DNA from: Hyalella azteca
Taxonomy: Eukaryota; Arthropoda; Malacostraca; Amphipoda; Hyalellidae
NCBI RefSeq assembly: GCF_000764305.2
Contig: NW_025947451.1
Span: 186,001 to 250,000 of the forward strand
DNA: 64,000 nt
Direction of reading: 5' to 3'
Shown: positions 1 through 64,000 of the stretch, piece after piece
How positions within the stretch are numbered: position 1 is the first letter of the stretch
How the letters are laid out: every line of letters starts with the position of its first letter
Made by a program: the position numbers and the translations under genes
The notes under the pieces: model-generated
Told to the model about the DNA's origin: nothing
Database searches by the model: none
The model's input: the letters and a program-made list of their open reading frames with translations, nothing else

Positions 1-2850
1 TTTCAAAATAAGGTTTAGACAAACCATAGTTCAGGGAGACAGTAGAATTAAGGGTTTCGGCCACGGATTTCACCAAGAGTAAACCCTAATGTTTTTTATG
101 TCTGAAGACCCAGCTTCAACCTAAACTAACTTAACGTTAAACTTACCATGGATTGAACTTAGAACAATCTTACTTTAGCAGAACAATTAAAAAAATGAAT
201 AAAAATAAGAAACTTTAGGAAATTTCCCAAACAATTCCGGCGGCTTAATGCAGGCTATAGAGATGCCCTCAAGCGAAGCAAGCGCACTCTTGCTGCAACC
301 CGCACCCGGCAGCGTTGATTATCTGCCTGTTGTATCAGATACTTTATAAGCATTATTTGCAACTGTTGAGACATTCCAGGTAAACCCCGTAACTTGATCA
401 AGGTTTAATTCAGGTGCATGGGTACAGAAGGAGACCGCATATCGCTATTAGAGCGATTTGGTCGAAGCAGTTCGACCGATCTTGTCCGACCATCGGACCC
501 ATTGAACATAAAAGTCGTGGCTTATTGGGAGAAGAAATTAAGATATATATATATATGTACCCTTAAATTATCATCCCATTGAGGCCAGAAATAATCGTAT
601 TGATTTATCTTAATTTGAGAGAAGATACTTGTTGTTCCACATACATATCCTTAAAAATATCTATGATTTCTCGCTAATTTCTGGACATTTGATCAATTCT
701 GGATTGGACGGTTGCAAAACCTCCTCCCTTGTTACAGAGCCGAGCATGAAATTTGGAGAAACTGTAACTGTAACTAAAAAATTAGGCAATATAATTTCAC
801 GAGCTGAGGTTGACGTTTCCCGGTACGTACGTCAACGGACGAGAGTTTAACTTTCTTGACTGTCAGTCAACAGAGTAAAAAGCATGATATATTCCATTTT
901 ACTTTCACCGATAGATTTGAAGAGACAACTTTTAACCACGCCGACAAAGCGCTCTCAAGAGTAAACCGCCAAAGAAAGTGAAGGTCTCTCAAATAACAGC
1001 GAGATTTTCATCTAACATCGTAGCCAACAAATCTAGATTGCCGTCCAAAAATCCAGATTCAAACTGTCCACAGCAAAATGCTTCACGCCCTGCTCGCGGA
1101 GAAGTATTCACCTGTACTCGTTTAAATTAAAATCTCTAATTTTAAATCTGACGAAAATTCAAGCTTCCTCAAAACTTTTATTGCAATCAAGTACGTTGCT
1201 CACCCGAGTCTGTCAAAAACTGCGATTGAATACTTGAACTTAATCACCTTTGAAGACCGGAAGAGTGGCGGTTGGCAAGACATACCCTGACCTTTATAAA
1301 ATCTTATGCAGAATTGAAACAAAGATTCTATTGCGTCTGCGATTAATTTGCGCGTGAAAAAAGAGCTGAAACGAGTTTTTGGTTTTGCAGCATTTGAATT
1401 CGTGTTGCATGACCTTCTTACAAGAATCCCCAACAAGCTTCAAGCTGGAATAAATGAAAGAAATCTTTAGTTCGACACAGCGACCTTTCCTACTTTGAAA
1501 CGAAGGGTATAGGCAGTGCAATAAGTTCTAAGTCCGTGAGTGAAGCAAAACTTACAAGCTACTATTCTTTGATCATTCGTTATAGCAGGATTTGAAAACT
1601 TGCGGAAGAAGTTTTATGACATGATGAAATATCTGGACACTTTGCCTGTCAAATTCAAAGTATAGTTATGACATCAACGTAATTATCAAATATTTGAAAA
1701 ATTCAAGGATTGCTTGTGCAGAGTTTTCGTGGAAGTTCTAGTTGGTAAGTCAAAGGAATTTTAGAAAAATCACGTTACTTACCAATACATTTAAAGCATT
1801 CTCCCCCAGAGCGTCGCAACATAAATTTTCAGATAAGGAAGAATTCCACTCAATTCACTCTTGAATAGTTTCGTTTCGAACTCACTGACGACTGTGATCT
1901 TGTTTAGGAATGCAAGGGTAAAAAAATGTATAGCAACTTGATAGTTTCCACCATTAATAGACAAATGTTTAAGGAAATTTCCAGCATGTCCCAAAATATA
2001 TCAATTCAAGAACGGCAATTTAGCAAATTTAAATCGAGGTATTTCCAATTCAAGCAATTGTATCATTGAAATGGGTAATGAAGATATGGAACTTGAAATG
2101 ACGAACTTTTCCACACTAAACGAATCAATTTTAAAAGCTGTGGGAGTATAACATCTTGACACAAGATTGAAGTATTAGAAACTTGCTTGTTTTCATTTCA
2201 CAAAACATTTAATCTCAAGTTGGCGTTGGTCGAGTCGCTACATTTACCTTCCATAAACGCGTTGGTGATTTTCTTGTCCCAAAGTCTGATGGCTTTCAAG
2301 TTCCGCAGTACCTTAACAAAACTGTAGATAATCGGGCACTCAATTTAAAGGATAGACTAATCACAGTTTAAGGAAGATAATAGACTTAACCTTCTACCGC
2401 CTGACATGCGTAACCGGAGCAATATTGTCACAAACCTACTAAAAGGACACGTTCCAGTGAGCGCAAAATGACTTTTACTGATGGTTGACGCCACGTACGA
2501 CAACTGTTGCGCTTCTCTGTTGCTCTCAACAAAGAAAATTTTTTCTGTTGCACACAAACGTGAAACGTCCGCGGGTTGCTGTACTCGCTAACTTACGTAT
2601 AATTTAAGTTGAAAGTTATGTTCCCGGAGAGTGACATACGGCGCTAGAGGGTTAAGGTTGACTGCTGATGAAGTATCGGTGCCGGACGACCGGCTGACTG
2701 TCGGTCACAACAGCATTCAGGTGCGATTACGTACGGCGGCATATCAGTCCAAGATTTTTATTCCCGGAAATCTGACTAGCTACCCTAACATTAAAGGTAC
2801 TCTAGATTAAAATAAAAACTATAATCTTATTTTAGCAAATCAATATTGAA
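1..2850. other. Intergenic, no gene recognised
   Basis: AT-rich sequence with short broken ORFs on both strands. The stretch 1200-2560 looks like worn-out coding sequence of a mobile element, but I could not name a family. No splice-linked conserved peptide found. Confidence 0.5.
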
Positions 2851-2929
2851 AGAATAAACAAAAATAAGAAACGGTGGGGAATTTCCCACACCGTTTAGCC
2901 TTCCCCAGCCAATCCTTAGCTTTCCTCAG

Positions 2930-4700
2930 ACATTTTTAAGGTATCCTCCAGCCTTCCTCGGTAACTTTTGAACCTTCCATCGCTCCTCTGCCTTTCACAA
3001 GCTTCCGAGAATTCCTCAGCAACTCTTTAGCCTTCTTCAGCAACTCCTTAATCCTCCGTTGCACCTCCTTAGCCTTTCTAAGCAACTCCTTGGCCTTCCT
3101 AAGAAATTCCTTAGCCTTCTTCAACAACTACTTAGCTTTCTTTTATATTTCCGTGTCATTCCTTAACCTTCTCGCCTTCTCCAGCCACATTAATTTTACC
3201 ATCCTCAACTTACAACAGACATTCATACTCTTTCTTAATTAAGCTTCCTCAGCCTTATTCATACCTTATAACCTCTCCGATAGTGACATTCAGCCTTCTT
3301 CATCCATCTCCTTGATCTCATGTTCTTCCCCTCTCATGCATATCAAATTATTTTATAGACTTTTCCGGCCTTCCTCTGCCTTTCTTGACCTTCTGACGTC
3401 TTCTTTAGCCTTCCACAGCCTTTTCATACCCGTCCCGACTTTTCCAAATACCAATTCTGATATTTTGCATACCCCAGCCGTCCCTAGCTTCCCCATTCAA
3501 TCCCCAGCCTACGGCAGGCTACCCCAGCCACCCCCAGCCTACCCCAGCTTTCTCCATCCACCACTTGGCAGTCCTGACCTTCCAGCAGGCATCAGCCTCT
3601 ATGGTCTTCCTCATCCATAGCCTCATATTTAATCCTAAGCTTCGCCCCACCGTCCCCAACCAATTTAAACCGTTCCTTTGCTTCCCCACATACACGACCG
3701 CATTCCTGGCCTGGAAGAGTTGAATTCAATCTCCAGGATCGATAAAACTTCTGCAAGTTTACATGAAATCTGAACCATCATCTAAAACTTCTTCAAAACC
3801 TGGACCATCATCTAAAACTTCCCCAAACCCTGAACCATCAAATAAAACTTTCCTAAAACTTGAACCTTCACACAAAACTTCCCCAAATCGTGAACCATCG
3901 TCAAAAACTTCCCCAAAACTTGAACCATCATCCAAGCCTTTCCAAAGCCCATGGTCTGCAAAATCCACCCTATTTTCCTTCGACCTGTAAAATTTTCCTA
4001 AACTGTGCCCAGGTCTGATTAGGTTTTCCATAATTCTGCAAGATCTGTCGAATTCTGCCTAACTTTCCCCAGAACTGCATCAACTTCCCGAACTTTCCCC
4101 AGGCCTGTACCAACTTCCCGAACTTTCCCCAGACCTGCACCAACTTCCCGAACTTTCCCCAGACCTGCACCATTTTCCCAAACTTTCCCTAGACCTGCAC
4201 CAACTTCCCGAACTTTCCCCAAACCTGCACTAACTTTCCGCACTTTCCTCAGACCTGCATCAACTTCCCGAACTTTCCCCAGGCCTGTACCAACTTCCCG
4301 CACTTTCCTGCACCAAATTCCCGAACTTTCCGCAGACCAGCACCATCTTCCCGAACTTTCCCCAGACCTGCACCAACTTTCTGAACTTTCCCAGACCTGC
4401 ACCAAATTCCTGAACTTTCTCCAGACCTGCTCCAACTTCCCGAACTTTCCCCAGACCTGCACCAACTTCCCGAATTTTCCCCAGACCTGCACCAACTTCC
4501 CGAACTTTCCCCAGACCTGCACCAAATTCCTGAATTTTCCCCAGACCTGCTCCAACTTTCCGAACTTTCCCCAGACATGCACCAAATTCCTGAACTTTCC
4601 CCAGACCTGCTCCAACTTCCCGAACTTTCCCCAGACCTGCACCAACTTCCCGAACTTTCTCCAGACCTGCACCAACTTCCCGAATTTTCCTCAGACCTCA
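2930..4700. repeat. Pyrimidine-rich minisatellites
   Basis: Three successive arrays: CCTTAGCCTTCCTAAGCAAC-like units (2930-3130), CCATCATCTAAAACTTCCCC-like units of about 30 bp (3770-3950), and a regular 30-bp unit with CCAGACCTGCACCAACTTCC (4062-4700, about 20 copies). ORFs across them are repeat translations. Confidence 0.85.
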
Positions 4701-5100
4701 AGAATTTGTTCCTAATTTCGACTCAGACATGCAGAATCTCCCCAAACTTCCCCATGATCTTGCCTCCATTCAAGTCTTCTCTCTACGTCCACCCAAACTC
4801 TACCTCCCCAGTCTCCAAGCCTCCCGCCTCCTCCACCAATCCTCCCTTACCACACACCCACACCCCTCCTTCCCCACCAGCCCTACTACCCTCTCCTTTC
4901 TCCATCCCCCAACTCCTCTCTTCCCCACAATTCTCCATGCACTACTCCTCTCCTTCTCCACCTGTGCATAGTCTATTCCGGGCCCCGCTGGTGCGCAGAA
5001 GCGAGGTTCTCAGGAGGATGAGAACGCCAGCATTGGATAAATTTAATTATTGGAATTAGAGAATATCGTCGCACACATCAATAGGGAATTGGAGGATCAC

Positions 5101-5619
5101 CGACGTACAGTGACGTACACTGACGTACACTGGCGTACACTGGCGTACACTGACGTACACTGGCGTACACTGGCGTACACTGACGTACACTGACGTACAC
5201 TGACGTACACTGACGTACACTGACGTACACTGGCGTACACTGACGTACACTGGCGTAAACTGGCGTACACTGGCGTACACTAGCGTACACTGACGTACAC
5301 TGGCGTACACTGACGTACACTGGTGTACACTGACATACACTGGCGTACACTGACGTACACTGGCGTACACTGACGTACACTAGCGTACACTGACGTACAC
5401 TGACGTGCATTGGCATACACTGGCGTACACTGACGTACACTGGCATACACTGGCGTACACGGGCGTACACTGGCGTACACTGACGTACACTGATGTACAC
5501 TGACGTACACTGACGTACACTTACGTACACTGACGTACACTGACGTACACTGACGTACACTGACGTACACTGACGTACACTGGCGTACACTGGCGTACAC
5601 TGGCGTACACTGACGTACA
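5101..5619. repeat. 10-bp GTACACTGRC array
   Basis: About 52 copies of TGACGTACAC / TGGCGTACAC, truncated by the N at 5620. The R position alternates irregularly, which would give a variable map of the array. Confidence 0.95.
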
Positions 5620-5620
5620 N

Positions 5621-5720
5621 AGCACATGTTACGCTGTGCAGTACATGTTACGCTTTGCAGCACATGTTTCAGTATGCAGAACATGGTACGTTGTACAGCT
5701 CATGTTACGTTGTGCAGTAC
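5621..5720 (+). repeat. Exact 100-base copy of 7988-8087 (artefact)
   Basis: Identical by eye to 7988-8087, bounded by the N at 5620 and the adapter at 5721. Best read as a junction read used to fill a gap. Confidence 0.93.
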
Positions 5721-5758
5721 CTGTCTCTTATACACATCTAGATGTGTATAAGAGACAG
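5721..5758. other. Nextera mate-pair junction adapter (artefact)
   Basis: A perfect 38-base palindrome made of two head-to-head 19-base Tn5 mosaic ends (CTGTCTCTTATACACATCT and its reverse complement). This is the synthetic circularisation adapter, not genomic DNA. Confidence 0.98.
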
Positions 5759-5925
5759 GTCCTGGTGGGTTGGGGTGGGCTGTCCCTCCATGCCCTTGTG
5801 GGTTGGGGTGGGCTGCCCCTCCATGCCCTTGTGGGTTGGGGTGGGCTGTCCCTCCATGCCCTGGTGGGTTGGGGTGGGCTGCCCTCCATGCCCTGGTGGG
5901 TTGGGGTGGGCTGTTGCTGGTTCTC
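5759..5925. repeat. 31-bp array
   Basis: Five units containing GTGGGTTGGGGTGGGCTG and CCTCCATGCCCT, immediately right of the first adapter. G-rich on the plus strand. Confidence 0.9.
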
Positions 5926-6399
5926 GTTTGCAGTGAGCATCACTAATGATATTCGTATCGGTATTGCAAGTCATTTTGTGAAGCATCCATCTTGACTTCA
6001 GTGCTATTCCTACCTGAAAATTTTGTATTTATGCCTAATCATCATGCAATGCTATTCATACCAGAAAACTTTGTATTTATGCTGCATCATCATGCAATGC
6101 TATTCCTACCAGACTCGTGTTATTCAAACATGAATTGCCTATTGAAGGGTTAACGCTATTCCTATGGAGAGGCCCTACGGGAGACAGCGACCTGATGGTC
6201 TGAAGGTCAGTACATTTAAGGTGTGTATGTGTACATACACCATACAAGGAGGTGTGTATGTGTACACACACACACAGGCAGTACACACGCTGTGCACACA
6301 TAGGCAGCACCAGACGCTGCGTCGGTGCTCCGCCGCCACCACGTCTACCGCCGCCCAGACAGCCCGCCGCCATACCGGCGGCCTGCGCGCTCAACTATC

Positions 6400-7240
6400 T
6401 TATACGATTGTTGTGTATAGCATTATAGGTATACTATATCATTATTATAGTTCATAATATTATTAGAGATCATGTTATAATTATAGCTCATAATATATAC
6501 TGTTCCTATACGTTTGCTGTGTATATCATTATAGGTTATTTGTTATAGATATATTACTTCATTAATATTGTTCAAATATTATTAGAGATAATGTTATAAT
6601 AATTATAGCTTATAATATTATACTGTTCCTATACGTTTGTTGTGTATATCAGTTCATATTATTATAAGTACATATAATGTTATAGCTCATAATATTATAC
6701 TGTTCCTATACGATTGCTGTGTATATCATTATAAGCCATATTATTATAGGTATATTATATCCATTAATATAGCTCATAATTATAACAAATATTATAATAA
6801 AAAATAAATATTATTATAAGTATATATTATATTAGTTCTCCCATACGCTTTGGTTTGTATATCATTCCAGGTCATATCATTATAGATAACAGAACATTAT
6901 CAAAATAACATTACAGATCATTATAATTTAAATTTTCAATGTCTCTACAATATAATACGCCATCAAATTTTTTGATGAGACCTGAATATTTATACCGAAT
7001 CTATGAAATGAACTACGTACTATTGTATGAAATTTGTTAAGAATCTATGAAACTTGTTAGCAATGTATGGAATTTGTTAAGAATGTATGAAATTTGTTAA
7101 GAATGTATGGAATTTGAAATGAATGCATGAAATTGGTTAAGAATGTGTGAAATTTGTTAAGAATATATAAAATTTGTTAAGAATGTACGAAATTTGTTAA
7201 GAATTTATGAAATTGGTTACTAATATGGTAAGTTCTTCAC
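6400..7240. repeat. AT-rich repeats
   Basis: 6400-6850 has diverged copies of a unit with CCTATACGNTTGNTGTGTATATCATTATAG; 7020-7240 is an array of about 20 bp, GAATGTATGAAATTTGTTAA, some 11 copies. Confidence 0.8.
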
Positions 7241-7827
7241 TCATGAATGAAATTGACCACTAATGAATGTGTAGCGGCGTCCTCAGCTTTGTGAGGTCAG
7301 TGAATGTATGAAAATGTTGGTAAATGAAATAAATGAAGATGAATTGGAAAATTATTGTGTTGGTAAATGAATGCAATGGTAAAGCCTTATAGGCTGAGAC
7401 GATGTTTTGAACACTTGGTTTACGGAGATTTAATTGAAAGTTACATATTTTATGTTCATGTAAATAATAAAATTTTTGGCAATGAATCCAATAACTTCTA
7501 ACTAACATTTCGATGCGAGAATATAACATGAGTAATTCATAGAAATTATTGATGAATAACCAATTATTCTGAGTATGACATTAACGCACCGAAATATTTC
7601 GTCACAAGATAAATCTGAACTTTAGTTAAGGAATGAGCTGTATGGCAAACTTTAGTAAGGTTAAAAAAATTACGTGAAATTGCGATTTCAGAGCGAATGC
7701 CGATCCCTGCTGAAGTTCCAATAAAGGGAAATGAAACTGCTTGCACAATCAAGTTTATTTTTTTTTTCTCGTTGCAGAAATAGTTTTTTTTGCAACAATG
7801 AGAGATTTTACATGCATCACTTAAGCT

Positions 7828-8150
7828 GGTGGCAGCGAGGCTGTGCAGCTGATGGGTGGCAGTTCAGGTGGTGGCAGCGAGGCTGTGCAGCTGATGGGTG
7901 GCAGTTCAGGTGGTGGCAGCGAGGCTGTGCAGCTGATGAGTGGCAGTTCAGGTGGTGGCAGCGAGGCTGTGCAGCTGATGATTGTACAGCACATGTTACG
8001 CTGTGCAGTACATGTTACGCTTTGCAGCACATGTTTCAGTATGCAGAACATGGTACGTTGTACAGCTCATGTTACGTTGTGCAGTACAAGTTACACTGTG
8101 CAGCACATGTTACACTGTGCAGCACATGTTACTCGGTGCATAACATGATA
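7828..8150. repeat. 39-bp array followed by GCAGCACATGTTAC repeats
   Basis: Four units of GGTGGCAGCGAGGCTGTGCA-type (7828-7981), then 18-20 bp units with GTGCAGTACATGTTACRC (7985-8150), directly left of the Penelope-like fragment. Confidence 0.88.
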
Positions 8151-8660
8151 TTTATTGAACAAAACTTTCAATTCCTTAGCCTTAGTCTCAGATGCTCTGC
8201 CGAAGTAGGGAAAAGAACAAAAAATGAGACACTGGTTATGGAATTGAAAGTTTTGTTCAACAAATATCTTCCGAATGTCAATCTGCACGTAGTGTTGGTG
8301 AATAACTTTAAAATCGGCTCGTTCTTCAAGCATAAAGATACTCTCCCGCTTTTTATGCGTTCGTCCCTAGTATATAGATACAGTTGTGCGCAGTGCGCAT
8401 CAGCGTGCGTCGGTATGAAGTCTCGCAATTTTTGCACTAGGCTGGCGGAGCATTAGGGCAGAAGTTTTAGAACGGGAACATTACTTGAGCATCCTCCTCA
8501 TTCAGCTGTGCGCGTCCAAGTCGAGCAGTGCAATTAATGTTCGGTGTCGGAGAGTGATTGTAGAGTTTTAGCTTTCATGACCGGTATTTCTGACCTACGA
8601 ATTTTAGAATCCCTGTATATTTTTAAACAGAACCTAGTTTAAATGCAGCCTTCAGCTCCA
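8150..8660 (+). pseudogene. Penelope-like retroelement, 3' fragment (copy 1)
   Basis: Codes for an end-of-RT segment (ELKVLFNKYLPNVNLHV, FKIGSFFKHKDTLP) followed by a GIY-YIG-like endonuclease signature: VYRYSCAQCASACVGM and RLAEH. A TAG follows EH, but the same frame resumes as GRSFRTGTLL and PPHSAVRV, then further stops; later [14 protein letters not shown]. Degenerate and 5'-truncated. Confidence 0.8.
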
Positions 8661-9109
8661 ACAGTTAACTGTTAACTGCCTTATTACGAAATGAATAAAT
8701 TAAGAACTTGAAATTTTTACCGTCACTGCACAGTTGTAAGTTTAACTTTTTTGTCGAATTTGAAGGTCATAACGTATTTTGGACAGTTATATAGGTTAAT
8801 TACGTAATTTAGTAACAACAAAACACAATATACCTGACATATATACAATCCTGCACAGTTGTGAACTTATAGCGGAAATTTTCATCGGAGACCTAATTCA
8901 GACACAACCAATCTCATTGATACTATACTTAACCGTCACTGCATTAATATTTAATAATTGAAAGTGATTGGGAACCATTAATACCTTCAATGTCAGCGCA
9001 TTATGTGCTACACACAAGTATACAGCTAAGCATGTGCTGCACTGCGTTACGTGTTCTTCACAGCGTAAATTGCGATGCACAGTTTAAAATTTGCTGTAAA
9101 GTGAAACAT

Positions 9110-9414
9110 GTTACGGGACTTACCTTGGTGTCACGGAACTTTCCTCAGTGCCGCGGGACTAGCCTTTGTGTCACGGGACTGACCCTCAGGTCACGGGACA
9201 GACCTTAAAGTCACGGGACTGGCCTTCAGGTCACGGATCTGGCCTTCAGGTCACGGGACTAGCCTTAGTGTCACGGGACTGACCTCCAGGTCACGGGACT
9301 GACCTTCAGGTCACGGGGCTGGCCTTCAGGTCACGGATCTGGCCTTCAGGTCACGGGACTAGCCTTAGTGTCACTGGATTGACCTCCAGGTCACGGGACT
9401 GACCTTCAGGTCAC
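9110..9414. repeat. 20-bp array at the NWD exon 33 donor/stop
   Basis: About 15 copies of TCACGGGACTGACCTTCAGG. On the minus strand each unit reads CCC|GTGACCTGAAGG, matching the exon 33 edge. Confidence 0.88.
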
Positions 9415-9593
9415 GGGACGGCAGACGAGCGAGTATGTGACGGCTGGACGGGTTGATAGGGTCGACAATGGTTAGACAGGTGACGCAGCCGTCCACCGTC
9501 CCCAGGACGACGTTGGCGCCGTCCACACTGCACGCTATGCCCGTCAGCTCGGCCTGGACGCGGTAGTTGGCGATCATCGTCCCGTCCGCGACC
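9371..9593 (-). CDS. NWD exon 33, probable last exon
   Basis: Encodes [15 protein letters not shown] to [10 protein letters not shown]. At 9414 a GT follows CCGTCCC, so the exon may splice at 9415; if not, the frame runs 14 more residues into the minisatellite and stops at TGA, 9371-9373. I found no convincing further exon to the left. Acceptor TGTTCGCAG. Confidence 0.85.
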
Positions 9594-12500
9594 CTGCGAA
9601 CACCGGCGGTGTTGAACGCAACTGGGCCTATACTTCCAAAAAAAGTTAAGAGATCGTAAGTTCATCAGCCAATCATTGACGTTCTTTCACGCAAAATCCA
9701 CCAATCATAGACAAGAAAATAGAACGTAAGTACTTACGTTCACTTAGCTAGTTTTGAAAGTATGGCTCCAGCGCCCATACTTCCAAAAAAAGTTAAGAGA
9801 TCGTTAGTTCATCAGCCAATCATTGACGGCCTTTCAAGCAAAATCCACCAATCATAGACAAGAAAATAGAACGTTAGTACTTACGTTCACTTAGCTAGTT
9901 TTGAAAGTATGGCCCCTGATCACTGGGACATCACTTAACATCAGCGATAACAACATTAATGAAGCACTTTGTGCCGCTGGGAACCTGCTCTCACTACCGA
10001 GGAACATCTGGTCAGTTACTATTGGCGATCATCGTCCCGTCCGCCACCCTGCGAACAGCGGCGGTGTTAGAATAAAATAGAATGGAAGTGTCGCATTGAA
10101 GAAATAGGCCCATGGCCTGTCGCCGATTCGGGTACTTTTCGTGACTTGATTCACAAGGGATCCGGCCTTTGGAACCCGATCTTTCCATAACTGACGATTG
10201 ATTGAGATAACTGCTCGCCTTATTGGCTGGTCCGTAAGGTGCTTGGCATTTCAAGACTGAACATTGCTCAGTTGTGCTGAACACAACTGAGCGCAATGAT
10301 GCGCAGCGGTGTTAGGGACATCACTGGACATCAGCGAACACCATTAATGAAGCATATTCTGACACTGGGAACTTACTCTCACTGCCGGGGAACGTCTGGT
10401 CACCGAGACCATTTGCCCCACCTATAGACACACGAATAGTCGATATCCCCTTGGGCTAGTATGAGATACTGCCTACATCTAGCGCCAAACTTCATGCCCT
10501 AATTGAGCACTAGAATGGTTTTCATATACCCGCTTCAGGTGAGGACGATTCCGCACCTGAATACTCGCATGGTTTTCCTCCCCTCGTGGTGGTAGAGGAT
10601 GATTTCTCACCTGAACACCCGAATGGCTTTCTTCCCCCTATTGTAGTAGAGGACGCTTCCTCACCTGAGAACCCTAATGTTTTTCTTTCCCCCCTCTTAG
10701 TAAAAGACGTTGCCTCACCGCATGAACACTCGAATGGTTTTCCTCCCCCGCGGTTAGAAGAGAACGTTTCCTCACCTGAACACCCGAATGGTTTTCCTCC
10801 CGCCGTGGTAGTAGAGGACGTATTCGTCGGTCTTGGTGAACATGCAGATGACAGTGAACACCCCTTCGGCCACCCGAGGTATCAGCGTCCGCACCGACGT
10901 CCCGTGTCGGAGCTCCAGCAGTTCCAGTCCTCCTCGAGCGGGGGCGAAGAGGCCGTAACGACCGTCGCTTGTCACCTGATAAATAGAAAATACTAATGAT
11001 ATTTTTTTAGATAAGTAATATAACAAACAATGTTAGCACCCCAACTTGTGAACCACCCATTCGCCAATTTTGACAACCTACTCGTACAAATTCTCTTATC
11101 CATTTTATCACTCCACAATAGTGGCCAGTTATGGTTTTCAAATCGTAGGCCATGGCCCTTAACTATGGATCATGAGCCTTTTTATGGGGGGAGGGGATGG
11201 AGGACCCAAATTGCGCACCATATTGATCTTGCCGAAATCGAAGTTAACTGAATTTTTAGTGAAATACCTGCCCATGATGCAATATGTAAAAGAATCGCAA
11301 ATATAATGATTTTCTACATTTAGAACAGTCAGAAATCTCATTTATAGCGAACAAATGCTACAATACATATCTTTGGAAAGGAATATCTAGCATGTTCGGC
11401 CCGAAGTCAAGATTTGCCACTGGTCAAGAGGAAGAATTTGGAAGTCAATACAACACAATGTATGCTCCGCATTGAGGCTATGGTTCCCAAGACGCTTCTT
11501 GTTGCCTTCTAAATCACATTGAAAATTAAACTTTGGTACGCATCGTCAACCTAATGAAAAGAGTAGAACTGAACACCATGATTTTTTTGTATGTTGCCCT
11601 AAGACATGAAATCTGCCCACTGAGACCTCACCAAGACATCTGTGTGCTGTTAACCTGCAGAGGTAATATTCTTGATAGTGTATTTTTAACTGATAGATGA
11701 ATTGTTGATAGTGTCCGGTGTATTAGGCGTCTCGTTCTATTCACTATAATTATATTTTAAGATTAGATCATCTGTAATTGAGACGTAATATTCACTAGAT
11801 GTGACAGAGATTGATGGAAACGTACTAGACTTGAGTCAGCATTGACAACATCACGTGGCAGATCACGCGATCAAGACCTCAGTAGTGGGCGGAAGCCGTG
11901 ATTCTATAAAAGGCTGGAAACCTTAGTAATTAGGCCGCGAGTAACTGATGGCTTGATCGCGTGATCAGTCACGAGATATTGTCTATGCCGACTCAGGCCT
12001 AGTACTTTTCCATCAATCTCTGCCACATCTAGTGAATGTTTCGCCTCAATTACCGATGTTTAATCGTAGAATATAATGGCAATGAATAGAATGAGACGCC
12101 AGATTGATACCGGACAATAGTTAAGGTCTTTCAAAATGAGAAAAGGAAACAATTGTTGCAGGATATCTGGTAGCTGATTCAATGCAGTCCCGCCTACTTA
12201 AAATACGTGATTCAAGCTTTGAATAGATTCAACCGACTACTACAGGGCGAGATTCTATGACCACCATACCAGATCAAAGATGCCATTGAGGCTGTCATAG
12301 ACAAGCAAACTCGATCTCTGGAAAATGAAAGTCGGATGCTGTCCCGGTATCTATCTGTACGAGGTCGACGTAGAATAACACCTTACATTTGAGAGGCGGC
12401 AAGATGTCATGAAACACTTGTTAATCCGCCTAGACCCTAGAATGTGTTCAGACGTTATTTCCAGAATAGTGATATAAATGGGAATGTTCATATGGTTCAT

Positions 12501-15500
12501 GATGCGTTTTCTTTCATTACGGCCTGGTAATTTGATCAGAAGGTTGTTATCCTCAATTGGTTTCTCGTTATCTAAACTGCCGTCCCCACTCGTAACCCAC
12601 CTTACCGTACCCACTCATAACCCACCTTTTCACCCACACGTAACCCACCTGTCGTCCCCAACTTCTCACCTACTCGTAACACACTTTGCCGTACGCACTC
12701 GCAACCCACCTTCTCACCCACTCGTAACCCACCTTGCCACCCCACTTGTGGATGGATCGGATGAATTTTTTGGTGCGCACGTCGACGATGTTCCCTTTGT
12801 CGGGGTCAATGAGGGCGACCTGCAGCACGTGGCAGGTAACACGCGTCATGTATCAAAACACGTAAATATTTACCATACCTGAACTATACAAATACCAAGA
12901 AAATATATATTTCTGCTTGCATGTATGAAGCATTTAAACGGATTTATATTTATACAATGGAATGGAAACGTTAGGTTGATTGTTATCACCTAAAAGTTGC
13001 ATATCGTAATGTCAGATAATTGTGTCTGACATGATATTTGGATTCACTGAATGATAGGTCTGAAGTTTATAATCATTTATTTATTATTATCACGTAGGTC
13101 ACCTGTGTAGGCCTGTTAGGCATGGGCACCAGGGCGTGGAAGTCTTTGTACCCTGGATACTTGAGTACCATTTTGTGCAGCAGTGTACCCGTCTTGGCGT
13201 GGTAAACGAAGAGTACGTCCTGTTAAGCAAGTCGTGAAGTTAATACATGATATATCACTCGCACGAATACACAATCTGTCAATCATGACTTTTCTGTTAA
13301 AGAAAAAGCCGGCAACATTCCACACGCTTTTACACAGGTCCAGTTGCCGACTCGACATAGCCACGGCAGCGCCGGAGAGACTTCTTTGGCGCTGTTTTTG
13401 CGGTTACAGCAGCGCCACTTCGGAGCAAATAAGACCGCTTTGGCGCCGTTATATTAGCTGCGCAGCGGCGCTGCAGCGACGCCACACCCGACCTTTGTTG
13501 CGGTTATACGGACGTTGCGCGGTGCTACAAGCAATATCCTTTTTCGGTCGCGTTTAATCATGTTAAAACAGTCATTTTAAAACGAAAGAAGAAAATTAGG
13601 GTTTCGGGAGTGCTATTCTATTATTTGCATTTTAATGTTTTTAAATATATAACAAAATCCTGGAACAAATTTAATCTTTAATCCTGCCAGGTTAGCTATC
13701 CCATTGTGCAACAATTCATTGCCGCTTTGCGCTCACTCGCAAAAAAAGCACAAAATGTATTAAAACAAGTAAAGTAACGTTTATGAATAAATTAATTTCA
13801 TTTTTAGAAATAATTCAATTTAATACCTTCATGCCGTCTGCAGCGTGCACGCAATACCTACCTTCATGCCGTCTGCAGACGGCACCAGCAGCAGCAGACC
13901 GTCTGCAGACACGCAGGGCAGCTTGAAGAGTCTGAAGGGACAGGCGAGTTCGTACAGGAGATCGCCGGAGGGCAGGCAGCGGGCGACCACGTGGCACACG
14001 TCCTCGCCTGAGCTCTGCAACGGCACACATTTTACTCATATTTCCTTCAATTTAGCTTATTCATCATGCTAATCCTATTAACTTTCTACTTAACACTATC
14101 AATCATTATCTTTAATCCTAATTTAAATGAGTACGAATATTTAATTGACTTATTTGATGGAATTTAATCTTGAATATTTGCTTGAGTCAAATGATACAAG
14201 GAATCCAGACTGGAAGGTCTAGAGTAGGTCGGGTGTTCAAGAATGGAGGAAAATTAGTATGTATGAATCAGTGACGACTAATATGAAAGTGTTATTAACA
14301 AAGCTTTCATTTATTGCTGAGACCTAGTTTTTGGGCATAATATATCGATAAGAACAGAAATTTTAATAATGCGTATACGCGTGCTTTAATTCCATTTTGA
14401 CTCACTCTAATAAAATTCATGTTCAGCATATATTTACATAAATAAAAGGGATTTGAAACAATTTATAATCATGTTACTTTATAAGCATTTTTTTCAATAC
14501 GTATTCCTTAGGTAATGTAAGTCACCTTCAGAATAAAACAAAATGCGGACACAGAAGCCCTGCTGAAGCTCATTTTGAAAATAGATAAGTTCACCATCGA
14601 ATAGCGAGCTAAATCAGAGAAAACTTTGACAGAGGGGTTCTATTTTATACTGAATTGGAACACGGAGAAGCCGAAATGATGGTTTTTAAATACTAAAATG
14701 CGTAGTTGGTCACCAAGTAACACTGTCTTCAATTTATTTATGTAATAGAATATTTAAAGGTATAATGTTTGTTAGGATTTGTGTCTGAGAACATTAATTC
14801 CATACGCGGCATACACATAAGTCTTGAAGTCTTGAATTGAATTTTTTTCACTTTCATGGTTCACAAAAAAATATAATTACGTGCGAGAATATGAAAACTT
14901 GAAACAAATAAACTTGAATGGCAGGTCTCAAATTATGAAAATAATAATGAATAATCTTATAATGAAAATGGACATTTTTGTACATTTTCAGGATCTTCTC
15001 AATTTAAAAAAATGTAACTCAGTACTCACTGCAGTGAGTGACAGAGAGCGCATTTTCTCGTCGACGAAGACTTGAGGTCACGGACGGACAGAAAGACGGA
15101 CGGACAGACAGACAGACAGGCAGACAGACAGACAGACAGACGGACGGACATGGCGAGCACAATAGTGCATCTTTTCCATAAATGAGAAAATGCGCTAAAA
15201 AGCGGGTAAATAATGAATTCAAGAATCTTGATCTATGTTATTTTCGCCGCATTTGAAACGATGAGCTCTACAGATGACCGCAACGACGTACCCGACAGCT
15301 GAACGTAACGACGTAACCGACAGCTGGTCGTAACACCGTACCCGACGAAACGACGTACCCGACAGATGGCCAGAAACTTGGTGTCGCCGTCGATGATGAG
15401 GAGCTGCACGACGCCGCGCTGTGGGGCCCTGAACTGCACCGACAACGTCTTGACGTTCCAGATGAGTACGTTGCCTGATTCCGTGGACACGACGTACCTG

Positions 15501-18500
15501 CAACCGACGTATAAGGTTGTACATCTAGTAATTGGTTTTATTAGCTTATGGACGTGCCCGTCATCTATAAATAGTTGTTACAATCTCTTTGGCATTCATG
15601 TTATCTAGTTATAGGTTTTATTAGTTTATAGACATTCACGTCATCTAGCAATAGATGCTGCTATCTCTTTGACATTCATCTTATCTAGTAATAGGTTTTA
15701 TTATTTTATGGACGCTCACGTCATCTAGTAATAGATGCTGTGATCGCAATGACATTCATCTTATCTAGTAATAGTTATCTTATGGACTTCCCCGTCATCT
15801 AGCTACGGGCTTTGACTTCTGCTAGAACCACATTTAATTAGAATAAATGGTCTCTTTTGGACGTATGCATCTCCTAGAATCCAAAGGGGACTCACCTAGA
15901 GTCACTGGTGATCTCAGCATGGGTGACTATGGCGCCCAGGGGTGAGTCGGCGAGTTTGCTGGTGAGTTTGCCGAGTCTGAGGTTCCAGAGACCGACGCAG
16001 TTACGCGTCACGGTCACCGCCAGCGGCTGCGTCGGGGACAGGCTGAGAACAGTGAGAACAAGGAGGCTGAGAACAGCGATAACAAGGAGGCTGAGAACAG
16101 CGATAACAAGGAGGCTGAGAATAGCGATAACAAGGAGGCTGAGAAGAGCGATAACAAGGAGGTTAAGAAAGCGATAATAAGGAGGTTGAGAACAGCGATA
16201 ACAAGGAGGCTGAGAACAGCGATATCATGGAGGATGAGAACAGCGATAACAAGGAGGTTAAAGGCCACGAAAACAACCGTAATGATGACAACAAGGAAGC
16301 TCACTATACCTATGATCGTACGATAACAAAATGCGGGCTAGGATATATGCTGACCTGCTGACCTGATGTGGCCGACCTTCTAACCTGATGTGGCCGACCT
16401 GCTGACCTGATGTGGCCGACCTGCTGACCTGATGTGGCCGACCTGCTGACCTGATGTGGCCGACCTGCTGACCTGATGTGGTCGACCTGCTGACCTGATG
16501 TGGCCGACCTGCTGACCTGATGTGGTCGACCTGCAGCTCGTGTCGGTCGATGACGTGCACCTGCTCGAAGATGTTGTTGATGTTCCAGACCTTGACGGAG
16601 CGATCGAGGGAGGAGGTGATGACCTGCAGAGAGAGGGGGGGGGGGTTTAGTGGTAACATGGAGGACAGACGTGAGGGATCATATGGACCCGAGATATGAG
16701 GGACCCTAGATAAGGGACCCGAGATGTGAGGGACCCTAGATAAGGGACCCGAGATGTGAGGGACCCTAGATAAGGGACTCGAGATGTGAGGGACCCTAGA
16801 TAAGGGACCCGAGATATGGGACTCAGGATATGGGACCCGAGATATGGGGCTCAGGATATGGGACACGAGATATGGGACTCAGGATAAGGGACTCGAGATA
16901 TGGGACTCAGGATAAGGGACCCGAGATATGGGACTCAGGATAAGGGATCCGAGATATGGGACTCAGGATAAGGGACCCGAGATATGGGACTCAGGATAAG
17001 GGACTCGAGATATATGGGACCTTAAATATGAAACCCAAGAAAAAGACCCTAGATAAAGGACTCAAGATAAGGGACCCGAGATATGGGACCAGAGATGAAG
17101 AACCTGAGATAAGGAACCCAAGATAAGAGACCCAAGATATGGGACCCGATATAAGGGCTCAGAAACAATAGACCCGGTACGGGACCCGATATAAGGGCTC
17201 GGAGATAATAGACCCGGTACGGGACCACTCACGGAGTTCCAGTCCCGGACGGTGAGGGCGGCCATGCTGATGATCCTGCCGAAGTGCGCGTCGAGTTCCT
17301 TGACGAGACGCCCGTCCTGCAGCGTCCACACGTACAGGCTCTTCCTGCAGATAACAGCCGTGATGTGATAACAGCCGTGATAACAGATAATAGTAGTGAT
17401 AACAGATAACAGCCGTGAATTTACAGGAATTTAAAAGTAAAGAAAATAGCCAAAAAGTTCACCATTTCTTATAAGAGAAAACGTTTCGGAGTCCAGCTCC
17501 ATCGTCAGTCAAACAAACAATTAGTAGCCTAAAATTCACATTCAAACAATTCAGGTTTCAATTCGCCGGCGTCAGGTGAGCCGGCGACTGCTCACCTGAC
17601 GCCGGCGACGGCTCACCTGACGCCGGCGACGGCTCACCTGACGCCGGCGACGGCTCACCTGACGCCGGCGACGGCTCACCTGACAGCTCACCTGACGCCG
17701 GCGACTGCTCACCTGACGCCGGCGACGGCTCACCTGACGCCGGCGACGGCTCACCTGACGCCGGCGACGGCGTATTCCCTGCCGTTGGAGAGGACGCAGC
17801 AGTTGGAGGTCATGGGGCGCGTGCTGATGTTCCTCACTCCATGGGGCAGCTGTAGCCCCCACACCTGCCCCCCCTCCTGCACCTCCCACACCTGTAGGGT
17901 TTTGTGCAGGTGTAATCCATACTTAACAAATTTGTAAACATTACGGACAATTTAATCCACTTAACATAAAGTACAAAAGTACTCAAACATTTTGAAGGCT
18001 CAAACAGTCATACTTGTTTTGATAAACTTCTAATTAATATTAGATTTTTCTCACCTAAGGACTTTACTTCGTCTCAAGACGTCGATTCATTACAATTTTA
18101 TCCATATTTCGTTAAAATTACGTCTTTGGTCACTACCACACACCTTGGTCACTACGATTTAGGTCACTGCCCTACAGGTCACTACCCTCTAGGTCACTAC
18201 CCTCTAGGTCACTACCCTCTAGGTCACTACCCTCTAGGTCACTACCCTTTAGGTCACTACCTTCTAGGTCACCACCCTCTAGGTCACTACCCTCTAGGTA
18301 ACCACCACGCACCTTGAACCCGTTCATGGTAGTCCCCACCAAAGTCTGCAGGTCGTACGCAAGCTGCAGCTGCAGAAGAGGCGTCTCATTGTTCATAGTC
18401 TGTACACGCTGCCATGCAGAGTCTGCTCTCCTGTGCAGACACACAGCGTGGTCTGCTGTACAGCAATAGACCTCCTGTGCAGACGCTCCTCTGCACTGCG

Positions 18501-21500
18501 CGCTGCTCAGCAAAATTAAATTTTAATTTTCAACGGCAAAAATACAAGGAAGAGTCAACGAACTTAAATGCGATCATAAAAACCCAATTGGACCTTTTAA
18601 TTGTAACTACAAAAGCACAATCGAATCTCTTAATAGTAACAACAAATATACAATTGAACTTCTCAACGGTAACCACAAGAGCACCATTGAATTTCCTGAA
18701 GGCAAAAATAAAAACTCAATTGAAATATTTACCGGTAACTATATAAGCTCAATTGAGCTTTTTCTCAATTGAAATTCGCAATTGAAAATTTTAAAAATTT
18801 TTAACCATTTTCACGGTAACGATAGTAGCACTTTGACACTACCATCTAGAACTTGACATTACCATCTAGAACCTGACACTACCATATGGAACTTAAAAAT
18901 CCCATCTAGAACTTTACACTACCATTTACAATTTTACACTACCATCTAGAACTTTACACTACCGTTTACAATTTTACACTACCATCTAGAACTTTGCACT
19001 ATCGTTTAGAATTTTACACTACCATCTAGAACTTTGCACTACCGTTTACAATTTTACGCTACCATCTAGAACTTTACAGTTCCGTTTAGAATTTTACACT
19101 ACCATCTAGAACTTTACACTATCGTTTAGAATTTTACACTACCATCTAGAACTTTGCACTACCGTTTACAATTTTACGCTACCATCTAGAACTTTACAGT
19201 ACCGTTTAGAATTTTACACTACCATCTAAAACTTTGCACTACCGTTTACAATTTTACACTACCATCTAGAACTTGACCCTATCATATAGAAGTTGACACT
19301 ACCATTTAGAACTTGATAGCCAACCGCTTTAATTAAATATAACAATCTGATAATTGGTTGTTACATTGAATTGAACTCTGTTAAGTTTTGGGTTTTGTGT
19401 CGTTCTGTGTGTTGTGTATAATACACACAACACAACAACACAATTAACTCACTACTGACAGTTTGGGCAAAAGTTATTTGCTCAGGAATAGAACATTTGT
19501 ATTGCTGACAACCCTTCCCTTGACCATATTACATCTACTATACTAAATGTTTATTAATTATATAATTACATCTAACTACACTAAATATATATTAATTATA
19601 CAATTACATTCACCACACTAAATATTTATTACTCATATAACTACATATACTACACAAAATATTTATTAATTATACAATTACCTCTGCTACACTAAATATT
19701 TATTAAGTATGTAATTATATCTACTAAACAGTCTAAACTAAACATTTATTAATTATATAATTGCATCTACTCCACTAAACATTAATTAGCTATATAACTA
19801 CATCTACTCCACTAAACATTTATTAACTATATAACTACATCTACTCCACTAAACATTAATTAACTATATAACTACATCTACTCCACTAAACATTTATTAA
19901 TTATAAAAGAGGAACATTTTCATATCATTTTCATATTAATTATATAATTACATCTACCACATAAATATTTATTAATTATACAATTACATTCACCACACTA
20001 AACATTAATTAACTATGTAACTTCATCTACAACATAAATATTTATATATATATAAATAAATATAACTATATAACCGGTCAAATACTCGTAGAAGAGCAGA
20101 GGCTGGAGCTCTGCAGCGGCGGTGACGGTGTGCTGAGTGAAGGCTCTGCAGTCGCTGCTGCTCACTGTGATGGCCGTGTACTCCTGCAGAGTCTGAGCAG
20201 GAAATACATCCATTAAGCGTTATTTAATAAAAAATTACATTAAGCGTTATTGAGTAAAAAAATATTCATGCAGCATAATAGTCATTATGTTATTATTCAT
20301 AATAATATTCATATGTCTGTAGACATGATATTCATGCAAAAAAATTATGGTATGCCGCGTTAAATTTATGCAAAGTTTAAAAAAGTTAGTTGCAAGTATA
20401 TACAATTTCATGGCAAATCTCGAGACAACTTTCTGTTAAAGGTTAATTTCAGATTTAATGTAAAATTTATGACTTTATTGTTTGAATTTTAAGGCATTTA
20501 TACGCCCACACGAAAAGTTAAAGTTTCACGAAACTTTTAGCCACTCTAAGGTAACTTAATGAAAGTTGTAGACGTAAGAACTTGCCTCGAACTTCATGGT
20601 GATGATCTCGTCATCCCAACTTGATTTAACTTTGTCTACCAGCTGGCCTCTCAAGTTGAACACCGCCCAGCTGCTGTAGATGCCGAAATCAACGCTTTTC
20701 AACACATAGATAGAAGCCTTAGCTTATTAGAAGAATTATGTATTGAAATTGATGTTTGATATGAACTGGATATTTAATATCAATAATATAATATAATATA
20801 AACCTGAGCACAAAAACACGTGGTGAGCAGCACCACCTCAGCACAAAAACACGTGCTGAGCAGCACCACCTGAGCACAAAAACACGTGGTGAGCAGTACC
20901 ACCTGAGCACAAAACACGTGGTGAGCAGCACCACCTCAGCACAAAAATGTAACTGGTCAACATTATCTTAACATGTTTCACCAACACGACTGACCTACAC
21001 GAACGACCTACACGACTGACCTAATCGACTGACAAACACGAGTGATCTACACGAACTACCTACGTACACGACTGACCTATGCATGACTCACCAACACGAC
21101 TGACCTACACGACTGACCAACACGACTGACCAACACGACTCACCAATACGACTGACCTACACGACTGACCAACAGGACTCACCAGGTTGTTGTTGGTGTG
21201 GGCGACGGCGAATTTGTTATCAGGTGACAGCGTCAGGTCTTGGAGAATGCCTTCGATCTCCGGCACAACCTGGAGGGAAACAATCGTCGTCAGTGACTAC
21301 TTCGCTCTTGGCAGGTGGACACAACACGCACCAGCAACTACTTCGCTCTTGGCAGGTGGACACAACACGCACCAGCGACTAATTCTCAGTGTATGACTCA
21401 TTTCCTCCGCATATAACCTAAATATTTATTCAAATGACTCACTTTCTTCACGCATGACTCACTTTTTTCACGCATGACTCACTTCCTTGACGCATGACTC

Positions 21501-24500
21501 ACTTGACGGGTGAGGTCAGACGTGGCGAGGTCCCACGTGATGAATTTGTTCGACACACTGACGATGTAGCGCAGGTCGCTGGTCAGGGAGAAGCCGAACA
21601 CCGCGAACTGGTGGCCTTCCAGTGAATACTGGAGACAGGGGTTCAATTTAATTCATTTATCGAAAGAATATTACGTAGAGTGCATTAATTAGCTTAATTA
21701 ATTAAGCGTGTGATATCAGATATCGAACCAACATCACCCGACATGGAGTATTACATAATCGTAAGAGAACGGCAGCGACATTTTTTAGACCAAACTACGA
21801 GCAGAGAGCGGAAGTAGCCTTGATACTCAATGGTTAAAAATCTATAAAAACTTAAATTCTGCAATGAACAAGAGATAATGTGGTTTATTGTAAATTCTAC
21901 CTTCAAGGGGCCGCCTGGTGTGTGCATGCAGTGGTAGGAGTGACATCCTTCCTTCAGAGGACCGCCTGGCGTGTGCATGCAGTGGTAGGAGTGGCATCCT
22001 ACCTTCAGGGGACCACCTGGTGTGTGCATGCAGTGGTAGGAGTGTCATTCTACCTTCAGAGGACCGCCTGGTGTGTGCATGCAGTGGTAGGAGTGTCATC
22101 CTACCTTCAGAGGACCACCTGGTGTGTGCACGCAGTGGTAGGAGTGTCATTCTACCTTCAGAGGACCGCCTGGTGTGCGCATGCAGTGGTAGGAGTGTCA
22201 TCCTACCTTCAGAGGACCGCCTGGTGTGTGCATGCAGTGGCAGGAGTGGCATCCTACCTTCAGAGGACCACCTGGTGTGTGCATGCAGTGGCAGGAGTGG
22301 CATCCTACCTTCAGAGGACCGCCTGGTGTGTGCATGCAGTAGTAGGAGTGGCATCCTACCTTCAGGGGACCGCCTGGTGTGCATGCAGTGGTAGGAGTGG
22401 CATCCTACCTTCAGGGGACCGCCTGGTGTGTGCATGCAGTGGTATGAGGGCATGAGGGCACAGTGCATCATGCCCTCTTCATCACACTGCTGCAGGAGGC
22501 TCTTGACATGAGGGTTGTTGTGCATCTCAGGCAGCAGGCGACCCACCAGCTGAGCTGCCAGCATGTCAGGGTACGAGGACAAGATGGCGCCGCCCAGACG
22601 AAGAGCGTCTGCCACCAGCATCAGCTCCCTGGGTATCAAGCATCCTATTATTTCCTATATTGTGCATCGATGTAAGTAACCTAAGGAGTAAATGAGTAAT
22701 TAAAGTAAAGTAACCTAAGTCAAGTATACTGGACATAAAGCTAATAACCTAAGGTGTAATGTTTTGCTAATTGTGAGGAGTCAAGTAATGTAAGGCTGTT
22801 TTATAACCAATTGCAAGGTGTAAAGTATCAAATGATATCCGATTATTGTATTATTAATTATGCCTGTTACCTGTATTGGATATGTGCTTGGATGCTCTGT
22901 CCTCAAAATATCATTCGGATGACGCTAGGATGACATTACGATGGCATTCAGGTGGTACTGAGACAAAACTCAGGTCTAACTAAGACGGCTTTCAGATGGT
23001 ACCGAGACGGGATTCAGATGGCACTGAGACAGCACTCAGGTGGAACTAAGACGGCTTTCAAATGGTATCGAGACGGGATTTAGATGGCACCGAGACAGCA
23101 CTCAGGTGGAACTAAGACGACTTTCAAATGGTACCGAGACGGGATTCAGATGGCACTGAGACAGCACTCAGGTGGAATTAAGACGGCTTTCAGATGGTAC
23201 CGAGACGGGATTCCGATGGCACTGAGACAGCACTCAGGTGGAATTAAGACGGCTTTCAGATGGTACCGAGACTGGATTTAGATGGCACTGAGACAGCACT
23301 CAGGTGGAACTAAGACGACTTTCAGATGGTACAGAGACGGGGATTCAGATGGGAATGCGTCTTTTAGTGCGTATTGCAGTAACTGAGAACCTACTGAACA
23401 TGATGTCAGGGAGGAGTATTGAACCATTTAATTGTGACATGATGCTCACATTCAATCGTTTGAACATTTAATTAAGTTTGAATTTTAACGTTCGGCGTGT
23501 GATCACAGCTTTGAAGAAAGTTCTTGCCTGAGTGAATAACATTTCCTAAGCTCGAATATTAATTTTTATCATGATGATGTTGAAATGATGTTTCACAAAA
23601 GACGACATTGGTACATAAAAAATCATTGATATATATGCATAAATGAGAAAATTTTGTGTTGGAATTAAAATGAATAAAATTCAAGGGAAAATCTGACTAG
23701 ATGAATGATTTTGTCATTGAAAAAAACTTTATCAATTGGATAAATAATGGATTGATTGTAAATAAATACGGAATTTGGCAAAAAGTATCGCACATTTGAG
23801 GAGAAAAAAAAACACAAGGAAAACTGAAATATATAAATACTAATTTTAAAAAATCGGAAGAATAGCTACGCTGTTGAAAAAATAGTTAAAAATGGAAGAA
23901 ATATATACGAAATTGACTTAATAGTTACAAATTTGAGCACTAGCTACGTAAGTGGAGTATTAAAAATTGGAGCAATGAGGCTACGAAATTGACGATATGA
24001 TTACAAATTGGAGTAATAGCTACGTAATTGAAGAATGCGTTGGAAATTGGAATAATAGCTACGAAATTGCTGAAATTATCAGAAATTCGAGTAACTGCTA
24101 TGTAATTGGTGAATACGGTAGAAATTGCAACAATAGCAATGTAATAGATTAATTGGTTTAATTAAATTGTAGGAGTCGAAATCGTGCAGGATTCTGCTCG
24201 GAAAAACATTAAAAATTAGATAGATAATCAAATTGGAATACAAAGAGAATAATTGAATGGAGTAGTTGCCATTTGGATGGAATAACATTACAATTTTTTA
24301 AATACACGGAGAATTCTTCTATAGAATACATAAGGCATGCTGAAAAACATGAAATGAATTCAGGCAAAATTACACTCTACTGAAAAATGATCGTTTGTTG
24401 TACGACGATCGTAACAATCGGCGTTATTACTAAAGAGAAATTATTAGTTAAAGTGGACGCAGAACTTTAATTAAAATTACATCAAATACGATGCTTGGGC

Positions 24501-27500
24501 TTACTTAAGCAAATCGATTAAAAGTTCAGAAGAGAAAAGCCGTTTTCACCTCTTCCACTTCTGCTCCTGTTCGCGTCTTCGGGACAAAAGATGGATCGGC
24601 GATAAATCCTTGATAAATATGAAAGCAATAGATGAGAGCAATAAATGAAGGCATTAGATGAGGGCAATAGATGAGAGAAATAAATGAGGGCAAAGATGAG
24701 GGCAATAGATGAGAGCAATAAATGAGGGCAATAGATGAGGGCAATAGATGAGGGCAATAGATGAGGGCAATAGATGAGGACAATAGATGAGGGCAATAGA
24801 TGAGGGCAATAGATGAAGGACCCGCTGACCTGTTCTGGTCCCTGCTGTCTATATGACAGGACCCGCTGACCTGTTCTGGTCCCTGCTGTCTATATGACAG
24901 GTCGCATCTTCGAAGTCGCTGAGCAGCGCTTGTAGGGGGCGCGAGGAAAGCTTCGCGTGGAGCCATTGGTAGTTGAAGAGCACGTGGCTGAATAGGTCGT
25001 CAAACCGTTGAGACCTGACCAGGTGGTAGGGCAGCTCCCCGAACTGTGAAAATATGAGTAATATGTTCACTGTGAAAATATATTCGGGCAATCAACCACC
25101 TTGGTTGACTACTCACCTTCATGAGATTGTAGTGGTCAACTCGCAGTAATGATGTTGTATAGCGGGTGACTTGTCCTTTTCGGTGTAGAAAGGTACCACC
25201 CATTCTCATGAGGTTGTAGCGAGTCACTTTTCCCTCTTTTTGGTAGCAACCTAACCTCTCTGAGGTTGTAGCGAGTCACTTTGCCCTCTTTTTGGTAGCA
25301 AGCTAATCTTTCTGAGGTTGTAGCGAGTCACTTTACCCTCTTTTTTGGTAGCAAGCTAACTTTTCTGAGGTTGTAGCGAGTCACTTTACCCTCTTTTTTG
25401 GTAGCAGGCTAACCTTTCTGAGGTTGTAGCGAGTAACTTTGCCCTCCTTGTTGTAGTAGACCAGCGGCTGCAGTGGCACCTTGCGGTCTGCTAGGCCATC
25501 TTTGCTCTTCAAGTTGAACCTGCAGCAAGAACCAACGATAGTGAAGCTCATGCAATAACGAATAATAACCCATTCAACTAAAATATAAGAATAATTGCAA
25601 TAATGTAAGACGTACGCAGCTGCCCGACTCGGAATTGGAAATCATAACCATACGCGGACATAGAGCGGCTGATTTACGTGCTTGCCTAGACTTGGGCGGC
25701 ACATGTGGCAGCGTCTGATTTACATCTTAGTAAATCAGGATGTAAATATTTATTAATCCTATTTTTTATTATTTATATATTTATTAATCCTATAATTTAT
25801 TAATTCTAAGTTACAGCCATGGCATAAACTGGCTTCAATCTTAATTTTTTATCTATGAAACGATAATGAAGGGTATATGCAAGTGACCTGTGCTTCTGGA
25901 TCTCCGTGTATTTGAAGGGTTTGGGGACACCGCCCCCCCAGATTCCGAGGAAGTAATCTGCCACCATGGAGTGGATATACGTAGCCATGTTCTGGTTGTT
26001 GAAGTAGCGCTTCACCGCGGCCTCCTTGAACTGTCTGTGGGGGAAGCGAGCTTGGAAAGTGGAGGATCAAAGGCAAGGAGACGTGAGGGAAGGAAGTACA
26101 TGAGTGGCATGGGATGGGGAACACATGAGGAGAATGAGAAGGACGCAAATTCGGAGTGCACATATGAAAAATGTAACTCAGTACTCACTGCAGTTAGTGA
26201 CAGAGAACGCATTTTTTCGTCGACGAAGACTTGAGGTCACGGACGGACGGACAGACAGACAGACAGACGGACATGGCGAGCACAATAGTGCATATTTTCC
26301 ATAAATGAGAAAATGCGCTAACTAGGGACATGATGTTAAAAAATAGGATACATGAAGGAAAGTAGAAGGAAGAAAGTGAGTGATATTAGGATAAGGGTGA
26401 AAAATGAGTTACATGATGAGGTAATAGACATGCTGAGAATTGTGGGTATGTCGGTGACGTGGAACTTAAAGCCAGTGATGACACTGTACGAACTGCCCGA
26501 CCGAGTGCCTGTGTTCATGATAATGACCGTGACATGGTTACGGATGACCCGTTAAATTCATGTTAAATATTACGCTTAATGTGTTTTCTAAAATTCCTTG
26601 AATGCACTAATTATTTTGATGGTGGGTCCAACACTAATTATTCTGATGATGAATCCAAATAAATATTACACATGCAATATATTCATAGTGTAGCAAACCT
26701 TTATGAGCTACATTCACTTGAGGTTCTCATGCACAACGTGTCACGTATCTGTGATGAACGTACGTTTGATGCACGTACACCCGCGCACGTACCTGTGGTA
26801 CCAGTTCATCACAGATACACCGTCCGCCTCACAGTCCGCGAGGTACCCTGGCAGATCACTGCTGATACGCGTCCACAGAAGCGGCGGAATGCGACGTACC
26901 GGGGGCATGTGGTACTGGTACACGTCATCAAGTACCTGAGTTGAGGGTGATGTGGTACTGGTACATGTAGTACTGGTACACGTCGTCAAGTACCTGAGTT
27001 GAGGGCAATGTGGTACTGGTACATGTAGTACTGGTACACGTCATCAAGTACCTGAGTTGAGGGTGATGTGGTACTGGTACACGTCGTCAAGTACCTGAGT
27101 TGAGGGCAATGTGGTACTGGTACATGTAGAGGATAATATTTCTCGTCATAAAGGACATGTAAAGACGCAGCTTGGTATTAGGAGAATATGCACGGTAGTC
27201 ACAAACCAGCAATAACAGAACGAGAGTAATTCTGCATGAAAAAAACATGGTCATAAGAAAACCGTATGAAAAACTATAAAATCAAGTACAGCAAGAAATT
27301 TAGATTTAAATTTCAAGGAATGGAATTAAAATAAACACAAATTCAAGACACAGAACTAAAAACTAATAAATGCCCAGCAACTACATGAAAAAATTCAGTA
27401 CAGAGAAACGCTATTGAATAAAGTTAAAAACCCATGAATAATACATAAGAGAGGAAAGTACCTAATAATCAATTACAGTTGAAGTAGAGATTCATAAAAT

Positions 27501-30500
27501 AATTCAGAAGAAATAGAGACCTAGTAATCAAATGCTGTAGAAGTAGAGGATAGCCGAAAAACAAAATCAATTTCAGCAGAAGTAGAAGCTTAGTAATTTA
27601 GAGGTAGATAAAGACTAAATAAATAACTACATTAAAAGTAGAGACCTTATCATCGAGTGACATGAGGTAGATAAAGACTAAATAAATAACTACATTAAAA
27701 GTAGAGACCTTATCGTCGAGAGACATGAGGTAAGATAAAGACTAAATAAATAACTACATTATAATTATAAGTAGAAACTCAGTAATCCAATGCATTTGAG
27801 GCACAGAAAGACTAAATAAATAACTACATTAGAAGTAGATACTACCTTATCATCGAGTGACATGAGGTAGATAAAGACTAAATAAATAACTACATTAGAA
27901 GTAGGTACTACCTTATCGTCGAGAGATATGAGGTAGATAAAGACTAAATATGTAAATAACTACATTAGAAGTAGATATAGGCTAAATAAGTAACTACATT
28001 AGAAGTAGATATAGGCTAAATAAGTAACTACGTTAGAAGTAGATACCTTATCGTCGAGAGATATGAGGTCCTCCATCTCTGACTCGGACAGGCCGCTCTT
28101 GCTGGCCGTTACGTAGGCCAGGGCGTGGAACACGATCAGGCGGCCGTGCTGACCATCAAATGAACATTTCAGAACTTTCTTCATCGTTAAAAGATGCATT
28201 TAATATGTAACATTATGGGTTTGCATTGTATGTAGACGGAATGTTGGAAAGTACTTTTAATTTAATGTAATTCATACTAAAAATTCTTGTATTAAGTGTA
28301 TTGAATACACTTAATACAAGTGTATTGCATACGTAGAATCACAAGAGTGATTCCTCTTACTCGAATTGCTACAACACAAGACACTAACTAACTTAACTAA
28401 TCCTCAGACACTAACTAATTTAGCTAATCCAGACCCTAACTAACTTAAGTAATCCCCAGACACTAATTAACTTAACTAATCCCCAGACACTAACTAATTT
28501 AACTAATCCAGACACTAACTAACTTAAGTAATCTCCAGACACTAACTAACTTAACTAATCCCCAGACACTAACTAATTTAACTAATCCAGACACTAACTA
28601 ACTTAAGGTGGTGGCGCGGTGCCACTAGGAAAGAGATAAAAAAGCAAGAGGTGGCTCAGAATGGCCAGACAGACGAAGGAGAAATGGAGAAAAGACAGTC
28701 GAAGATGAAGATGGCATTTTGCGCATAATTTGACTGTCTGGGTTTATGGGTTAGATTTGGGTTGAGTGGGAGATGAGAGGGAACTCGTCAGGGCTTTGAT
28801 TAATGAGAGGTGGATTTTTGTGCTTCCGCATTCACGGGTTGAGTTTAGATAAAAATACAGCTTATTATTTTTATTATTATTTTTAATAACTCTATTTACC
28901 TGCACTTCGTTTTTTTATGGCGATTTTATGTTAATGATAATGAGGGTGATGAGTTGCTCGAATGTTAGTTGGTTGAAGTGCAGGGGGTTGTGTATTTTAA
29001 TGGTGAACCATGTTCTACGAGCTTGTTGGTGGAGGACTTTGTTTATGACGCGTATGTTGCATTGATCGTGCAATGTTCATGAAGATATGAAATTGGACCA
29101 TTGTGTGTTTGTGATGAATTTTAGGGATTGTTTTTTTATTTTATTGCAGTTGAGAACTCGATGTTTTGCACCTGGTGTGTAGGGGTTTATGCGGTGTAAA
29201 ATGAGAGACGATCTAACAAATGCGAGGTATTGGGCTTTACATTAGGTAAGAGGTGTTAAAATGTTTTGCATTAAATTTGTGAGGGCTATTGCTTTTCCTT
29301 CTCTTAAATGGGATCTAAAATCGTGTATTATGAAGTGTAATCAGAAGATGGTTTCTTTGTTCGTGGAAGGGTAGTTAGTATTGTCCATGAATATTTAAGA
29401 TGTATTTCGCCTCAAGAGGGGGATGATTATGAACTTTGTTGTGTATAGTCTTGATGAGCTATTTATTTTCGAATGTATTTATATGTTGCACGGCGTGTTG
29501 TGTCAGTTTTGCTGCGTATATATGTATGGGTATCGTCCGGTTTTTATTTGTGTAATGTCCCTTGCAAATGACGTGTACTCGAGTGTTGGGGAGCGGTGGT
29601 GGGTGTAAAAGCTGTTGTTGAGTATTTTATACGAGAGCTTCCCGTGTATATGTTAAACTAAAATAGGTCTGTAGTTTTAGACTAGGTGTTGTGCGGTGTT
29701 GCGTTTGGGAAGGAAGATCATGATATCGTGTTTCAGTTAATCGGGTAAATAGCCAGAAGAGATGGAGTGATTGAAAATGCATGGAAAGTATTGTTTCATG
29801 TTTTATAAGGTAGGTGTCTCAGTTGGAGGGTTGTGATTCCTGTGGGACCGGGGCTTTCTGTTTAAATATTTTTAGTGTGCATTGTATAGTTCTCTGATGG
29901 TAATGGGTGGGAAGTCTACTGGGTGGAGTCTTGCAAGGTCACCTGTATTGTGTAGAGAAATGAGGTGTATATTGTTGTTGACTTGGTCTTGTATGGTGTA
30001 AATGTGTTCAATGTCAAAGTCTTCGTTGTCTATGTCGTTCTATGTGAATATGTCTTGCCAGTGTTTCCGGAAGATGGGTTCTTTTTGTTCTGGTGTGCCC
30101 TGTTGTGTGTGAAATATTGGATGGTTTATTTGGTGTTGGAGCGCAGCAAACGTTTTAGAGAAGGCGAAAATTTTTTGGAGTCTACTTTTGTTTCAAAAAT
30201 GTTGAGGAGGTCTTGCCATGTCTGTGTTTGTAAGTTTCTCTGTACTGTTTGTGGTTGTAAGGAAATCGATTTTTAGAATGAAAATTCCACAGCTTATTGT
30301 TGCGGTGCCACTATGAAAGAGTGGAAAAACAAAAGGAGGCGCAGAGTGGCCAGAAAGAAGAAGGGGAAATGGAAAGGACAGTAGAAGACGAAAAGGCGCA
30401 TAGCGCATGCTTGGGTGGATTGTAGGTGATTGGATTCTGTTTGGAGTTGGGAGGGAAGGGGGGGACCCATCAGGGCTTTGTATGGTTTAAACGGGTGGGT

Positions 30501-33500
30501 GATTAGGAGATGGTGGTTATTTGTTATTTATTTACATTATTATTTACATTATTATTAACATTTATTTACATTATTATTAACACTTTGCCATTTTTTTAAC
30601 ATTGCAGAGCAATGTTAAAAAAATGATACGTGCTAAGTAATAATATCACTCGTTTGCTTGAATCGCAAATTCACTAAAAACTTAATAGCAAAGAAAACTC
30701 CACAAAAATTCATTGAATCGCAAATTCACTAAAAACTTAATAGCAAAGAAAACTCCACAAAAATTCATAGTATCTTTAAAGAAAACGTTTCTGAGTCCAG
30801 CTCCATCGTCAGTTCGAAAATTCTAGAACACAGATAAATCAGTGATTAGTACAAGTCAAGAATACAACGAAAATCCTAAGCTGCAAAACCTACCTATTTA
30901 CAATTTCAAGCGGGTAAGAGCTAAAAGCTAAATTCAAACTAGGCCTCTGTTTAAAAATATGCAATGATTCTAAAATGCGCAAATCAGAAACACCGGAACT
31001 GGAAGCTAAAACTTTGAAGTCACTGTCAGAAACTGGAACATCGCACTGCTCGGCGTGAACCCGCACAGCCGAATGAGGTAGGAGCGACAGTAAGTTACCA
31101 GTTCTACAACTCCTGCCCCTATGTTCTGCGACCCCTAGAATAAAGATTGCGAGACGTCATCCCGACGTACGCAGATGCACATCGTGCACAACTATATTTA
31201 TAAACTATAGGGACGCTCGCATACAGTATGCACAGGGAGAGTATCTTTGTACCTAAAAAAAGAACCGATTTTAAAATGGTTGACCAATATGACACGAAGA
31301 TTAACATTTGCGCAATACTTAGAAAACAAAAGTTTTAGCTCTCTTGACATAGTTTCGGATGCAGGGCCGAAATATGGAAGAGAGCAATAAACAACATCCC
31401 CATTGTCGCGCTCGGGAGCAACTTCATGGTACCGCTTGGACATGAATTTCTTTATTTGGGTGAACACCAGATTAGTCGGAAATCCTGCTTTTACAATTTA
31501 CATACGTTTTCATTTATTTGTTTTTGTAGTTTATCAAAAAGAACATATGGTGACGATGAAAGTGATAACGATGGTGATAATGATAATGAGGATTGAGAGT
31601 CACTCAAAACTCAAAGGGTGAATTTGTCAAGTATTGCTGGGTTTTCGGTAGGCCATTGGTAGGTCTATCCACAGAGAAGAGCCACCAGTCATGTAATAAC
31701 CACAACTTAGCATCAACAACTTAACAAGTTCCTTAACAGCACACCACGTACACAGAGCCTGCTTCCAGATCAATTCGAAGAACGAACCTTATGGATTCCA
31801 CGGGATTGGTGGCCAATATATATTGGGTGCGCTGGGGCGTCTAGTATCCCCGCACCCAATGATGCTCACCACAAAAGAACTGCATGCAGAAGTCATACAA
31901 TAGCCCTTCGAAGCACAACAATTCGCACCTGCTTCTCGATCTTCTCGAAGAGCATCATGATGGAGTCCATGACATTGGTGGCGAGCAGTGTGCTCTGTGG
32001 CTTGCTGTAGCTCTGCCACCTGCAGATCTCGGCGAAGACCAGCTTCACGAAGATGGGCAGCGAGCAGTGGCTGATGGCGTTGCTCACCACGCGCCACTGG
32101 TAGTTGTTGAGGTCGCGATGAGCGGAACACATCCACTTCCTGTACAAAGATGTTTTAGTTGTAGTACGACCACGTCACCTCGGTATAGTCAAGTTACTGG
32201 CATTGGGCATCACACCGGACCTTCAGTTCTGAAGACTCTTTAGGCAGAAGGTTGACTCAGGTTCCATTACAACTCAGTCGTCCGTCCCAAAAAGCTAAAA
32301 CTCTTTACGCAAGCTACCGTCAGAACAACGTATAATTTTTGCTTTATAATTTGATCCTACAGATACATACGGTACATACATAAAATACAGATACAGTAAA
32401 TACATAAAAATATGCGGAAATGACGACTTCCATGGTTGAGTACTCGTACCTGTCGACCACTTCGACAAGGTCTTTGTACAAGCAATTCTGAAGCTTAGTA
32501 ATTTCATGATTCAGAATTCAATTCTAAAAAAGCTGAACCACCACCTATAAAAAGCTTGTAGCCACTGCGCATTCAATTTAACAGTGACCTCCACGTCCAC
32601 CAGTTCCGCGTACCTGATGACCTCCATGTCCACCAGTACACGTACTTGATGACCTCCATGTCCACCAGTTCCACGTACCTGATGACCTCCATGTCCACCA
32701 GTTCCACGTACCTGATGACCTCCATGTCCACCAGTTCACGTACTTGATGACCTCCATTGCCAGGTCCTCCCCCAGCGCCGTGACCTGCAGGAAGTTCTCC
32801 GGAGTCTCGATCATCCGGCACAGCAGTTTGAAGTCGCGGGAAATCTCAGGATTGTCTTCCTCAGAGACCGTCGAGAGCACAATCTGGAACCCGGCTTCAT
32901 TTATCGTCAAATTACAAATTGAATATAACTAATATCTCACCTGCTAGTAACTTGTAATATAATCTCATCAAAACTCTCAAAGAAGCGGCATAAAAACCGA
33001 TGTTTTTCATGAGAGATGTGGTATTGGCTTCGGTCCGAATGATAATCACCTTGACGTTGGGTGGGAGACGCGTTGGTATCCATGACATCCTGTTGGCGTC
33101 GGCCGCTCCTGTCACCTGGTCCACGCTGTCCAGGAAGATGAGAAGCGGCTGACGAAGAGGACGAAGAAAGGGGTTATTGTAAGGAGTAACGAAACTTCTG
33201 ATGCTGACGTATGAATGGTGTTTGGTCATATATTAGGGTTTTCTAGTCAGGATGCCGTGATTTGGTCGGTTTTGTGCCGGAGTATGGGTACGCACACAGT
33301 GAAAGCAAGTTGCCAGCGTGCTGGTTACCTGCTCAGGCTGGCGCCTGAAACCATAGAATACAGAAGCCAATTCGCACAGGTTTTCACTGTGAACACTTAC
33401 ATTATTATCCTATGTTCATTCTTGTGGCAGGTTGCCCGCGCGGGCAAACCTGCTTCCACTGTGTGCGTACCCTATGACTGGGTGTTTTGCCATAAATTAA

Positions 33501-36500
33501 AAATTTCCAGTCAGATTGCAGTTTTTGGCCGTTCGGACGTTGCTGAGTTTATATTGACGTAGTCGAGTTTTGATTTGTCGAATTTTGGATTTCGAGTTCG
33601 CAGTTGTCGAGTTTACGGTAGTCGAGCTTGTGATTTCTGAGCTCGAGATTTTCCAGCTTGGGGTTGTCGAGCTTGGGGTTGTCGAGCTTGAGGTTCTCGA
33701 GCTTGGGGTTGTCAAGCTTGGGGTTGTCGAGCTTTGGGTTTCGAGCTTGGGGTTGTCGAGCTTGGGGTTGTCGAGCTTGGGGTTGTCGAGCTTTGGGTTT
33801 CGAGTTTGGGGTTGTCGAGCATGAGGAAGTCGAGCGTGGGGTTGTCGAGCTTGAGGTTGCCGAGTTTGATTTGTCGACCTTGTAATTGTCGAGTTTAAGA
33901 TCGTCGATAACAGCGGCGTGATGTGTTGTCGAGTTTGAGTTTGTCGATATAGAGATTGTTAAGTTTAAGGTTGTCAAGTATTAAGTTGATGATGCTTGAT
34001 GATTGCAAAACTCATTTGATGCTGTTTAATGGAGTCTGTCTCACCTGGGTCTCTTTCGCGCAGCTCAAGATCTCCTTGAAGTGTGCAGTGAGCGGTACCA
34101 AGTCCTCCGGAATGTCCTCAAAGGCCAGCATGTAGTTGTAGGATACCTGCTCGGAGTGTAGGATATGTTGAATACCTTTTCGGAGAGTAGGATTTGTTGG
34201 ATGCCTGCATGGAGTGTGATAGATAAGGGATATTCGCTCCGACGGTAAGAGATGCAGGAAATTTGCATCTAGTGTTGTAGATTTAGCGTGTCAGCCGCAT
34301 GCAAAATAGAACAGCATAAAGGCAGCCCCGGATAAGTGCACAAATTCTAATAACATTGATTGTGGTGGCATTCATAACCAGGTTCATAACCTGCTAATCA
34401 TACGACGGTTGACAACCACAATCAGGCTCATAGCCTACTAAAATGATGGCAGATGATGGCTTACCCAAATAGGGTTCATAACTTTCTAACCTGATTGCAG
34501 ATGGCTACCGCAATCAGGTTTATAACCTGCTAATTAACCTGATGGCAGATATCCCAATCAGGTTCATAACCTGCTGACCTGATGGCAGATACCCCAATCA
34601 GGTTCATAACCTGCTAACCTGATGGCAGATACCCCAGTCAGGTTCATAACCTGCTAACCTGATGGCAGATACCCCAGTCAGGTTCATAACCTGCTAACCT
34701 GATGGCAGATAGAGGTAAGTAGGGGGGTGAGGGCGGTTGAGTCTGGCGTGGTGCCCACAAAGCGAATGATGAGGACGGGCTTGGCGGGGGCCAGCCACGC
34801 CCCCGACGAGGCGGCGCACTTAGACAGCAGCGACGTCTTGCCACAGCCCCCCGCACCGTGCAGCACCAGGGGGCGCACGTCCCCGTCTGTGATGTAGCGG
34901 GCCACCCGCTGCAGCTCCTCCTCTCGCCCGTAGAACACCTGATGGGGTGTGGTTGGAGGGGGAACGGGAGTGGGGTTTGGTTGGGGGGGGAACGGGAGTG
35001 GGGTGTGATTAGATGGGAACGGGAGTGGGGTGTGATTAGAGGGGGATCGTGAGTGGGGTGTGATTAGAGGGGGAACGGGAGTGGGGTGTGGTGAATGTGA
35101 TGCAGTGTGTGGGGTGTGGTGAATGTGATGCAGTGTGTGGGGTGTGATTAGAGGGGGAACGGGAGTGGGGTGTGGTGAATGTGATGCAGTGAGACGGGCG
35201 GGATATAGTTGGGATAATTGAATATAAAGTGATGATTCAAAATACGAGTGGCATTTAACATTCTTATTCAATTATGAATTACGAATAGAAATTTATTAAA
35301 ATTTGAGTTACTTCTAAAGGAATACTTCGTGCATGCTTCCTCATGTATCAATACTTTAAAAGGATAACGTTAGAATAGGACTGCCTTAGAATAGGAATAG
35401 CTAAAATCTCGATGATTAAAAACAGAGTACCCTAGAGTTAAAATACTTCAATACTCTAGAATTGATATACTTCAATGGATAAGAGATGGAATACCTTAAT
35501 TCACTAGAATTGGAATTTCTAAATATCGTTGGTATGGATACCCTAATACCCTCGGGAATACCTTGACGGAGTTGTTACAGGCGTGTAGATGCTGAAGGAT
35601 CTCTGTGATGACTTGGCCTTGAGGAGAGTTATCCTCCTTCCTCATGGCGCGGTCCACCAGACGAGTTATCCCCTTGTAGAAGTGGGTGCAGAACTCTTGC
35701 AGGTATTCTGCATGGGTGTCGGGGGAGAGTCCCTCCCGCCCTATCCACTCCACCGTGTACCTGGGCAGTTGTATGCCCCTTAGTAGAGATCCTTAACCAC
35801 AAGTTCGTTCATATAACGTCCAGCTCGCCATACAACCGCCATCTCCCCCTTAATCATCGGTCTCCTCCCGCCAGCTCCCCCTTTATCATCGGTCTCTTCC
35901 TCACGGTCCCCATCAGCTCTCCTCCCTATAACCATCACCTTTCCCATTATTTTCCCCCTTTAATCATCAGTTCCCCATTACACCCACCAGTCCCTACCCT
36001 ACCTGTGGTAGTTAGACGCCTCTATCTTGGCAGGAAGGCGGTCATCCCTCAGGTTGGACAGGAGCTTGACGGCCTCTGAGTCCACTTGGCGGTTGGCGAT
36101 GTCGATGAAGTTGCCGGCGCGGCGCAGGTTCTGCAGGTTAATGTTGTTGATGTAGCGTACTTGCGCGAGGCAGTGGTTGCGGGTGTTCTTCACGTTCAGG
36201 ATGCCGTTGATGACCTCACGTTCCGTCACTGGTGGCAATAACTTTCAGGTATTATGAAAACAACTTTACTTAATAATATGCAGAAACGTGGAAATGAAGA
36301 TAATAAATTATTTGACATAAAATTCGTTCAGGAGTGTATTTATTACCCGACGCGGAGAGGGGCCTGACCCACCCGGCATCAAGTAGTTATGCATGACTCA
36401 CCCGACATAAAGTAGTAATGCATGACTCACCCGACATAGGAGTAGTTATGCATGACTCACCGGACATAAAGTAGTTATGTACGACTCACCCGACATAAAG

Positions 36501-39500
36501 TAGTTATGCATGGCATCCTTGTCAATCTTGCGCTGGTTGTAGCACGTCTGTGCTGCTTTCCTGAGCAGTTTCTGCATCTTGGCCAACGTGTCCCACCATG
36601 TGGCTTGGTCCTGAGCTTGCAGCTTGGGCACGCGCTGTTGAAAAGAGCATTTCGGGTGTTGCAGTCCGTCGTTGCATAATCCTATTCAACTGTTAAGTTA
36701 GATATAAATACGATCAGAATCCTAAGCTACATCCAAGCTTTTACGTATCTTAAAATACGCAAAATTGAGCAATAGACGTAAAGAAGAATTCTCTCGAAAA
36801 TGATCAGATTTGGAACTTTCATCTGGATGGGAACAATAATTCTCAGTAAAACAAATTCGACTATAATTGACTCGTGTACGAACGATATTTAACATAAATA
36901 TCCTGAATATGAATGAACTCTCACCTTACTGCGCCACGCCCAACGAAAAAGCCAGTTTAGAATTAAGGCTACTGTGAAATTTCGGGATGCGCGCTTGTGC
37001 ACTGCTCAATACTACCAATACGGCCATACCACCACCACCACTTTCCGGTGCTGCAGAGTAGAGTAGTGATAGTGTTTCACTGTTTGGAGCAGCCACTGCT
37101 TAAGACAGTATAGTCTTCATGGATTTGCAACCCCAGCAAGGCCTTACCTCTACACCTAATTCGATTGTGAGGCAAGTGAGTGAGGAAGTGGAGCAGGTCA
37201 TTGGTTACAGGGAGAGGTGGTCAGTAGCGCGCTACATGTAGCGGCCGCTACATTTACAGTAGCAGTAGCTGTAGCGGCGCTACATTTAAGCAATTGTAGC
37301 GGTAGCGCCCGCTACATTTAGAGCATGTAGCGGTAGCGGCGCTACATTTAAGCAATTGTAGCGGTAGCGCCCGCTACATTTAGAGCATGTAGCGGTAGCG
37401 GCCACTACATTTCAAAGTAACGCTGCCCAGCTCTGGTTCCAGGGAGAGGTGGGATAGACATGGATGTAGGACCATGCTGGGGTTGCATATCCGTGAATAT
37501 TATACAAACTGGAGAAGTGGCTGTGGACTTGAAACGCTATGGTTTCAAGACGTTACGAAACTGGAATGTAAACGGTTTTTCTAGCGTGGTCTGCAACTTC
37601 GTTGCACTAGGGCTAAGTGCAGCTGCGCATCTTTAGACTAAACTTTGGCTCCAAGGCTAGTATAAGAGTAAAATTCGTGGCCAACCATTGTGAAACCAAA
37701 ATTTCGGCTATGCTTGGGTCTAACGCAAATGATTTTATTGTGGTTAGACACGAGGCCGTTAAATGGTATCGCAACGTTGATGTTTTCTCATAGTTTAAGG
37801 TTTGAAACGTTGAAAATCTTGTGCATAGTTTTGGAAGATATTTCAGTAAAAACGATGGCATGCACAGTGGAGATAGACGTCCACCTAGCCGCCTGGGTCT
37901 GACGGTGGGATTTTGGCATTCAGTATTAACAGGAAATGAATTAGTGAAGCCTTCCAGATTTTACCATTTGATTATAGATGTTGCTGGACCAGTACTTCCG
38001 TTCAAAGTAGTGACATTCGTTTTTTATTCATCGAAGGCCGAACGCGGTAAATAAAATAAACGAACGGGTATCTTGAACAATTAGCTGCGCATGATAACTT
38101 TTTGAATTATTTAAATTGTCAGAATCTAAAAATGTAAAAACATCCAATTTGAGAGACATATTATGACATGATTGAGATGCCTTAACATACAATGGAGTTA
38201 TAGGAATATTGTGAAAATTACGAGCATGGTGTAGATGAGTTTGGTGTGTAGTAGATCGTATTACTGAATCTACGAGTATGTTGCAGGTAGATGCCCTACC
38301 TTATCGTTAAAGTTGACAATTACGGTGCATTTACCTTACCTTATTGTTGGAGTTAACAGGTACGGGGGATACAAGTTATCTTATTGTTGAATTTGGCATG
38401 GATGGTGGAGGATGTTTGAGCTGCTTCACCTTATTGCTGAAGTTGATGAGTATGGTGGATATACCTCATGCAAACCGTTTTGTTAAAATTGACAAGAATA
38501 GTGGAAATACGAACCTCACCTTATTGTTGAAGCTGACAAGTATGTTATATATAACTCACTTTATTGTTGAAATTGACAAACATGGCACATATATTTCACC
38601 TATTATTTAAATTGAAAAGAATCGTGGAAATACCTAACATTAATGTTGATATTGATATAAATGATGGATGTACCTCACCGTATGTCGAAATTTCCAGAAA
38701 TGGTGGATATACCTTACCTTTATGTTGAAATTTACAAGTATGTTGGATATACCTCACCTAATAGTTGAAGCTGACAGGTACCTATTTCATGTGTAACTGA
38801 CTTAATTGTTGAAGCTGACAAGTACCTATCTCATGTGTAACTGACCTTATTGTTGAAATTGACAAGTATCGTTGATATCCACTGGAGGATATAGACGAAG
38901 GGCACGGCGTTGGTGTCTATCTTGTACCAGGTGTCCAGGAGGGTAGTTTCTATGTTCATGCTCTGGAGCGCCTCCCTCAGCAGTAAGAATTCGCTGCCCA
39001 GGATTACCGCGGGTATGGGGCGGTACCCGTACTTCTGCCCCCCAAAAAACTGAACAAAATATGACATTAGAAATTAAGGTTTATTATGAACGCCATTATG
39101 TTTTGAAAATACAAAAACATTGTTTTGGTGAACGTCGTATATATTTTTTCATTGTACCGATTTTACTAAAAATGTGGTGAATGGTGATGACCGATGTTGT
39201 AATGTAAAATTTTACAACAAAGCAGGTGGTTTGTAATAAGTTGGATTACATTAAATTTAGGATTAAACTAGAAAATCTTCAATTGAATTTGTTATAAGTA
39301 CATTTACAGCCTTCAATGTTTTTTTTAAGTACAACTTCAATTTTGACCAACATTAGTGGAGGATATTAAGTGGGTTCACAGAATTATGAATAAGAGTCGA
39401 GGATAATTATTAAAAACAGAAAATACGACCATATATATGGAACCTAGAATATATATTTTTTAAATTTATATATCTGTACAACGAAATAATTAAAAGGTGT

Positions 39501-41440
39501 TTTGTGTTAACATTAACTCCAGAAGTTATCCTTGCTAATAAAAAGATCTAACGGGAGCTAGACTGCAGGATCATATCTCATTTGGAGCCCTTATTCAAAC
39601 TATATTATTTTATCAACATTACCGAAAATGAATCCCGATAGGGATCAAGTCAAGGTGGTTTTCACAAAAAATATAATTAAAGTGGAGCATATTAAGATGA
39701 AGTTTAGATTAAAAATATAATTGTAAAGAGTATGTTCAGGTGAAGTCTCGATCAAAATTTGTAATACAAAACATACATGACTCACTTTTATCATATTTGT
39801 CAGCTAAGAGGGCCGTGGGGCCCCGATCATGAAGTTTATATAAAAAACATGAAAATTGGGAGCATATTTAGGCGAAGTTTTGACCAAAAATGATACTTTG
39901 AAGCAAATTTGACTCATATTTTTATCATATATGTTAGCTAAGAGGCCGATGTCTTACGACGAAGTTGGGCCACATCACACATCACATGAAGGGTGGTGAT
40001 GGGAACACCCACCCACATGGTGATGTGTGGGTGGGCCACGTCACACATCACCACCCACATGAAGGGATCACATCAAGTTGGTTTTCACAAAAATATGATT
40101 ATATGGAGCATAATGAGATGAAGTTTAGATAAAAATATGATAATATAAAGCATATATGACTCATATTTCCATCATATTTGTTATATAGCTAAGAGGGCCG
40201 TGGGGCCAGATCTCCTATACGACGAAGTTTGGCCACATCACACATCACCACTCACATGAAGGGATCACATCAAGGTGGTTTTCACAAAAATATGATTATA
40301 TGGAGCATAATGAAATGAAATTTAGATAAAAATATGATAATATAAAGGATATTCGACTCCTATTTCCATAATATTTGTCAGCTAATAGCCCCGTGGGGCC
40401 AGATCTCCTACGACGAAGTTTGGCCACATCACACATCATCACTCACATGAAGGGAACACATCAAGGTGGTTTTCACAAAAATATGATAATATGGAGCATA
40501 ATGAGATGATGTTTAGATAAAAACTATGATAATATAAAGCATATATGACTCCTATTTTCATCATATTTGTTAGCTAAGATGCCACGGGACCCGATTTCTT
40601 ACGACGAAGTTGGGCCCCATAGAGAGGCGCTGACAGTTGCGGATCTCGCGCATGCAGAGCTCCGTCGTCAAGTGTTCGTCTGTTGCTTCGTCCCGCACAC
40701 CCCATCTCATGTCCACCACATGTGGGAAGTGATAGATATATATTTATACATATTTATACCATTTATGCAAGTTTTATTGAAGACCAGAGCGTATTTCTTA
40801 TTAATGATTTTCTTATTAATTTTTCTCGATGCTGCGAACTGGGCTTTTTGCGGGATTTGAAAGTGCGAATATAAGGTTTCCAAATGACATTTTATTTGAC
40901 TTATGCAGCATCGCAATATGCACAGTTGTACACTCGCAAGATACGTGAATATAAATTGAAATAAAACAACCGAAAAAAGATACATGATTATTAATTGAAA
41001 TAATACAGTCTAAAAAATACCTGGAACTCGAGTCCATGCTTCTCCCTGCAATATTCCTTGAGCTTGGGGTACACCTCCGCCATGAGGGTGTTGCGCTCCA
41101 TCCCCATGTCTGGGGGAACAAGGGGCGGGTGTTATGGGGGAACATGGGGGTAAAATTATTATTTTACCGGATTTTTAGGGATTATTGAGATAAAATTTTT
41201 AGAGAAATACGTTGTAAAGAAGAGGGGAGAAAGTTACTCTTGAGGGGAGAGACTTACCGGTAAGGGGAGAGACTCACCCGTGAAGGGAGAGACTCACCCG
41301 TGAGGGGAGAGACTCACCCGTGAGGGGAGAGACTCACCCGTGAAGGTGGATGAGGTGAAGATGCGCAGGATCTTGGAGCTGATGGGTGGCAGGTTGGCCA
41401 GAGACCCGCAGAATATCCTGTCCACCGTGCGGTCGTCCAT
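9371..41440 (-). CDS. NWD2: NACHT and WD-repeat protein (NWD1/NWD2 family), whole gene, 33 exons
   Basis: Spliced from 33 exons listed separately, every join keeping frame (about 4750 nt, 1583 codons, plus 14 residues if the last exon reads to the TGA at 9371). Order: DUF4062-like N-terminus (residues 1-220), NACHT NTPase (about 385-625) with Walker [10 protein letters not shown] at about 389-397 and Walker B-like LLIFLDSVD near 477-485, a helical/winged-helix linker (626-920), then WD40 repeats from [12 protein letters not shown] (about 923) to the end. The family are cytosolic STAND ATPases, by analogy oligomerising signalling scaffolds; the arthropod member's role is not known to me. The ATG at 41440 has good context (CAACAATGG). 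Odd points: exon 3 lacks an AG acceptor, exon 21 uses a GC donor, a short WD segment is missing between exons 20 and 21, and the C-terminus is uncertain. NWD2 versus NWD1 naming is not decided by this sequence. Family is near certain; exon borders are inferred from splice signals and phase. Confidence 0.93.
9624..9769. mobile_element. MITE family A, copy 1
   Basis: About 146 bp with imperfect terminal inverted repeats, left GGGCCTATACTTCCAAAA, right reading inward CCATACTTTCAAAACTAGC. Coordinates include the outer GGGCC/GGAGC ends. No protein. It sits about 30 bp upstream of NWD exon 33. Confidence 0.75.
9773..9916. mobile_element. MITE family A, copy 2 (tandem with copy 1)
   Basis: Nearly identical to copy 1, same orientation, only three bases away. 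Either tandem insertion or local duplication. Confidence 0.75.
10012..10068 (-). pseudogene. Partial copy of NWD exon 33 with its acceptor
   Basis: About 47 bases around 10021-10067 repeat 9567-9613 nearly exactly, including the acceptor TGTTCGCAG and the codons for VADGTMIAN, then meet a TAG. It lies in the intron before the real exon; use of this decoy would truncate the protein. Confidence 0.85.
10528..10775 (-). repeat. Donor-derived array of NWD exon 32
   Basis: About four units of 54-57 bp, each a diverged copy of the last 45 exon bases (TACTACCACGGCGGGAGGAA...) with the GTGAGG-type donor. Confidence 0.9.
10776..10975 (-). CDS. NWD exon 32
   Basis: Encodes [16 protein letters not shown] to [11 protein letters not shown] plus split R. 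Acceptor TTTATCAG, donor GTGAGG. About four diverged copies of the [13 protein letters not shown] end with donor follow. Confidence 0.94.
10976..11708. other. NWD intron sequence, nothing recognised
   Basis: Non-repetitive intron between exons 31 and 32, left of the foldback element. No conserved coding or RNA motif seen. Confidence 0.5.
11709..12119. mobile_element. Foldback element with arms of about 190 bp
   Basis: Left arm TGTCCGGT...TTCACTAGATGTG...AGAGATTGATGGAAA...GATCACGCGATCAAG recurs reverse-complemented on the right, ending CCGGACA at 12110-12116. The arms are imperfect (roughly 80-85% by eye) around a short centre near 11910. No ORF. Intron between NWD exons 31 and 32. Confidence 0.75.
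12585..12732 (-). repeat. Donor-derived array of NWD exon 31
   Basis: Units with CTCGTAACCCACCTT; on the minus strand AAG|GTGGGTTACGAG repeats about seven times, matching GGCAAG|GTGGGT at the exon end. Confidence 0.82.
12733..12819 (-). CDS. NWD exon 31
   Basis: 29 codons [16 protein letters not shown] to RSIHKWGGK. Acceptor TGCTGCAG, donor GTGGGT. The array downstream repeats the exon end and donor. Confidence 0.92.
13103..13219 (-). CDS. NWD exon 30
   Basis: 39 codons [16 protein letters not shown] to VPMPNRPTQ. Acceptor TTAACAG, donor GTGACC. Confidence 0.92.
13862..14014 (-). CDS. NWD exon 29
   Basis: 51 codons [15 protein letters not shown] to [11 protein letters not shown]. Acceptor CCGTTGCAG, donor GTAGGT. 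The end CAGACGGCATGAAG plus a GT is present a second time 18 bases downstream, a possible alternative donor. Confidence 0.9.
14030..15000. other. NWD intron sequence, nothing recognised
   Basis: AT-rich, non-tandem intron between exons 28 and 29 up to the MITE at 15009. No ORF with conserved features. Confidence 0.5.
15009..15200 (+). mobile_element. Microsatellite-bearing MITE family B, copy 1
   Basis: Starts AAAAATGTAACTCAGTACTC, includes the palindrome ACTCACTGCAGTGAGT, then inverted repeats AGCGCATTTTCTC (15047) and GAGAAAATGCGCT (15184-15196) around a GACA/GACG microsatellite core. Intronic. Confidence 0.75.
15282..15358 (-). repeat. Donor-derived array of NWD exon 28
   Basis: Units of ACGACGTACCCGACAGCTG; the minus strand shows CTGTCGG|GTACGTCG as at the exon end, about four copies. 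Confidence 0.8.
15359..15497 (-). CDS. NWD exon 28 (WD repeat)
   Basis: 46 codons [16 protein letters not shown] to [11 protein letters not shown]. Acceptor GGTTGCAG, donor GTACGT. Confidence 0.93.
15520..15800. repeat. CATCTAGTAATAG repeats
   Basis: Four to five diverged units of 60-70 bp with TCATCTAGTAATAGRTT and ATGGACGTNCNCG in the intron before exon 28. Confidence 0.75.
15896..16042 (-). CDS. NWD exon 27 (WD repeat)
   Basis: Encodes [17 protein letters not shown] to [10 protein letters not shown] plus split R; VGLWNL is WD-like. Acceptor TGTTCTCAG, donor GTGAGT. An acceptor-derived array lies upstream. Confidence 0.93.
16043..16260 (-). repeat. Acceptor-derived array of NWD exon 27
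   Basis: About nine 24-bp units AACAAGGAGGCTGAGAACAG; the minus strand repeats TGTTCTCAG|CCTCCTTG, echoing the acceptor TGTTCTCAG|CCTGTCCC. Confidence 0.85.
16346..16516 (-). repeat. Donor-derived array of NWD exon 26
   Basis: About eight 22-bp units CCTGATGTGGCCGACCTGCT; the minus strand has GACCACATCAG|GTCAGCAG, the exon end and donor. Confidence 0.9.
16517..16623 (-). CDS. NWD exon 26 (WD repeat)
   Basis: Encodes [17 protein letters not shown] to [10 protein letters not shown] plus split S. Acceptor CTCTGCAG, donor GTCAGC chosen because it yields the family sequence ISLSP at the join. Confidence 0.93.
16660..17232. repeat. GGGACCCGAGATATGGGAC array
   Basis: Diverged 19-38 bp units of GGGACYCGAGATATG and ACTCAGGATAAGG filling the intron between NWD exons 25 and 26. 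Confidence 0.85.
17233..17344 (-). CDS. NWD exon 25 (WD repeat)
   Basis: 37 codons [17 protein letters not shown] to [15 protein letters not shown] and DAHFGRIIS are family WD landmarks. Acceptor TATCTGCAG, donor GTGAGT. Confidence 0.94.
17440..17530 (-). repeat. Penelope-associated hammerhead-like motif (isolated)
   Basis: On the minus strand 17508-17481 reads CTGACGA, a GGAG/CTCC stem with a CTGGA loop, then GAAACG. CTGANGA...GAAA is the hammerhead ribozyme core, known in Penelope-like elements. One unpaired U after CTGACGA and no clear stem I suggest decay. A second copy is at 30785-30812. Confidence 0.55.
17574..17754 (-). repeat. Donor-derived array of NWD exon 24
   Basis: About eight 23-bp units; on the minus strand GTCGCCGGCGTCAG|GTGAGCC, identical to the exon's last 14 bases plus donor. 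Confidence 0.93.
17755..17891 (-). CDS. NWD exon 24
   Basis: Encodes [15 protein letters not shown] to GREYAVAGV plus split R. Acceptor CCCTACAG, donor GTGAGC. The end VAGVR plus donor is the unit of the 23-bp array next to it. Confidence 0.93.
18150..18310. repeat. CTACCCTCTAGGTCA array next to NWD exon 23 donor
   Basis: About ten 15-bp units starting close to the exon 23 donor; appears intronic only, with no exon bases in the unit. Confidence 0.85.
18313..18455 (-). CDS. NWD exon 23
   Basis: Encodes [15 protein letters not shown] to [15 protein letters not shown]. The 3' half (LAYDLQTLV...MNGF) is conserved; the acceptor GTACAG at 18456-18457 was chosen by phase, other AGs exist. Donor GTGCGT. 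Confidence 0.78.
18600..20045. repeat. AT-rich intronic arrays
   Basis: 18830-19320 repeats ACTACCATCTAGAACTTTAC with ACTACCGTTTACAATTTTAC (about 40-bp double unit); 19510-20045 repeats about 37 bp with CATCTACTCCACTAAACATT. They fill the intron between NWD exons 22 and 23. Confidence 0.85.
20075..20192 (-). CDS. NWD exon 22
   Basis: Encodes [15 protein letters not shown] to LLFYEYLT plus one base. Acceptor CTGCTCAG; donor GTTATA is weak. Phase 1 matches exon 23. This part of the family is poorly conserved. Confidence 0.72.
20586..20717 (-). CDS. NWD exon 21, GC donor
   Basis: 44 codons [17 protein letters not shown] to [10 protein letters not shown]. Acceptor CTAAG; the donor reads GAG|GCAAGT, a strong GC-AG type site. 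The start is the only in-frame acceptor I found and may be wrong if an exon is missing before it. Confidence 0.82.
20810..20945 (-). repeat. Acceptor-like array, possible remnant of a missing NWD exon
   Basis: Four to five units; the minus strand reads TTTTTGTGCTCAG|GTGGTGCTGCTCACCAC. The codons after AG give VVLLTT, close to the TVLLNT expected after exon 20. Confidence 0.6.
20990..21182 (-). repeat. Donor-derived array of NWD exon 20
   Basis: Short units of CACGACTGACCWACACGAC; the minus strand carries GTGAGTCNTGTTGGTCAG as at the exon 20 donor. Confidence 0.75.
21183..21269 (-). CDS. NWD exon 20
   Basis: 29 codons [19 protein letters not shown] to AHTNNNL. Acceptor CCCTCCAG, donor GTGAGT, phase 0. 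The family normally continues from here with a stretch like TVLLNT, which is not found intact. Confidence 0.92.
21436..21502 (-). repeat. Donor-derived array of NWD exon 19
   Basis: Three to four units; the minus strand shows (CGTCAA)|GTGAGTCATGCGT, the exon 19 end and donor. Confidence 0.8.
21503..21628 (-). CDS. NWD exon 19: first WD repeat
   Basis: 42 codons [17 protein letters not shown] to [17 protein letters not shown]; the ITWDL ending is WD-like. Acceptor GTCTCCAG, donor GTGAGT. Confidence 0.93.
21898..22408 (-). repeat. Donor-derived array of NWD exon 18
   Basis: About ten 51-52 bp units. On the minus strand each has CACTGCATGCACACACCAGG and CGGTCCTCTGAAG|GTAGGATG, i.e. the codons for [11 protein letters not shown] plus a complete donor. 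Confidence 0.95.
22409..22628 (-). CDS. NWD exon 18
   Basis: 73 codons [16 protein letters not shown] to [13 protein letters not shown], joining the linker to the WD40 region. Acceptor GATACCCAG, donor GTAGGA. The end [11 protein letters not shown] plus donor forms a ten-copy array. Confidence 0.94.
22950..23350. repeat. 65-bp array
   Basis: About six units with ACTCAGGTGGAACTAAGACG and TTTCAGATGGTACCGAGACG in the intron between NWD exons 17 and 18. Confidence 0.88.
23870..24810. repeat. Diverged AT-rich repeats and 13-bp array
   Basis: 23870-24130: units like GAAATTGGAGTAATAGCTAC; 24600-24810: AATAGATGAGGGC, about 14 copies. Between them only AT-rich intron. Confidence 0.75.
24811..24870 (-). 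repeat. One extra copy of NWD exon 17 end with donor
   Basis: A 40-bp unit (minus strand TGTCATATAGACAGCAGGGAC, CAGAACAG|GTCAGCGGGT) occurs at the exon end and again immediately downstream. Confidence 0.92.
24871..25043 (-). CDS. NWD exon 17
   Basis: Encodes [17 protein letters not shown] to SDFEDAT and on to SRDQN plus split R. Acceptor TTTTCACAG, donor GTCAGC. The last 40 bases plus donor are duplicated once downstream. Confidence 0.92.
25130..25413 (-). repeat. Donor-derived array of NWD exon 16
   Basis: Three to four 55-58 bp units; the minus strand has AAAGTGACTCGCTACAACCT and CAGAAAG(A/G)TTAGC, the codons VTRYNLRK plus donor. More diverged copies extend to 25130. Confidence 0.9.
25414..25519 (-). 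CDS. NWD exon 16
   Basis: 35 codons [16 protein letters not shown] to KVTRYNLRK. Acceptor TTGCTGCAG, donor GTTAGC. The end VTRYNLR plus donor is copied several times downstream. Confidence 0.92.
25888..26034 (-). CDS. NWD exon 15
   Basis: Encodes [14 protein letters not shown] to FKYTEIQKH plus split R. Acceptor CCCCACAG, donor GTCACT. Confidence 0.93.
26166..26322 (+). mobile_element. Microsatellite-bearing MITE family B, copy 2
   Basis: Same layout as the copy at 15009 with a shorter GACA core; inverted repeats AACGCATTTTTTC (one change each side) and GAGAAAATGCGCT. Intron between NWD exons 14 and 15. Confidence 0.75.
26793..26935 (-). CDS. NWD exon 14
   Basis: Encodes [19 protein letters not shown] to VSVMNWYH plus split R. 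Acceptor AACTCAG, donor GTACGT. Acceptor-side copies lie at 26936-27135. Confidence 0.93.
26936..27135 (-). repeat. Acceptor-derived array of NWD exon 14
   Basis: Four units; the minus strand has CTCAACTCAG|GTACTTGATGACG and CAGTACCACAT, the acceptor plus the first 30 exon bases. Confidence 0.88.
27590..28046 (-). repeat. Donor-derived array of NWD exon 13
   Basis: Six or so units with CCTTATCGTCGAGAGATATG and AACTACATTAGAAGTAG; the minus strand repeats CTCGACGATAAG|GTATCTACTTC. Confidence 0.88.
28047..28148 (-). CDS. NWD exon 13
   Basis: 34 codons [17 protein letters not shown] to LISLDDK, the post-NACHT winged-helix segment. Acceptor GATGGTCAG, donor GTATCT. The LDDK end is repeated downstream. 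Confidence 0.92.
28286..28320. repeat. Perfect hairpin, 16-bp stem
   Basis: CTTGTATTAAGTGTAT, loop TGA, then its exact reverse complement. Confidence 0.9.
28380..28605. repeat. 27-28 bp ACTAACTAACTTAA array
   Basis: About eight units of CAGACACTAACTAACTTAAC directly upstream of the LINE-related region. Confidence 0.88.
28606..30500 (-). pseudogene. Degenerate LINE reverse transcriptase between direct repeats
   Basis: Minus-strand frames of about 29600-29980 give RT-like pieces: [12 protein letters not shown], then [17 protein letters not shown] and NYRPI, the usual non-LTR RT block order, broken by many stops. Similar stretches at 28606-28800 and 30297-30500 (both with GGTGCCACTA near the start) flank it, suggesting nested or duplicated insertions. 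Confidence 0.6.
30589..30625. repeat. Perfect hairpin, 17-bp stem
   Basis: CATTTTTTTAACATTGC, loop AGA, then its exact reverse complement, beside the Penelope-like remnant. Confidence 0.9.
30785..31467 (-). pseudogene. Penelope-like retroelement, 3' fragment (copy 2)
   Basis: Minus-strand counterpart of the fragment at 8150, with [33 protein letters not shown] and, after frameshifts, [19 protein letters not shown]. It ends with the hammerhead-like motif at 30785-30812. Lies in an NWD intron. Confidence 0.8.
31929..32139 (-). CDS. NWD exon 12
   Basis: Encodes [15 protein letters not shown] to LFEKIEKQ. Acceptor TTTGTACAG, donor GTGCGA, phase 0. Contains the conserved [17 protein letters not shown] block at the NACHT C-terminal side. 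Confidence 0.93.
32590..32743 (-). repeat. Donor-derived array of NWD exon 11
   Basis: Five 31-bp units; the minus strand reads ATGGAGGTCATCA(A/G)|GTACGTG, the exon end MEVI(K) plus donor. Confidence 0.92.
32744..32883 (-). CDS. NWD exon 11
   Basis: Encodes [14 protein letters not shown] to [10 protein letters not shown] with a split K (donor GTACGT). Acceptor GTTCCAG. The codons for MEVI plus donor recur in the array immediately downstream. Confidence 0.92.
33050..33148 (-). CDS. NWD exon 10: NACHT Walker B region
   Basis: 33 codons [17 protein letters not shown] to LPPNVK; hydrophobic run followed by LDSVDQ fits Walker B. Acceptor TTCGTCAG; donor GTGATT is weak, but the next exon joins it at phase 0 and gives the family motif NVKIVLS. 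Confidence 0.9.
33560..33980. repeat. 15-bp GTCGAGCTTGGGGTT array
   Basis: About 27 diverged copies between NWD exons 9 and 10. No exon sequence in the unit. Confidence 0.9.
34045..34146 (-). CDS. NWD exon 9
   Basis: 34 codons [16 protein letters not shown] to LSCAKETQ, following the P-loop. Acceptor CCGAGCAG, donor GTGAGA, phase 0. Confidence 0.92.
34380..34698 (-). repeat. Donor-derived array of NWD exon 8
   Basis: Five good 40-bp copies and some worn ones; the minus strand has ATCTGCCATCAG|GTTAGCAGGT, the codons ICHQ plus donor. Confidence 0.93.
34699..34938 (-). CDS. NWD exon 8: NACHT P-loop
   Basis: 80 codons from [15 protein letters not shown] to LTSICHQ. Contains the Walker A P-loop [14 protein letters not shown], with K and T positioned for nucleotide phosphate and Mg2+ binding. 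Acceptor CCCATCAG, donor GTTAGC. The exon end plus donor is repeated at 34480-34698. Confidence 0.95.
34945..35195. repeat. GGGGGAACGGGAGTGGGGTGTG array
   Basis: G-rich units of 22-60 bp beginning just upstream of the exon 8 acceptor; exon bases are not included. Confidence 0.85.
35562..35760 (-). CDS. NWD exon 7
   Basis: Encodes [16 protein letters not shown] to HACNNSVK, the segment before the NACHT P-loop. Acceptor TGCCCAG, donor GTATTC, phase 0. Confidence 0.93.
36003..36228 (-). CDS. NWD exon 6
   Basis: Encodes [15 protein letters not shown] to KIEASNYH with R split across the intron (phase 2). Acceptor GCCACCAG, donor GTAGGG. No junction-derived array is obvious here. Confidence 0.93.
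36372..36489 (-). repeat. Donor-derived array of NWD exon 5
   Basis: Four decoys; the minus strand has CATAACTACTTTATGTCGG|GTGAGTC, the codons HNYFMS plus donor. Confidence 0.92.
36490..36634 (-). CDS. NWD exon 5
   Basis: Encodes [17 protein letters not shown] to MHNYFMS, acceptor CAACAG, donor GTGAGT, phase 1. Copies of HNYFMS plus donor lie downstream. Confidence 0.93.
37090..37515. mobile_element. Nested inverted-repeat element with GTAGCGG hairpin array
   Basis: Outer inverted repeat GATTTGCAACCCCAGCA (37121) against TGCTGGGGTTGCATATC (37475). Inside, 37209-37425 carries alternating GTAGCGG/CCGCTAC blocks able to form hairpins, flanked by near-identical GTTACAGGGAGAGGTGG and GTTCCAGGGAGAGGTGG. 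Looks like a small element inserted in another; CAGAGCTGGGCAGCG at the right edge resembles hAT ends. Confidence 0.5.
38280..38845 (-). repeat. Donor-derived array of NWD exon 4
   Basis: About ten diverged units of 45-60 bp; the minus strand repeats CTTGTCAATTTCAACAATAAG|GTNAG, the codons LVNFNNK plus donor. Confidence 0.9.
38846..39049 (-). CDS. NWD exon 4
   Basis: 68 codons from [13 protein letters not shown] to ILVNFNNK. Acceptor TTGTTCAG, donor GTCAGT, phase 0 at both ends. The exon end NFNNK plus donor is the unit of the array at 38280-38845. Confidence 0.93.
39780..40602 (-). repeat. 175-190 bp array derived from the NWD exon 3 donor
   Basis: Four to five long units. Each contains, on the minus strand, GGCCAAACTTCGTCGTAGGA or a variant of exon 3's GGGCCCAACTTCGTC|GTAAG, followed by about 140 bp of intron. 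Confidence 0.88.
40603..40719 (-). CDS. NWD exon 3, non-canonical acceptor
   Basis: 39 codons [13 protein letters not shown] to LSMGPNFV with donor GTAAGA. The expected exon start GTGGTGGAC is preceded by CACAT, not CACAG, although a pyrimidine-rich tract is present. Either the base is a sequencing error or the site is mutated. The exon 3' end is repeated in the following intron. Confidence 0.85.
41021..41109 (-). CDS. NWD exon 2
   Basis: Encodes [18 protein letters not shown] and on to HGLEFQ. Acceptor CCCCCAG, donor GTATTT, ends at phase 0. Strongly conserved N-terminal family block. Confidence 0.92.
41222..41337 (-). repeat. Donor-derived array of NWD exon 1
   Basis: Five units of about 20 bp, GAGGGGAGAGACTCACCCGT; the minus strand has ACGG|GTGAGTCTCTCCCC. 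Confidence 0.88.
41338..41440 (-). CDS. NWD exon 1 (start codon)
   Basis: Encodes the first 34 residues, beginning [14 protein letters not shown] and ending IFTSSTFT, the typical start of the DUF4062-like domain. Donor GTGAGT directly follows at phase 1. Copies of the donor edge are repeated just downstream. Confidence 0.92.
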
Positions 41441-41660
41441 TGTTGGGGGAGGGTAGTTGTGGGGGAGGGTTGTTGTGGGAGGGAGGGGGGTTATCTTGAA
41501 AGGAGGTTAGTTGTGGGGGGTTAGCTTGAAAGGAGGTTAGTTGAGGGTTAGTTTGGTGGGAGGTTAGTTGTATGGGAGGAAGGGAGGTTATAGTTGTTAG
41601 GCAGGTTAGTTATTTGAGAAAGTATTTATTGGGGGGTTAGTAGTAGGAGAGGTCGATTGT
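41441..41660. repeat. G-rich GGTTAGTTGTGGG repeats at the NWD 5' UTR
   Basis: Irregular 15-25 bp units starting at the start codon. On the coding strand this is a C-rich leader with no evident upstream ATG near the start. Confidence 0.7.
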
Positions 41661-42386
41661 GAGGAATCTTCGGCTAAGGGGCGCTCGTTCCCTCCCTCCC
41701 TGCCTAGTTGCTGCAATGCCTATAATTTAATATTGATAATCAAACGCTCATATTTGAATGTTTAATGAACACATATCATGGATTTATATCACTTCGTATT
41801 ATGCACGTAATAACTATGCAATGAAGAATTAAATATTCTGTAATATAAATATATAAATTACCTTAATGAGTTTAGTACGGCGCTCCTGCTATTGTAACCT
41901 TGCAAATAAATATAATGTTGTCTCTAGCACTAGCAGTACGTCATATACTGTAGATCAAAACCACCTACTTATGTACTAGAAGCGCACGGCCAGTCAAAAG
42001 GAAATGTATTGTTTCAAGTGTATTAGTATTTAGATTAGGTGCTTGTTTCATGAGTATTAGTATTAGGATTATGTGCAGCGTTGAACAAGTTCTTTGTATG
42101 TATTAAGTGTAAAAAATTAGAACTACAAGCGAGGTATTTCTTGCGTGCAGATGCATGGTATCTATGTAGAGCTCAGAGTTACCATCAGCGTTTACAAGTA
42201 TTCGCAATACTCAGTTTGTACTCAGGTTCAATACTATACAGTTAAACTGAACATTTATAATAATTGCATGAATTTATAATCCAAATCATGTTAAAGACAG
42301 AAATATATTCAAGCCATTTATGCATGTGTAGATATGTCTTTATTGAGTATCACTGAAGAGCAGCGTATATAACTGTATAACACCGG

Positions 42387-42738
42387 GTATTAATGCACAA
42401 CAGCTGGTATTACTGTACAACAGCTGGTATTACTGAACAACAGCTGGTATTACTGCACAACAGCTGGTATTACTGAACAACAGCTGGTATTACTGCACAA
42501 CAGCTGGTATTACTGTACAACAGCTGGTATTACTGTACAACAGCTGGTATTACTGCACAACAGCTGGTATTACTGCACTACAGCTGGTATTACTGCACAA
42601 CAGCTGGTATTACTGCACAACAGCTGGTATTACTGTACAACAGCTGGTATTACTGTACAACAGCTGGTATTACTGCACAACAGCTGGTATTACTGCACAA
42701 CAGCTGGTATTACTGCACTACAGCTGGTATTACTGCAC
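42387..42738. repeat. 20-bp CAGCTGGTATTACTGCACAA array
   Basis: About 17 copies, each with a CAGCTG E-box, cut off by the N gap. Lies 1 kb upstream of the NWD ATG. Confidence 0.95.
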
Positions 42739-43216
42739 NNNNNNNNNNNNNNNNNNNNNNNNNNNNNNNNNNNNNNNNNNNNNNNNNNNNNNNNNNNNNN
42801 NNNNNNNNNNNNNNNNNNNNNNNNNNNNNNNNNNNNNNNNNNNNNNNNNNNNNNNNNNNNNNNNNNNNNNNNNNNNNNNNNNNNNNNNNNNNNNNNNNNN
42901 NNNNNNNNNNNNNNNNNNNNNNNNNNNNNNNNNNNNNNNNNNNNNNNNNNNNNNNNNNNNNNNNNNNNNNNNNNNNNNNNNNNNNNNNNNNNNNNNNNNN
43001 NNNNNNNNNNNNNNNNNNNNNNNNNNNNNNNNNNNNNNNNNNNNNNNNNNNNNNNNNNNNNNNNNNNNNNNNNNNNNNNNNNNNNNNNNNNNNNNNNNNN
43101 NNNNNNNNNNNNNNNNNNNNNNNNNNNNNNNNNNNNNNNNNNNNNNNNNNNNNNNNNNNNNNNNNNNNNNNNNNNNNNNNNNNNNNNNNNNNNNNNNNNN
43201 NNNNNNNNNNNNNNNN
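42739..43216. other. Assembly gap, 478 N
   Basis: Run of N between the 20-bp array on the left and the 8-bp TCACTGCA/G array on the right, upstream of the NWD start codon. May hide a 5' exon or promoter. Confidence 1.
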
Positions 43217-43585
43217 TCACTGCATCACTGCATCACTGCGTCACTGCATCACTGCATCACTGCATCACTGCATCACTGCATCACTGCATCACTGCATCAC
43301 TGCGTCACTGCATCACTGCGTCACTGCGTCACTGCATCACTGCGTCACTGCGTCACTGCGTCACTGTATCACTGCGTCACTACATCACTGCGTCACTGCA
43401 TCACTACATCACTGTATCACTGCGTCACTGTATCACTGCGTCACTGTATCACTGCATCACTGCGTCACTGCATCACTGCATCACTGCGTCACTGCATCTT
43501 TGCATCACTGCATCACTGTATCACTGCGTCACTGCATCACTGCGTCACTGTGTCACTGCGTCACTGCGTCACTGCGTCGCTGTTC
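43217..43585. repeat. 8-bp TCACTGCA/TCACTGCG array
   Basis: About 45 units with A/G variation at the last base, continuing from the N gap. Confidence 0.95.
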
Positions 43586-43968
43586 GTGTCAGCAGCGTCA
43601 CTGCACTGCAGACTGCTGAACCTTCCACAGACGTCTTGCAGTAACTCATGTTGCAGTAGTTCGTTTTGTATTTATATTATGTTGCGTTACTCACGTTAAA
43701 CGTATATTAAGCATTTGGATAGAATTTATTCGAAAGTTTGTATTTATTGAAGAATTGTGTGTGAATTTGTACTAATTTAGAATTTATCGTGTCAGTGTTC
43801 CCAGTGTTCTCAATAATGTGATATGAATTTTGATCAATATGCTTATCATTGATAATGTTAATTTTGCTGTCACAATTTTGAGCCTTTCGTTATTTGTTAT
43901 CACTGTTGTATTCTGATTTTTTTTTGTAACACGTGTTTTCATTTTTGCTTGCATCCCGCGGCGTCATC

Positions 43969-44022
43969 GTTGCCATGGCGACGCGTGAGGTCCCATGACA
44001 ACCCAAGCGTTGCTATGGCAAC
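43969..44022. promoter_or_regulatory. Cluster of RFX X-box palindromes upstream of NWD
   Basis: GTTGCCATGGCGAC (43969-43982) and GTTGCTATGGCAAC (44009-44022) fit the X-box form GTTRCC-N2-GGYAAC, with a weaker GTCCCATGACAAC between them (43990-44002). About 2.5 kb upstream of the NWD ATG in a GC-richer island. RFX factors bind such sites in ciliary and sensory-neuron genes; function here is inferred. Confidence 0.55.
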
Positions 44023-44029
44023 ATGAAAA

Positions 44030-45090
44030 TTCCAATTTGCGAATTTCCGGAGCTTAATATTCCTGGCTCCTTGCATCCGGATTCTTAAACCGACGATTCA
44101 GGAATTTTGTTAAAGGCCAGTCGCGAGTTAAAAATATTTAAAGTTAATACTATATTCAAAATATGGGTCTAGGTGAATGAACTTGACCTAAACTGCACGT
44201 TAACATTCACTTTGATGAGTGCTTATGAAAGTGAATGAACGAGTGATTATATTTTAGAAAGAATGTACTAACTAATCTAATAAAGTAATAATTACCACAC
44301 GTTTCACTTCAATTATCTTCATTCATTTCCTTTTTTACACCAATTCAATAAGCCTACGTCACTCCATCCCCTAAGCATGAACAGTTTCATTGGCTTCTTC
44401 TAAAATAATTGACATTTCCTTTTTTATTTTCCTTACTTATCGAGTAATGCATCACTAACAGATAATGATTTTAATTCAAATTTCCGAATCTATTTTTTTG
44501 TCGACGAATTTTTTTTAATCATCGTCTGCCCAGTGAATCAGTGAATCTGTAAAATTCAGATGCGTGGGATGAGTCATCGCTGAATAATTCAGCTAATATC
44601 GGTTAATGAAAACTTTTATTTTCACCAAACTCTGAGATTTTAAATATACGAAAATTTTGAAGCGACTGCATGATTTTCGTTGTAAATTTCGAGTCGTATT
44701 TTCAATGCTGCGCATTTGACTATCAACTATGGCAGTCAAATGCGAGATTTTAACAAGAATTAAATTTTTTTTAGTTTAACCCTCACGCAGTGACTCTGAA
44801 TTTCACACATGAGTTGTACAGATTCTGAATAATTTATATAATTATTGATCTGTATAAATGTAATTATTATTAAGTATTAGTATGTATGTTGACTATTTGT
44901 ATAAGTTTAATTATTGTTAAGTATTCAACAATCTCGAGGTATGCATTGGTTCGTTGGAGTTAAGAAGCAAGGTATTATAAAGGATACGCGATTTGATTAA
45001 ATCCATTAACTGTCATAACCGGAAATAAATCTTTAGCAAATTTAGATATTATATGAAATCATCCCTGCATTGGTGGTGCACTTATAACTT
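44030..45090. other. Intergenic, nothing recognised
   Basis: AT-rich. One small hairpin at 44710-44742 (CGCATTTGACT / AGTCAAATGCG). No ORF of note. Confidence 0.5.
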
Positions 45091-45099
45091 CTTCTATAT

Positions 45100-45760
45100 G
45101 GGTTTTTCTCTGAACTAGCCAATGACTTTAGCTAATAACTTAGCCAAGGATTTAGACAATACATTTGCCCATTGACTTTGGCCAATAACTTTGGCAATAA
45201 ATTCAGCCAATAAATTTAGACATGAACATTGACTATTAACTTTAGCCCATAACTTAAATCAATAATTGTAGCCAATATCTTTAGGAGTTACCGGCAGTTT
45301 TCAGCCAATAACTTTGGCCAATAAGAAATAACATTTTACAAGTAACTTTAACCATAATTTCGACCAATAACTTGTTATTGGCAGGAGTTATTAGCCAATA
45401 ACAATTGACAATGAGCTTGAGCTAAAAGAAATGGTTTGACTTCCTCTAATGTGTTCAACGTTAAGGTTAATAAGCTGTTCACACGGGTTGTGTTCAGAGA
45501 ATTCTTTATTCTGTGAATTTCACACGTAATGTTCACACGTAATGTTCACACGTGATATTAACACGAAATTTTCATAAGTGATATTCGAAAATAATGTTTA
45601 CACTTGATGTTCGCATGCTATGTTCACATCGAAGTTCATGTTCGAAAATAATGTTTACACGCTATGTTTACACGCGATGTTTACACTTGATGTTCACATC
45701 GAAGTTCACAAGTAATGTTCAAATGAGAAATTATTCACTTTTGATTTTTACGCCTATGGT
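45100..45760. repeat. Short AT-rich tandem repeats
   Basis: 45110-45420: diverged AACTTTAGCCAATA units; 45480-45720: GTTCACACGTAATGTTCACA units of 14-16 bp. Confidence 0.8.
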
Positions 45761-46614
45761 ATATATTTCGTATAAACTAGCTATATTTGAATTCGCGTTC
45801 AAATGAATATATCGTGTGAAAAAAATGAATGAAAGTCTCATATTTCCACACAGAATGCAAAATATTTTCAGGATTTTTAAATAATTGTATATAACAAATA
45901 ATTATAGACCTAATTTATCATTTGAACCTTCCTTGCTTATGTTTCTTAGAACTCAAGTTGTAACTTTAAGTTTTATAACAATGGAAAACTACCAACTTAG
46001 AACCGATTTCAAAGTTTTTACGACCAATCTGTAATGCAAGAGGCATTAAAGTTGATATTATAAAGGAAAACATATTTCGAAGCTCAGTAAAGAGCAGGCT
46101 CTAATTTTATTTTTAAATTAGAATCATCATTTTTCTCTGAAAGTTTAGGGAAAATTAATTATTTATTTATCATAAGCACCGAAGACAGAGAGGCAAAGTC
46201 GAAGCAAAAAACATAGCCCAAGGGTTCACTTCCGAGTCCAACCTCTAAATTGAATTAATAATTTAAATGAAGAAATTGCAAACGTACACTTCGATCGAAA
46301 AAGAACTTAACGAAAATGACGAGTGATGAATTGAACAAAATAGATATTAGTGATGTCTTCAAGCATTCCTACAAAACCACGAATTTCAGTGGTAGTATTC
46401 ACCACCACGTCTCATAGATCAACAAAATACTCATTAATATCTTCTTATCGATTAATGTGGAAAATTAGAATCATGGAATAAGTTACTAATATGATATCAC
46501 GCGCAAAGTTCATACGCAATGTTCACACGTGATGTTCCAAATTTAATGAAAATTAAATGATTCGCATGCAAGGATAAATGTAAATGGCTACAGCAATTGC
46601 ATTTGGAGTTTTGG

Positions 46615-46768
46615 ACACTTTTTGCCGCAAACGTGAGTGGAGGAATGTGCCGGCAACAATGTTTGCCACAAACGTGAGTGGAGGAATGTGCCGGCAACAA
46701 TGTTTGCCACAAACGTGAGTGGAAGAATGTGCCGGCAACAATGTTTGCCACAAACGTGAGTGGAAGAA
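46615..46768. repeat. 41-bp array
   Basis: Three and a half units with CCGGCAACAATGTTTGCCAC and AAACGTGAGTGGA, ending at the second adapter. Confidence 0.92.
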
Positions 46769-46806
46769 CTGTCTCTTATACACATCTAGATGTGTATAAG
46801 AGACAG
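46769..46806. other. Nextera mate-pair junction adapter (artefact), second
   Basis: The same 38-base sequence as at 5721-5758. It joins the 41-bp array on its left to a copy of 40183-40431 on its right. Confidence 0.98.
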
Positions 46807-47055
46807 ATATAGCTAAGAGGGCCGTGGGGCCAGATCTCCTATACGACGAAGTTTGGCCACATCACACATCACCACTCACATGAAGGGATCACATCAAGGT
46901 GGTTTTCACAAAAATATGATTATATGGAGCATAATGAAATGAAATTTAGATAAAAATATGATAATATAAAGGATATTCGACTCCTATTTCCATAATATTT
47001 GTCAGCTAATAGCCCCGTGGGGCCAGATCTCCTACGACGAAGTTTGGCCACATCA
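46807..47055 (+). repeat. Exact 249-base copy of 40183-40431 (artefact)
   Basis: Follows the second adapter and ends at the N at 47056; matches a piece of the NWD intron 3 array without difference as far as I compared. Confidence 0.92.
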
Positions 47056-47059
47056 NTCA

Positions 47060-48320
47060 GCACAATACCCGGAGAGACGGATTAGTTTTGTCTAATACTC
47101 AAGTGATAAGTATTTATATTTCTAATACTTGCTAGAGGAGCACGGGATCTAGTTTCAGTGCAGTACCTTTAAGCGTTAATTCAATACTAAATACTGTGTT
47201 CTAATTACAAACTTATATATTTACGAGTCTGTTTTAAGCCTCAACTCAATACTAAATACTGTGTTCTAATTACAAACTTATATACTTACGAGTCTGTTCA
47301 ATACTCAATACTTTCACGATGATATCGCATGCTAGTATCATCGTCAAGTCATTGTCAGTGTACCATGAACTTGTTTACATCGTATCGCTTATGTTCGGAG
47401 TATTTAAAGTATTTAGGCAAGTCATATAGCACTTGTATGAGTATTCCTATGGAGTATTTAGAGCATTTATGCGCATCATTTAATTGGTACTAATACAAGT
47501 ATTTTAAAATATTATGTTTAGTATTCAAGCACATCCTCTGGTCCTAATGTGAGTGCTTCAATGGATTATTTATTCGCCTCATACGTATAGCATTTGATAA
47601 TTGAATGAATATTTTTACGAGTTATTTAGAATATATGTATATGCGTTGTATAAAATACCCATACTATTTATGGATTATTTTGAGTATCTAGGCGCACTCT
47701 TTATCTATCTAGGCACACGATGTATTATGACGAATGTGCTTAACACGTTGACTATGTATTGGTACATATGCGTACCACGAAATGTATTTCTCCAGGACGT
47801 AGTGGTACATAATTCAGGTTGCCTTAAATCGGCCAAATCCGAGAACAAAAAAGGCCAAAAGAGGCCGATAATTCAATGTATACTAGTTTATTTGTAGGTT
47901 ACGCTATAAAAATTCCATTTATTTTTTTGCAGTATTTAAAATTTAATTAGGAAGTACCCCTATCATAAATTTTAGCTAGCCAACGCAAATGAAAAAAACT
48001 AAATCACGGAATTTGTCCGGAAAAAATGACCGTCTGGCAACCCTGCTTAAAAAAAGAATGAATGAACAAACAAAGAATGAATGAACAAACAAAGAATGAA
48101 TGAACAAACAATGAAATAATAGTACAAGATGAAGCAATCGTAGTCAACGTGTTAATAGTTGTTATATGTGGCCGCCAAAACACATATGAGTATTATCGAC
48201 CAGCGGGCTCAAGAAGCAGGTAGCAATAGTATTAGATGGTGGATTAAGTACAACGGTATTCACATGTGAAAAAAATTTTCCTGCATTCAAACGCGTGGTA
48301 AGAATAGCATTAGAAACTCA
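47060..48320. other. Intergenic, nothing recognised
   Basis: AT-rich with a short duplication (CTCAATACTAAATACTGTGT, twice near 47180-47260) and GAATGAATGAACAAACAAA triplets at 48055-48110. Confidence 0.5.
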
Positions 48321-48329
48321 ACAAAATCA

Positions 48330-49090
48330 CTTAATTATGAACCATGGATCAAATAGTATCAAAACGGAACAATTTCAGCCCCATCCATATTTCCGGTAAG
48401 AATAGCATTAGGTATTGAACCATTTTAGCCTCATTCATATTTCTGGTATGAATAACATTAGGTATTGAACGATTTCAACTTCATTCATATATCTGGTATG
48501 AATAACATTAGGTATTGAACAATTTCATCCTCATTCATATTTCTGGTATGAATAACATTAGGTGTTGAACAGTTTCAGCCTCATTCATATTTCTGGTAAG
48601 AATCTCATTAGGTATCGAACCATTTCAGCCTCGTTCATATTTCTAGTAAGAATTGCATTAGGTGTTGAACAATTTCAGCCTCATTCATATTTCTGGTAAG
48701 AATTGCATTAGGTATCGAACCATTTCAGCCTCATTCATATTTCTGGTAAGAATAGCATTAAACTGGTCGCCTTGCATGCGGGCCACACTACAGCCGGCCA
48801 GGGGCGTTGGATGAAACATACTAGTTTACCCGATAGTCCATTAGCTCTAGAGTTTAACTAAGATCTCACTAGAGTACTACTAGCCTCAGTAGTGTTACTG
48901 GAAACTAGAGTACTACTAGCCTCAGTAGTCTTACTGGACACTAGAGTACTACTAGTCTCAGTAGTCTTACCGATCACTAGAGTACTACTAGTCTTAGTAG
49001 TCTTACTGGTCACTAGAGTACTACTAGCCTCAGTAGTGTTACTGGACACTAGAGTACTACTAGTCTCAGTAGAGTACTACTAGAGAGTCA
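48330..49090. repeat. 46-bp and 36-bp arrays
   Basis: 48330-48760: about nine units TTCATATTTCTGGTAAGAAT; 48860-49090: units with AGAGTACTACTAGTCTCAGT, themselves partly palindromic (ACTAGT, AGTACT). Confidence 0.9.
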
Positions 49091-49099
49091 CTCTAGTCT

Positions 49100-50780
49100 C
49101 AACGCGTGATAGTTAGTCTCGAGTTACTGACATTAGTTATTACTAGTCTCAGTAGTCTTTCTACTCAGTAGAGCACTACTGAAAGCACTATAGTCCTACA
49201 TGAGTAGAAATGGTTTCATTAGTGTCACTAAAGTCTGATATAGTCATAGTAAAATCTTTCTATCATGTTACTAGAGTGCTAATAATCATATATAGTATTG
49301 TCTAGATATAGTCTCTCTAGAGTCTTTTCGAAGCAACAAAACTCTAGGAAATCTCACTTTCCACTACTGAACCCAGTGACACATTCATAAACCATTAAAT
49401 TTTCCACTAATCACTTCTAGTTATTTGGGTAACTAGCGCAATCTAATTACCTCAACATTTTCAGGTAACTAGCGTTAAGTTAGTAGCCTTACGTTTTTCA
49501 GGGAACCTGAAAACTTGATATAAATAATAAATTCTCTAATAACACATGAGATACGAACAGTATTTGTTTCTGAAAAACAAGTCTAAACTTTTTTTTAGGA
49601 TTCGGTAACTAATAGGTGTTACATGCCTTGTGGCTGGGGTAAATAATTACCTTACCTTCGCTAAATTAAAAAATATGGTTTTATATACAACAAAATTAAA
49701 TGCTTTGTAGACTCAGGCCATGAAGGGAGGCAAGGGAAGGCGTGACATAAAATTTATCGTTTAAATTTTTTTAATGGATATGGTGCCTAAAACCTCGTAA
49801 TTTTGCTAATGATTTAGAAAAAATAAAAATATTAGGAGCTGAAATTAAATGTTCTATTTTCTACTTTTATTACTACTAGTAGTAATTTATATTACTACTT
49901 TACTACTACTACTTTACTACTAAAAGTAGTAAAGTAAAAGTAAAAGTAGTAAAAGTAAAAAAAAATAATTTATTACTACTGTATGCGTTTTAATTTTTTT
50001 TGCGAATATATTACTTAATGTGTGGATGTGTTCGTGTTTTTTGAGTTGGTTTTCATTAAGAAGTTTGAAATTTCAGTTAAACAACAGAGATTTTTGAGGA
50101 AAAATTTAACATATTGCATTTAGTTTCAAACTCCGTAAACTTTACTGCATTAGTTTAACACGTAGAAAACTTATGTGGTTTAGGCGTCGTAGAATTTATT
50201 GCATTAATTAGAAAAAATAAACTAATTTAGCATGTGGGGAAAATGTCGCCGACGTTACGGTAAATGTTCGGTAATATCACTTACTTTGTTAATTAAATCT
50301 TAGGAGTAAATACCGTAGAGTAAGTCATGAAAATATATAACGAATGCACATACATATACGTATAATATATATACATATATAAGTATCAACAACATCGATG
50401 ATAACTGACTGATCCTGACTAAGAACCATCAAAACCAGAATGAAAAAAATATTAATTTATCATTTGTAATGGGCTTCTTAATTCTCTGCAGAATAATTCA
50501 GACGCGGCCTAGCGGCTGTAGGCCTAGTCTGAGTTTCGCGAGGGCTGGAAATACGAGCCCTGTCCTTATTTTACTATGATAAATAATGAAAATCAGGATT
50601 ATGTAAACATGATTATTTTTGGAAAGCCAACCGAACATTTTACGTATTAATGAGTTCGCTTTGACCATCCATTGTCAAATTGAAATTAGATTTAATTAGG
50701 TTTATTGACTTTAGGTAGATCGTTTATTGTCACCTACGACAAGTATCCATACAAACCAAGCCGTATGAACGCATTGTTCT
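49100..50780. other. Intergenic, nothing recognised
   Basis: AT-rich; 49865-49985 has TTACTACTACTTTACTACT and its complement forming a long imperfect hairpin of TACT/AGTA repeats. Confidence 0.5.
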
Positions 50781-50789
50781 TGATACAGT

Positions 50790-51020
50790 TTATACTAGTT
50801 AATGATATTTACTGCTTCACTAGTGCTAGTTACACCTTCACTAGTGCTGGTCACTGCGACACACGTGTAGGTTACTACCTCGTAACTGCTGCATCTTTGT
50901 CACTATTGTCACTAACTGCTTTCTGCTAATTACTACCTTGAAAGCACTAGTTACTGCCTCACAGGTGCTCACTATTTCCAAGTTCTAGTTACTGCTTCAC
51001 TAGCGCTAGTTACCGCCGCA
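50790..51020. repeat. TTACTGCTTCACTAGTGCTAG repeats
   Basis: About eight diverged 20-25 bp units. Confidence 0.75.
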
Positions 51021-51094
51021 CTACTTGTTCTAAAATTGCAAGCTCATTGTACAGATAAACCCTGATCTGCGGTTAAGTCATGTCCAGCACGTAT

Positions 51095-51860
51095 ATAACG
51101 TAGATACGTCATCTCCAGCACGAAGATGACGCAGATACGTCATCTCCAGCACGGAGACGACGCAGATACGACATCTCCAGCACAGAGATGACGCAGATAC
51201 GTCATCTCCAGCACGTTTATGACGCAGATACGTCATCTCCAGCACGGAGACGACGCAGATACGTCATCTCCAGCACGTTTATGACGCAGATACGTCATCT
51301 CCAGCACGGAGATGACGCAGATACGTCATCTCCAGCACGGAGATGACGCAGATACGTCATCTCCAGCACGGAGATGACGCAGATACGTCATCTCCAGCAC
51401 GGAGATGACGCAGATACGTCATCTCCAGCACAAAGACGACGCAGATACGTCATCTCCAGCACGGAGACGACGCAGATACGTCATCTACTGCACAGAGATG
51501 ACGCAGATACGTCATCTCCAGCACGGCTATGACGCAGATACGTCATCTCCAGCACGGATATGACGCAGATACGTCATCTCCAGCACGGAGACGACGCAGA
51601 TACGTCATATGCAGCACGGAGACGACGCAGATAAGTCATCTCCAGCACGGAGACGACGCAGATACGTCATCTCCAGCATGTATATGACGCAGATACGTCA
51701 TCTCCAGCACGTTTATGACGCAGATACGTCATCTCCAGCATGTATATGACGCAGATACGTCATCTCCAGCACGTTTATGACGCAGATACGTCATCTCCAG
51801 CACGTTTATGACGCAGATACGTCATCTCCAGCACGAAGATGACGCAGATACGTCATCTTC
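51095..51860. repeat. 32-bp array with TGACG/CGTCA pairs
   Basis: About 24 copies of GATGACGCAGATACGTCATC and TCCAGCACGGA. Each unit can form two short hairpins (TGACG/CGTCA and CATCTCC/GGAGATG). Confidence 0.95.
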
Positions 51861-51869
51861 AATTATTTA

Positions 51870-52640
51870 CCAACAGAATTTTTTATTCATACTAAAATAG
51901 CAGCGGAAATTATGGCAGGAATATCGGCGGCCAGGAATGCTGCTTTCCCTACGCAAAATTTGCTTCTGAATTCTGATTGAAATTTGCGTGGTTTCAAATT
52001 CATATATTTCGTTAGGGTCAATGTGACGCGTCATTCATGCCATTATTCATACATGGAATATTATATTGAAATGACATATAAATAGGATACATCTCACACT
52101 TTTCTATCGTTACTAGCGTTATTAGTTTAGAAATCTTTCTATATATATACTTTTATAATCTTTAAAAATTCACGAACCTTTTTATCCATTGAAAGAAGCT
52201 TTTCCGTGTTTATCATGCATTTTATATATTTATCCATATACTTCAATTACATATCATGAGAAAAGTGTTCTATATTTCTCAGAATGATAAAAATATATAT
52301 AAGCTACAATATATTACGTTTATATATCTCATGCATTATGAAACCATTTAACACGTACAATAATTAAAATGTAAGTACATTTATAATGAATATGTATTGA
52401 CATTCATAATGGTTTGAAGACTCACACAGCCTACTAATATACAATATAATTGTGTTCATACGGGTATTATGGATGTTTCTCATTATATCTATTCATTATT
52501 CATACGGGTTTACTAATATAATTTAATATTTAATACATGATTACATCATACATACACGCTCGATCATTTTGTGACGCACTTTGGTATGAATTTGAATATT
52601 AGTACGGCTTTTGGATGCATTTTCCAATTGCACGTAAACT
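51870..52640. other. AT-rich sequence 3' of PDE1
   Basis: Probable 3' flank or UTR of PDE1. No clear polyadenylation signal chosen. Just right of it, 52655-52720 has a 35-bp duplication starting AAAGTCCCACGAGACAAA. Confidence 0.5.
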
Positions 52641-52764
52641 TTAAACTTTAAAACAAAAGTCCCACGAGACAAAGTAAAATATGAATAAAGTCCCACGAGA
52701 CAAAATAAAATATGAATTTACCGCACATTGATTAAATATTTTGTATATAATATGAATAAACAAT

Positions 52765-52958
52765 TTAGGCCGTTCCACCATTAGTGTGGCGGGACGAAGG
52801 AAGAGGAGAGGGTCTCTCTTCTTTAGTTTCACCCGCCTTGGTTTCGTCTGTATTGGTTTCGCAGGGTCTAGTTTCACCGGTTTCTGTTTCATCAGACTTG
52901 GTTTCGTCGATTTTGGTATCGCTTTCCCCTTGTTGTTGCTGCTGTCGCAGTTCCGCGT
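52765..52958 (-). CDS. PDE1 terminal exon, DETK-repeat tail
   Basis: Encodes AELRQQQQQGE, then an acidic imperfect repeat (KIDETK, SDETE, TGETR, PCETN, TDETK, AGETK), then a short Ser/Pro/Arg end and TAA. Acceptor TTTTCCAG, phase 1 as required. The repeat is a minisatellite of about 15-18 bases held in coding frame. Confidence 0.82.
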
Positions 52959-55900
52959 CTGGAAAAGTTTAATCTCTTAATTTAAAATAATTATAATAAT
53001 AATTTAAAATTAAGAAAGAAATTAAGAAAATTAAGAAATAATTTAAGAAAAAGAAAGAAAAACCGACGTAAATACGATGGGTGATTTTCCTGACGTGCTC
53101 ATCAAATAGCCTTCGGAAAAATCATTGAAAATGAAGACTATGAATGCCTTTATTACATAAATATTAAAATACGTAAGATGTAAAACTTATGGTCTTGTAT
53201 GAATATATTTCCACAGGATAAATTTTTATTGTTAAGCGTGGACTCATTGAGTAACTTATTTGTTGATTATTTAGGTCATAAACTTAGAAGTTGATCAGGC
53301 ATCCATGAATTAAAGAAATCATTAATTAAGGAGTTTAAGTAATCAGGAAAATAGTTAATCGTATAATGAGGCAACAAGTTGATCATGCAATCAGGTCACC
53401 TGCTAATCAAGCAGTCAGTCAACCAGAAAGCTTGGTTGTGACCTAATCATTCAACCATGCCACCCTCTAATCAGGCAGCAGGCAAGCAGCAGGAATGGCA
53501 CAGGCAGGCAGCAGGCAAGGCACAGGCAGGCAGCAGGCAAGGCACAGGCAGGCAGCAGGCAAAGCACAGGCAGGCAGCAGGCAAGGCACAGTCAGGCAGT
53601 AGGCAAGCAACAGGAAGGGCACAGGCAGGCAGTAGGCAAGGCACAGGCAGGCAGCAGGCCAGGCACAGGCAGGCAGCAGGCAAGCAACAGGAAGGGCACA
53701 GGCAGGCAGTAGGCAAGGCACAGGCAAGGCACAGGCAGGCAGCAGGCAGGCAGCAGGAAAGGCACAGGCAGGCAGCAGGCAAGGCACAGGCAGGCAGCAG
53801 GCAAAGCACAGGCAGGCAGCAGGCAAGCAACAGGAAGGGCACAGGCAGGCAGCAGGAAAGGCACAGGCAGGCAGCAGGCAAGGCACAGGTAGGCAGTAGG
53901 CACGGCACAGGCAGGCAGCAGGCCAGGCACAGGCAGGCAGCAGGCAAGGCACAGGCAGGCAGCAGGCAAAGCACAGGCAAGGCACAGGCAAGGCACAGGC
54001 AGGCAGCAGGAAAGGCACAGGCAGGCAGCAGGCAAGCAACAGGAAGGGCACAGGCAGGCAGTAGGCAAGGCACAGGCAAGGCACAGGCAAGGCACAGGCA
54101 GGCAGCAGGAAAGGCACAGGCAGGCAGCAGGCAAGGCACAGGCAGGCAGCAGGCCAGGCACAGGCAGGTTGCAGGCCAGGCACAGGCAGGCAGCAGGCAT
54201 GACACAGGCAGGCAGCAGGCAAGGCATAGGCAAGGCGCAGGCAGGCAGCAGGCAAGGCACAGGCAGGCATCAGGCAAGGCATGGGCAGGCAGCAGGCAAG
54301 GCACAGGCAGGCAGCAGGCAAGGCACAGGCAGGCTGCAGGCAAGGCACAGACAGCAGATCAGGCACAGGCATACAGCAGGCACAGGCAAGGCACAGGCAG
54401 GCCTCACCCTCCCTGGCGCGTTCCCTCCACTTGCTCCTGTTGGCGGCCAAGCAGGCGACCCAGGGCCTCCTGAGCTCCCGCCCCACCATGGGGCGCCGGA
54501 TGGGGCCACCGGGCTCTGTGGGGCACGCAGGGGGATTAATGGGTGACATCAGGGCCCAGGGAACTGTGGGGCACTAATGGTAATAATATATATATGTATA
54601 TATCTATTATTATAATGTAGTTTATAATAATATATCATACAGTTTTATAATATATTTTTTATTAATATAGCTACAGACCGATGGCAGTCTCCTCAGCGAT
54701 GGTGTTGGCGGTGGCAGCGCCAGAGGCCAGCGTTGCCACCCTGTCCAGCAGGTCGCTGCACACGCTCAGACTGGGCTCTACGATGAAGTCGATGAAGCCT
54801 GCGCAACGCACGTGCAAAATTAGTGCTAATTGTGCGTGAAAATGTATGATTATTTGCGTGAAAATGCATGAAATTGTGCGTAAAAATGCATTAAATTTGA
54901 GTAAAGGAACTTAGAAATTGGGCGTGAAAATGCATGATTATTTGCGTGAAAATGCATGAAATTGTGCGTGAAAATGCATGATAATTTGAGTAAAGGAACA
55001 TAGAAATTTTGCGGGAAATTCATGATAATTTGAGTAAAGGAACATAGAAATTGGGCGTGAAAATGCATGATATTTTGAGTAAAGGAACATAGAAATTGTG
55101 TGTGAAAATGCATGATAATTTGAATAAAGGAACATAGAAATTGGGCCTGAAAATGCATGATAATTTGAGTGAAGGAACATAGAAATTGTGCGTGAAAATG
55201 CATGATAATTTGAATAAAGGAACATAGAAATTGGGCGTGAAAATGCATGATATTTTGAGTAAAAGAACATAGAAATAGTGTGTGAAAATGCATGATAATT
55301 TGCGTAAAGAATATAGAAATTGGGCGTAAAAATTCATGATAGTTTGAGTAAAGGAAGATAAAAATTGTGCGTGAAAATGCATGATAATTTGGGTGAAGAA
55401 ACATAGAAATTGTGCATAAAAATTCATGATTATTTGAGTAAAGGAAGATAGAAATTGTGTGTGAAAATGCATGATAATTTGAGTAAAAGAACATAGAAAT
55501 TGTGAGTGAAAGAATATATTAACTCAAAAAGTATATACGAGTGTGGTAAATATATTTTCCTATCAAAGTAATGGTGGTGAAAATTGAAATATTCAACACG
55601 AGTCCCGATGTTAATGATTTTGCAGATTGATAAGTCTAAGTGAACCATGTCACTAGCACTAGTACCTATCTGGCTCACGGCCAGTAGCGTGTTTCATATG
55701 ACACACGTCCCACCACGACACTAGCACTAGTACCTATGTGGCTCTCGACCACATGCCTGTAGCATAACACGCTCTAGTCCCACCATGACACTAGCACTAG
55801 TACCTATGAGCAACACTAGCACTGGTACTTATGAGCAACACTAGCACTAGTATCCATCAGCAACACCAGCACTAGTATCTATCTGGCTCTCGGCGAACAC

Positions 55901-58900
55901 CAACGTGTCACATAGCACTCTCAAGTCCCACCACGACACTAGCACTAGTCACCTATGAGCTACACTAGCACCAGTACCTATGAGCAACACTAGCACTAGT
56001 CCCCTATGATCAACACTAGCACTAGTACCTATCTGGCTCTCAGCGACGAGAGTATTGTTGCGGTCGCAGAGGGGGGAGTAGGGCAGGCCGAGCTGGTGCT
56101 CGCGGTCGCCCTGCCTGAAGAACTCCTCGAGCAGCTGGGCCGTCCAGCGCTGGTGCACCGCCCAGTCCTTGCTGGGGTGCGAGATGTCGCAGCAGTGCAG
56201 CACCAGCGACAGCGCCTTAGCCTTGTCCAGGCTGCTGGTGCAAACAAAGTGTACTTAAGGGGTGTACAGTGTACTTATGGACTTATGGGGTGCACAGTGT
56301 ACTGAGAAGGTGCGTACACTGTACAGTGCAGCACCAGCGACAGCGCCTTAGCCTTGTCCAGGCTGCTGGTGCAAACAGTGTACTTAAGGGGTGTACAGTG
56401 TACAGTGCAGCACTGTACAGAGGTGTGTATAGTGCGAACAGTGCACTGAGGGGATGTATACAGTATAGAGTCGACCTACAGTGTAATTAGAAATTTGAGG
56501 GTGAGCACATAGTACGAGGGTATGGATGACAAATGGATGACAAATTATATACGAGAGGGTTGGGGGGGGGGGCGAGTACAATATAAATGAGGATAACATA
56601 TAGCGGGCTCTTGGGGGCATGATGTATTGAAGCATGACAAACAATGTACTTTGGCCGCTCAGTACTAATTTCTGGTATCCAGAGGTGCAATGATATCAGC
56701 CGCAGTACTACAATGCTAAAGATGTCATCAATATACCGTTGCAGATGTCACCATCATCTTAACCATTTATATATTTATATATTCTATCACTAATCTTTTA
56801 TAGATTTCATTAGCAACCTTCTCTATACATAAATACTTATCACTAACATGTTATTTATCACAAAGCGGCGATATGATTTCTCAGTAACCTGCAATAGACT
56901 TGTTACTAACCTGCTCCAGGCGTCATCACTAACCTGTTCTCTGACATGGTAAGCATGTTCTTCATTGCTTTGATCTGCTGGAAGTGTGATGACATGTCAG
57001 TGGCCAGCACCATCTCTATCACCAGCCCGCGGAACTCACGGTACTCTTCCCGTGACAGGTTCACAACCAGGTTGTTCCCTTCCTCTTGTAGGAGTCTGCG
57101 CGGGGCAAAGGTTTATTTTATATGTTTTTTCCTATAAAATTACTTATATGATAAAAAATGTAACTCAGGACTCACTGCAGTGAGTGACAGCTAGAGAGCG
57201 CATTTTCTCGTCGACGAAAACGGAAAGTCATGGACGGACAGACAGACGGACGGACGGACGGACGGATGGACAGACAGATGGACGGACAGACAGATAGGCG
57301 GACGGACGGACAGACGGACAGACAGACGGACGGACAGACTGACGGACAAACGGACGGACAGACGGACATGGCGAGCACAATAGCGCCTTTTTTCTATAAA
57401 TGAGAAAATGCGCTAAAAAGGGTGTATATATGACGATTGAGGAGAATTATAGCAAAAGGGTCGAGTAACAGATTTGATTTTAGACAATTTCTTTCATTTC
57501 ATGAATTAGGCGATTGAATAACATTAATTTATTTGTAAATGATTAGTTACATTACACACAATTAATAATTAAATGATATGTTATCAAGTTAGACGCAGTA
57601 CTACGTTATGGGCAAAGCAGAGATATGACAACTCATGAGTAAAGCTCAGAAGTGCGAGTAATTTATATATTATAATATAATATATAAAATATATTATATT
57701 ATTTTCTATAAATCTTTAGAGCGGCACTCAGTATCTACATACGAGCTGTACAACTGCTACCAGTGAACTGTAGGTATAGAGCAGACAGTCAGGTTAATTG
57801 CTATTACTTAGCTTGTAGTCTATACGATACTTATACTTAAGTATAAAATTTTTACCATAGTCGGTAGTCTGTACTACAGTCTTTATTAAATAAAGTATAT
57901 CTTAGTCTATACAGCTCAATTATGGACACGGATACCATGATAGCGGAAGCGAGATTAGAATTTCTGTCAAGTAAAATACGCAAAGTCGTATAACAATTTC
58001 CAACAGCCGCGTAAATCATCGAAAACATTGGTCCCGCTTTTTTAAGACCAGCCGGCTGAGCAGAGTGTAACGCTCCAGACTTTTCAGGTGGAAAAATACG
58101 CAAGATGCAGATTTGACCTGTTACAGAACCAACCAACGCAGATACGACTGGTTAGACTTAAGGTAAGCAAGACACGAGCTGATACAGACTTGCCTCACCT
58201 CAACATATCCTCACCACAGCCTCAGCACCACACCCTCATCACGTCCCGCCACAGCCTCACCATAGCCACGGCACCACGCCCCACCACATCCCCGGCACCT
58301 CGCCCCATCACTGCCTCATCATAGCCCCGACACCACACCCTCATCACACCCCACCACAGCCTCACCACAGCCCCACCACAGCCCCACCACAGCCCCACCA
58401 CAGCCCCACCAAAGCCTCACCCCACGGCACCACACCCTCATCACACCCCTCCCACTGACCTGAATGCGGCGGATATGTGGTGGTTTTCTAGGACGGCGCG
58501 GTCGTTGTAGAGCAGCGCCGTCCACAGCCTCACCACAGCCTCACCACACCTCACCACCGCCCCACCACAGCCCCGGCACCACACCCTCATCACACGTCAC
58601 CACCACTGACCTGAATGCAGCGGATATGTGATGGTTTTCTAGGACGGCGCGGTCGTTGTAGAGCAGCGCCGTCCACAGCCTCATCACAGCCTCACCACAG
58701 CCCCGGCACCACAGCCTCACCACAACCCCGGCACCACACCCCACCACAGCCTCACCACACCCTCATCACGCCCCGCCACCACTGACCTGAATGCGGCGGA
58801 TATGTGGTGGTTTTCTAGGACGGCGCGGTCGTTGTAGAGCAGCGCCGTGTCGGAGCCCGACATGACGTGGAAGTTGTTGGTCGTGCCGGTGTGCTCGTAG

Positions 58901-61900
58901 TCGTGCACCATGGCCGCCACAAGGGTGGCCAAGATCTCGATGTCAGTCAACCAGTTCTGGAAGGATATTTTGGATATCAAGGAGAAAACTAGCGTCTCTA
59001 GTAGGTCGATGTCCGTCAACTAGTTATGGAAGGATATTTTGGATATCAAGGAGAAAACTAGTGTCTCTAGTATGTCGATGCCCGCCAATCAGTTCTGGAA
59101 GGATATTTTGGATATCAAGGAGAAAACTAGTGTCTCTAGTATGTCGATGCCCGCCAATCAGTTCTGGAAGGATATTTTGGATATCAAGGAGAAAACTAGT
59201 GTCTCTAGTATGTCGATGCCCGCCAATCAGTTCTGGAAGGATATTTTGGATATCAAGGAGAAAACTAGTGTCTCTAGTATGTCGATGCCCGCCAATCAGT
59301 TCTGGAAGGATATTTTGGATATCAAGGAGAAAACTAGTGTCTCTAGTATGTCGATGCCCGCCAATCAGTTCTGGAAGGATATTTTGGATATCAAGGAGAA
59401 AACTAGTGTCTCTAGTATGTCGATGCCCGCCAATCAGTTCTGGAAGGATATTTTGGATATCAAGGAGAAAACTAGTGTCTCTAGTATGTCGATGTCCGCC
59501 AACCNTACTCACTGCAGTGAGTGACAGAGAGCGCATTTTCTCGTCGACGAAAACTTGAGGTCACGGACGGACGGACAGACAGACGGACGGACAGACGGAC
59601 GGACAGACGGACGGACATTGCAAGCACAATAGTGCATTTTTTCCATAAATGAGAAAACGTGCTAAAAAGACAAACTTCAAAGTTGAGGAAGCAGTAGTTC
59701 TACAGCAGAAGCTACAAGTCATCGGCATTACTTCTTCAGTCAGAGGACGACTGAACGTAAGAGAACGATGGAACTTTACCTTGAACTTGTGCAGGAGGCC
59801 ATATCTGTTGAGTAGCTCGTAGGACAAGCAGCGCAGCGGCGTGTTGTTGCTGGTTTCTTGCAGCACAAACACATCGAAGTCCCAGCAGTCCACCCTCTGC
59901 AACACAACACAACGTGAGTACAAACACAACGAAGTCCCAGCACTCCACCCTCTGCAACACAACACACGTTAGTACAAACACATCGAAGTCCCAGTAGTCC
60001 ACCCTCTGCAACCCAACACACGTTAGTACAAACACATCGAAGTCCCAGTAGTCCACCCTTGCAACCCAACACAACGCCAGCGCAAACACAACGAAGTCCC
60101 AGCAGTCCACCCTCTGCAACACAACACAACTCCAGCGCAAACACAACGAAGTCCCAGCAGTCCACCCTCTGCAACACAACACAACACAACGTTAGTACGA
60201 ACACATCGAAGTCCCAGCAGTCCGGCCTCTGCAACACAACACAACGTCAGCCCTAACATCACCTATATATATCGTTTTTTTTTATACATGTGTATAATGT
60301 ATGTTATGTGTGAGTGTTTGAGAGGGTGTTTAGGTATGATAAGGGTATACCGGATGCGCATCCATGATATTTATCGTGTCAGGATTTTGCTTGGGATAGA
60401 AATTCATTTTTACGCACATTGGACAAATGCGAGACATTGGAAAGTGGGGCAAATGATGGATTAGGGAATTTACGTCTGCATTTAACTAGGGTGAGGATGA
60501 ATTTTATGACAAAATCGAACTGAGGGCAAAACTGAATTTTTATTTGCATAAACAGGAGTGTTAGTTGAGACTTGGTTAGCACGATGATTGGAACAGGATA
60601 TTCATTGATTAGCGAAATTATTTGTGTAATAATTAACTGGATTTTTGAAATGCAGTTCAGGATGATAATATTTAAGATTATTGGATTCTGGATAACGGTA
60701 TGTGGAAATATCCAATTTGTTGGTATGTGATCAATCAACTAATTCTTATTGATTAATACTAATTTAATTATCTAGAATATCGACAATTGTTATCAATTAA
60801 TACCAAATCAATTATGTCTAATACAAGCATGTGTCCATAAATAAAATGGAATAATTTCCCACCTTGAGTACCCTGGAGACCTCCTGCGGCAGCTGTAGGA
60901 AGGTGGCAGAGCAGAGTCTTCTGTAGATGCGCTCTACGAATATACCCGCACGGATGGCGTTAGCCACCGACCTGTGGGCGTAGACTCGGGTAGATTAAAG
61001 TAGTTATTAAATTCTGTAGATGCGCTCCACGAATATGCCCGCACGAATGGCGTTAGCCACCGACCTGTGGGCGTAGACTCGGGTAGATTAAAGTAGTTAT
61101 TAAATTCTGTAGATGCGCTCCACGAATATGCCCGCACGGATGGCGTTAGCCACCGACCTGTGGGCGTAGACTCGGGTAGATTAAAGTAGTTATTAAACAT
61201 AAGCAAGACAAGGGGTTAGGTAGAATTAGGCAAATGAAGGCTGTTCCTTAAGGGCCTGTGCAAATGCTGGGGTTTTTAAGGTAAGTTGGTAAATGAAGGC
61301 TGTTACTTAAATGCCTGCACAAATGGCGAAGATTTTAAGGTAGAATTGGGCAAATGAAGGCTGTTAAATAAGGGCCTGTACAAATAGTGGGGGTTTTTAA
61401 GGTAGAATTGGGAAAATGAAGGCTGTTAAATAAGGGCCTGTACAAATAGTGGGGGTTTTTAAGGTAGAATTGGGCAAATGGAGGCTGTTACTTAAGGGCC
61501 TGGTCAAATAGTGTGGTTTTTAAGGTAGAATTGGGCAAATAAAGGCTATTCCATGAGGGCCTATACAAATGGTGGGGTTTTTAAGGCAGAAAAGGTGCGG
61601 GGGTTGAGATAATAGACGTAGGATTGGAAGATTAACGTAGTTACAAATATTTTCCTAGACTAGGCATATATACACACACTTGCTTATAACAATCGGTATA
61701 AATTTCCATCCAAAACAAAAATAATTGTACAAGTACATTTTTGTCTTCAAGGAAATATGACTTGACCATTAATTTTTCATCACATTTAAATTCTGGAACT
61801 ACTAGAGGCCGTAAACTGGGCTCTGTTATGAAACACAGGATATTATTTACTACTATAAACTTGTCTCTGCTTAGGTCATCAGAATTTCATGCTACTGTGA

Positions 61901-63108
61901 ATATATAGTCTCTTGGGAGGCACGCCAGTATTATATGAATGTTTCACCACCACTTCCTTCACCACCACTTCCTTCACCACCACTTCCTTCATCACCACTT
62001 CCTTCACTACCACTTCATCACCACTTCCTTCACTACCACTTCATCACCACTTCCTTCACTACCACTTCACCACCACTTCATCACCACTTCCTTCACTACC
62101 ACTTCCTTCACTACCACTTCATCATCACTTCCTTCACCACCACTTCATCACCACTTCCTTCACCACCACTTCATCACCACTTCCTTCACCACCACTTCAT
62201 CGCCACTTCCTTCACTGCCACTTCATCACCACTTCCTTCACTGCCACTTCATCACCACTTCCTTCACCACCACTTCACCACCACTTCCTTCACTACCACT
62301 TCATCACCACTTCCTTCACACCACTTCATCACCATTTCCTTCACCACCACTTCATCACCACGTCTTGCGCTTCGCTCATCGATTTTGTTTGTTTTCGAGC
62401 AAAGGCGATGCTGGCTTTTGATTTGCCAATCAGGGCCGCAGTAGCCGCCTAATTGGCCAATATTGCCACCTAATATTGCGTCTTGTATTAGGTAGTAGTA
62501 ACTACAGGAGTAGTAACTACAGAAGTAGTAATTACAGGAGTAGTAACTACGGGAGTAGTAACTAAATCCTCGAGAAACTACAATGATATTCAATGGTAGA
62601 GTCATTAAGTGTTAATATTATTTTGGAATAGAGATTATTCTTGAAGTTTTCGCGATTCTCAAAATTTGTTATCGAGAAAAGAAACAATATTCATCATAGT
62701 TTTAGTCGCTTGCGTGAATGAGTCTTATTACTTTTCGTGATATACAAATCCATTTGTTTTTTAATGGAAATATTTGACCTAATGGCACATATAGAAGCAA
62801 GTATCACGAGCCGGATTACACTCTAAGTAAAATGTCTTTCATACCGACCGTATGCGACATATATACATAGGTCACCAGCCCTCACTTGAATTTAGGTTTT
62901 TCGTCGTTTTTTCACCGGCCGCCCGACAACAGGCGGTTGAAAATGGAGGCGGGACACCAACCCTTACCTGAACTTGGGTTTTTCGTCGTTTTTTCGCCGG
63001 CCGCCCGACAGCTGGCGGGTGAAGGTGGAGGCGAGCCACTCACGCACCTCGGGGGGCACCGCGTCAGGCTCCACCTCGGACAGCTCGTCCTCCTCGTCAG
63101 GGGGGCGT
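52765..63108 (-). CDS. Pde1c: Calcium/calmodulin-dependent cyclic nucleotide phosphodiesterase (PDE1), 5'-partial, one exon missing
   Basis: Nine visible exons code for about 441 residues. PDE1 enzymes hydrolyse cAMP and cGMP and are activated by Ca2+/calmodulin. Landmarks: the pre-catalytic block VREWLASTFTR and FRSVANAIRAGIFVERIY; then WDFDVFVL; HDYEHTGTTNNFH (metal-binding His-Asp); YNDRAVLENHH; VLHCCDISHPSKDW (metal-binding Asp); PLCDRNNTLVAESQIGFIDF, which includes the purine-clamp Gln. The calmodulin-binding N-terminus lies beyond 63108 and off the window. The segment holding HNxxHxxD, about 47 residues, is absent between 59780 and 58956, at an N join. The tail ends in a low-complexity DETK/GET repeat. 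PDE1 assignment is secure; the Drosophila symbol is given because that species has a single PDE1. Confidence 0.95.
52980..53450. other. PDE1 intron, nothing recognised
   Basis: AT-rich intron between the last two PDE1 exons, left of the large array. Confidence 0.5.
53460..54400. repeat. About 950 bp GCAGGCAAGGCACAGGCAG array
   Basis: About 45 units of 9-21 bp in the PDE1 intron, beginning next to the exon h donor. Long ORFs on both strands are a by-product of the units. Confidence 0.95.
54408..54515 (-). CDS. PDE1 exon h
   Basis: Encodes PGGPIRRPMVGRELRRPW to KWRERARE, containing the conserved RRPWVACLAANR near the PDE1 C-terminus. Acceptor GCCCCACAG, donor GTGAGG. The 950-bp array begins 9 bases into the intron. 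Confidence 0.88.
54679..54798 (-). CDS. PDE1 exon g
   Basis: Encodes FIDFIVEPSLSVCSDLL to ANTIAEETAI. Acceptor TTGCGCAG; donor GTCTGT is weak but phase 1 matches the next exon. Without splicing, the frame stops two codons on. Confidence 0.88.
54840..55505. repeat. 43-45 bp array
   Basis: About 15 units with GTGAAAATGCATGATAATTT and GAGTAAAGGAACATAGAAAT, starting 40 bp upstream of the PDE1 exon g acceptor. Intron only. Confidence 0.93.
55620..56028 (-). repeat. Donor-derived array of PDE1 exon f
   Basis: At least three copies of the minus-strand edge GAGAGCCAGATAG|GTACTAGTGC (near 55667, 55733 and 55877) mixed with shorter ACACTAGCACTAGTACCTAT units. Confidence 0.88.
56029..56231 (-). CDS. 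PDE1 exon f, second metal-binding Asp and clamp Gln
   Basis: Encodes LDKAKALSLVLHCCDIS, HQRWTAQLLEEFFRQGD and LCDRNNTLVAESQI plus one base. Acceptor CACCAGCAG, donor GTACTA. Copies of both edges flank it. Confidence 0.95.
56310..56380 (-). repeat. Extra copy of PDE1 exon f start with acceptor
   Basis: The minus strand repeats TTTGCACCAGCAG|CCTGGAC and about 30 more exon bases (AAGGCTAAGGCGCTGTCGCT...), 140 bp upstream of the real exon. Confidence 0.93.
56934..57095 (-). CDS. PDE1 exon e
   Basis: Encodes LLQEEGNNLVVNLSREE, LVIEMVLATDMSSHFQQ and KNMLTMSEN plus split S. Acceptor CCGCGCAG, donor GTTAGT. No junction array seen. Confidence 0.94.
57152..57418 (+). mobile_element. Microsatellite-bearing MITE family B, copy 3
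   Basis: Same termini with the longest GACA/GACG core (about 130 bp). Located in the PDE1 intron upstream of exon e. Confidence 0.75.
57420..58080. other. PDE1 intron, nothing recognised
   Basis: AT-rich intron to the right of the third family-B MITE. No conserved ORF. Confidence 0.5.
58190..58786 (-). repeat. Donor-side duplications of PDE1 exon d
   Basis: Two extra copies (about 58457-58527 and 58610-58672) of the last 65 exon bases, coding YNDRAVLENHHISAAF, each with GTCAGT, set in CACCACAGCCTCA repeats. Confidence 0.95.
58787..58956 (-). CDS. PDE1 exon d, metal-binding HD
   Basis: Encodes NWLTDIEILATLVAAM, HDYEHTGTTNNFH and YNDRAVLENHHISAAF plus split R. Acceptor CCTTCCAG, donor GTCAGT. 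Both edges have been tandemly duplicated, one on each side. Confidence 0.95.
58957..59504 (-). repeat. Acceptor-derived 69-bp array of PDE1 exon d
   Basis: Eight near-identical units; the minus strand has ATATCCTTCCAG|AACTGATTGG, a copy of the acceptor and first exon bases, then ATCGACATACTAGAGACAC. Cut off by the N at 59505. Confidence 0.95.
59506..59670 (+). mobile_element. Microsatellite-bearing MITE family B, copy 4, 5'-cut at N join
   Basis: Begins abruptly with TACTCACTGCAGTGAGTG right after the single N at 59505, so the first bases are lost. The rest matches the other copies. Confidence 0.75.
59780..59896 (-). CDS. PDE1 exon c
   Basis: 39 codons RVDCWDFDVFVLQETS to NRYGLLHKFK, the start of the catalytic domain. 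Acceptor TGTTGCAG, donor GTAAAG. Six acceptor-side copies precede it. The next coding segment is missing. Confidence 0.93.
59897..60255 (-). repeat. Acceptor-derived array of PDE1 exon c
   Basis: Six units of 53-60 bp; the minus strand repeats TGTGTTGCAG|AGGGTGGACTGC and TGGGACTTCG, the acceptor plus the first 30 exon bases. Confidence 0.94.
60300..60860. other. PDE1 intron, nothing recognised
   Basis: AT-rich intron between exons b and c; no tandem structure. Confidence 0.5.
60863..60971 (-). CDS. PDE1 exon b
   Basis: 36 codons SVANAIRAGIFVERIYR to QEVSRVLK. Acceptor CGCCCACAG, donor GTGGGA, phase 0. Its first 51 bases with the acceptor occur twice more upstream. Confidence 0.93.
60972..61195 (-). 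repeat. Acceptor-side duplications of PDE1 exon b
   Basis: Two extra 91-bp units, each with CGCCCACAG|GTCGGTGGCTA and the rest of the first 51 exon bases. Confidence 0.95.
61210..61600. repeat. 60-bp array
   Basis: About six units with GGCAAATGAAGGCTGTTA, AAGGGCCTGTACAAATAGTG and TTTTTAAGGTAGAATTG in the PDE1 intron. Confidence 0.9.
61945..62370. repeat. CTTCCTTCACCACCACTTCA array
   Basis: About 20 units of 18-21 bp. ORFs of Pro/Ser/Thr/His-rich type in all frames are repeat translations. Confidence 0.92.
62873..62967 (-). repeat. Extra copy of PDE1 exon a end with donor
   Basis: The minus strand repeats the last 50 exon bases (GTCGGGCGGCCGGTGAAAAA...) ending AATTCAA|GTGAGG, about 85 bp downstream of the real donor. 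Confidence 0.92.
62968..63108 (-). CDS. PDE1 exon a (first visible)
   Basis: Encodes RPPDEEDELSEVEPD to KNDEKPKF plus split R; contains VREWLASTFTR, the PDE1 block linking the regulatory and catalytic regions. Acceptor TGCCCCAG at phase 1 implies upstream exons outside the window. Donor GTAAGG. Confidence 0.92.
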
Positions 63109-63329
63109 CTGGGGCACACGGGGGGAATCAGTGTGAAGGTAAATGGGGGGAGGGGGGCTTGTTTTGGGTGTTATAGGTAGCAACGGTGGGGTAATTTTGG
63201 GTGTTGTTGGTGGCAGCTGTGGGGTTATTTATTGACTGATATTGGTGGCAACGAATTAACCGTTGTTTTGTCAGTAGGGATGACATATAAGCCGCAGATT
63301 TTGGGTATCAGTTTACTAATAGAACATAC

Positions 63330-63512
63330 ATATTGCTGGCAGAGAATATATTGCTGGCAGAGAATATATTGCTGGCAGCGAATATATTGCTGGCAGAGAA
63401 TATATTGCTGGCAGAGAATATATTGCTGGCAGAGAATATATTGCTGGCAGAGAATATATTGCTGGCTGAGAATATATTGCTGGCAGAGAATATACTGCTG
63501 GCAGAGACTCGA
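63330..63512. repeat. 18-bp TATTGCTGGCAGAGAATA array
   Basis: Ten units. The 18-bp length keeps all frames open and produces spurious ORFs on both strands. Confidence 0.95.
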
Positions 63513-63587
63513 GAAAGAATGTCAGGTAATGAGACAGTGAAGAATTGTGATATGATCCATTGTAAATCATCCCATTTATGTCCAACA

Positions 63588-63734
63588 GGGCCCATGCTTT
63601 CAAAAAAAGCTAAGAGATCGTATGTTCATCAGCCAATCATTGACAGCTTTTTTTAGCAAAATCCACCAATCATAGACAAGAAAATAGAGCGTAAGTACTT
63701 ACGTTCACTTAGCGAGTTTTGAAAGAATGGTCCC
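63588..63734. mobile_element. MITE family A, copy 3
   Basis: Third copy, termini GGGCCCATGCTTTCAAAA and TTTTGAAAGAATGGTCCC. More diverged; lies upstream of the PDE1 exons in the presumed intron. No target-site duplication recognised. Confidence 0.72.
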
Positions 63735-64000
63735 ATATCATGTGATACAAGATTAACTTACTAAATATCATGAAATGATAATGAATGTGATATGCATACA
63801 ATCTACGAGTGATTGATTACAAAATTATTACACTAAAACATCTATAATATCAACAAATAATTTTCTAAACCCATGAAAAGACACTGAATTTCAATGATGC
63901 GTATATAGGTATATATACATAGGTTAACTTACTAAGCATCATGAAATGATAACAAATATGATATGTGTACAATCTATGAGTTATTTAACGCTGAATTATT

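Follow-up and report, generated by a model that had tools for sequence, protein, structure and literature searches.

Gene models at the locus

The window, a 64-kb stretch of H. azteca DNA, holds two neighbouring genes on the minus strand, for which models were rebuilt and checked by translation and tblastn: an NWD2-like gene (NWD2) with 33 modelled exons and a PDE1 gene with seven (Table 1). In tblastn, 32 of the 33 modelled NWD2 exons matched the isopod protein P0005 at E <0.5, that of exon 22 being weak (E = 0.046), and no match at this threshold was found for exon 23. The best full-coverage matches of NWD2 were malacostracan (71-73%) and the best match of PDE1 was from the amphipod Trinorchestia longiramus (79%). 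A PDE1 catalytic-domain exon between exons c and d was looked for within the window and was not found. At borders bearing tandem arrays, the coding sequence read via the original donors agreed with the homologues (translation, tblastn).

All results refer to these two genes in one window of a short-read mate-pair assembly representing one assembled haplotype. The exon 23 donor and the exon 22 acceptor (uncertain borders), the acceptor of exon 1 (none exists) and exon 21 (not modelled) were left out of the counts. Seed-null runs per gene additionally omitted NWD2 acceptors 3 and 24, and the intron tests (edges, motifs, first and last 100 bases) omitted the introns after NWD2 exons 20 and 23. 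The acceptor of NWD2 exon 24 is at 18505, and was set at 18399 in the TRF junction counts and the pooled seed-null runs. NWD numbers above 20 in an earlier note on this DNA were assumed to equal the present numbers minus one.

Table 1. Genes, junction-spanning arrays and junction copies in the window
Feature	Coordinates	Strand	Junction	Unit (bp)	Exonic bases	Remarks
NWD2-like gene	9404..41440	-				modelled exons 1-20 and 22-34; model without exon 21, exon 22 start, exon 23 end and last coding exon
NWD2 exon 1 donor-spanning array	41222..41343	-	donor after 41338	20	6	4 decoys, all GT
NWD2 exon 3 donor-spanning array	40034..40620	-	donor 40603	~191-197	18	
NWD2 exon 4 donor-spanning array	38756..38868	-	donor 38846	44	23	7 decoys, 6 GT
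NWD2 exon 5 donor-spanning array	36365..36512	-	donor 36490	29	23	
NWD2 exon 8 donor-spanning array	34462..34711	-	donor 34699	40	13	
NWD2 exon 9 acceptor-spanning array	34136..34217	-	acceptor 34146			
NWD2 exon 11 donor-spanning array	32585..32757	-	donor 32744	33	14	
NWD2 exon 13 donor-spanning array	27601..28069	-	donor 28047	66	23	
NWD2 exon 14 acceptor-spanning array	26903..27127	-	acceptor 26935		33	
NWD2 exon 16 donor-spanning array	25209..25453	-	donor 25414	53	40	
NWD2 exon 17 donor-spanning array	24813..24901	-	donor 24871	41	31	
NWD2 exon 18 donor-spanning array	21897..22453	-	donor 22409	51	45	10 decoys, 9 GT
NWD2 exon 25 donor-spanning array	17580..17771	-	donor 17755	21	17	8 decoys
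NWD2 exon 27 donor-spanning array	16352..16534	-	donor 16517	22	18	7 decoys
NWD2 exon 28 acceptor-spanning array	16040..16261	-	acceptor 16042		3 only	
NWD2 exon 29 degraded donor copies	15270..15346	-	donor 15359			3 decoys, 1 GT
NWD2 exon 32 donor-spanning array	12657..12742	-	donor 12733	12 by TRF (period ~23)	10	
NWD2 exon 33 donor-spanning array	10541..10825	-	donor 10776	54	50	
NWD2 exon 34 donor-spanning array	9107..9419	-	donor 9404	20	16	13 decoys, 6 GT
PDE1 gene	54679..63108	-				exons a-g
PDE1 exon a donor-spanning duplication	62873..63033	-	donor 62968	82	66	one decoy
PDE1 exon b acceptor-spanning array	60919..61197	-	acceptor 60971	93	53	
PDE1 exon c acceptor-spanning array	59865..60247	-	acceptor 59896		32	
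PDE1 exon d acceptor-spanning array	58937..59502	-	acceptor 58956	69	20	
PDE1 exon d donor-spanning array	58198..58848	-	donor 58787		62	two decoys
PDE1 exon f donor-spanning array	55644..56032	-	donor 56029		4 by TRF	

Arrays and copies at splice junctions

Tandem arrays detected by TRF, with units of 12 to 197 bp, crossed 18 of 39 donors (NWD2 15/32, PDE1 3/7) and 6 of 38 acceptors (NWD2 3/31, PDE1 3/7). Donors were commoner than acceptors among the spanned junctions when both genes were pooled (Fisher p = 0.006), a difference due to NWD2 (p = 0.002 for this gene alone), while PDE1 showed no donor bias. The equal generality across both kinds of border implied by the earlier note is not supported by these counts.

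A 22-base junction probe, whose copies were accepted only at >=16/22 matches, which raises their identity, revealed a downstream copy at 21 of 39 donors (92 copies, 78 with GT) and an upstream copy at 7 of 38 acceptors (21 copies, 20 with AG). The statement of the earlier note that adjacent repeat units hold the exon's own end and splice site was borne out at 20 of the 22 donors it listed. The two others, NWD2 donors 19 and 20, failed the probe (14/20 and 13/20 matches), although each of them has an array starting no more than two bases into the exon. Six of the seven listed acceptors also passed, the exception being NWD 27 (present exon 28), where only 3 exonic bases are shared. Copies beyond this list were found at the acceptor of NWD2 exon 9 and, as one weak copy, at the donor of PDE1 exon e. 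Copies related to the exon 4 array extend to ~38340, and the decoy peptides of NWD2 exon 18, like the exon itself, match the isopod protein (tblastn).

The proposed comparison of array-exon matches with mismatched pairs was run on the two genes: copies of the own exon were found at 21/39 donors, against 7/1470 foreign pairs, and at 7/38 acceptors, against 6/1395 (12 and 11 self-overlap pairs, respectively, in which the 600-base search region reached the probe's own exon, were dropped). Chance matching of foreign exons was rejected on these counts. An array founded across a border, however, necessarily matches that exon.

Junction arrays compared with random seeding

Arrays account for 38% of the bases in introns and 33% of those in intergenic DNA. 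Because they fill so much of the introns, the raw overlap of 24/77 junctions is ordinary (p = 0.24), as is that of donors alone (18/39, p = 0.18), and acceptors were hit less often than coverage predicts (6/38, p = 0.003). With plain overlap at background and own-exon matching a necessary property of border-crossing arrays, the argument that chance overlap could not explain such matching is not supported. Of 3379 probes taken from intron interiors, 1083 (32%) had a copy within the next 600 bases; the same held for 21 of 39 donors and for 12 of 346 probes from exon interiors. As plain overlap was not significant, the claim of a junction excess depends wholly on a seed-based null of our own design, in which only the founding unit of an array is kept and placed randomly, with an exon intrusion of at most one unit.

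Under this null, 2.6 donors were expected to be crossed (maximum 7 in 400 runs; under a looser rule 3.5, maximum 8) and 18 were observed. For acceptors, the 6 observed compare with 2.6 expected (maximum 8 in 400 runs; looser rule 3.5, maximum 10). Taken gene by gene, the 15/32 NWD2 donors (2.1 expected) were reached in 0/1000 runs and the 3/29 NWD2 acceptors (1.9 expected) in 305/1000, while both PDE1 donors and PDE1 acceptors (3/7 each) were above expectation, being reached in 22/1000 and 18/1000 runs, respectively. Single founding units take up 5.0% of the bases in introns and 6.1% in intergenic DNA, which predicts about 2/39 donors, and doubled units take up 9.6% and 11.4%, which predicts about 4/39. 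All founding-unit estimates together place the expectation at about 2-4.5 donors.

The alternative that the junctions are not preferred at all has to be weighed against these numbers. According to it, arrays arise everywhere in a genome dense in repeats, exons are rich in GC, and of the events that touch an exon only those crossing its border have survived; the donor excess then reflects GC-biased seeding together with purifying selection that is less strict at donors than at acceptors. The wide coverage of introns and intergenic DNA and the background level of junction overlap agree with this explanation, and GC-rich sequence does seed arrays 1.8-2.2 times more often (26/78 arrays). The pooled acceptors fit the GC-corrected expectation (6 vs 4.5, p = 0.30; uncorrected 2.6, p = 0.049), so that the earlier claim that duplication starts preferentially at exon-intron borders, which the excess over the seed null in both genes upholds, does not extend to acceptors as a whole. 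GC content, however, predicts an enrichment of 1.57-fold at donors (1.71-fold at acceptors), i.e. about 4/39 and not 18, and selection, which only removes, could presumably not by itself raise donors past the 5% intron seed rate. We regard this explanation as rather unlikely.

Twenty left edges of arrays fell within the 2730 exonic bases <=70 from a donor (7.3/kb, vs 1.24/kb in introns). Counting against a purely donor-centred reading, right edges on the acceptor side were 2.1 times as frequent as in introns (p = 0.05). Coverage was 0.61 in the first 100 intron bases and 0.32 in the last 100 (35 introns, flip test p = 0.009). The sense motif GGTRAG occurred at 7 sites (0.47/kb) in non-junction arrays and at 14 (0.38/kb) outside arrays, indicating that the motif alone hardly seeds arrays, and the donor hexamer was rejected as a sufficient seed. 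On the antisense strand, in contrast, donor-like motifs were slightly enriched in non-junction arrays (GGTRAG 0.54 vs 0.29/kb, GTRAGT 0.74 vs 0.46/kb outside arrays). A difference in age between junction arrays and other arrays was likewise rejected (mean match 87.0%, n=24, vs 84.5%, n=78; p = 0.18).

Fate of the decoy splice sites

Splicing at the first decoy would lead to a frameshift or a stop in 16 of 17 NWD2 cases and would shift the frame in 3 of 4 PDE1 cases, and the first-decoy offset was a multiple of three at 5 of 21 donors. The suggestion of the earlier note that the arrays supply redundant splice sites is not supported by these figures. Within the copies, exon-derived and intron-derived sequence was similarly diverged (identity 87.2% vs 82.5%, p = 0.32, 21 arrays); from this and from the frame analysis, the copies look like mainly neutral by-products. 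By a donor weight matrix built from the same 39 donors, and thus favouring the real sites, 42 of 92 decoys scored equal to the real donor (to 0.1) and 6 scored higher, and at exons 11 and 32 the decoy mean lay above the real donor.

It could also be that the decoys are under selection, i.e. that extra 5' splice sites are retained for some benefit, such as stronger U1 recruitment, shielding of introns from premature polyadenylation or the provision of alternative exons. The splice dinucleotide is intact in 78/92 donor and 20/21 acceptor copies, and GT is apparently kept somewhat above its neighbours (84.8% of copies, or 89.5% as the mean over arrays, vs means of 80.7% for exonic and 72.8% for later intronic neighbouring dinucleotides), so that some constraint on the decoys is possible. 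This surplus is small, however, copies within one array are not independent, and most first decoys would disrupt the reading frame. We consider such selection highly improbable. The frame argument does not bear on versions of it that invoke U1 recruitment.

That the arrays were made or inflated by short-read mate-pair assembly is very unlikely: two untrimmed mate-pair junction adapters, 481 N and the undetected PDE1 exon beside N do point to local assembly errors, and array copy numbers may well be wrong, but repeats made by misassembly should be identical, whereas the copies within an array are diverged (mean match 87% in 24 junction arrays) and periods vary from exon to exon.

Discussion

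The junction arrays of H. azteca are probably 'mirages' of the amphioxus type in a crustacean, with an excess at donors, copies that are mainly neutral and a donor region that is perhaps prone to duplication. In amphioxus, mirages were described as minisatellite-like tandem duplications over exon-intron boundaries in the Adh3, TnC, globin and PGBD5 genes, affecting both 5' and 3' sites, with many copies retaining AG/GT; units measured 10-72 bp in Adh3 and 150-160 bp in globins, normal splicing was undisturbed in RT-PCR, and copy number was polymorphic, including somatic instability (PMC3087553, PMC3902484). The H. azteca arrays resemble them in unit length, in holding the adjacent exon end with its splice site (18/39 donors, 6/38 acceptors) and in occurring at both kinds of boundary, overall more often at donors. 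As far as the consulted parts of these papers go, the amphioxus cases were reported gene by gene in cephalochordates, whereas the present ones, known from sequence alone, lie in an arthropod and affect roughly every second donor of two genes, with a donor bias in one. The view that no described class of element behaves in this way cannot be maintained, since mirages, by the same parts of these reports, are the same class; what is new is their presence in a crustacean, their very high density and the donor bias in one gene.

Such arrays could arise and persist in the following way. The left end of an array lies 4-66 bases within the exon and the unit reaches into the intron, so that units carry the exon end and the 5' splice site. 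Within the window, the number of 5' splice sites crossed by a founding unit is several-fold higher than under random seeding, and that of pooled 3' splice sites is close to the expectation from GC content. Duplications at donors would survive since the upstream-most, original donor stays in place and normal mRNA could still be formed; an equivalent duplication inside an exon would be purged by selection, and one spanning an acceptor would probably be less tolerated, as branch point, pyrimidine tract and first AG may be disturbed. The copies would then decay as mainly neutral by-products and not as alternative splice sites retained for use.

The donor excess tops what a model of permissive survival yields, which suggests that tandem duplications also arise more often at the donor region in this germ line; this is the least certain step. 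It is possible, if doubtful, that 5' splice sites of transcribed genes are themselves hotspots of tandem duplication in this germ line and that minisatellites are born at exon ends genome-wide. The cause would then be tied to the working exon-intron border (e.g. polymerase pausing, R-loops or a GC step) rather than to the motif of the donor.

A minisatellite in the human interferon-induced gene 6-16 (IFI6/G1P3), a single gene, reportedly provides extra donors to the transcript, to judge by the title of a 1995 paper by Turri, Cuin and Porter. The H. azteca decoys differ in that, as predicted from their sequence, use of most of them would disrupt the frame. Internal tandem repeats with mean units of ~30 bp, some at exon-intron boundaries, occur in recent paralogues among human segmental-duplication genes, where they alter exons or create introns (PMC2812944). 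These are likewise minisatellite expansions partly at boundaries, but the portions consulted describe no gene with arrays seeded at many of its donors. In the Rogers model, as cited in the available text of PMC3087553, introns are gained via duplication of AG/GT proto-splice sites; duplication carries splice signals here too, but the H. azteca introns pre-exist, the arrays sit within them and no new intron was seen. Among the best matches of literature searches, no published account of junction-spanning minisatellites in crustaceans was found. The terms 'splice', 'exon-intron' and 'intron-exon' were absent from the accessible text of a Daphnia tandem-repeat paper (PMC3152781), and, by what could be consulted of each, a prawn lectin paper (PMC7536079) reports repeats within an exon and a paper on earthworm metallothionein (PMC12783039) describes minisatellites in introns as well as duplicated exons, not clearly of the mirage type.

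Should the donor bias prove general in the genome, minisatellites would be born at exon ends, and a feature for which descriptions were found only in some genes of amphioxus and in individual human cases would exist densely in a distant phylum. Two questions would then become testable: what sets the starting points of tandem duplications, and by what means the spliceosome keeps to a single donor when as many as nine close copies with GT are present, as in exon 18. In genomes of this kind, gene predictors may mistake decoy copies for exons.

Gene models and assembly

Exons were placed by eye on the minus strand from about two-thirds of the window, and the joined exons were translated and then checked against homologous proteins. 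The full-coverage matches of the NWD2-like gene (NWD2) were decapod proteins and an isopod protein, at 71-73% identity. With the isopod protein (P0005) as tblastn query, 32 of the 33 modelled exons were matched, exon 22 weakly, while exon 23 gave no match. Residues 993-1032 of P0005, about 40 in all, had no tblastn match anywhere in the window. One array with a unit of 33 bases, reading VVLLTT..., resembles the homologous QTILLNMLTSEFF segment; the arrayed unit may be a coding mini-exon itself, or else the exon may have been lost. The intron before NWD2 exon 3 ends in AT instead of AG (CCCACAT/GTGGTG, exon start set by homologues), which is either a sequencing error or a rare splice site, and exon 22 has a GC donor (GAG/GCAAGT).

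PDE1 matched solved PDE1B structures, and the closest protein among the matches listed was that of the amphipod Trinorchestia longiramus (79%). For neither gene was a near-identical protein present among the best 120 listed in each search. Going by PDE1, the DNA probably comes from an amphipod or a close relative of one, and amphioxus is rejected as its source. A catalytic-domain exon present in the PDE1 of Trinorchestia and Petrolisthes was absent between exons c and d, where a single N also stands; a stretch next to an array was probably lost in assembly.

Exact palindromic adapter sequence, presumably the Nextera mate-pair junction, was observed at two sites, which are likely false joins. 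Adapter left in the sequence is a sign of a short-read assembly, and the array copy numbers in this assembly are not trustworthy. A dispersed element consisting of a GTCC/GTCT tract and then GACCTCAAGTCTTCGTCGACGAGAAAATGCG or a near copy was recognized by eye. Two open frames had the motif PYFG.ASET...LK.LF.KY in common and are, at a guess, fragments of a retroelement-like protein.

Positions of individual features in the window
Feature	Position	Strand	Remark
Adapter sequence	5725-5754		likely false join
Adapter sequence	46773-46802		likely false join
Open frame	8171-8453	minus	common motif
Open frame	31201-31497	minus	common motif
GTCC/GTCT-tract element	about 15.0-15.2 kb	minus	by eye
GTCC/GTCT-tract element	about 26.2-26.3 kb	minus	by eye
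GTCC/GTCT-tract element	about 57.2-57.4 kb	minus	by eye
GTCC/GTCT-tract element	about 59.5-59.7 kb	minus	by eye
NWD2 exon 22 donor	20586	minus	GC donor
Array, 33-base unit	20802-20947		may be mini-exon
NWD2 exon 3 acceptor	40719	minus	AT intron end
PDE1 exon d	58956	minus	
Single N	about 59506		between c and d
PDE1 exon c	59780	minus	

Arrays across exon-intron borders

At a minimum score of 40, Tandem Repeats Finder called 102 arrays in the window whose units had 8 or more bases. The share of bases that they covered was 37.9% in introns, 33.1% in intergenic DNA and 11.2% in exons. In NWD2 and PDE1, arrays lay across 18 of 39 donors (5' splice sites) and 6 of 38 acceptors (3' splice sites). 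Local copies (20-base windows, 16/20 matches) were found at 18 donors and 7 acceptors, compared with 36.5% of intron positions, and a 22-base junction probe detected copies at 21 donors and 7 acceptors. Allowing a one-number shift for exons above 20, 20 of the 22 donors and 6 of the 7 acceptors listed in the earlier note passed the probe test; 2 donors and 1 acceptor did not. Its observation that border arrays match the adjacent exon was borne out, as 21/39 donors matched their own downstream 600 bases versus 7/1470 foreign pairs. Left edges of arrays peaked in the last 30 exonic bases (11.5-12.8 per kb versus 1.24 per kb in introns). Over 35 introns, array coverage was 0.61 in the first 100 bases versus 0.32 in the last 100 (p = 0.009, flip test). 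In the last 20 intron bases it was 0.22, below the 0.38 predicted by rotation (p = 0.006).

Comparison with chance

The argument that chance overlap cannot explain this matching fails as stated, since an array crossing a border necessarily matches that exon; 24 of 77 junctions lay inside an array, which is the level of the 38% coverage (p = 0.24). Nearby copies were likewise obtained with 1083 of 3379 intron-interior probes (32%). Coverage is the wrong yardstick for border seeding, because array growth adds copies and spreads the flanks, and a fixed point lies inside only if it was within the founding unit (the array cut down to one repeat unit, or seed). The seed-based null is of our own design, and all counts are from one window and two genes. 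When every array was cut down to a single unit, seeds held 5.0% of the intron bases and 6.1% of the intergenic ones. On this basis about 2 donors out of 39 would be hit, a number that rises to about 4 with units doubled. In simulations with exon intrusion of at most one unit, 2.6 donors were predicted and no more than 7 were reached in 400 runs; for acceptors the prediction was likewise 2.6 and the highest count 8. Both predictions rose to 3.5 when the rule was loosened. For NWD2, arrays at 15/32 donors (2.1 predicted) were reached in 0 of 1000 runs and those at 3/29 acceptors (1.9 predicted; acceptors 3 and 24 left out) in 305. The 3/7 donors and 3/7 acceptors of PDE1, each versus about 0.65 predicted, were reached in 22 and 18 of 1000 runs.

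GC content lifted the expectation 1.57-fold for donors and 1.71-fold for acceptors. After this correction donors remained about four-fold in excess (18 versus 4.1, Poisson p = 4e-7), whereas pooled acceptors did not (6 versus 4.5, p = 0.30; p = 0.049 uncorrected), so that the earlier proposal of duplication starting preferentially at exon-intron borders, or surviving there, is supported at donors and not at pooled acceptors. The overall donor-acceptor difference (p = 0.006) came from NWD2 (15/32 versus 3/31, p = 0.002) and was absent in PDE1.

Seeding and possible effects of the copies

Age was rejected as a factor, the mean match being 87.0% in the 24 junction arrays versus 84.5% in the 78 others (p = 0.18). 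A donor-like motif by itself hardly acts as a seed: sense GGTRAG occurred 7 times in non-junction arrays (0.47 per kb) versus 14 times outside arrays (0.38 per kb). The motif may have a weak effect, since antisense GGTRAG (8, 0.54 versus 11, 0.29 per kb) and antisense GTRAGT (11, 0.74 versus 17, 0.46 per kb) were commoner in non-junction arrays than outside arrays. The median unit was 42 in junction arrays versus 21 in the others, as expected if a fixed point samples units in proportion to length.

The GT was kept in 78 of 92 donor copies (84.8%; the mean was 80.7% among exonic pairs and 72.8% among later intronic ones), and mild constraint on it is possible from these sequence comparisons. 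Of the 92 copies, 42 equalled the real donor in score and 6 exceeded it. Mean identity to the real site over 21 arrays did not differ significantly between exonic (87.2%) and intronic parts (82.5%; p = 0.32). The first-copy offset was a multiple of three in 5 of 21 cases. The check for frameshifts and stops covered the first decoys of NWD2: splicing at them would cause a frameshift or stop in 16 of 17 cases, exon 29 alone leaving the frame open, which argues against coding redundancy. The suggestion that the arrays supply redundant splice sites is not supported. An effect of the copies on splicing strength or transcript stability is possible.

As judged from sequence, the best reading would be mainly neutral tandem duplication, which survives since the original donor is left untouched, with a possible additional mutational preference for donor regions.

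Relation to known arrays

The human 6-16 minisatellite is reportedly a single-gene case with multiple donors. Tandem repeats at exon-intron boundaries have been described in human duplicated genes (PMC2812944). The earlier note knew of no described class of element to match the arrays; the structure is already known, from two amphioxus papers, as mirages, minisatellite-like tandem duplications across exon-intron boundaries. One of these concerns globins (PMC3087553), and the other adds PGBD5 to the mirage genes and names troponin C (PMC3902484). No report of such arrays in a crustacean was found among the matches listed in openly licensed literature. Donor bias is absent from the accessible parts of both amphioxus accounts, whereas it is present here in the larger gene, NWD2. 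The arrays across exon borders are real mirages, densely set and here found in an arthropod, and what is new, as far as seen, is the lineage, the density and the donor bias.
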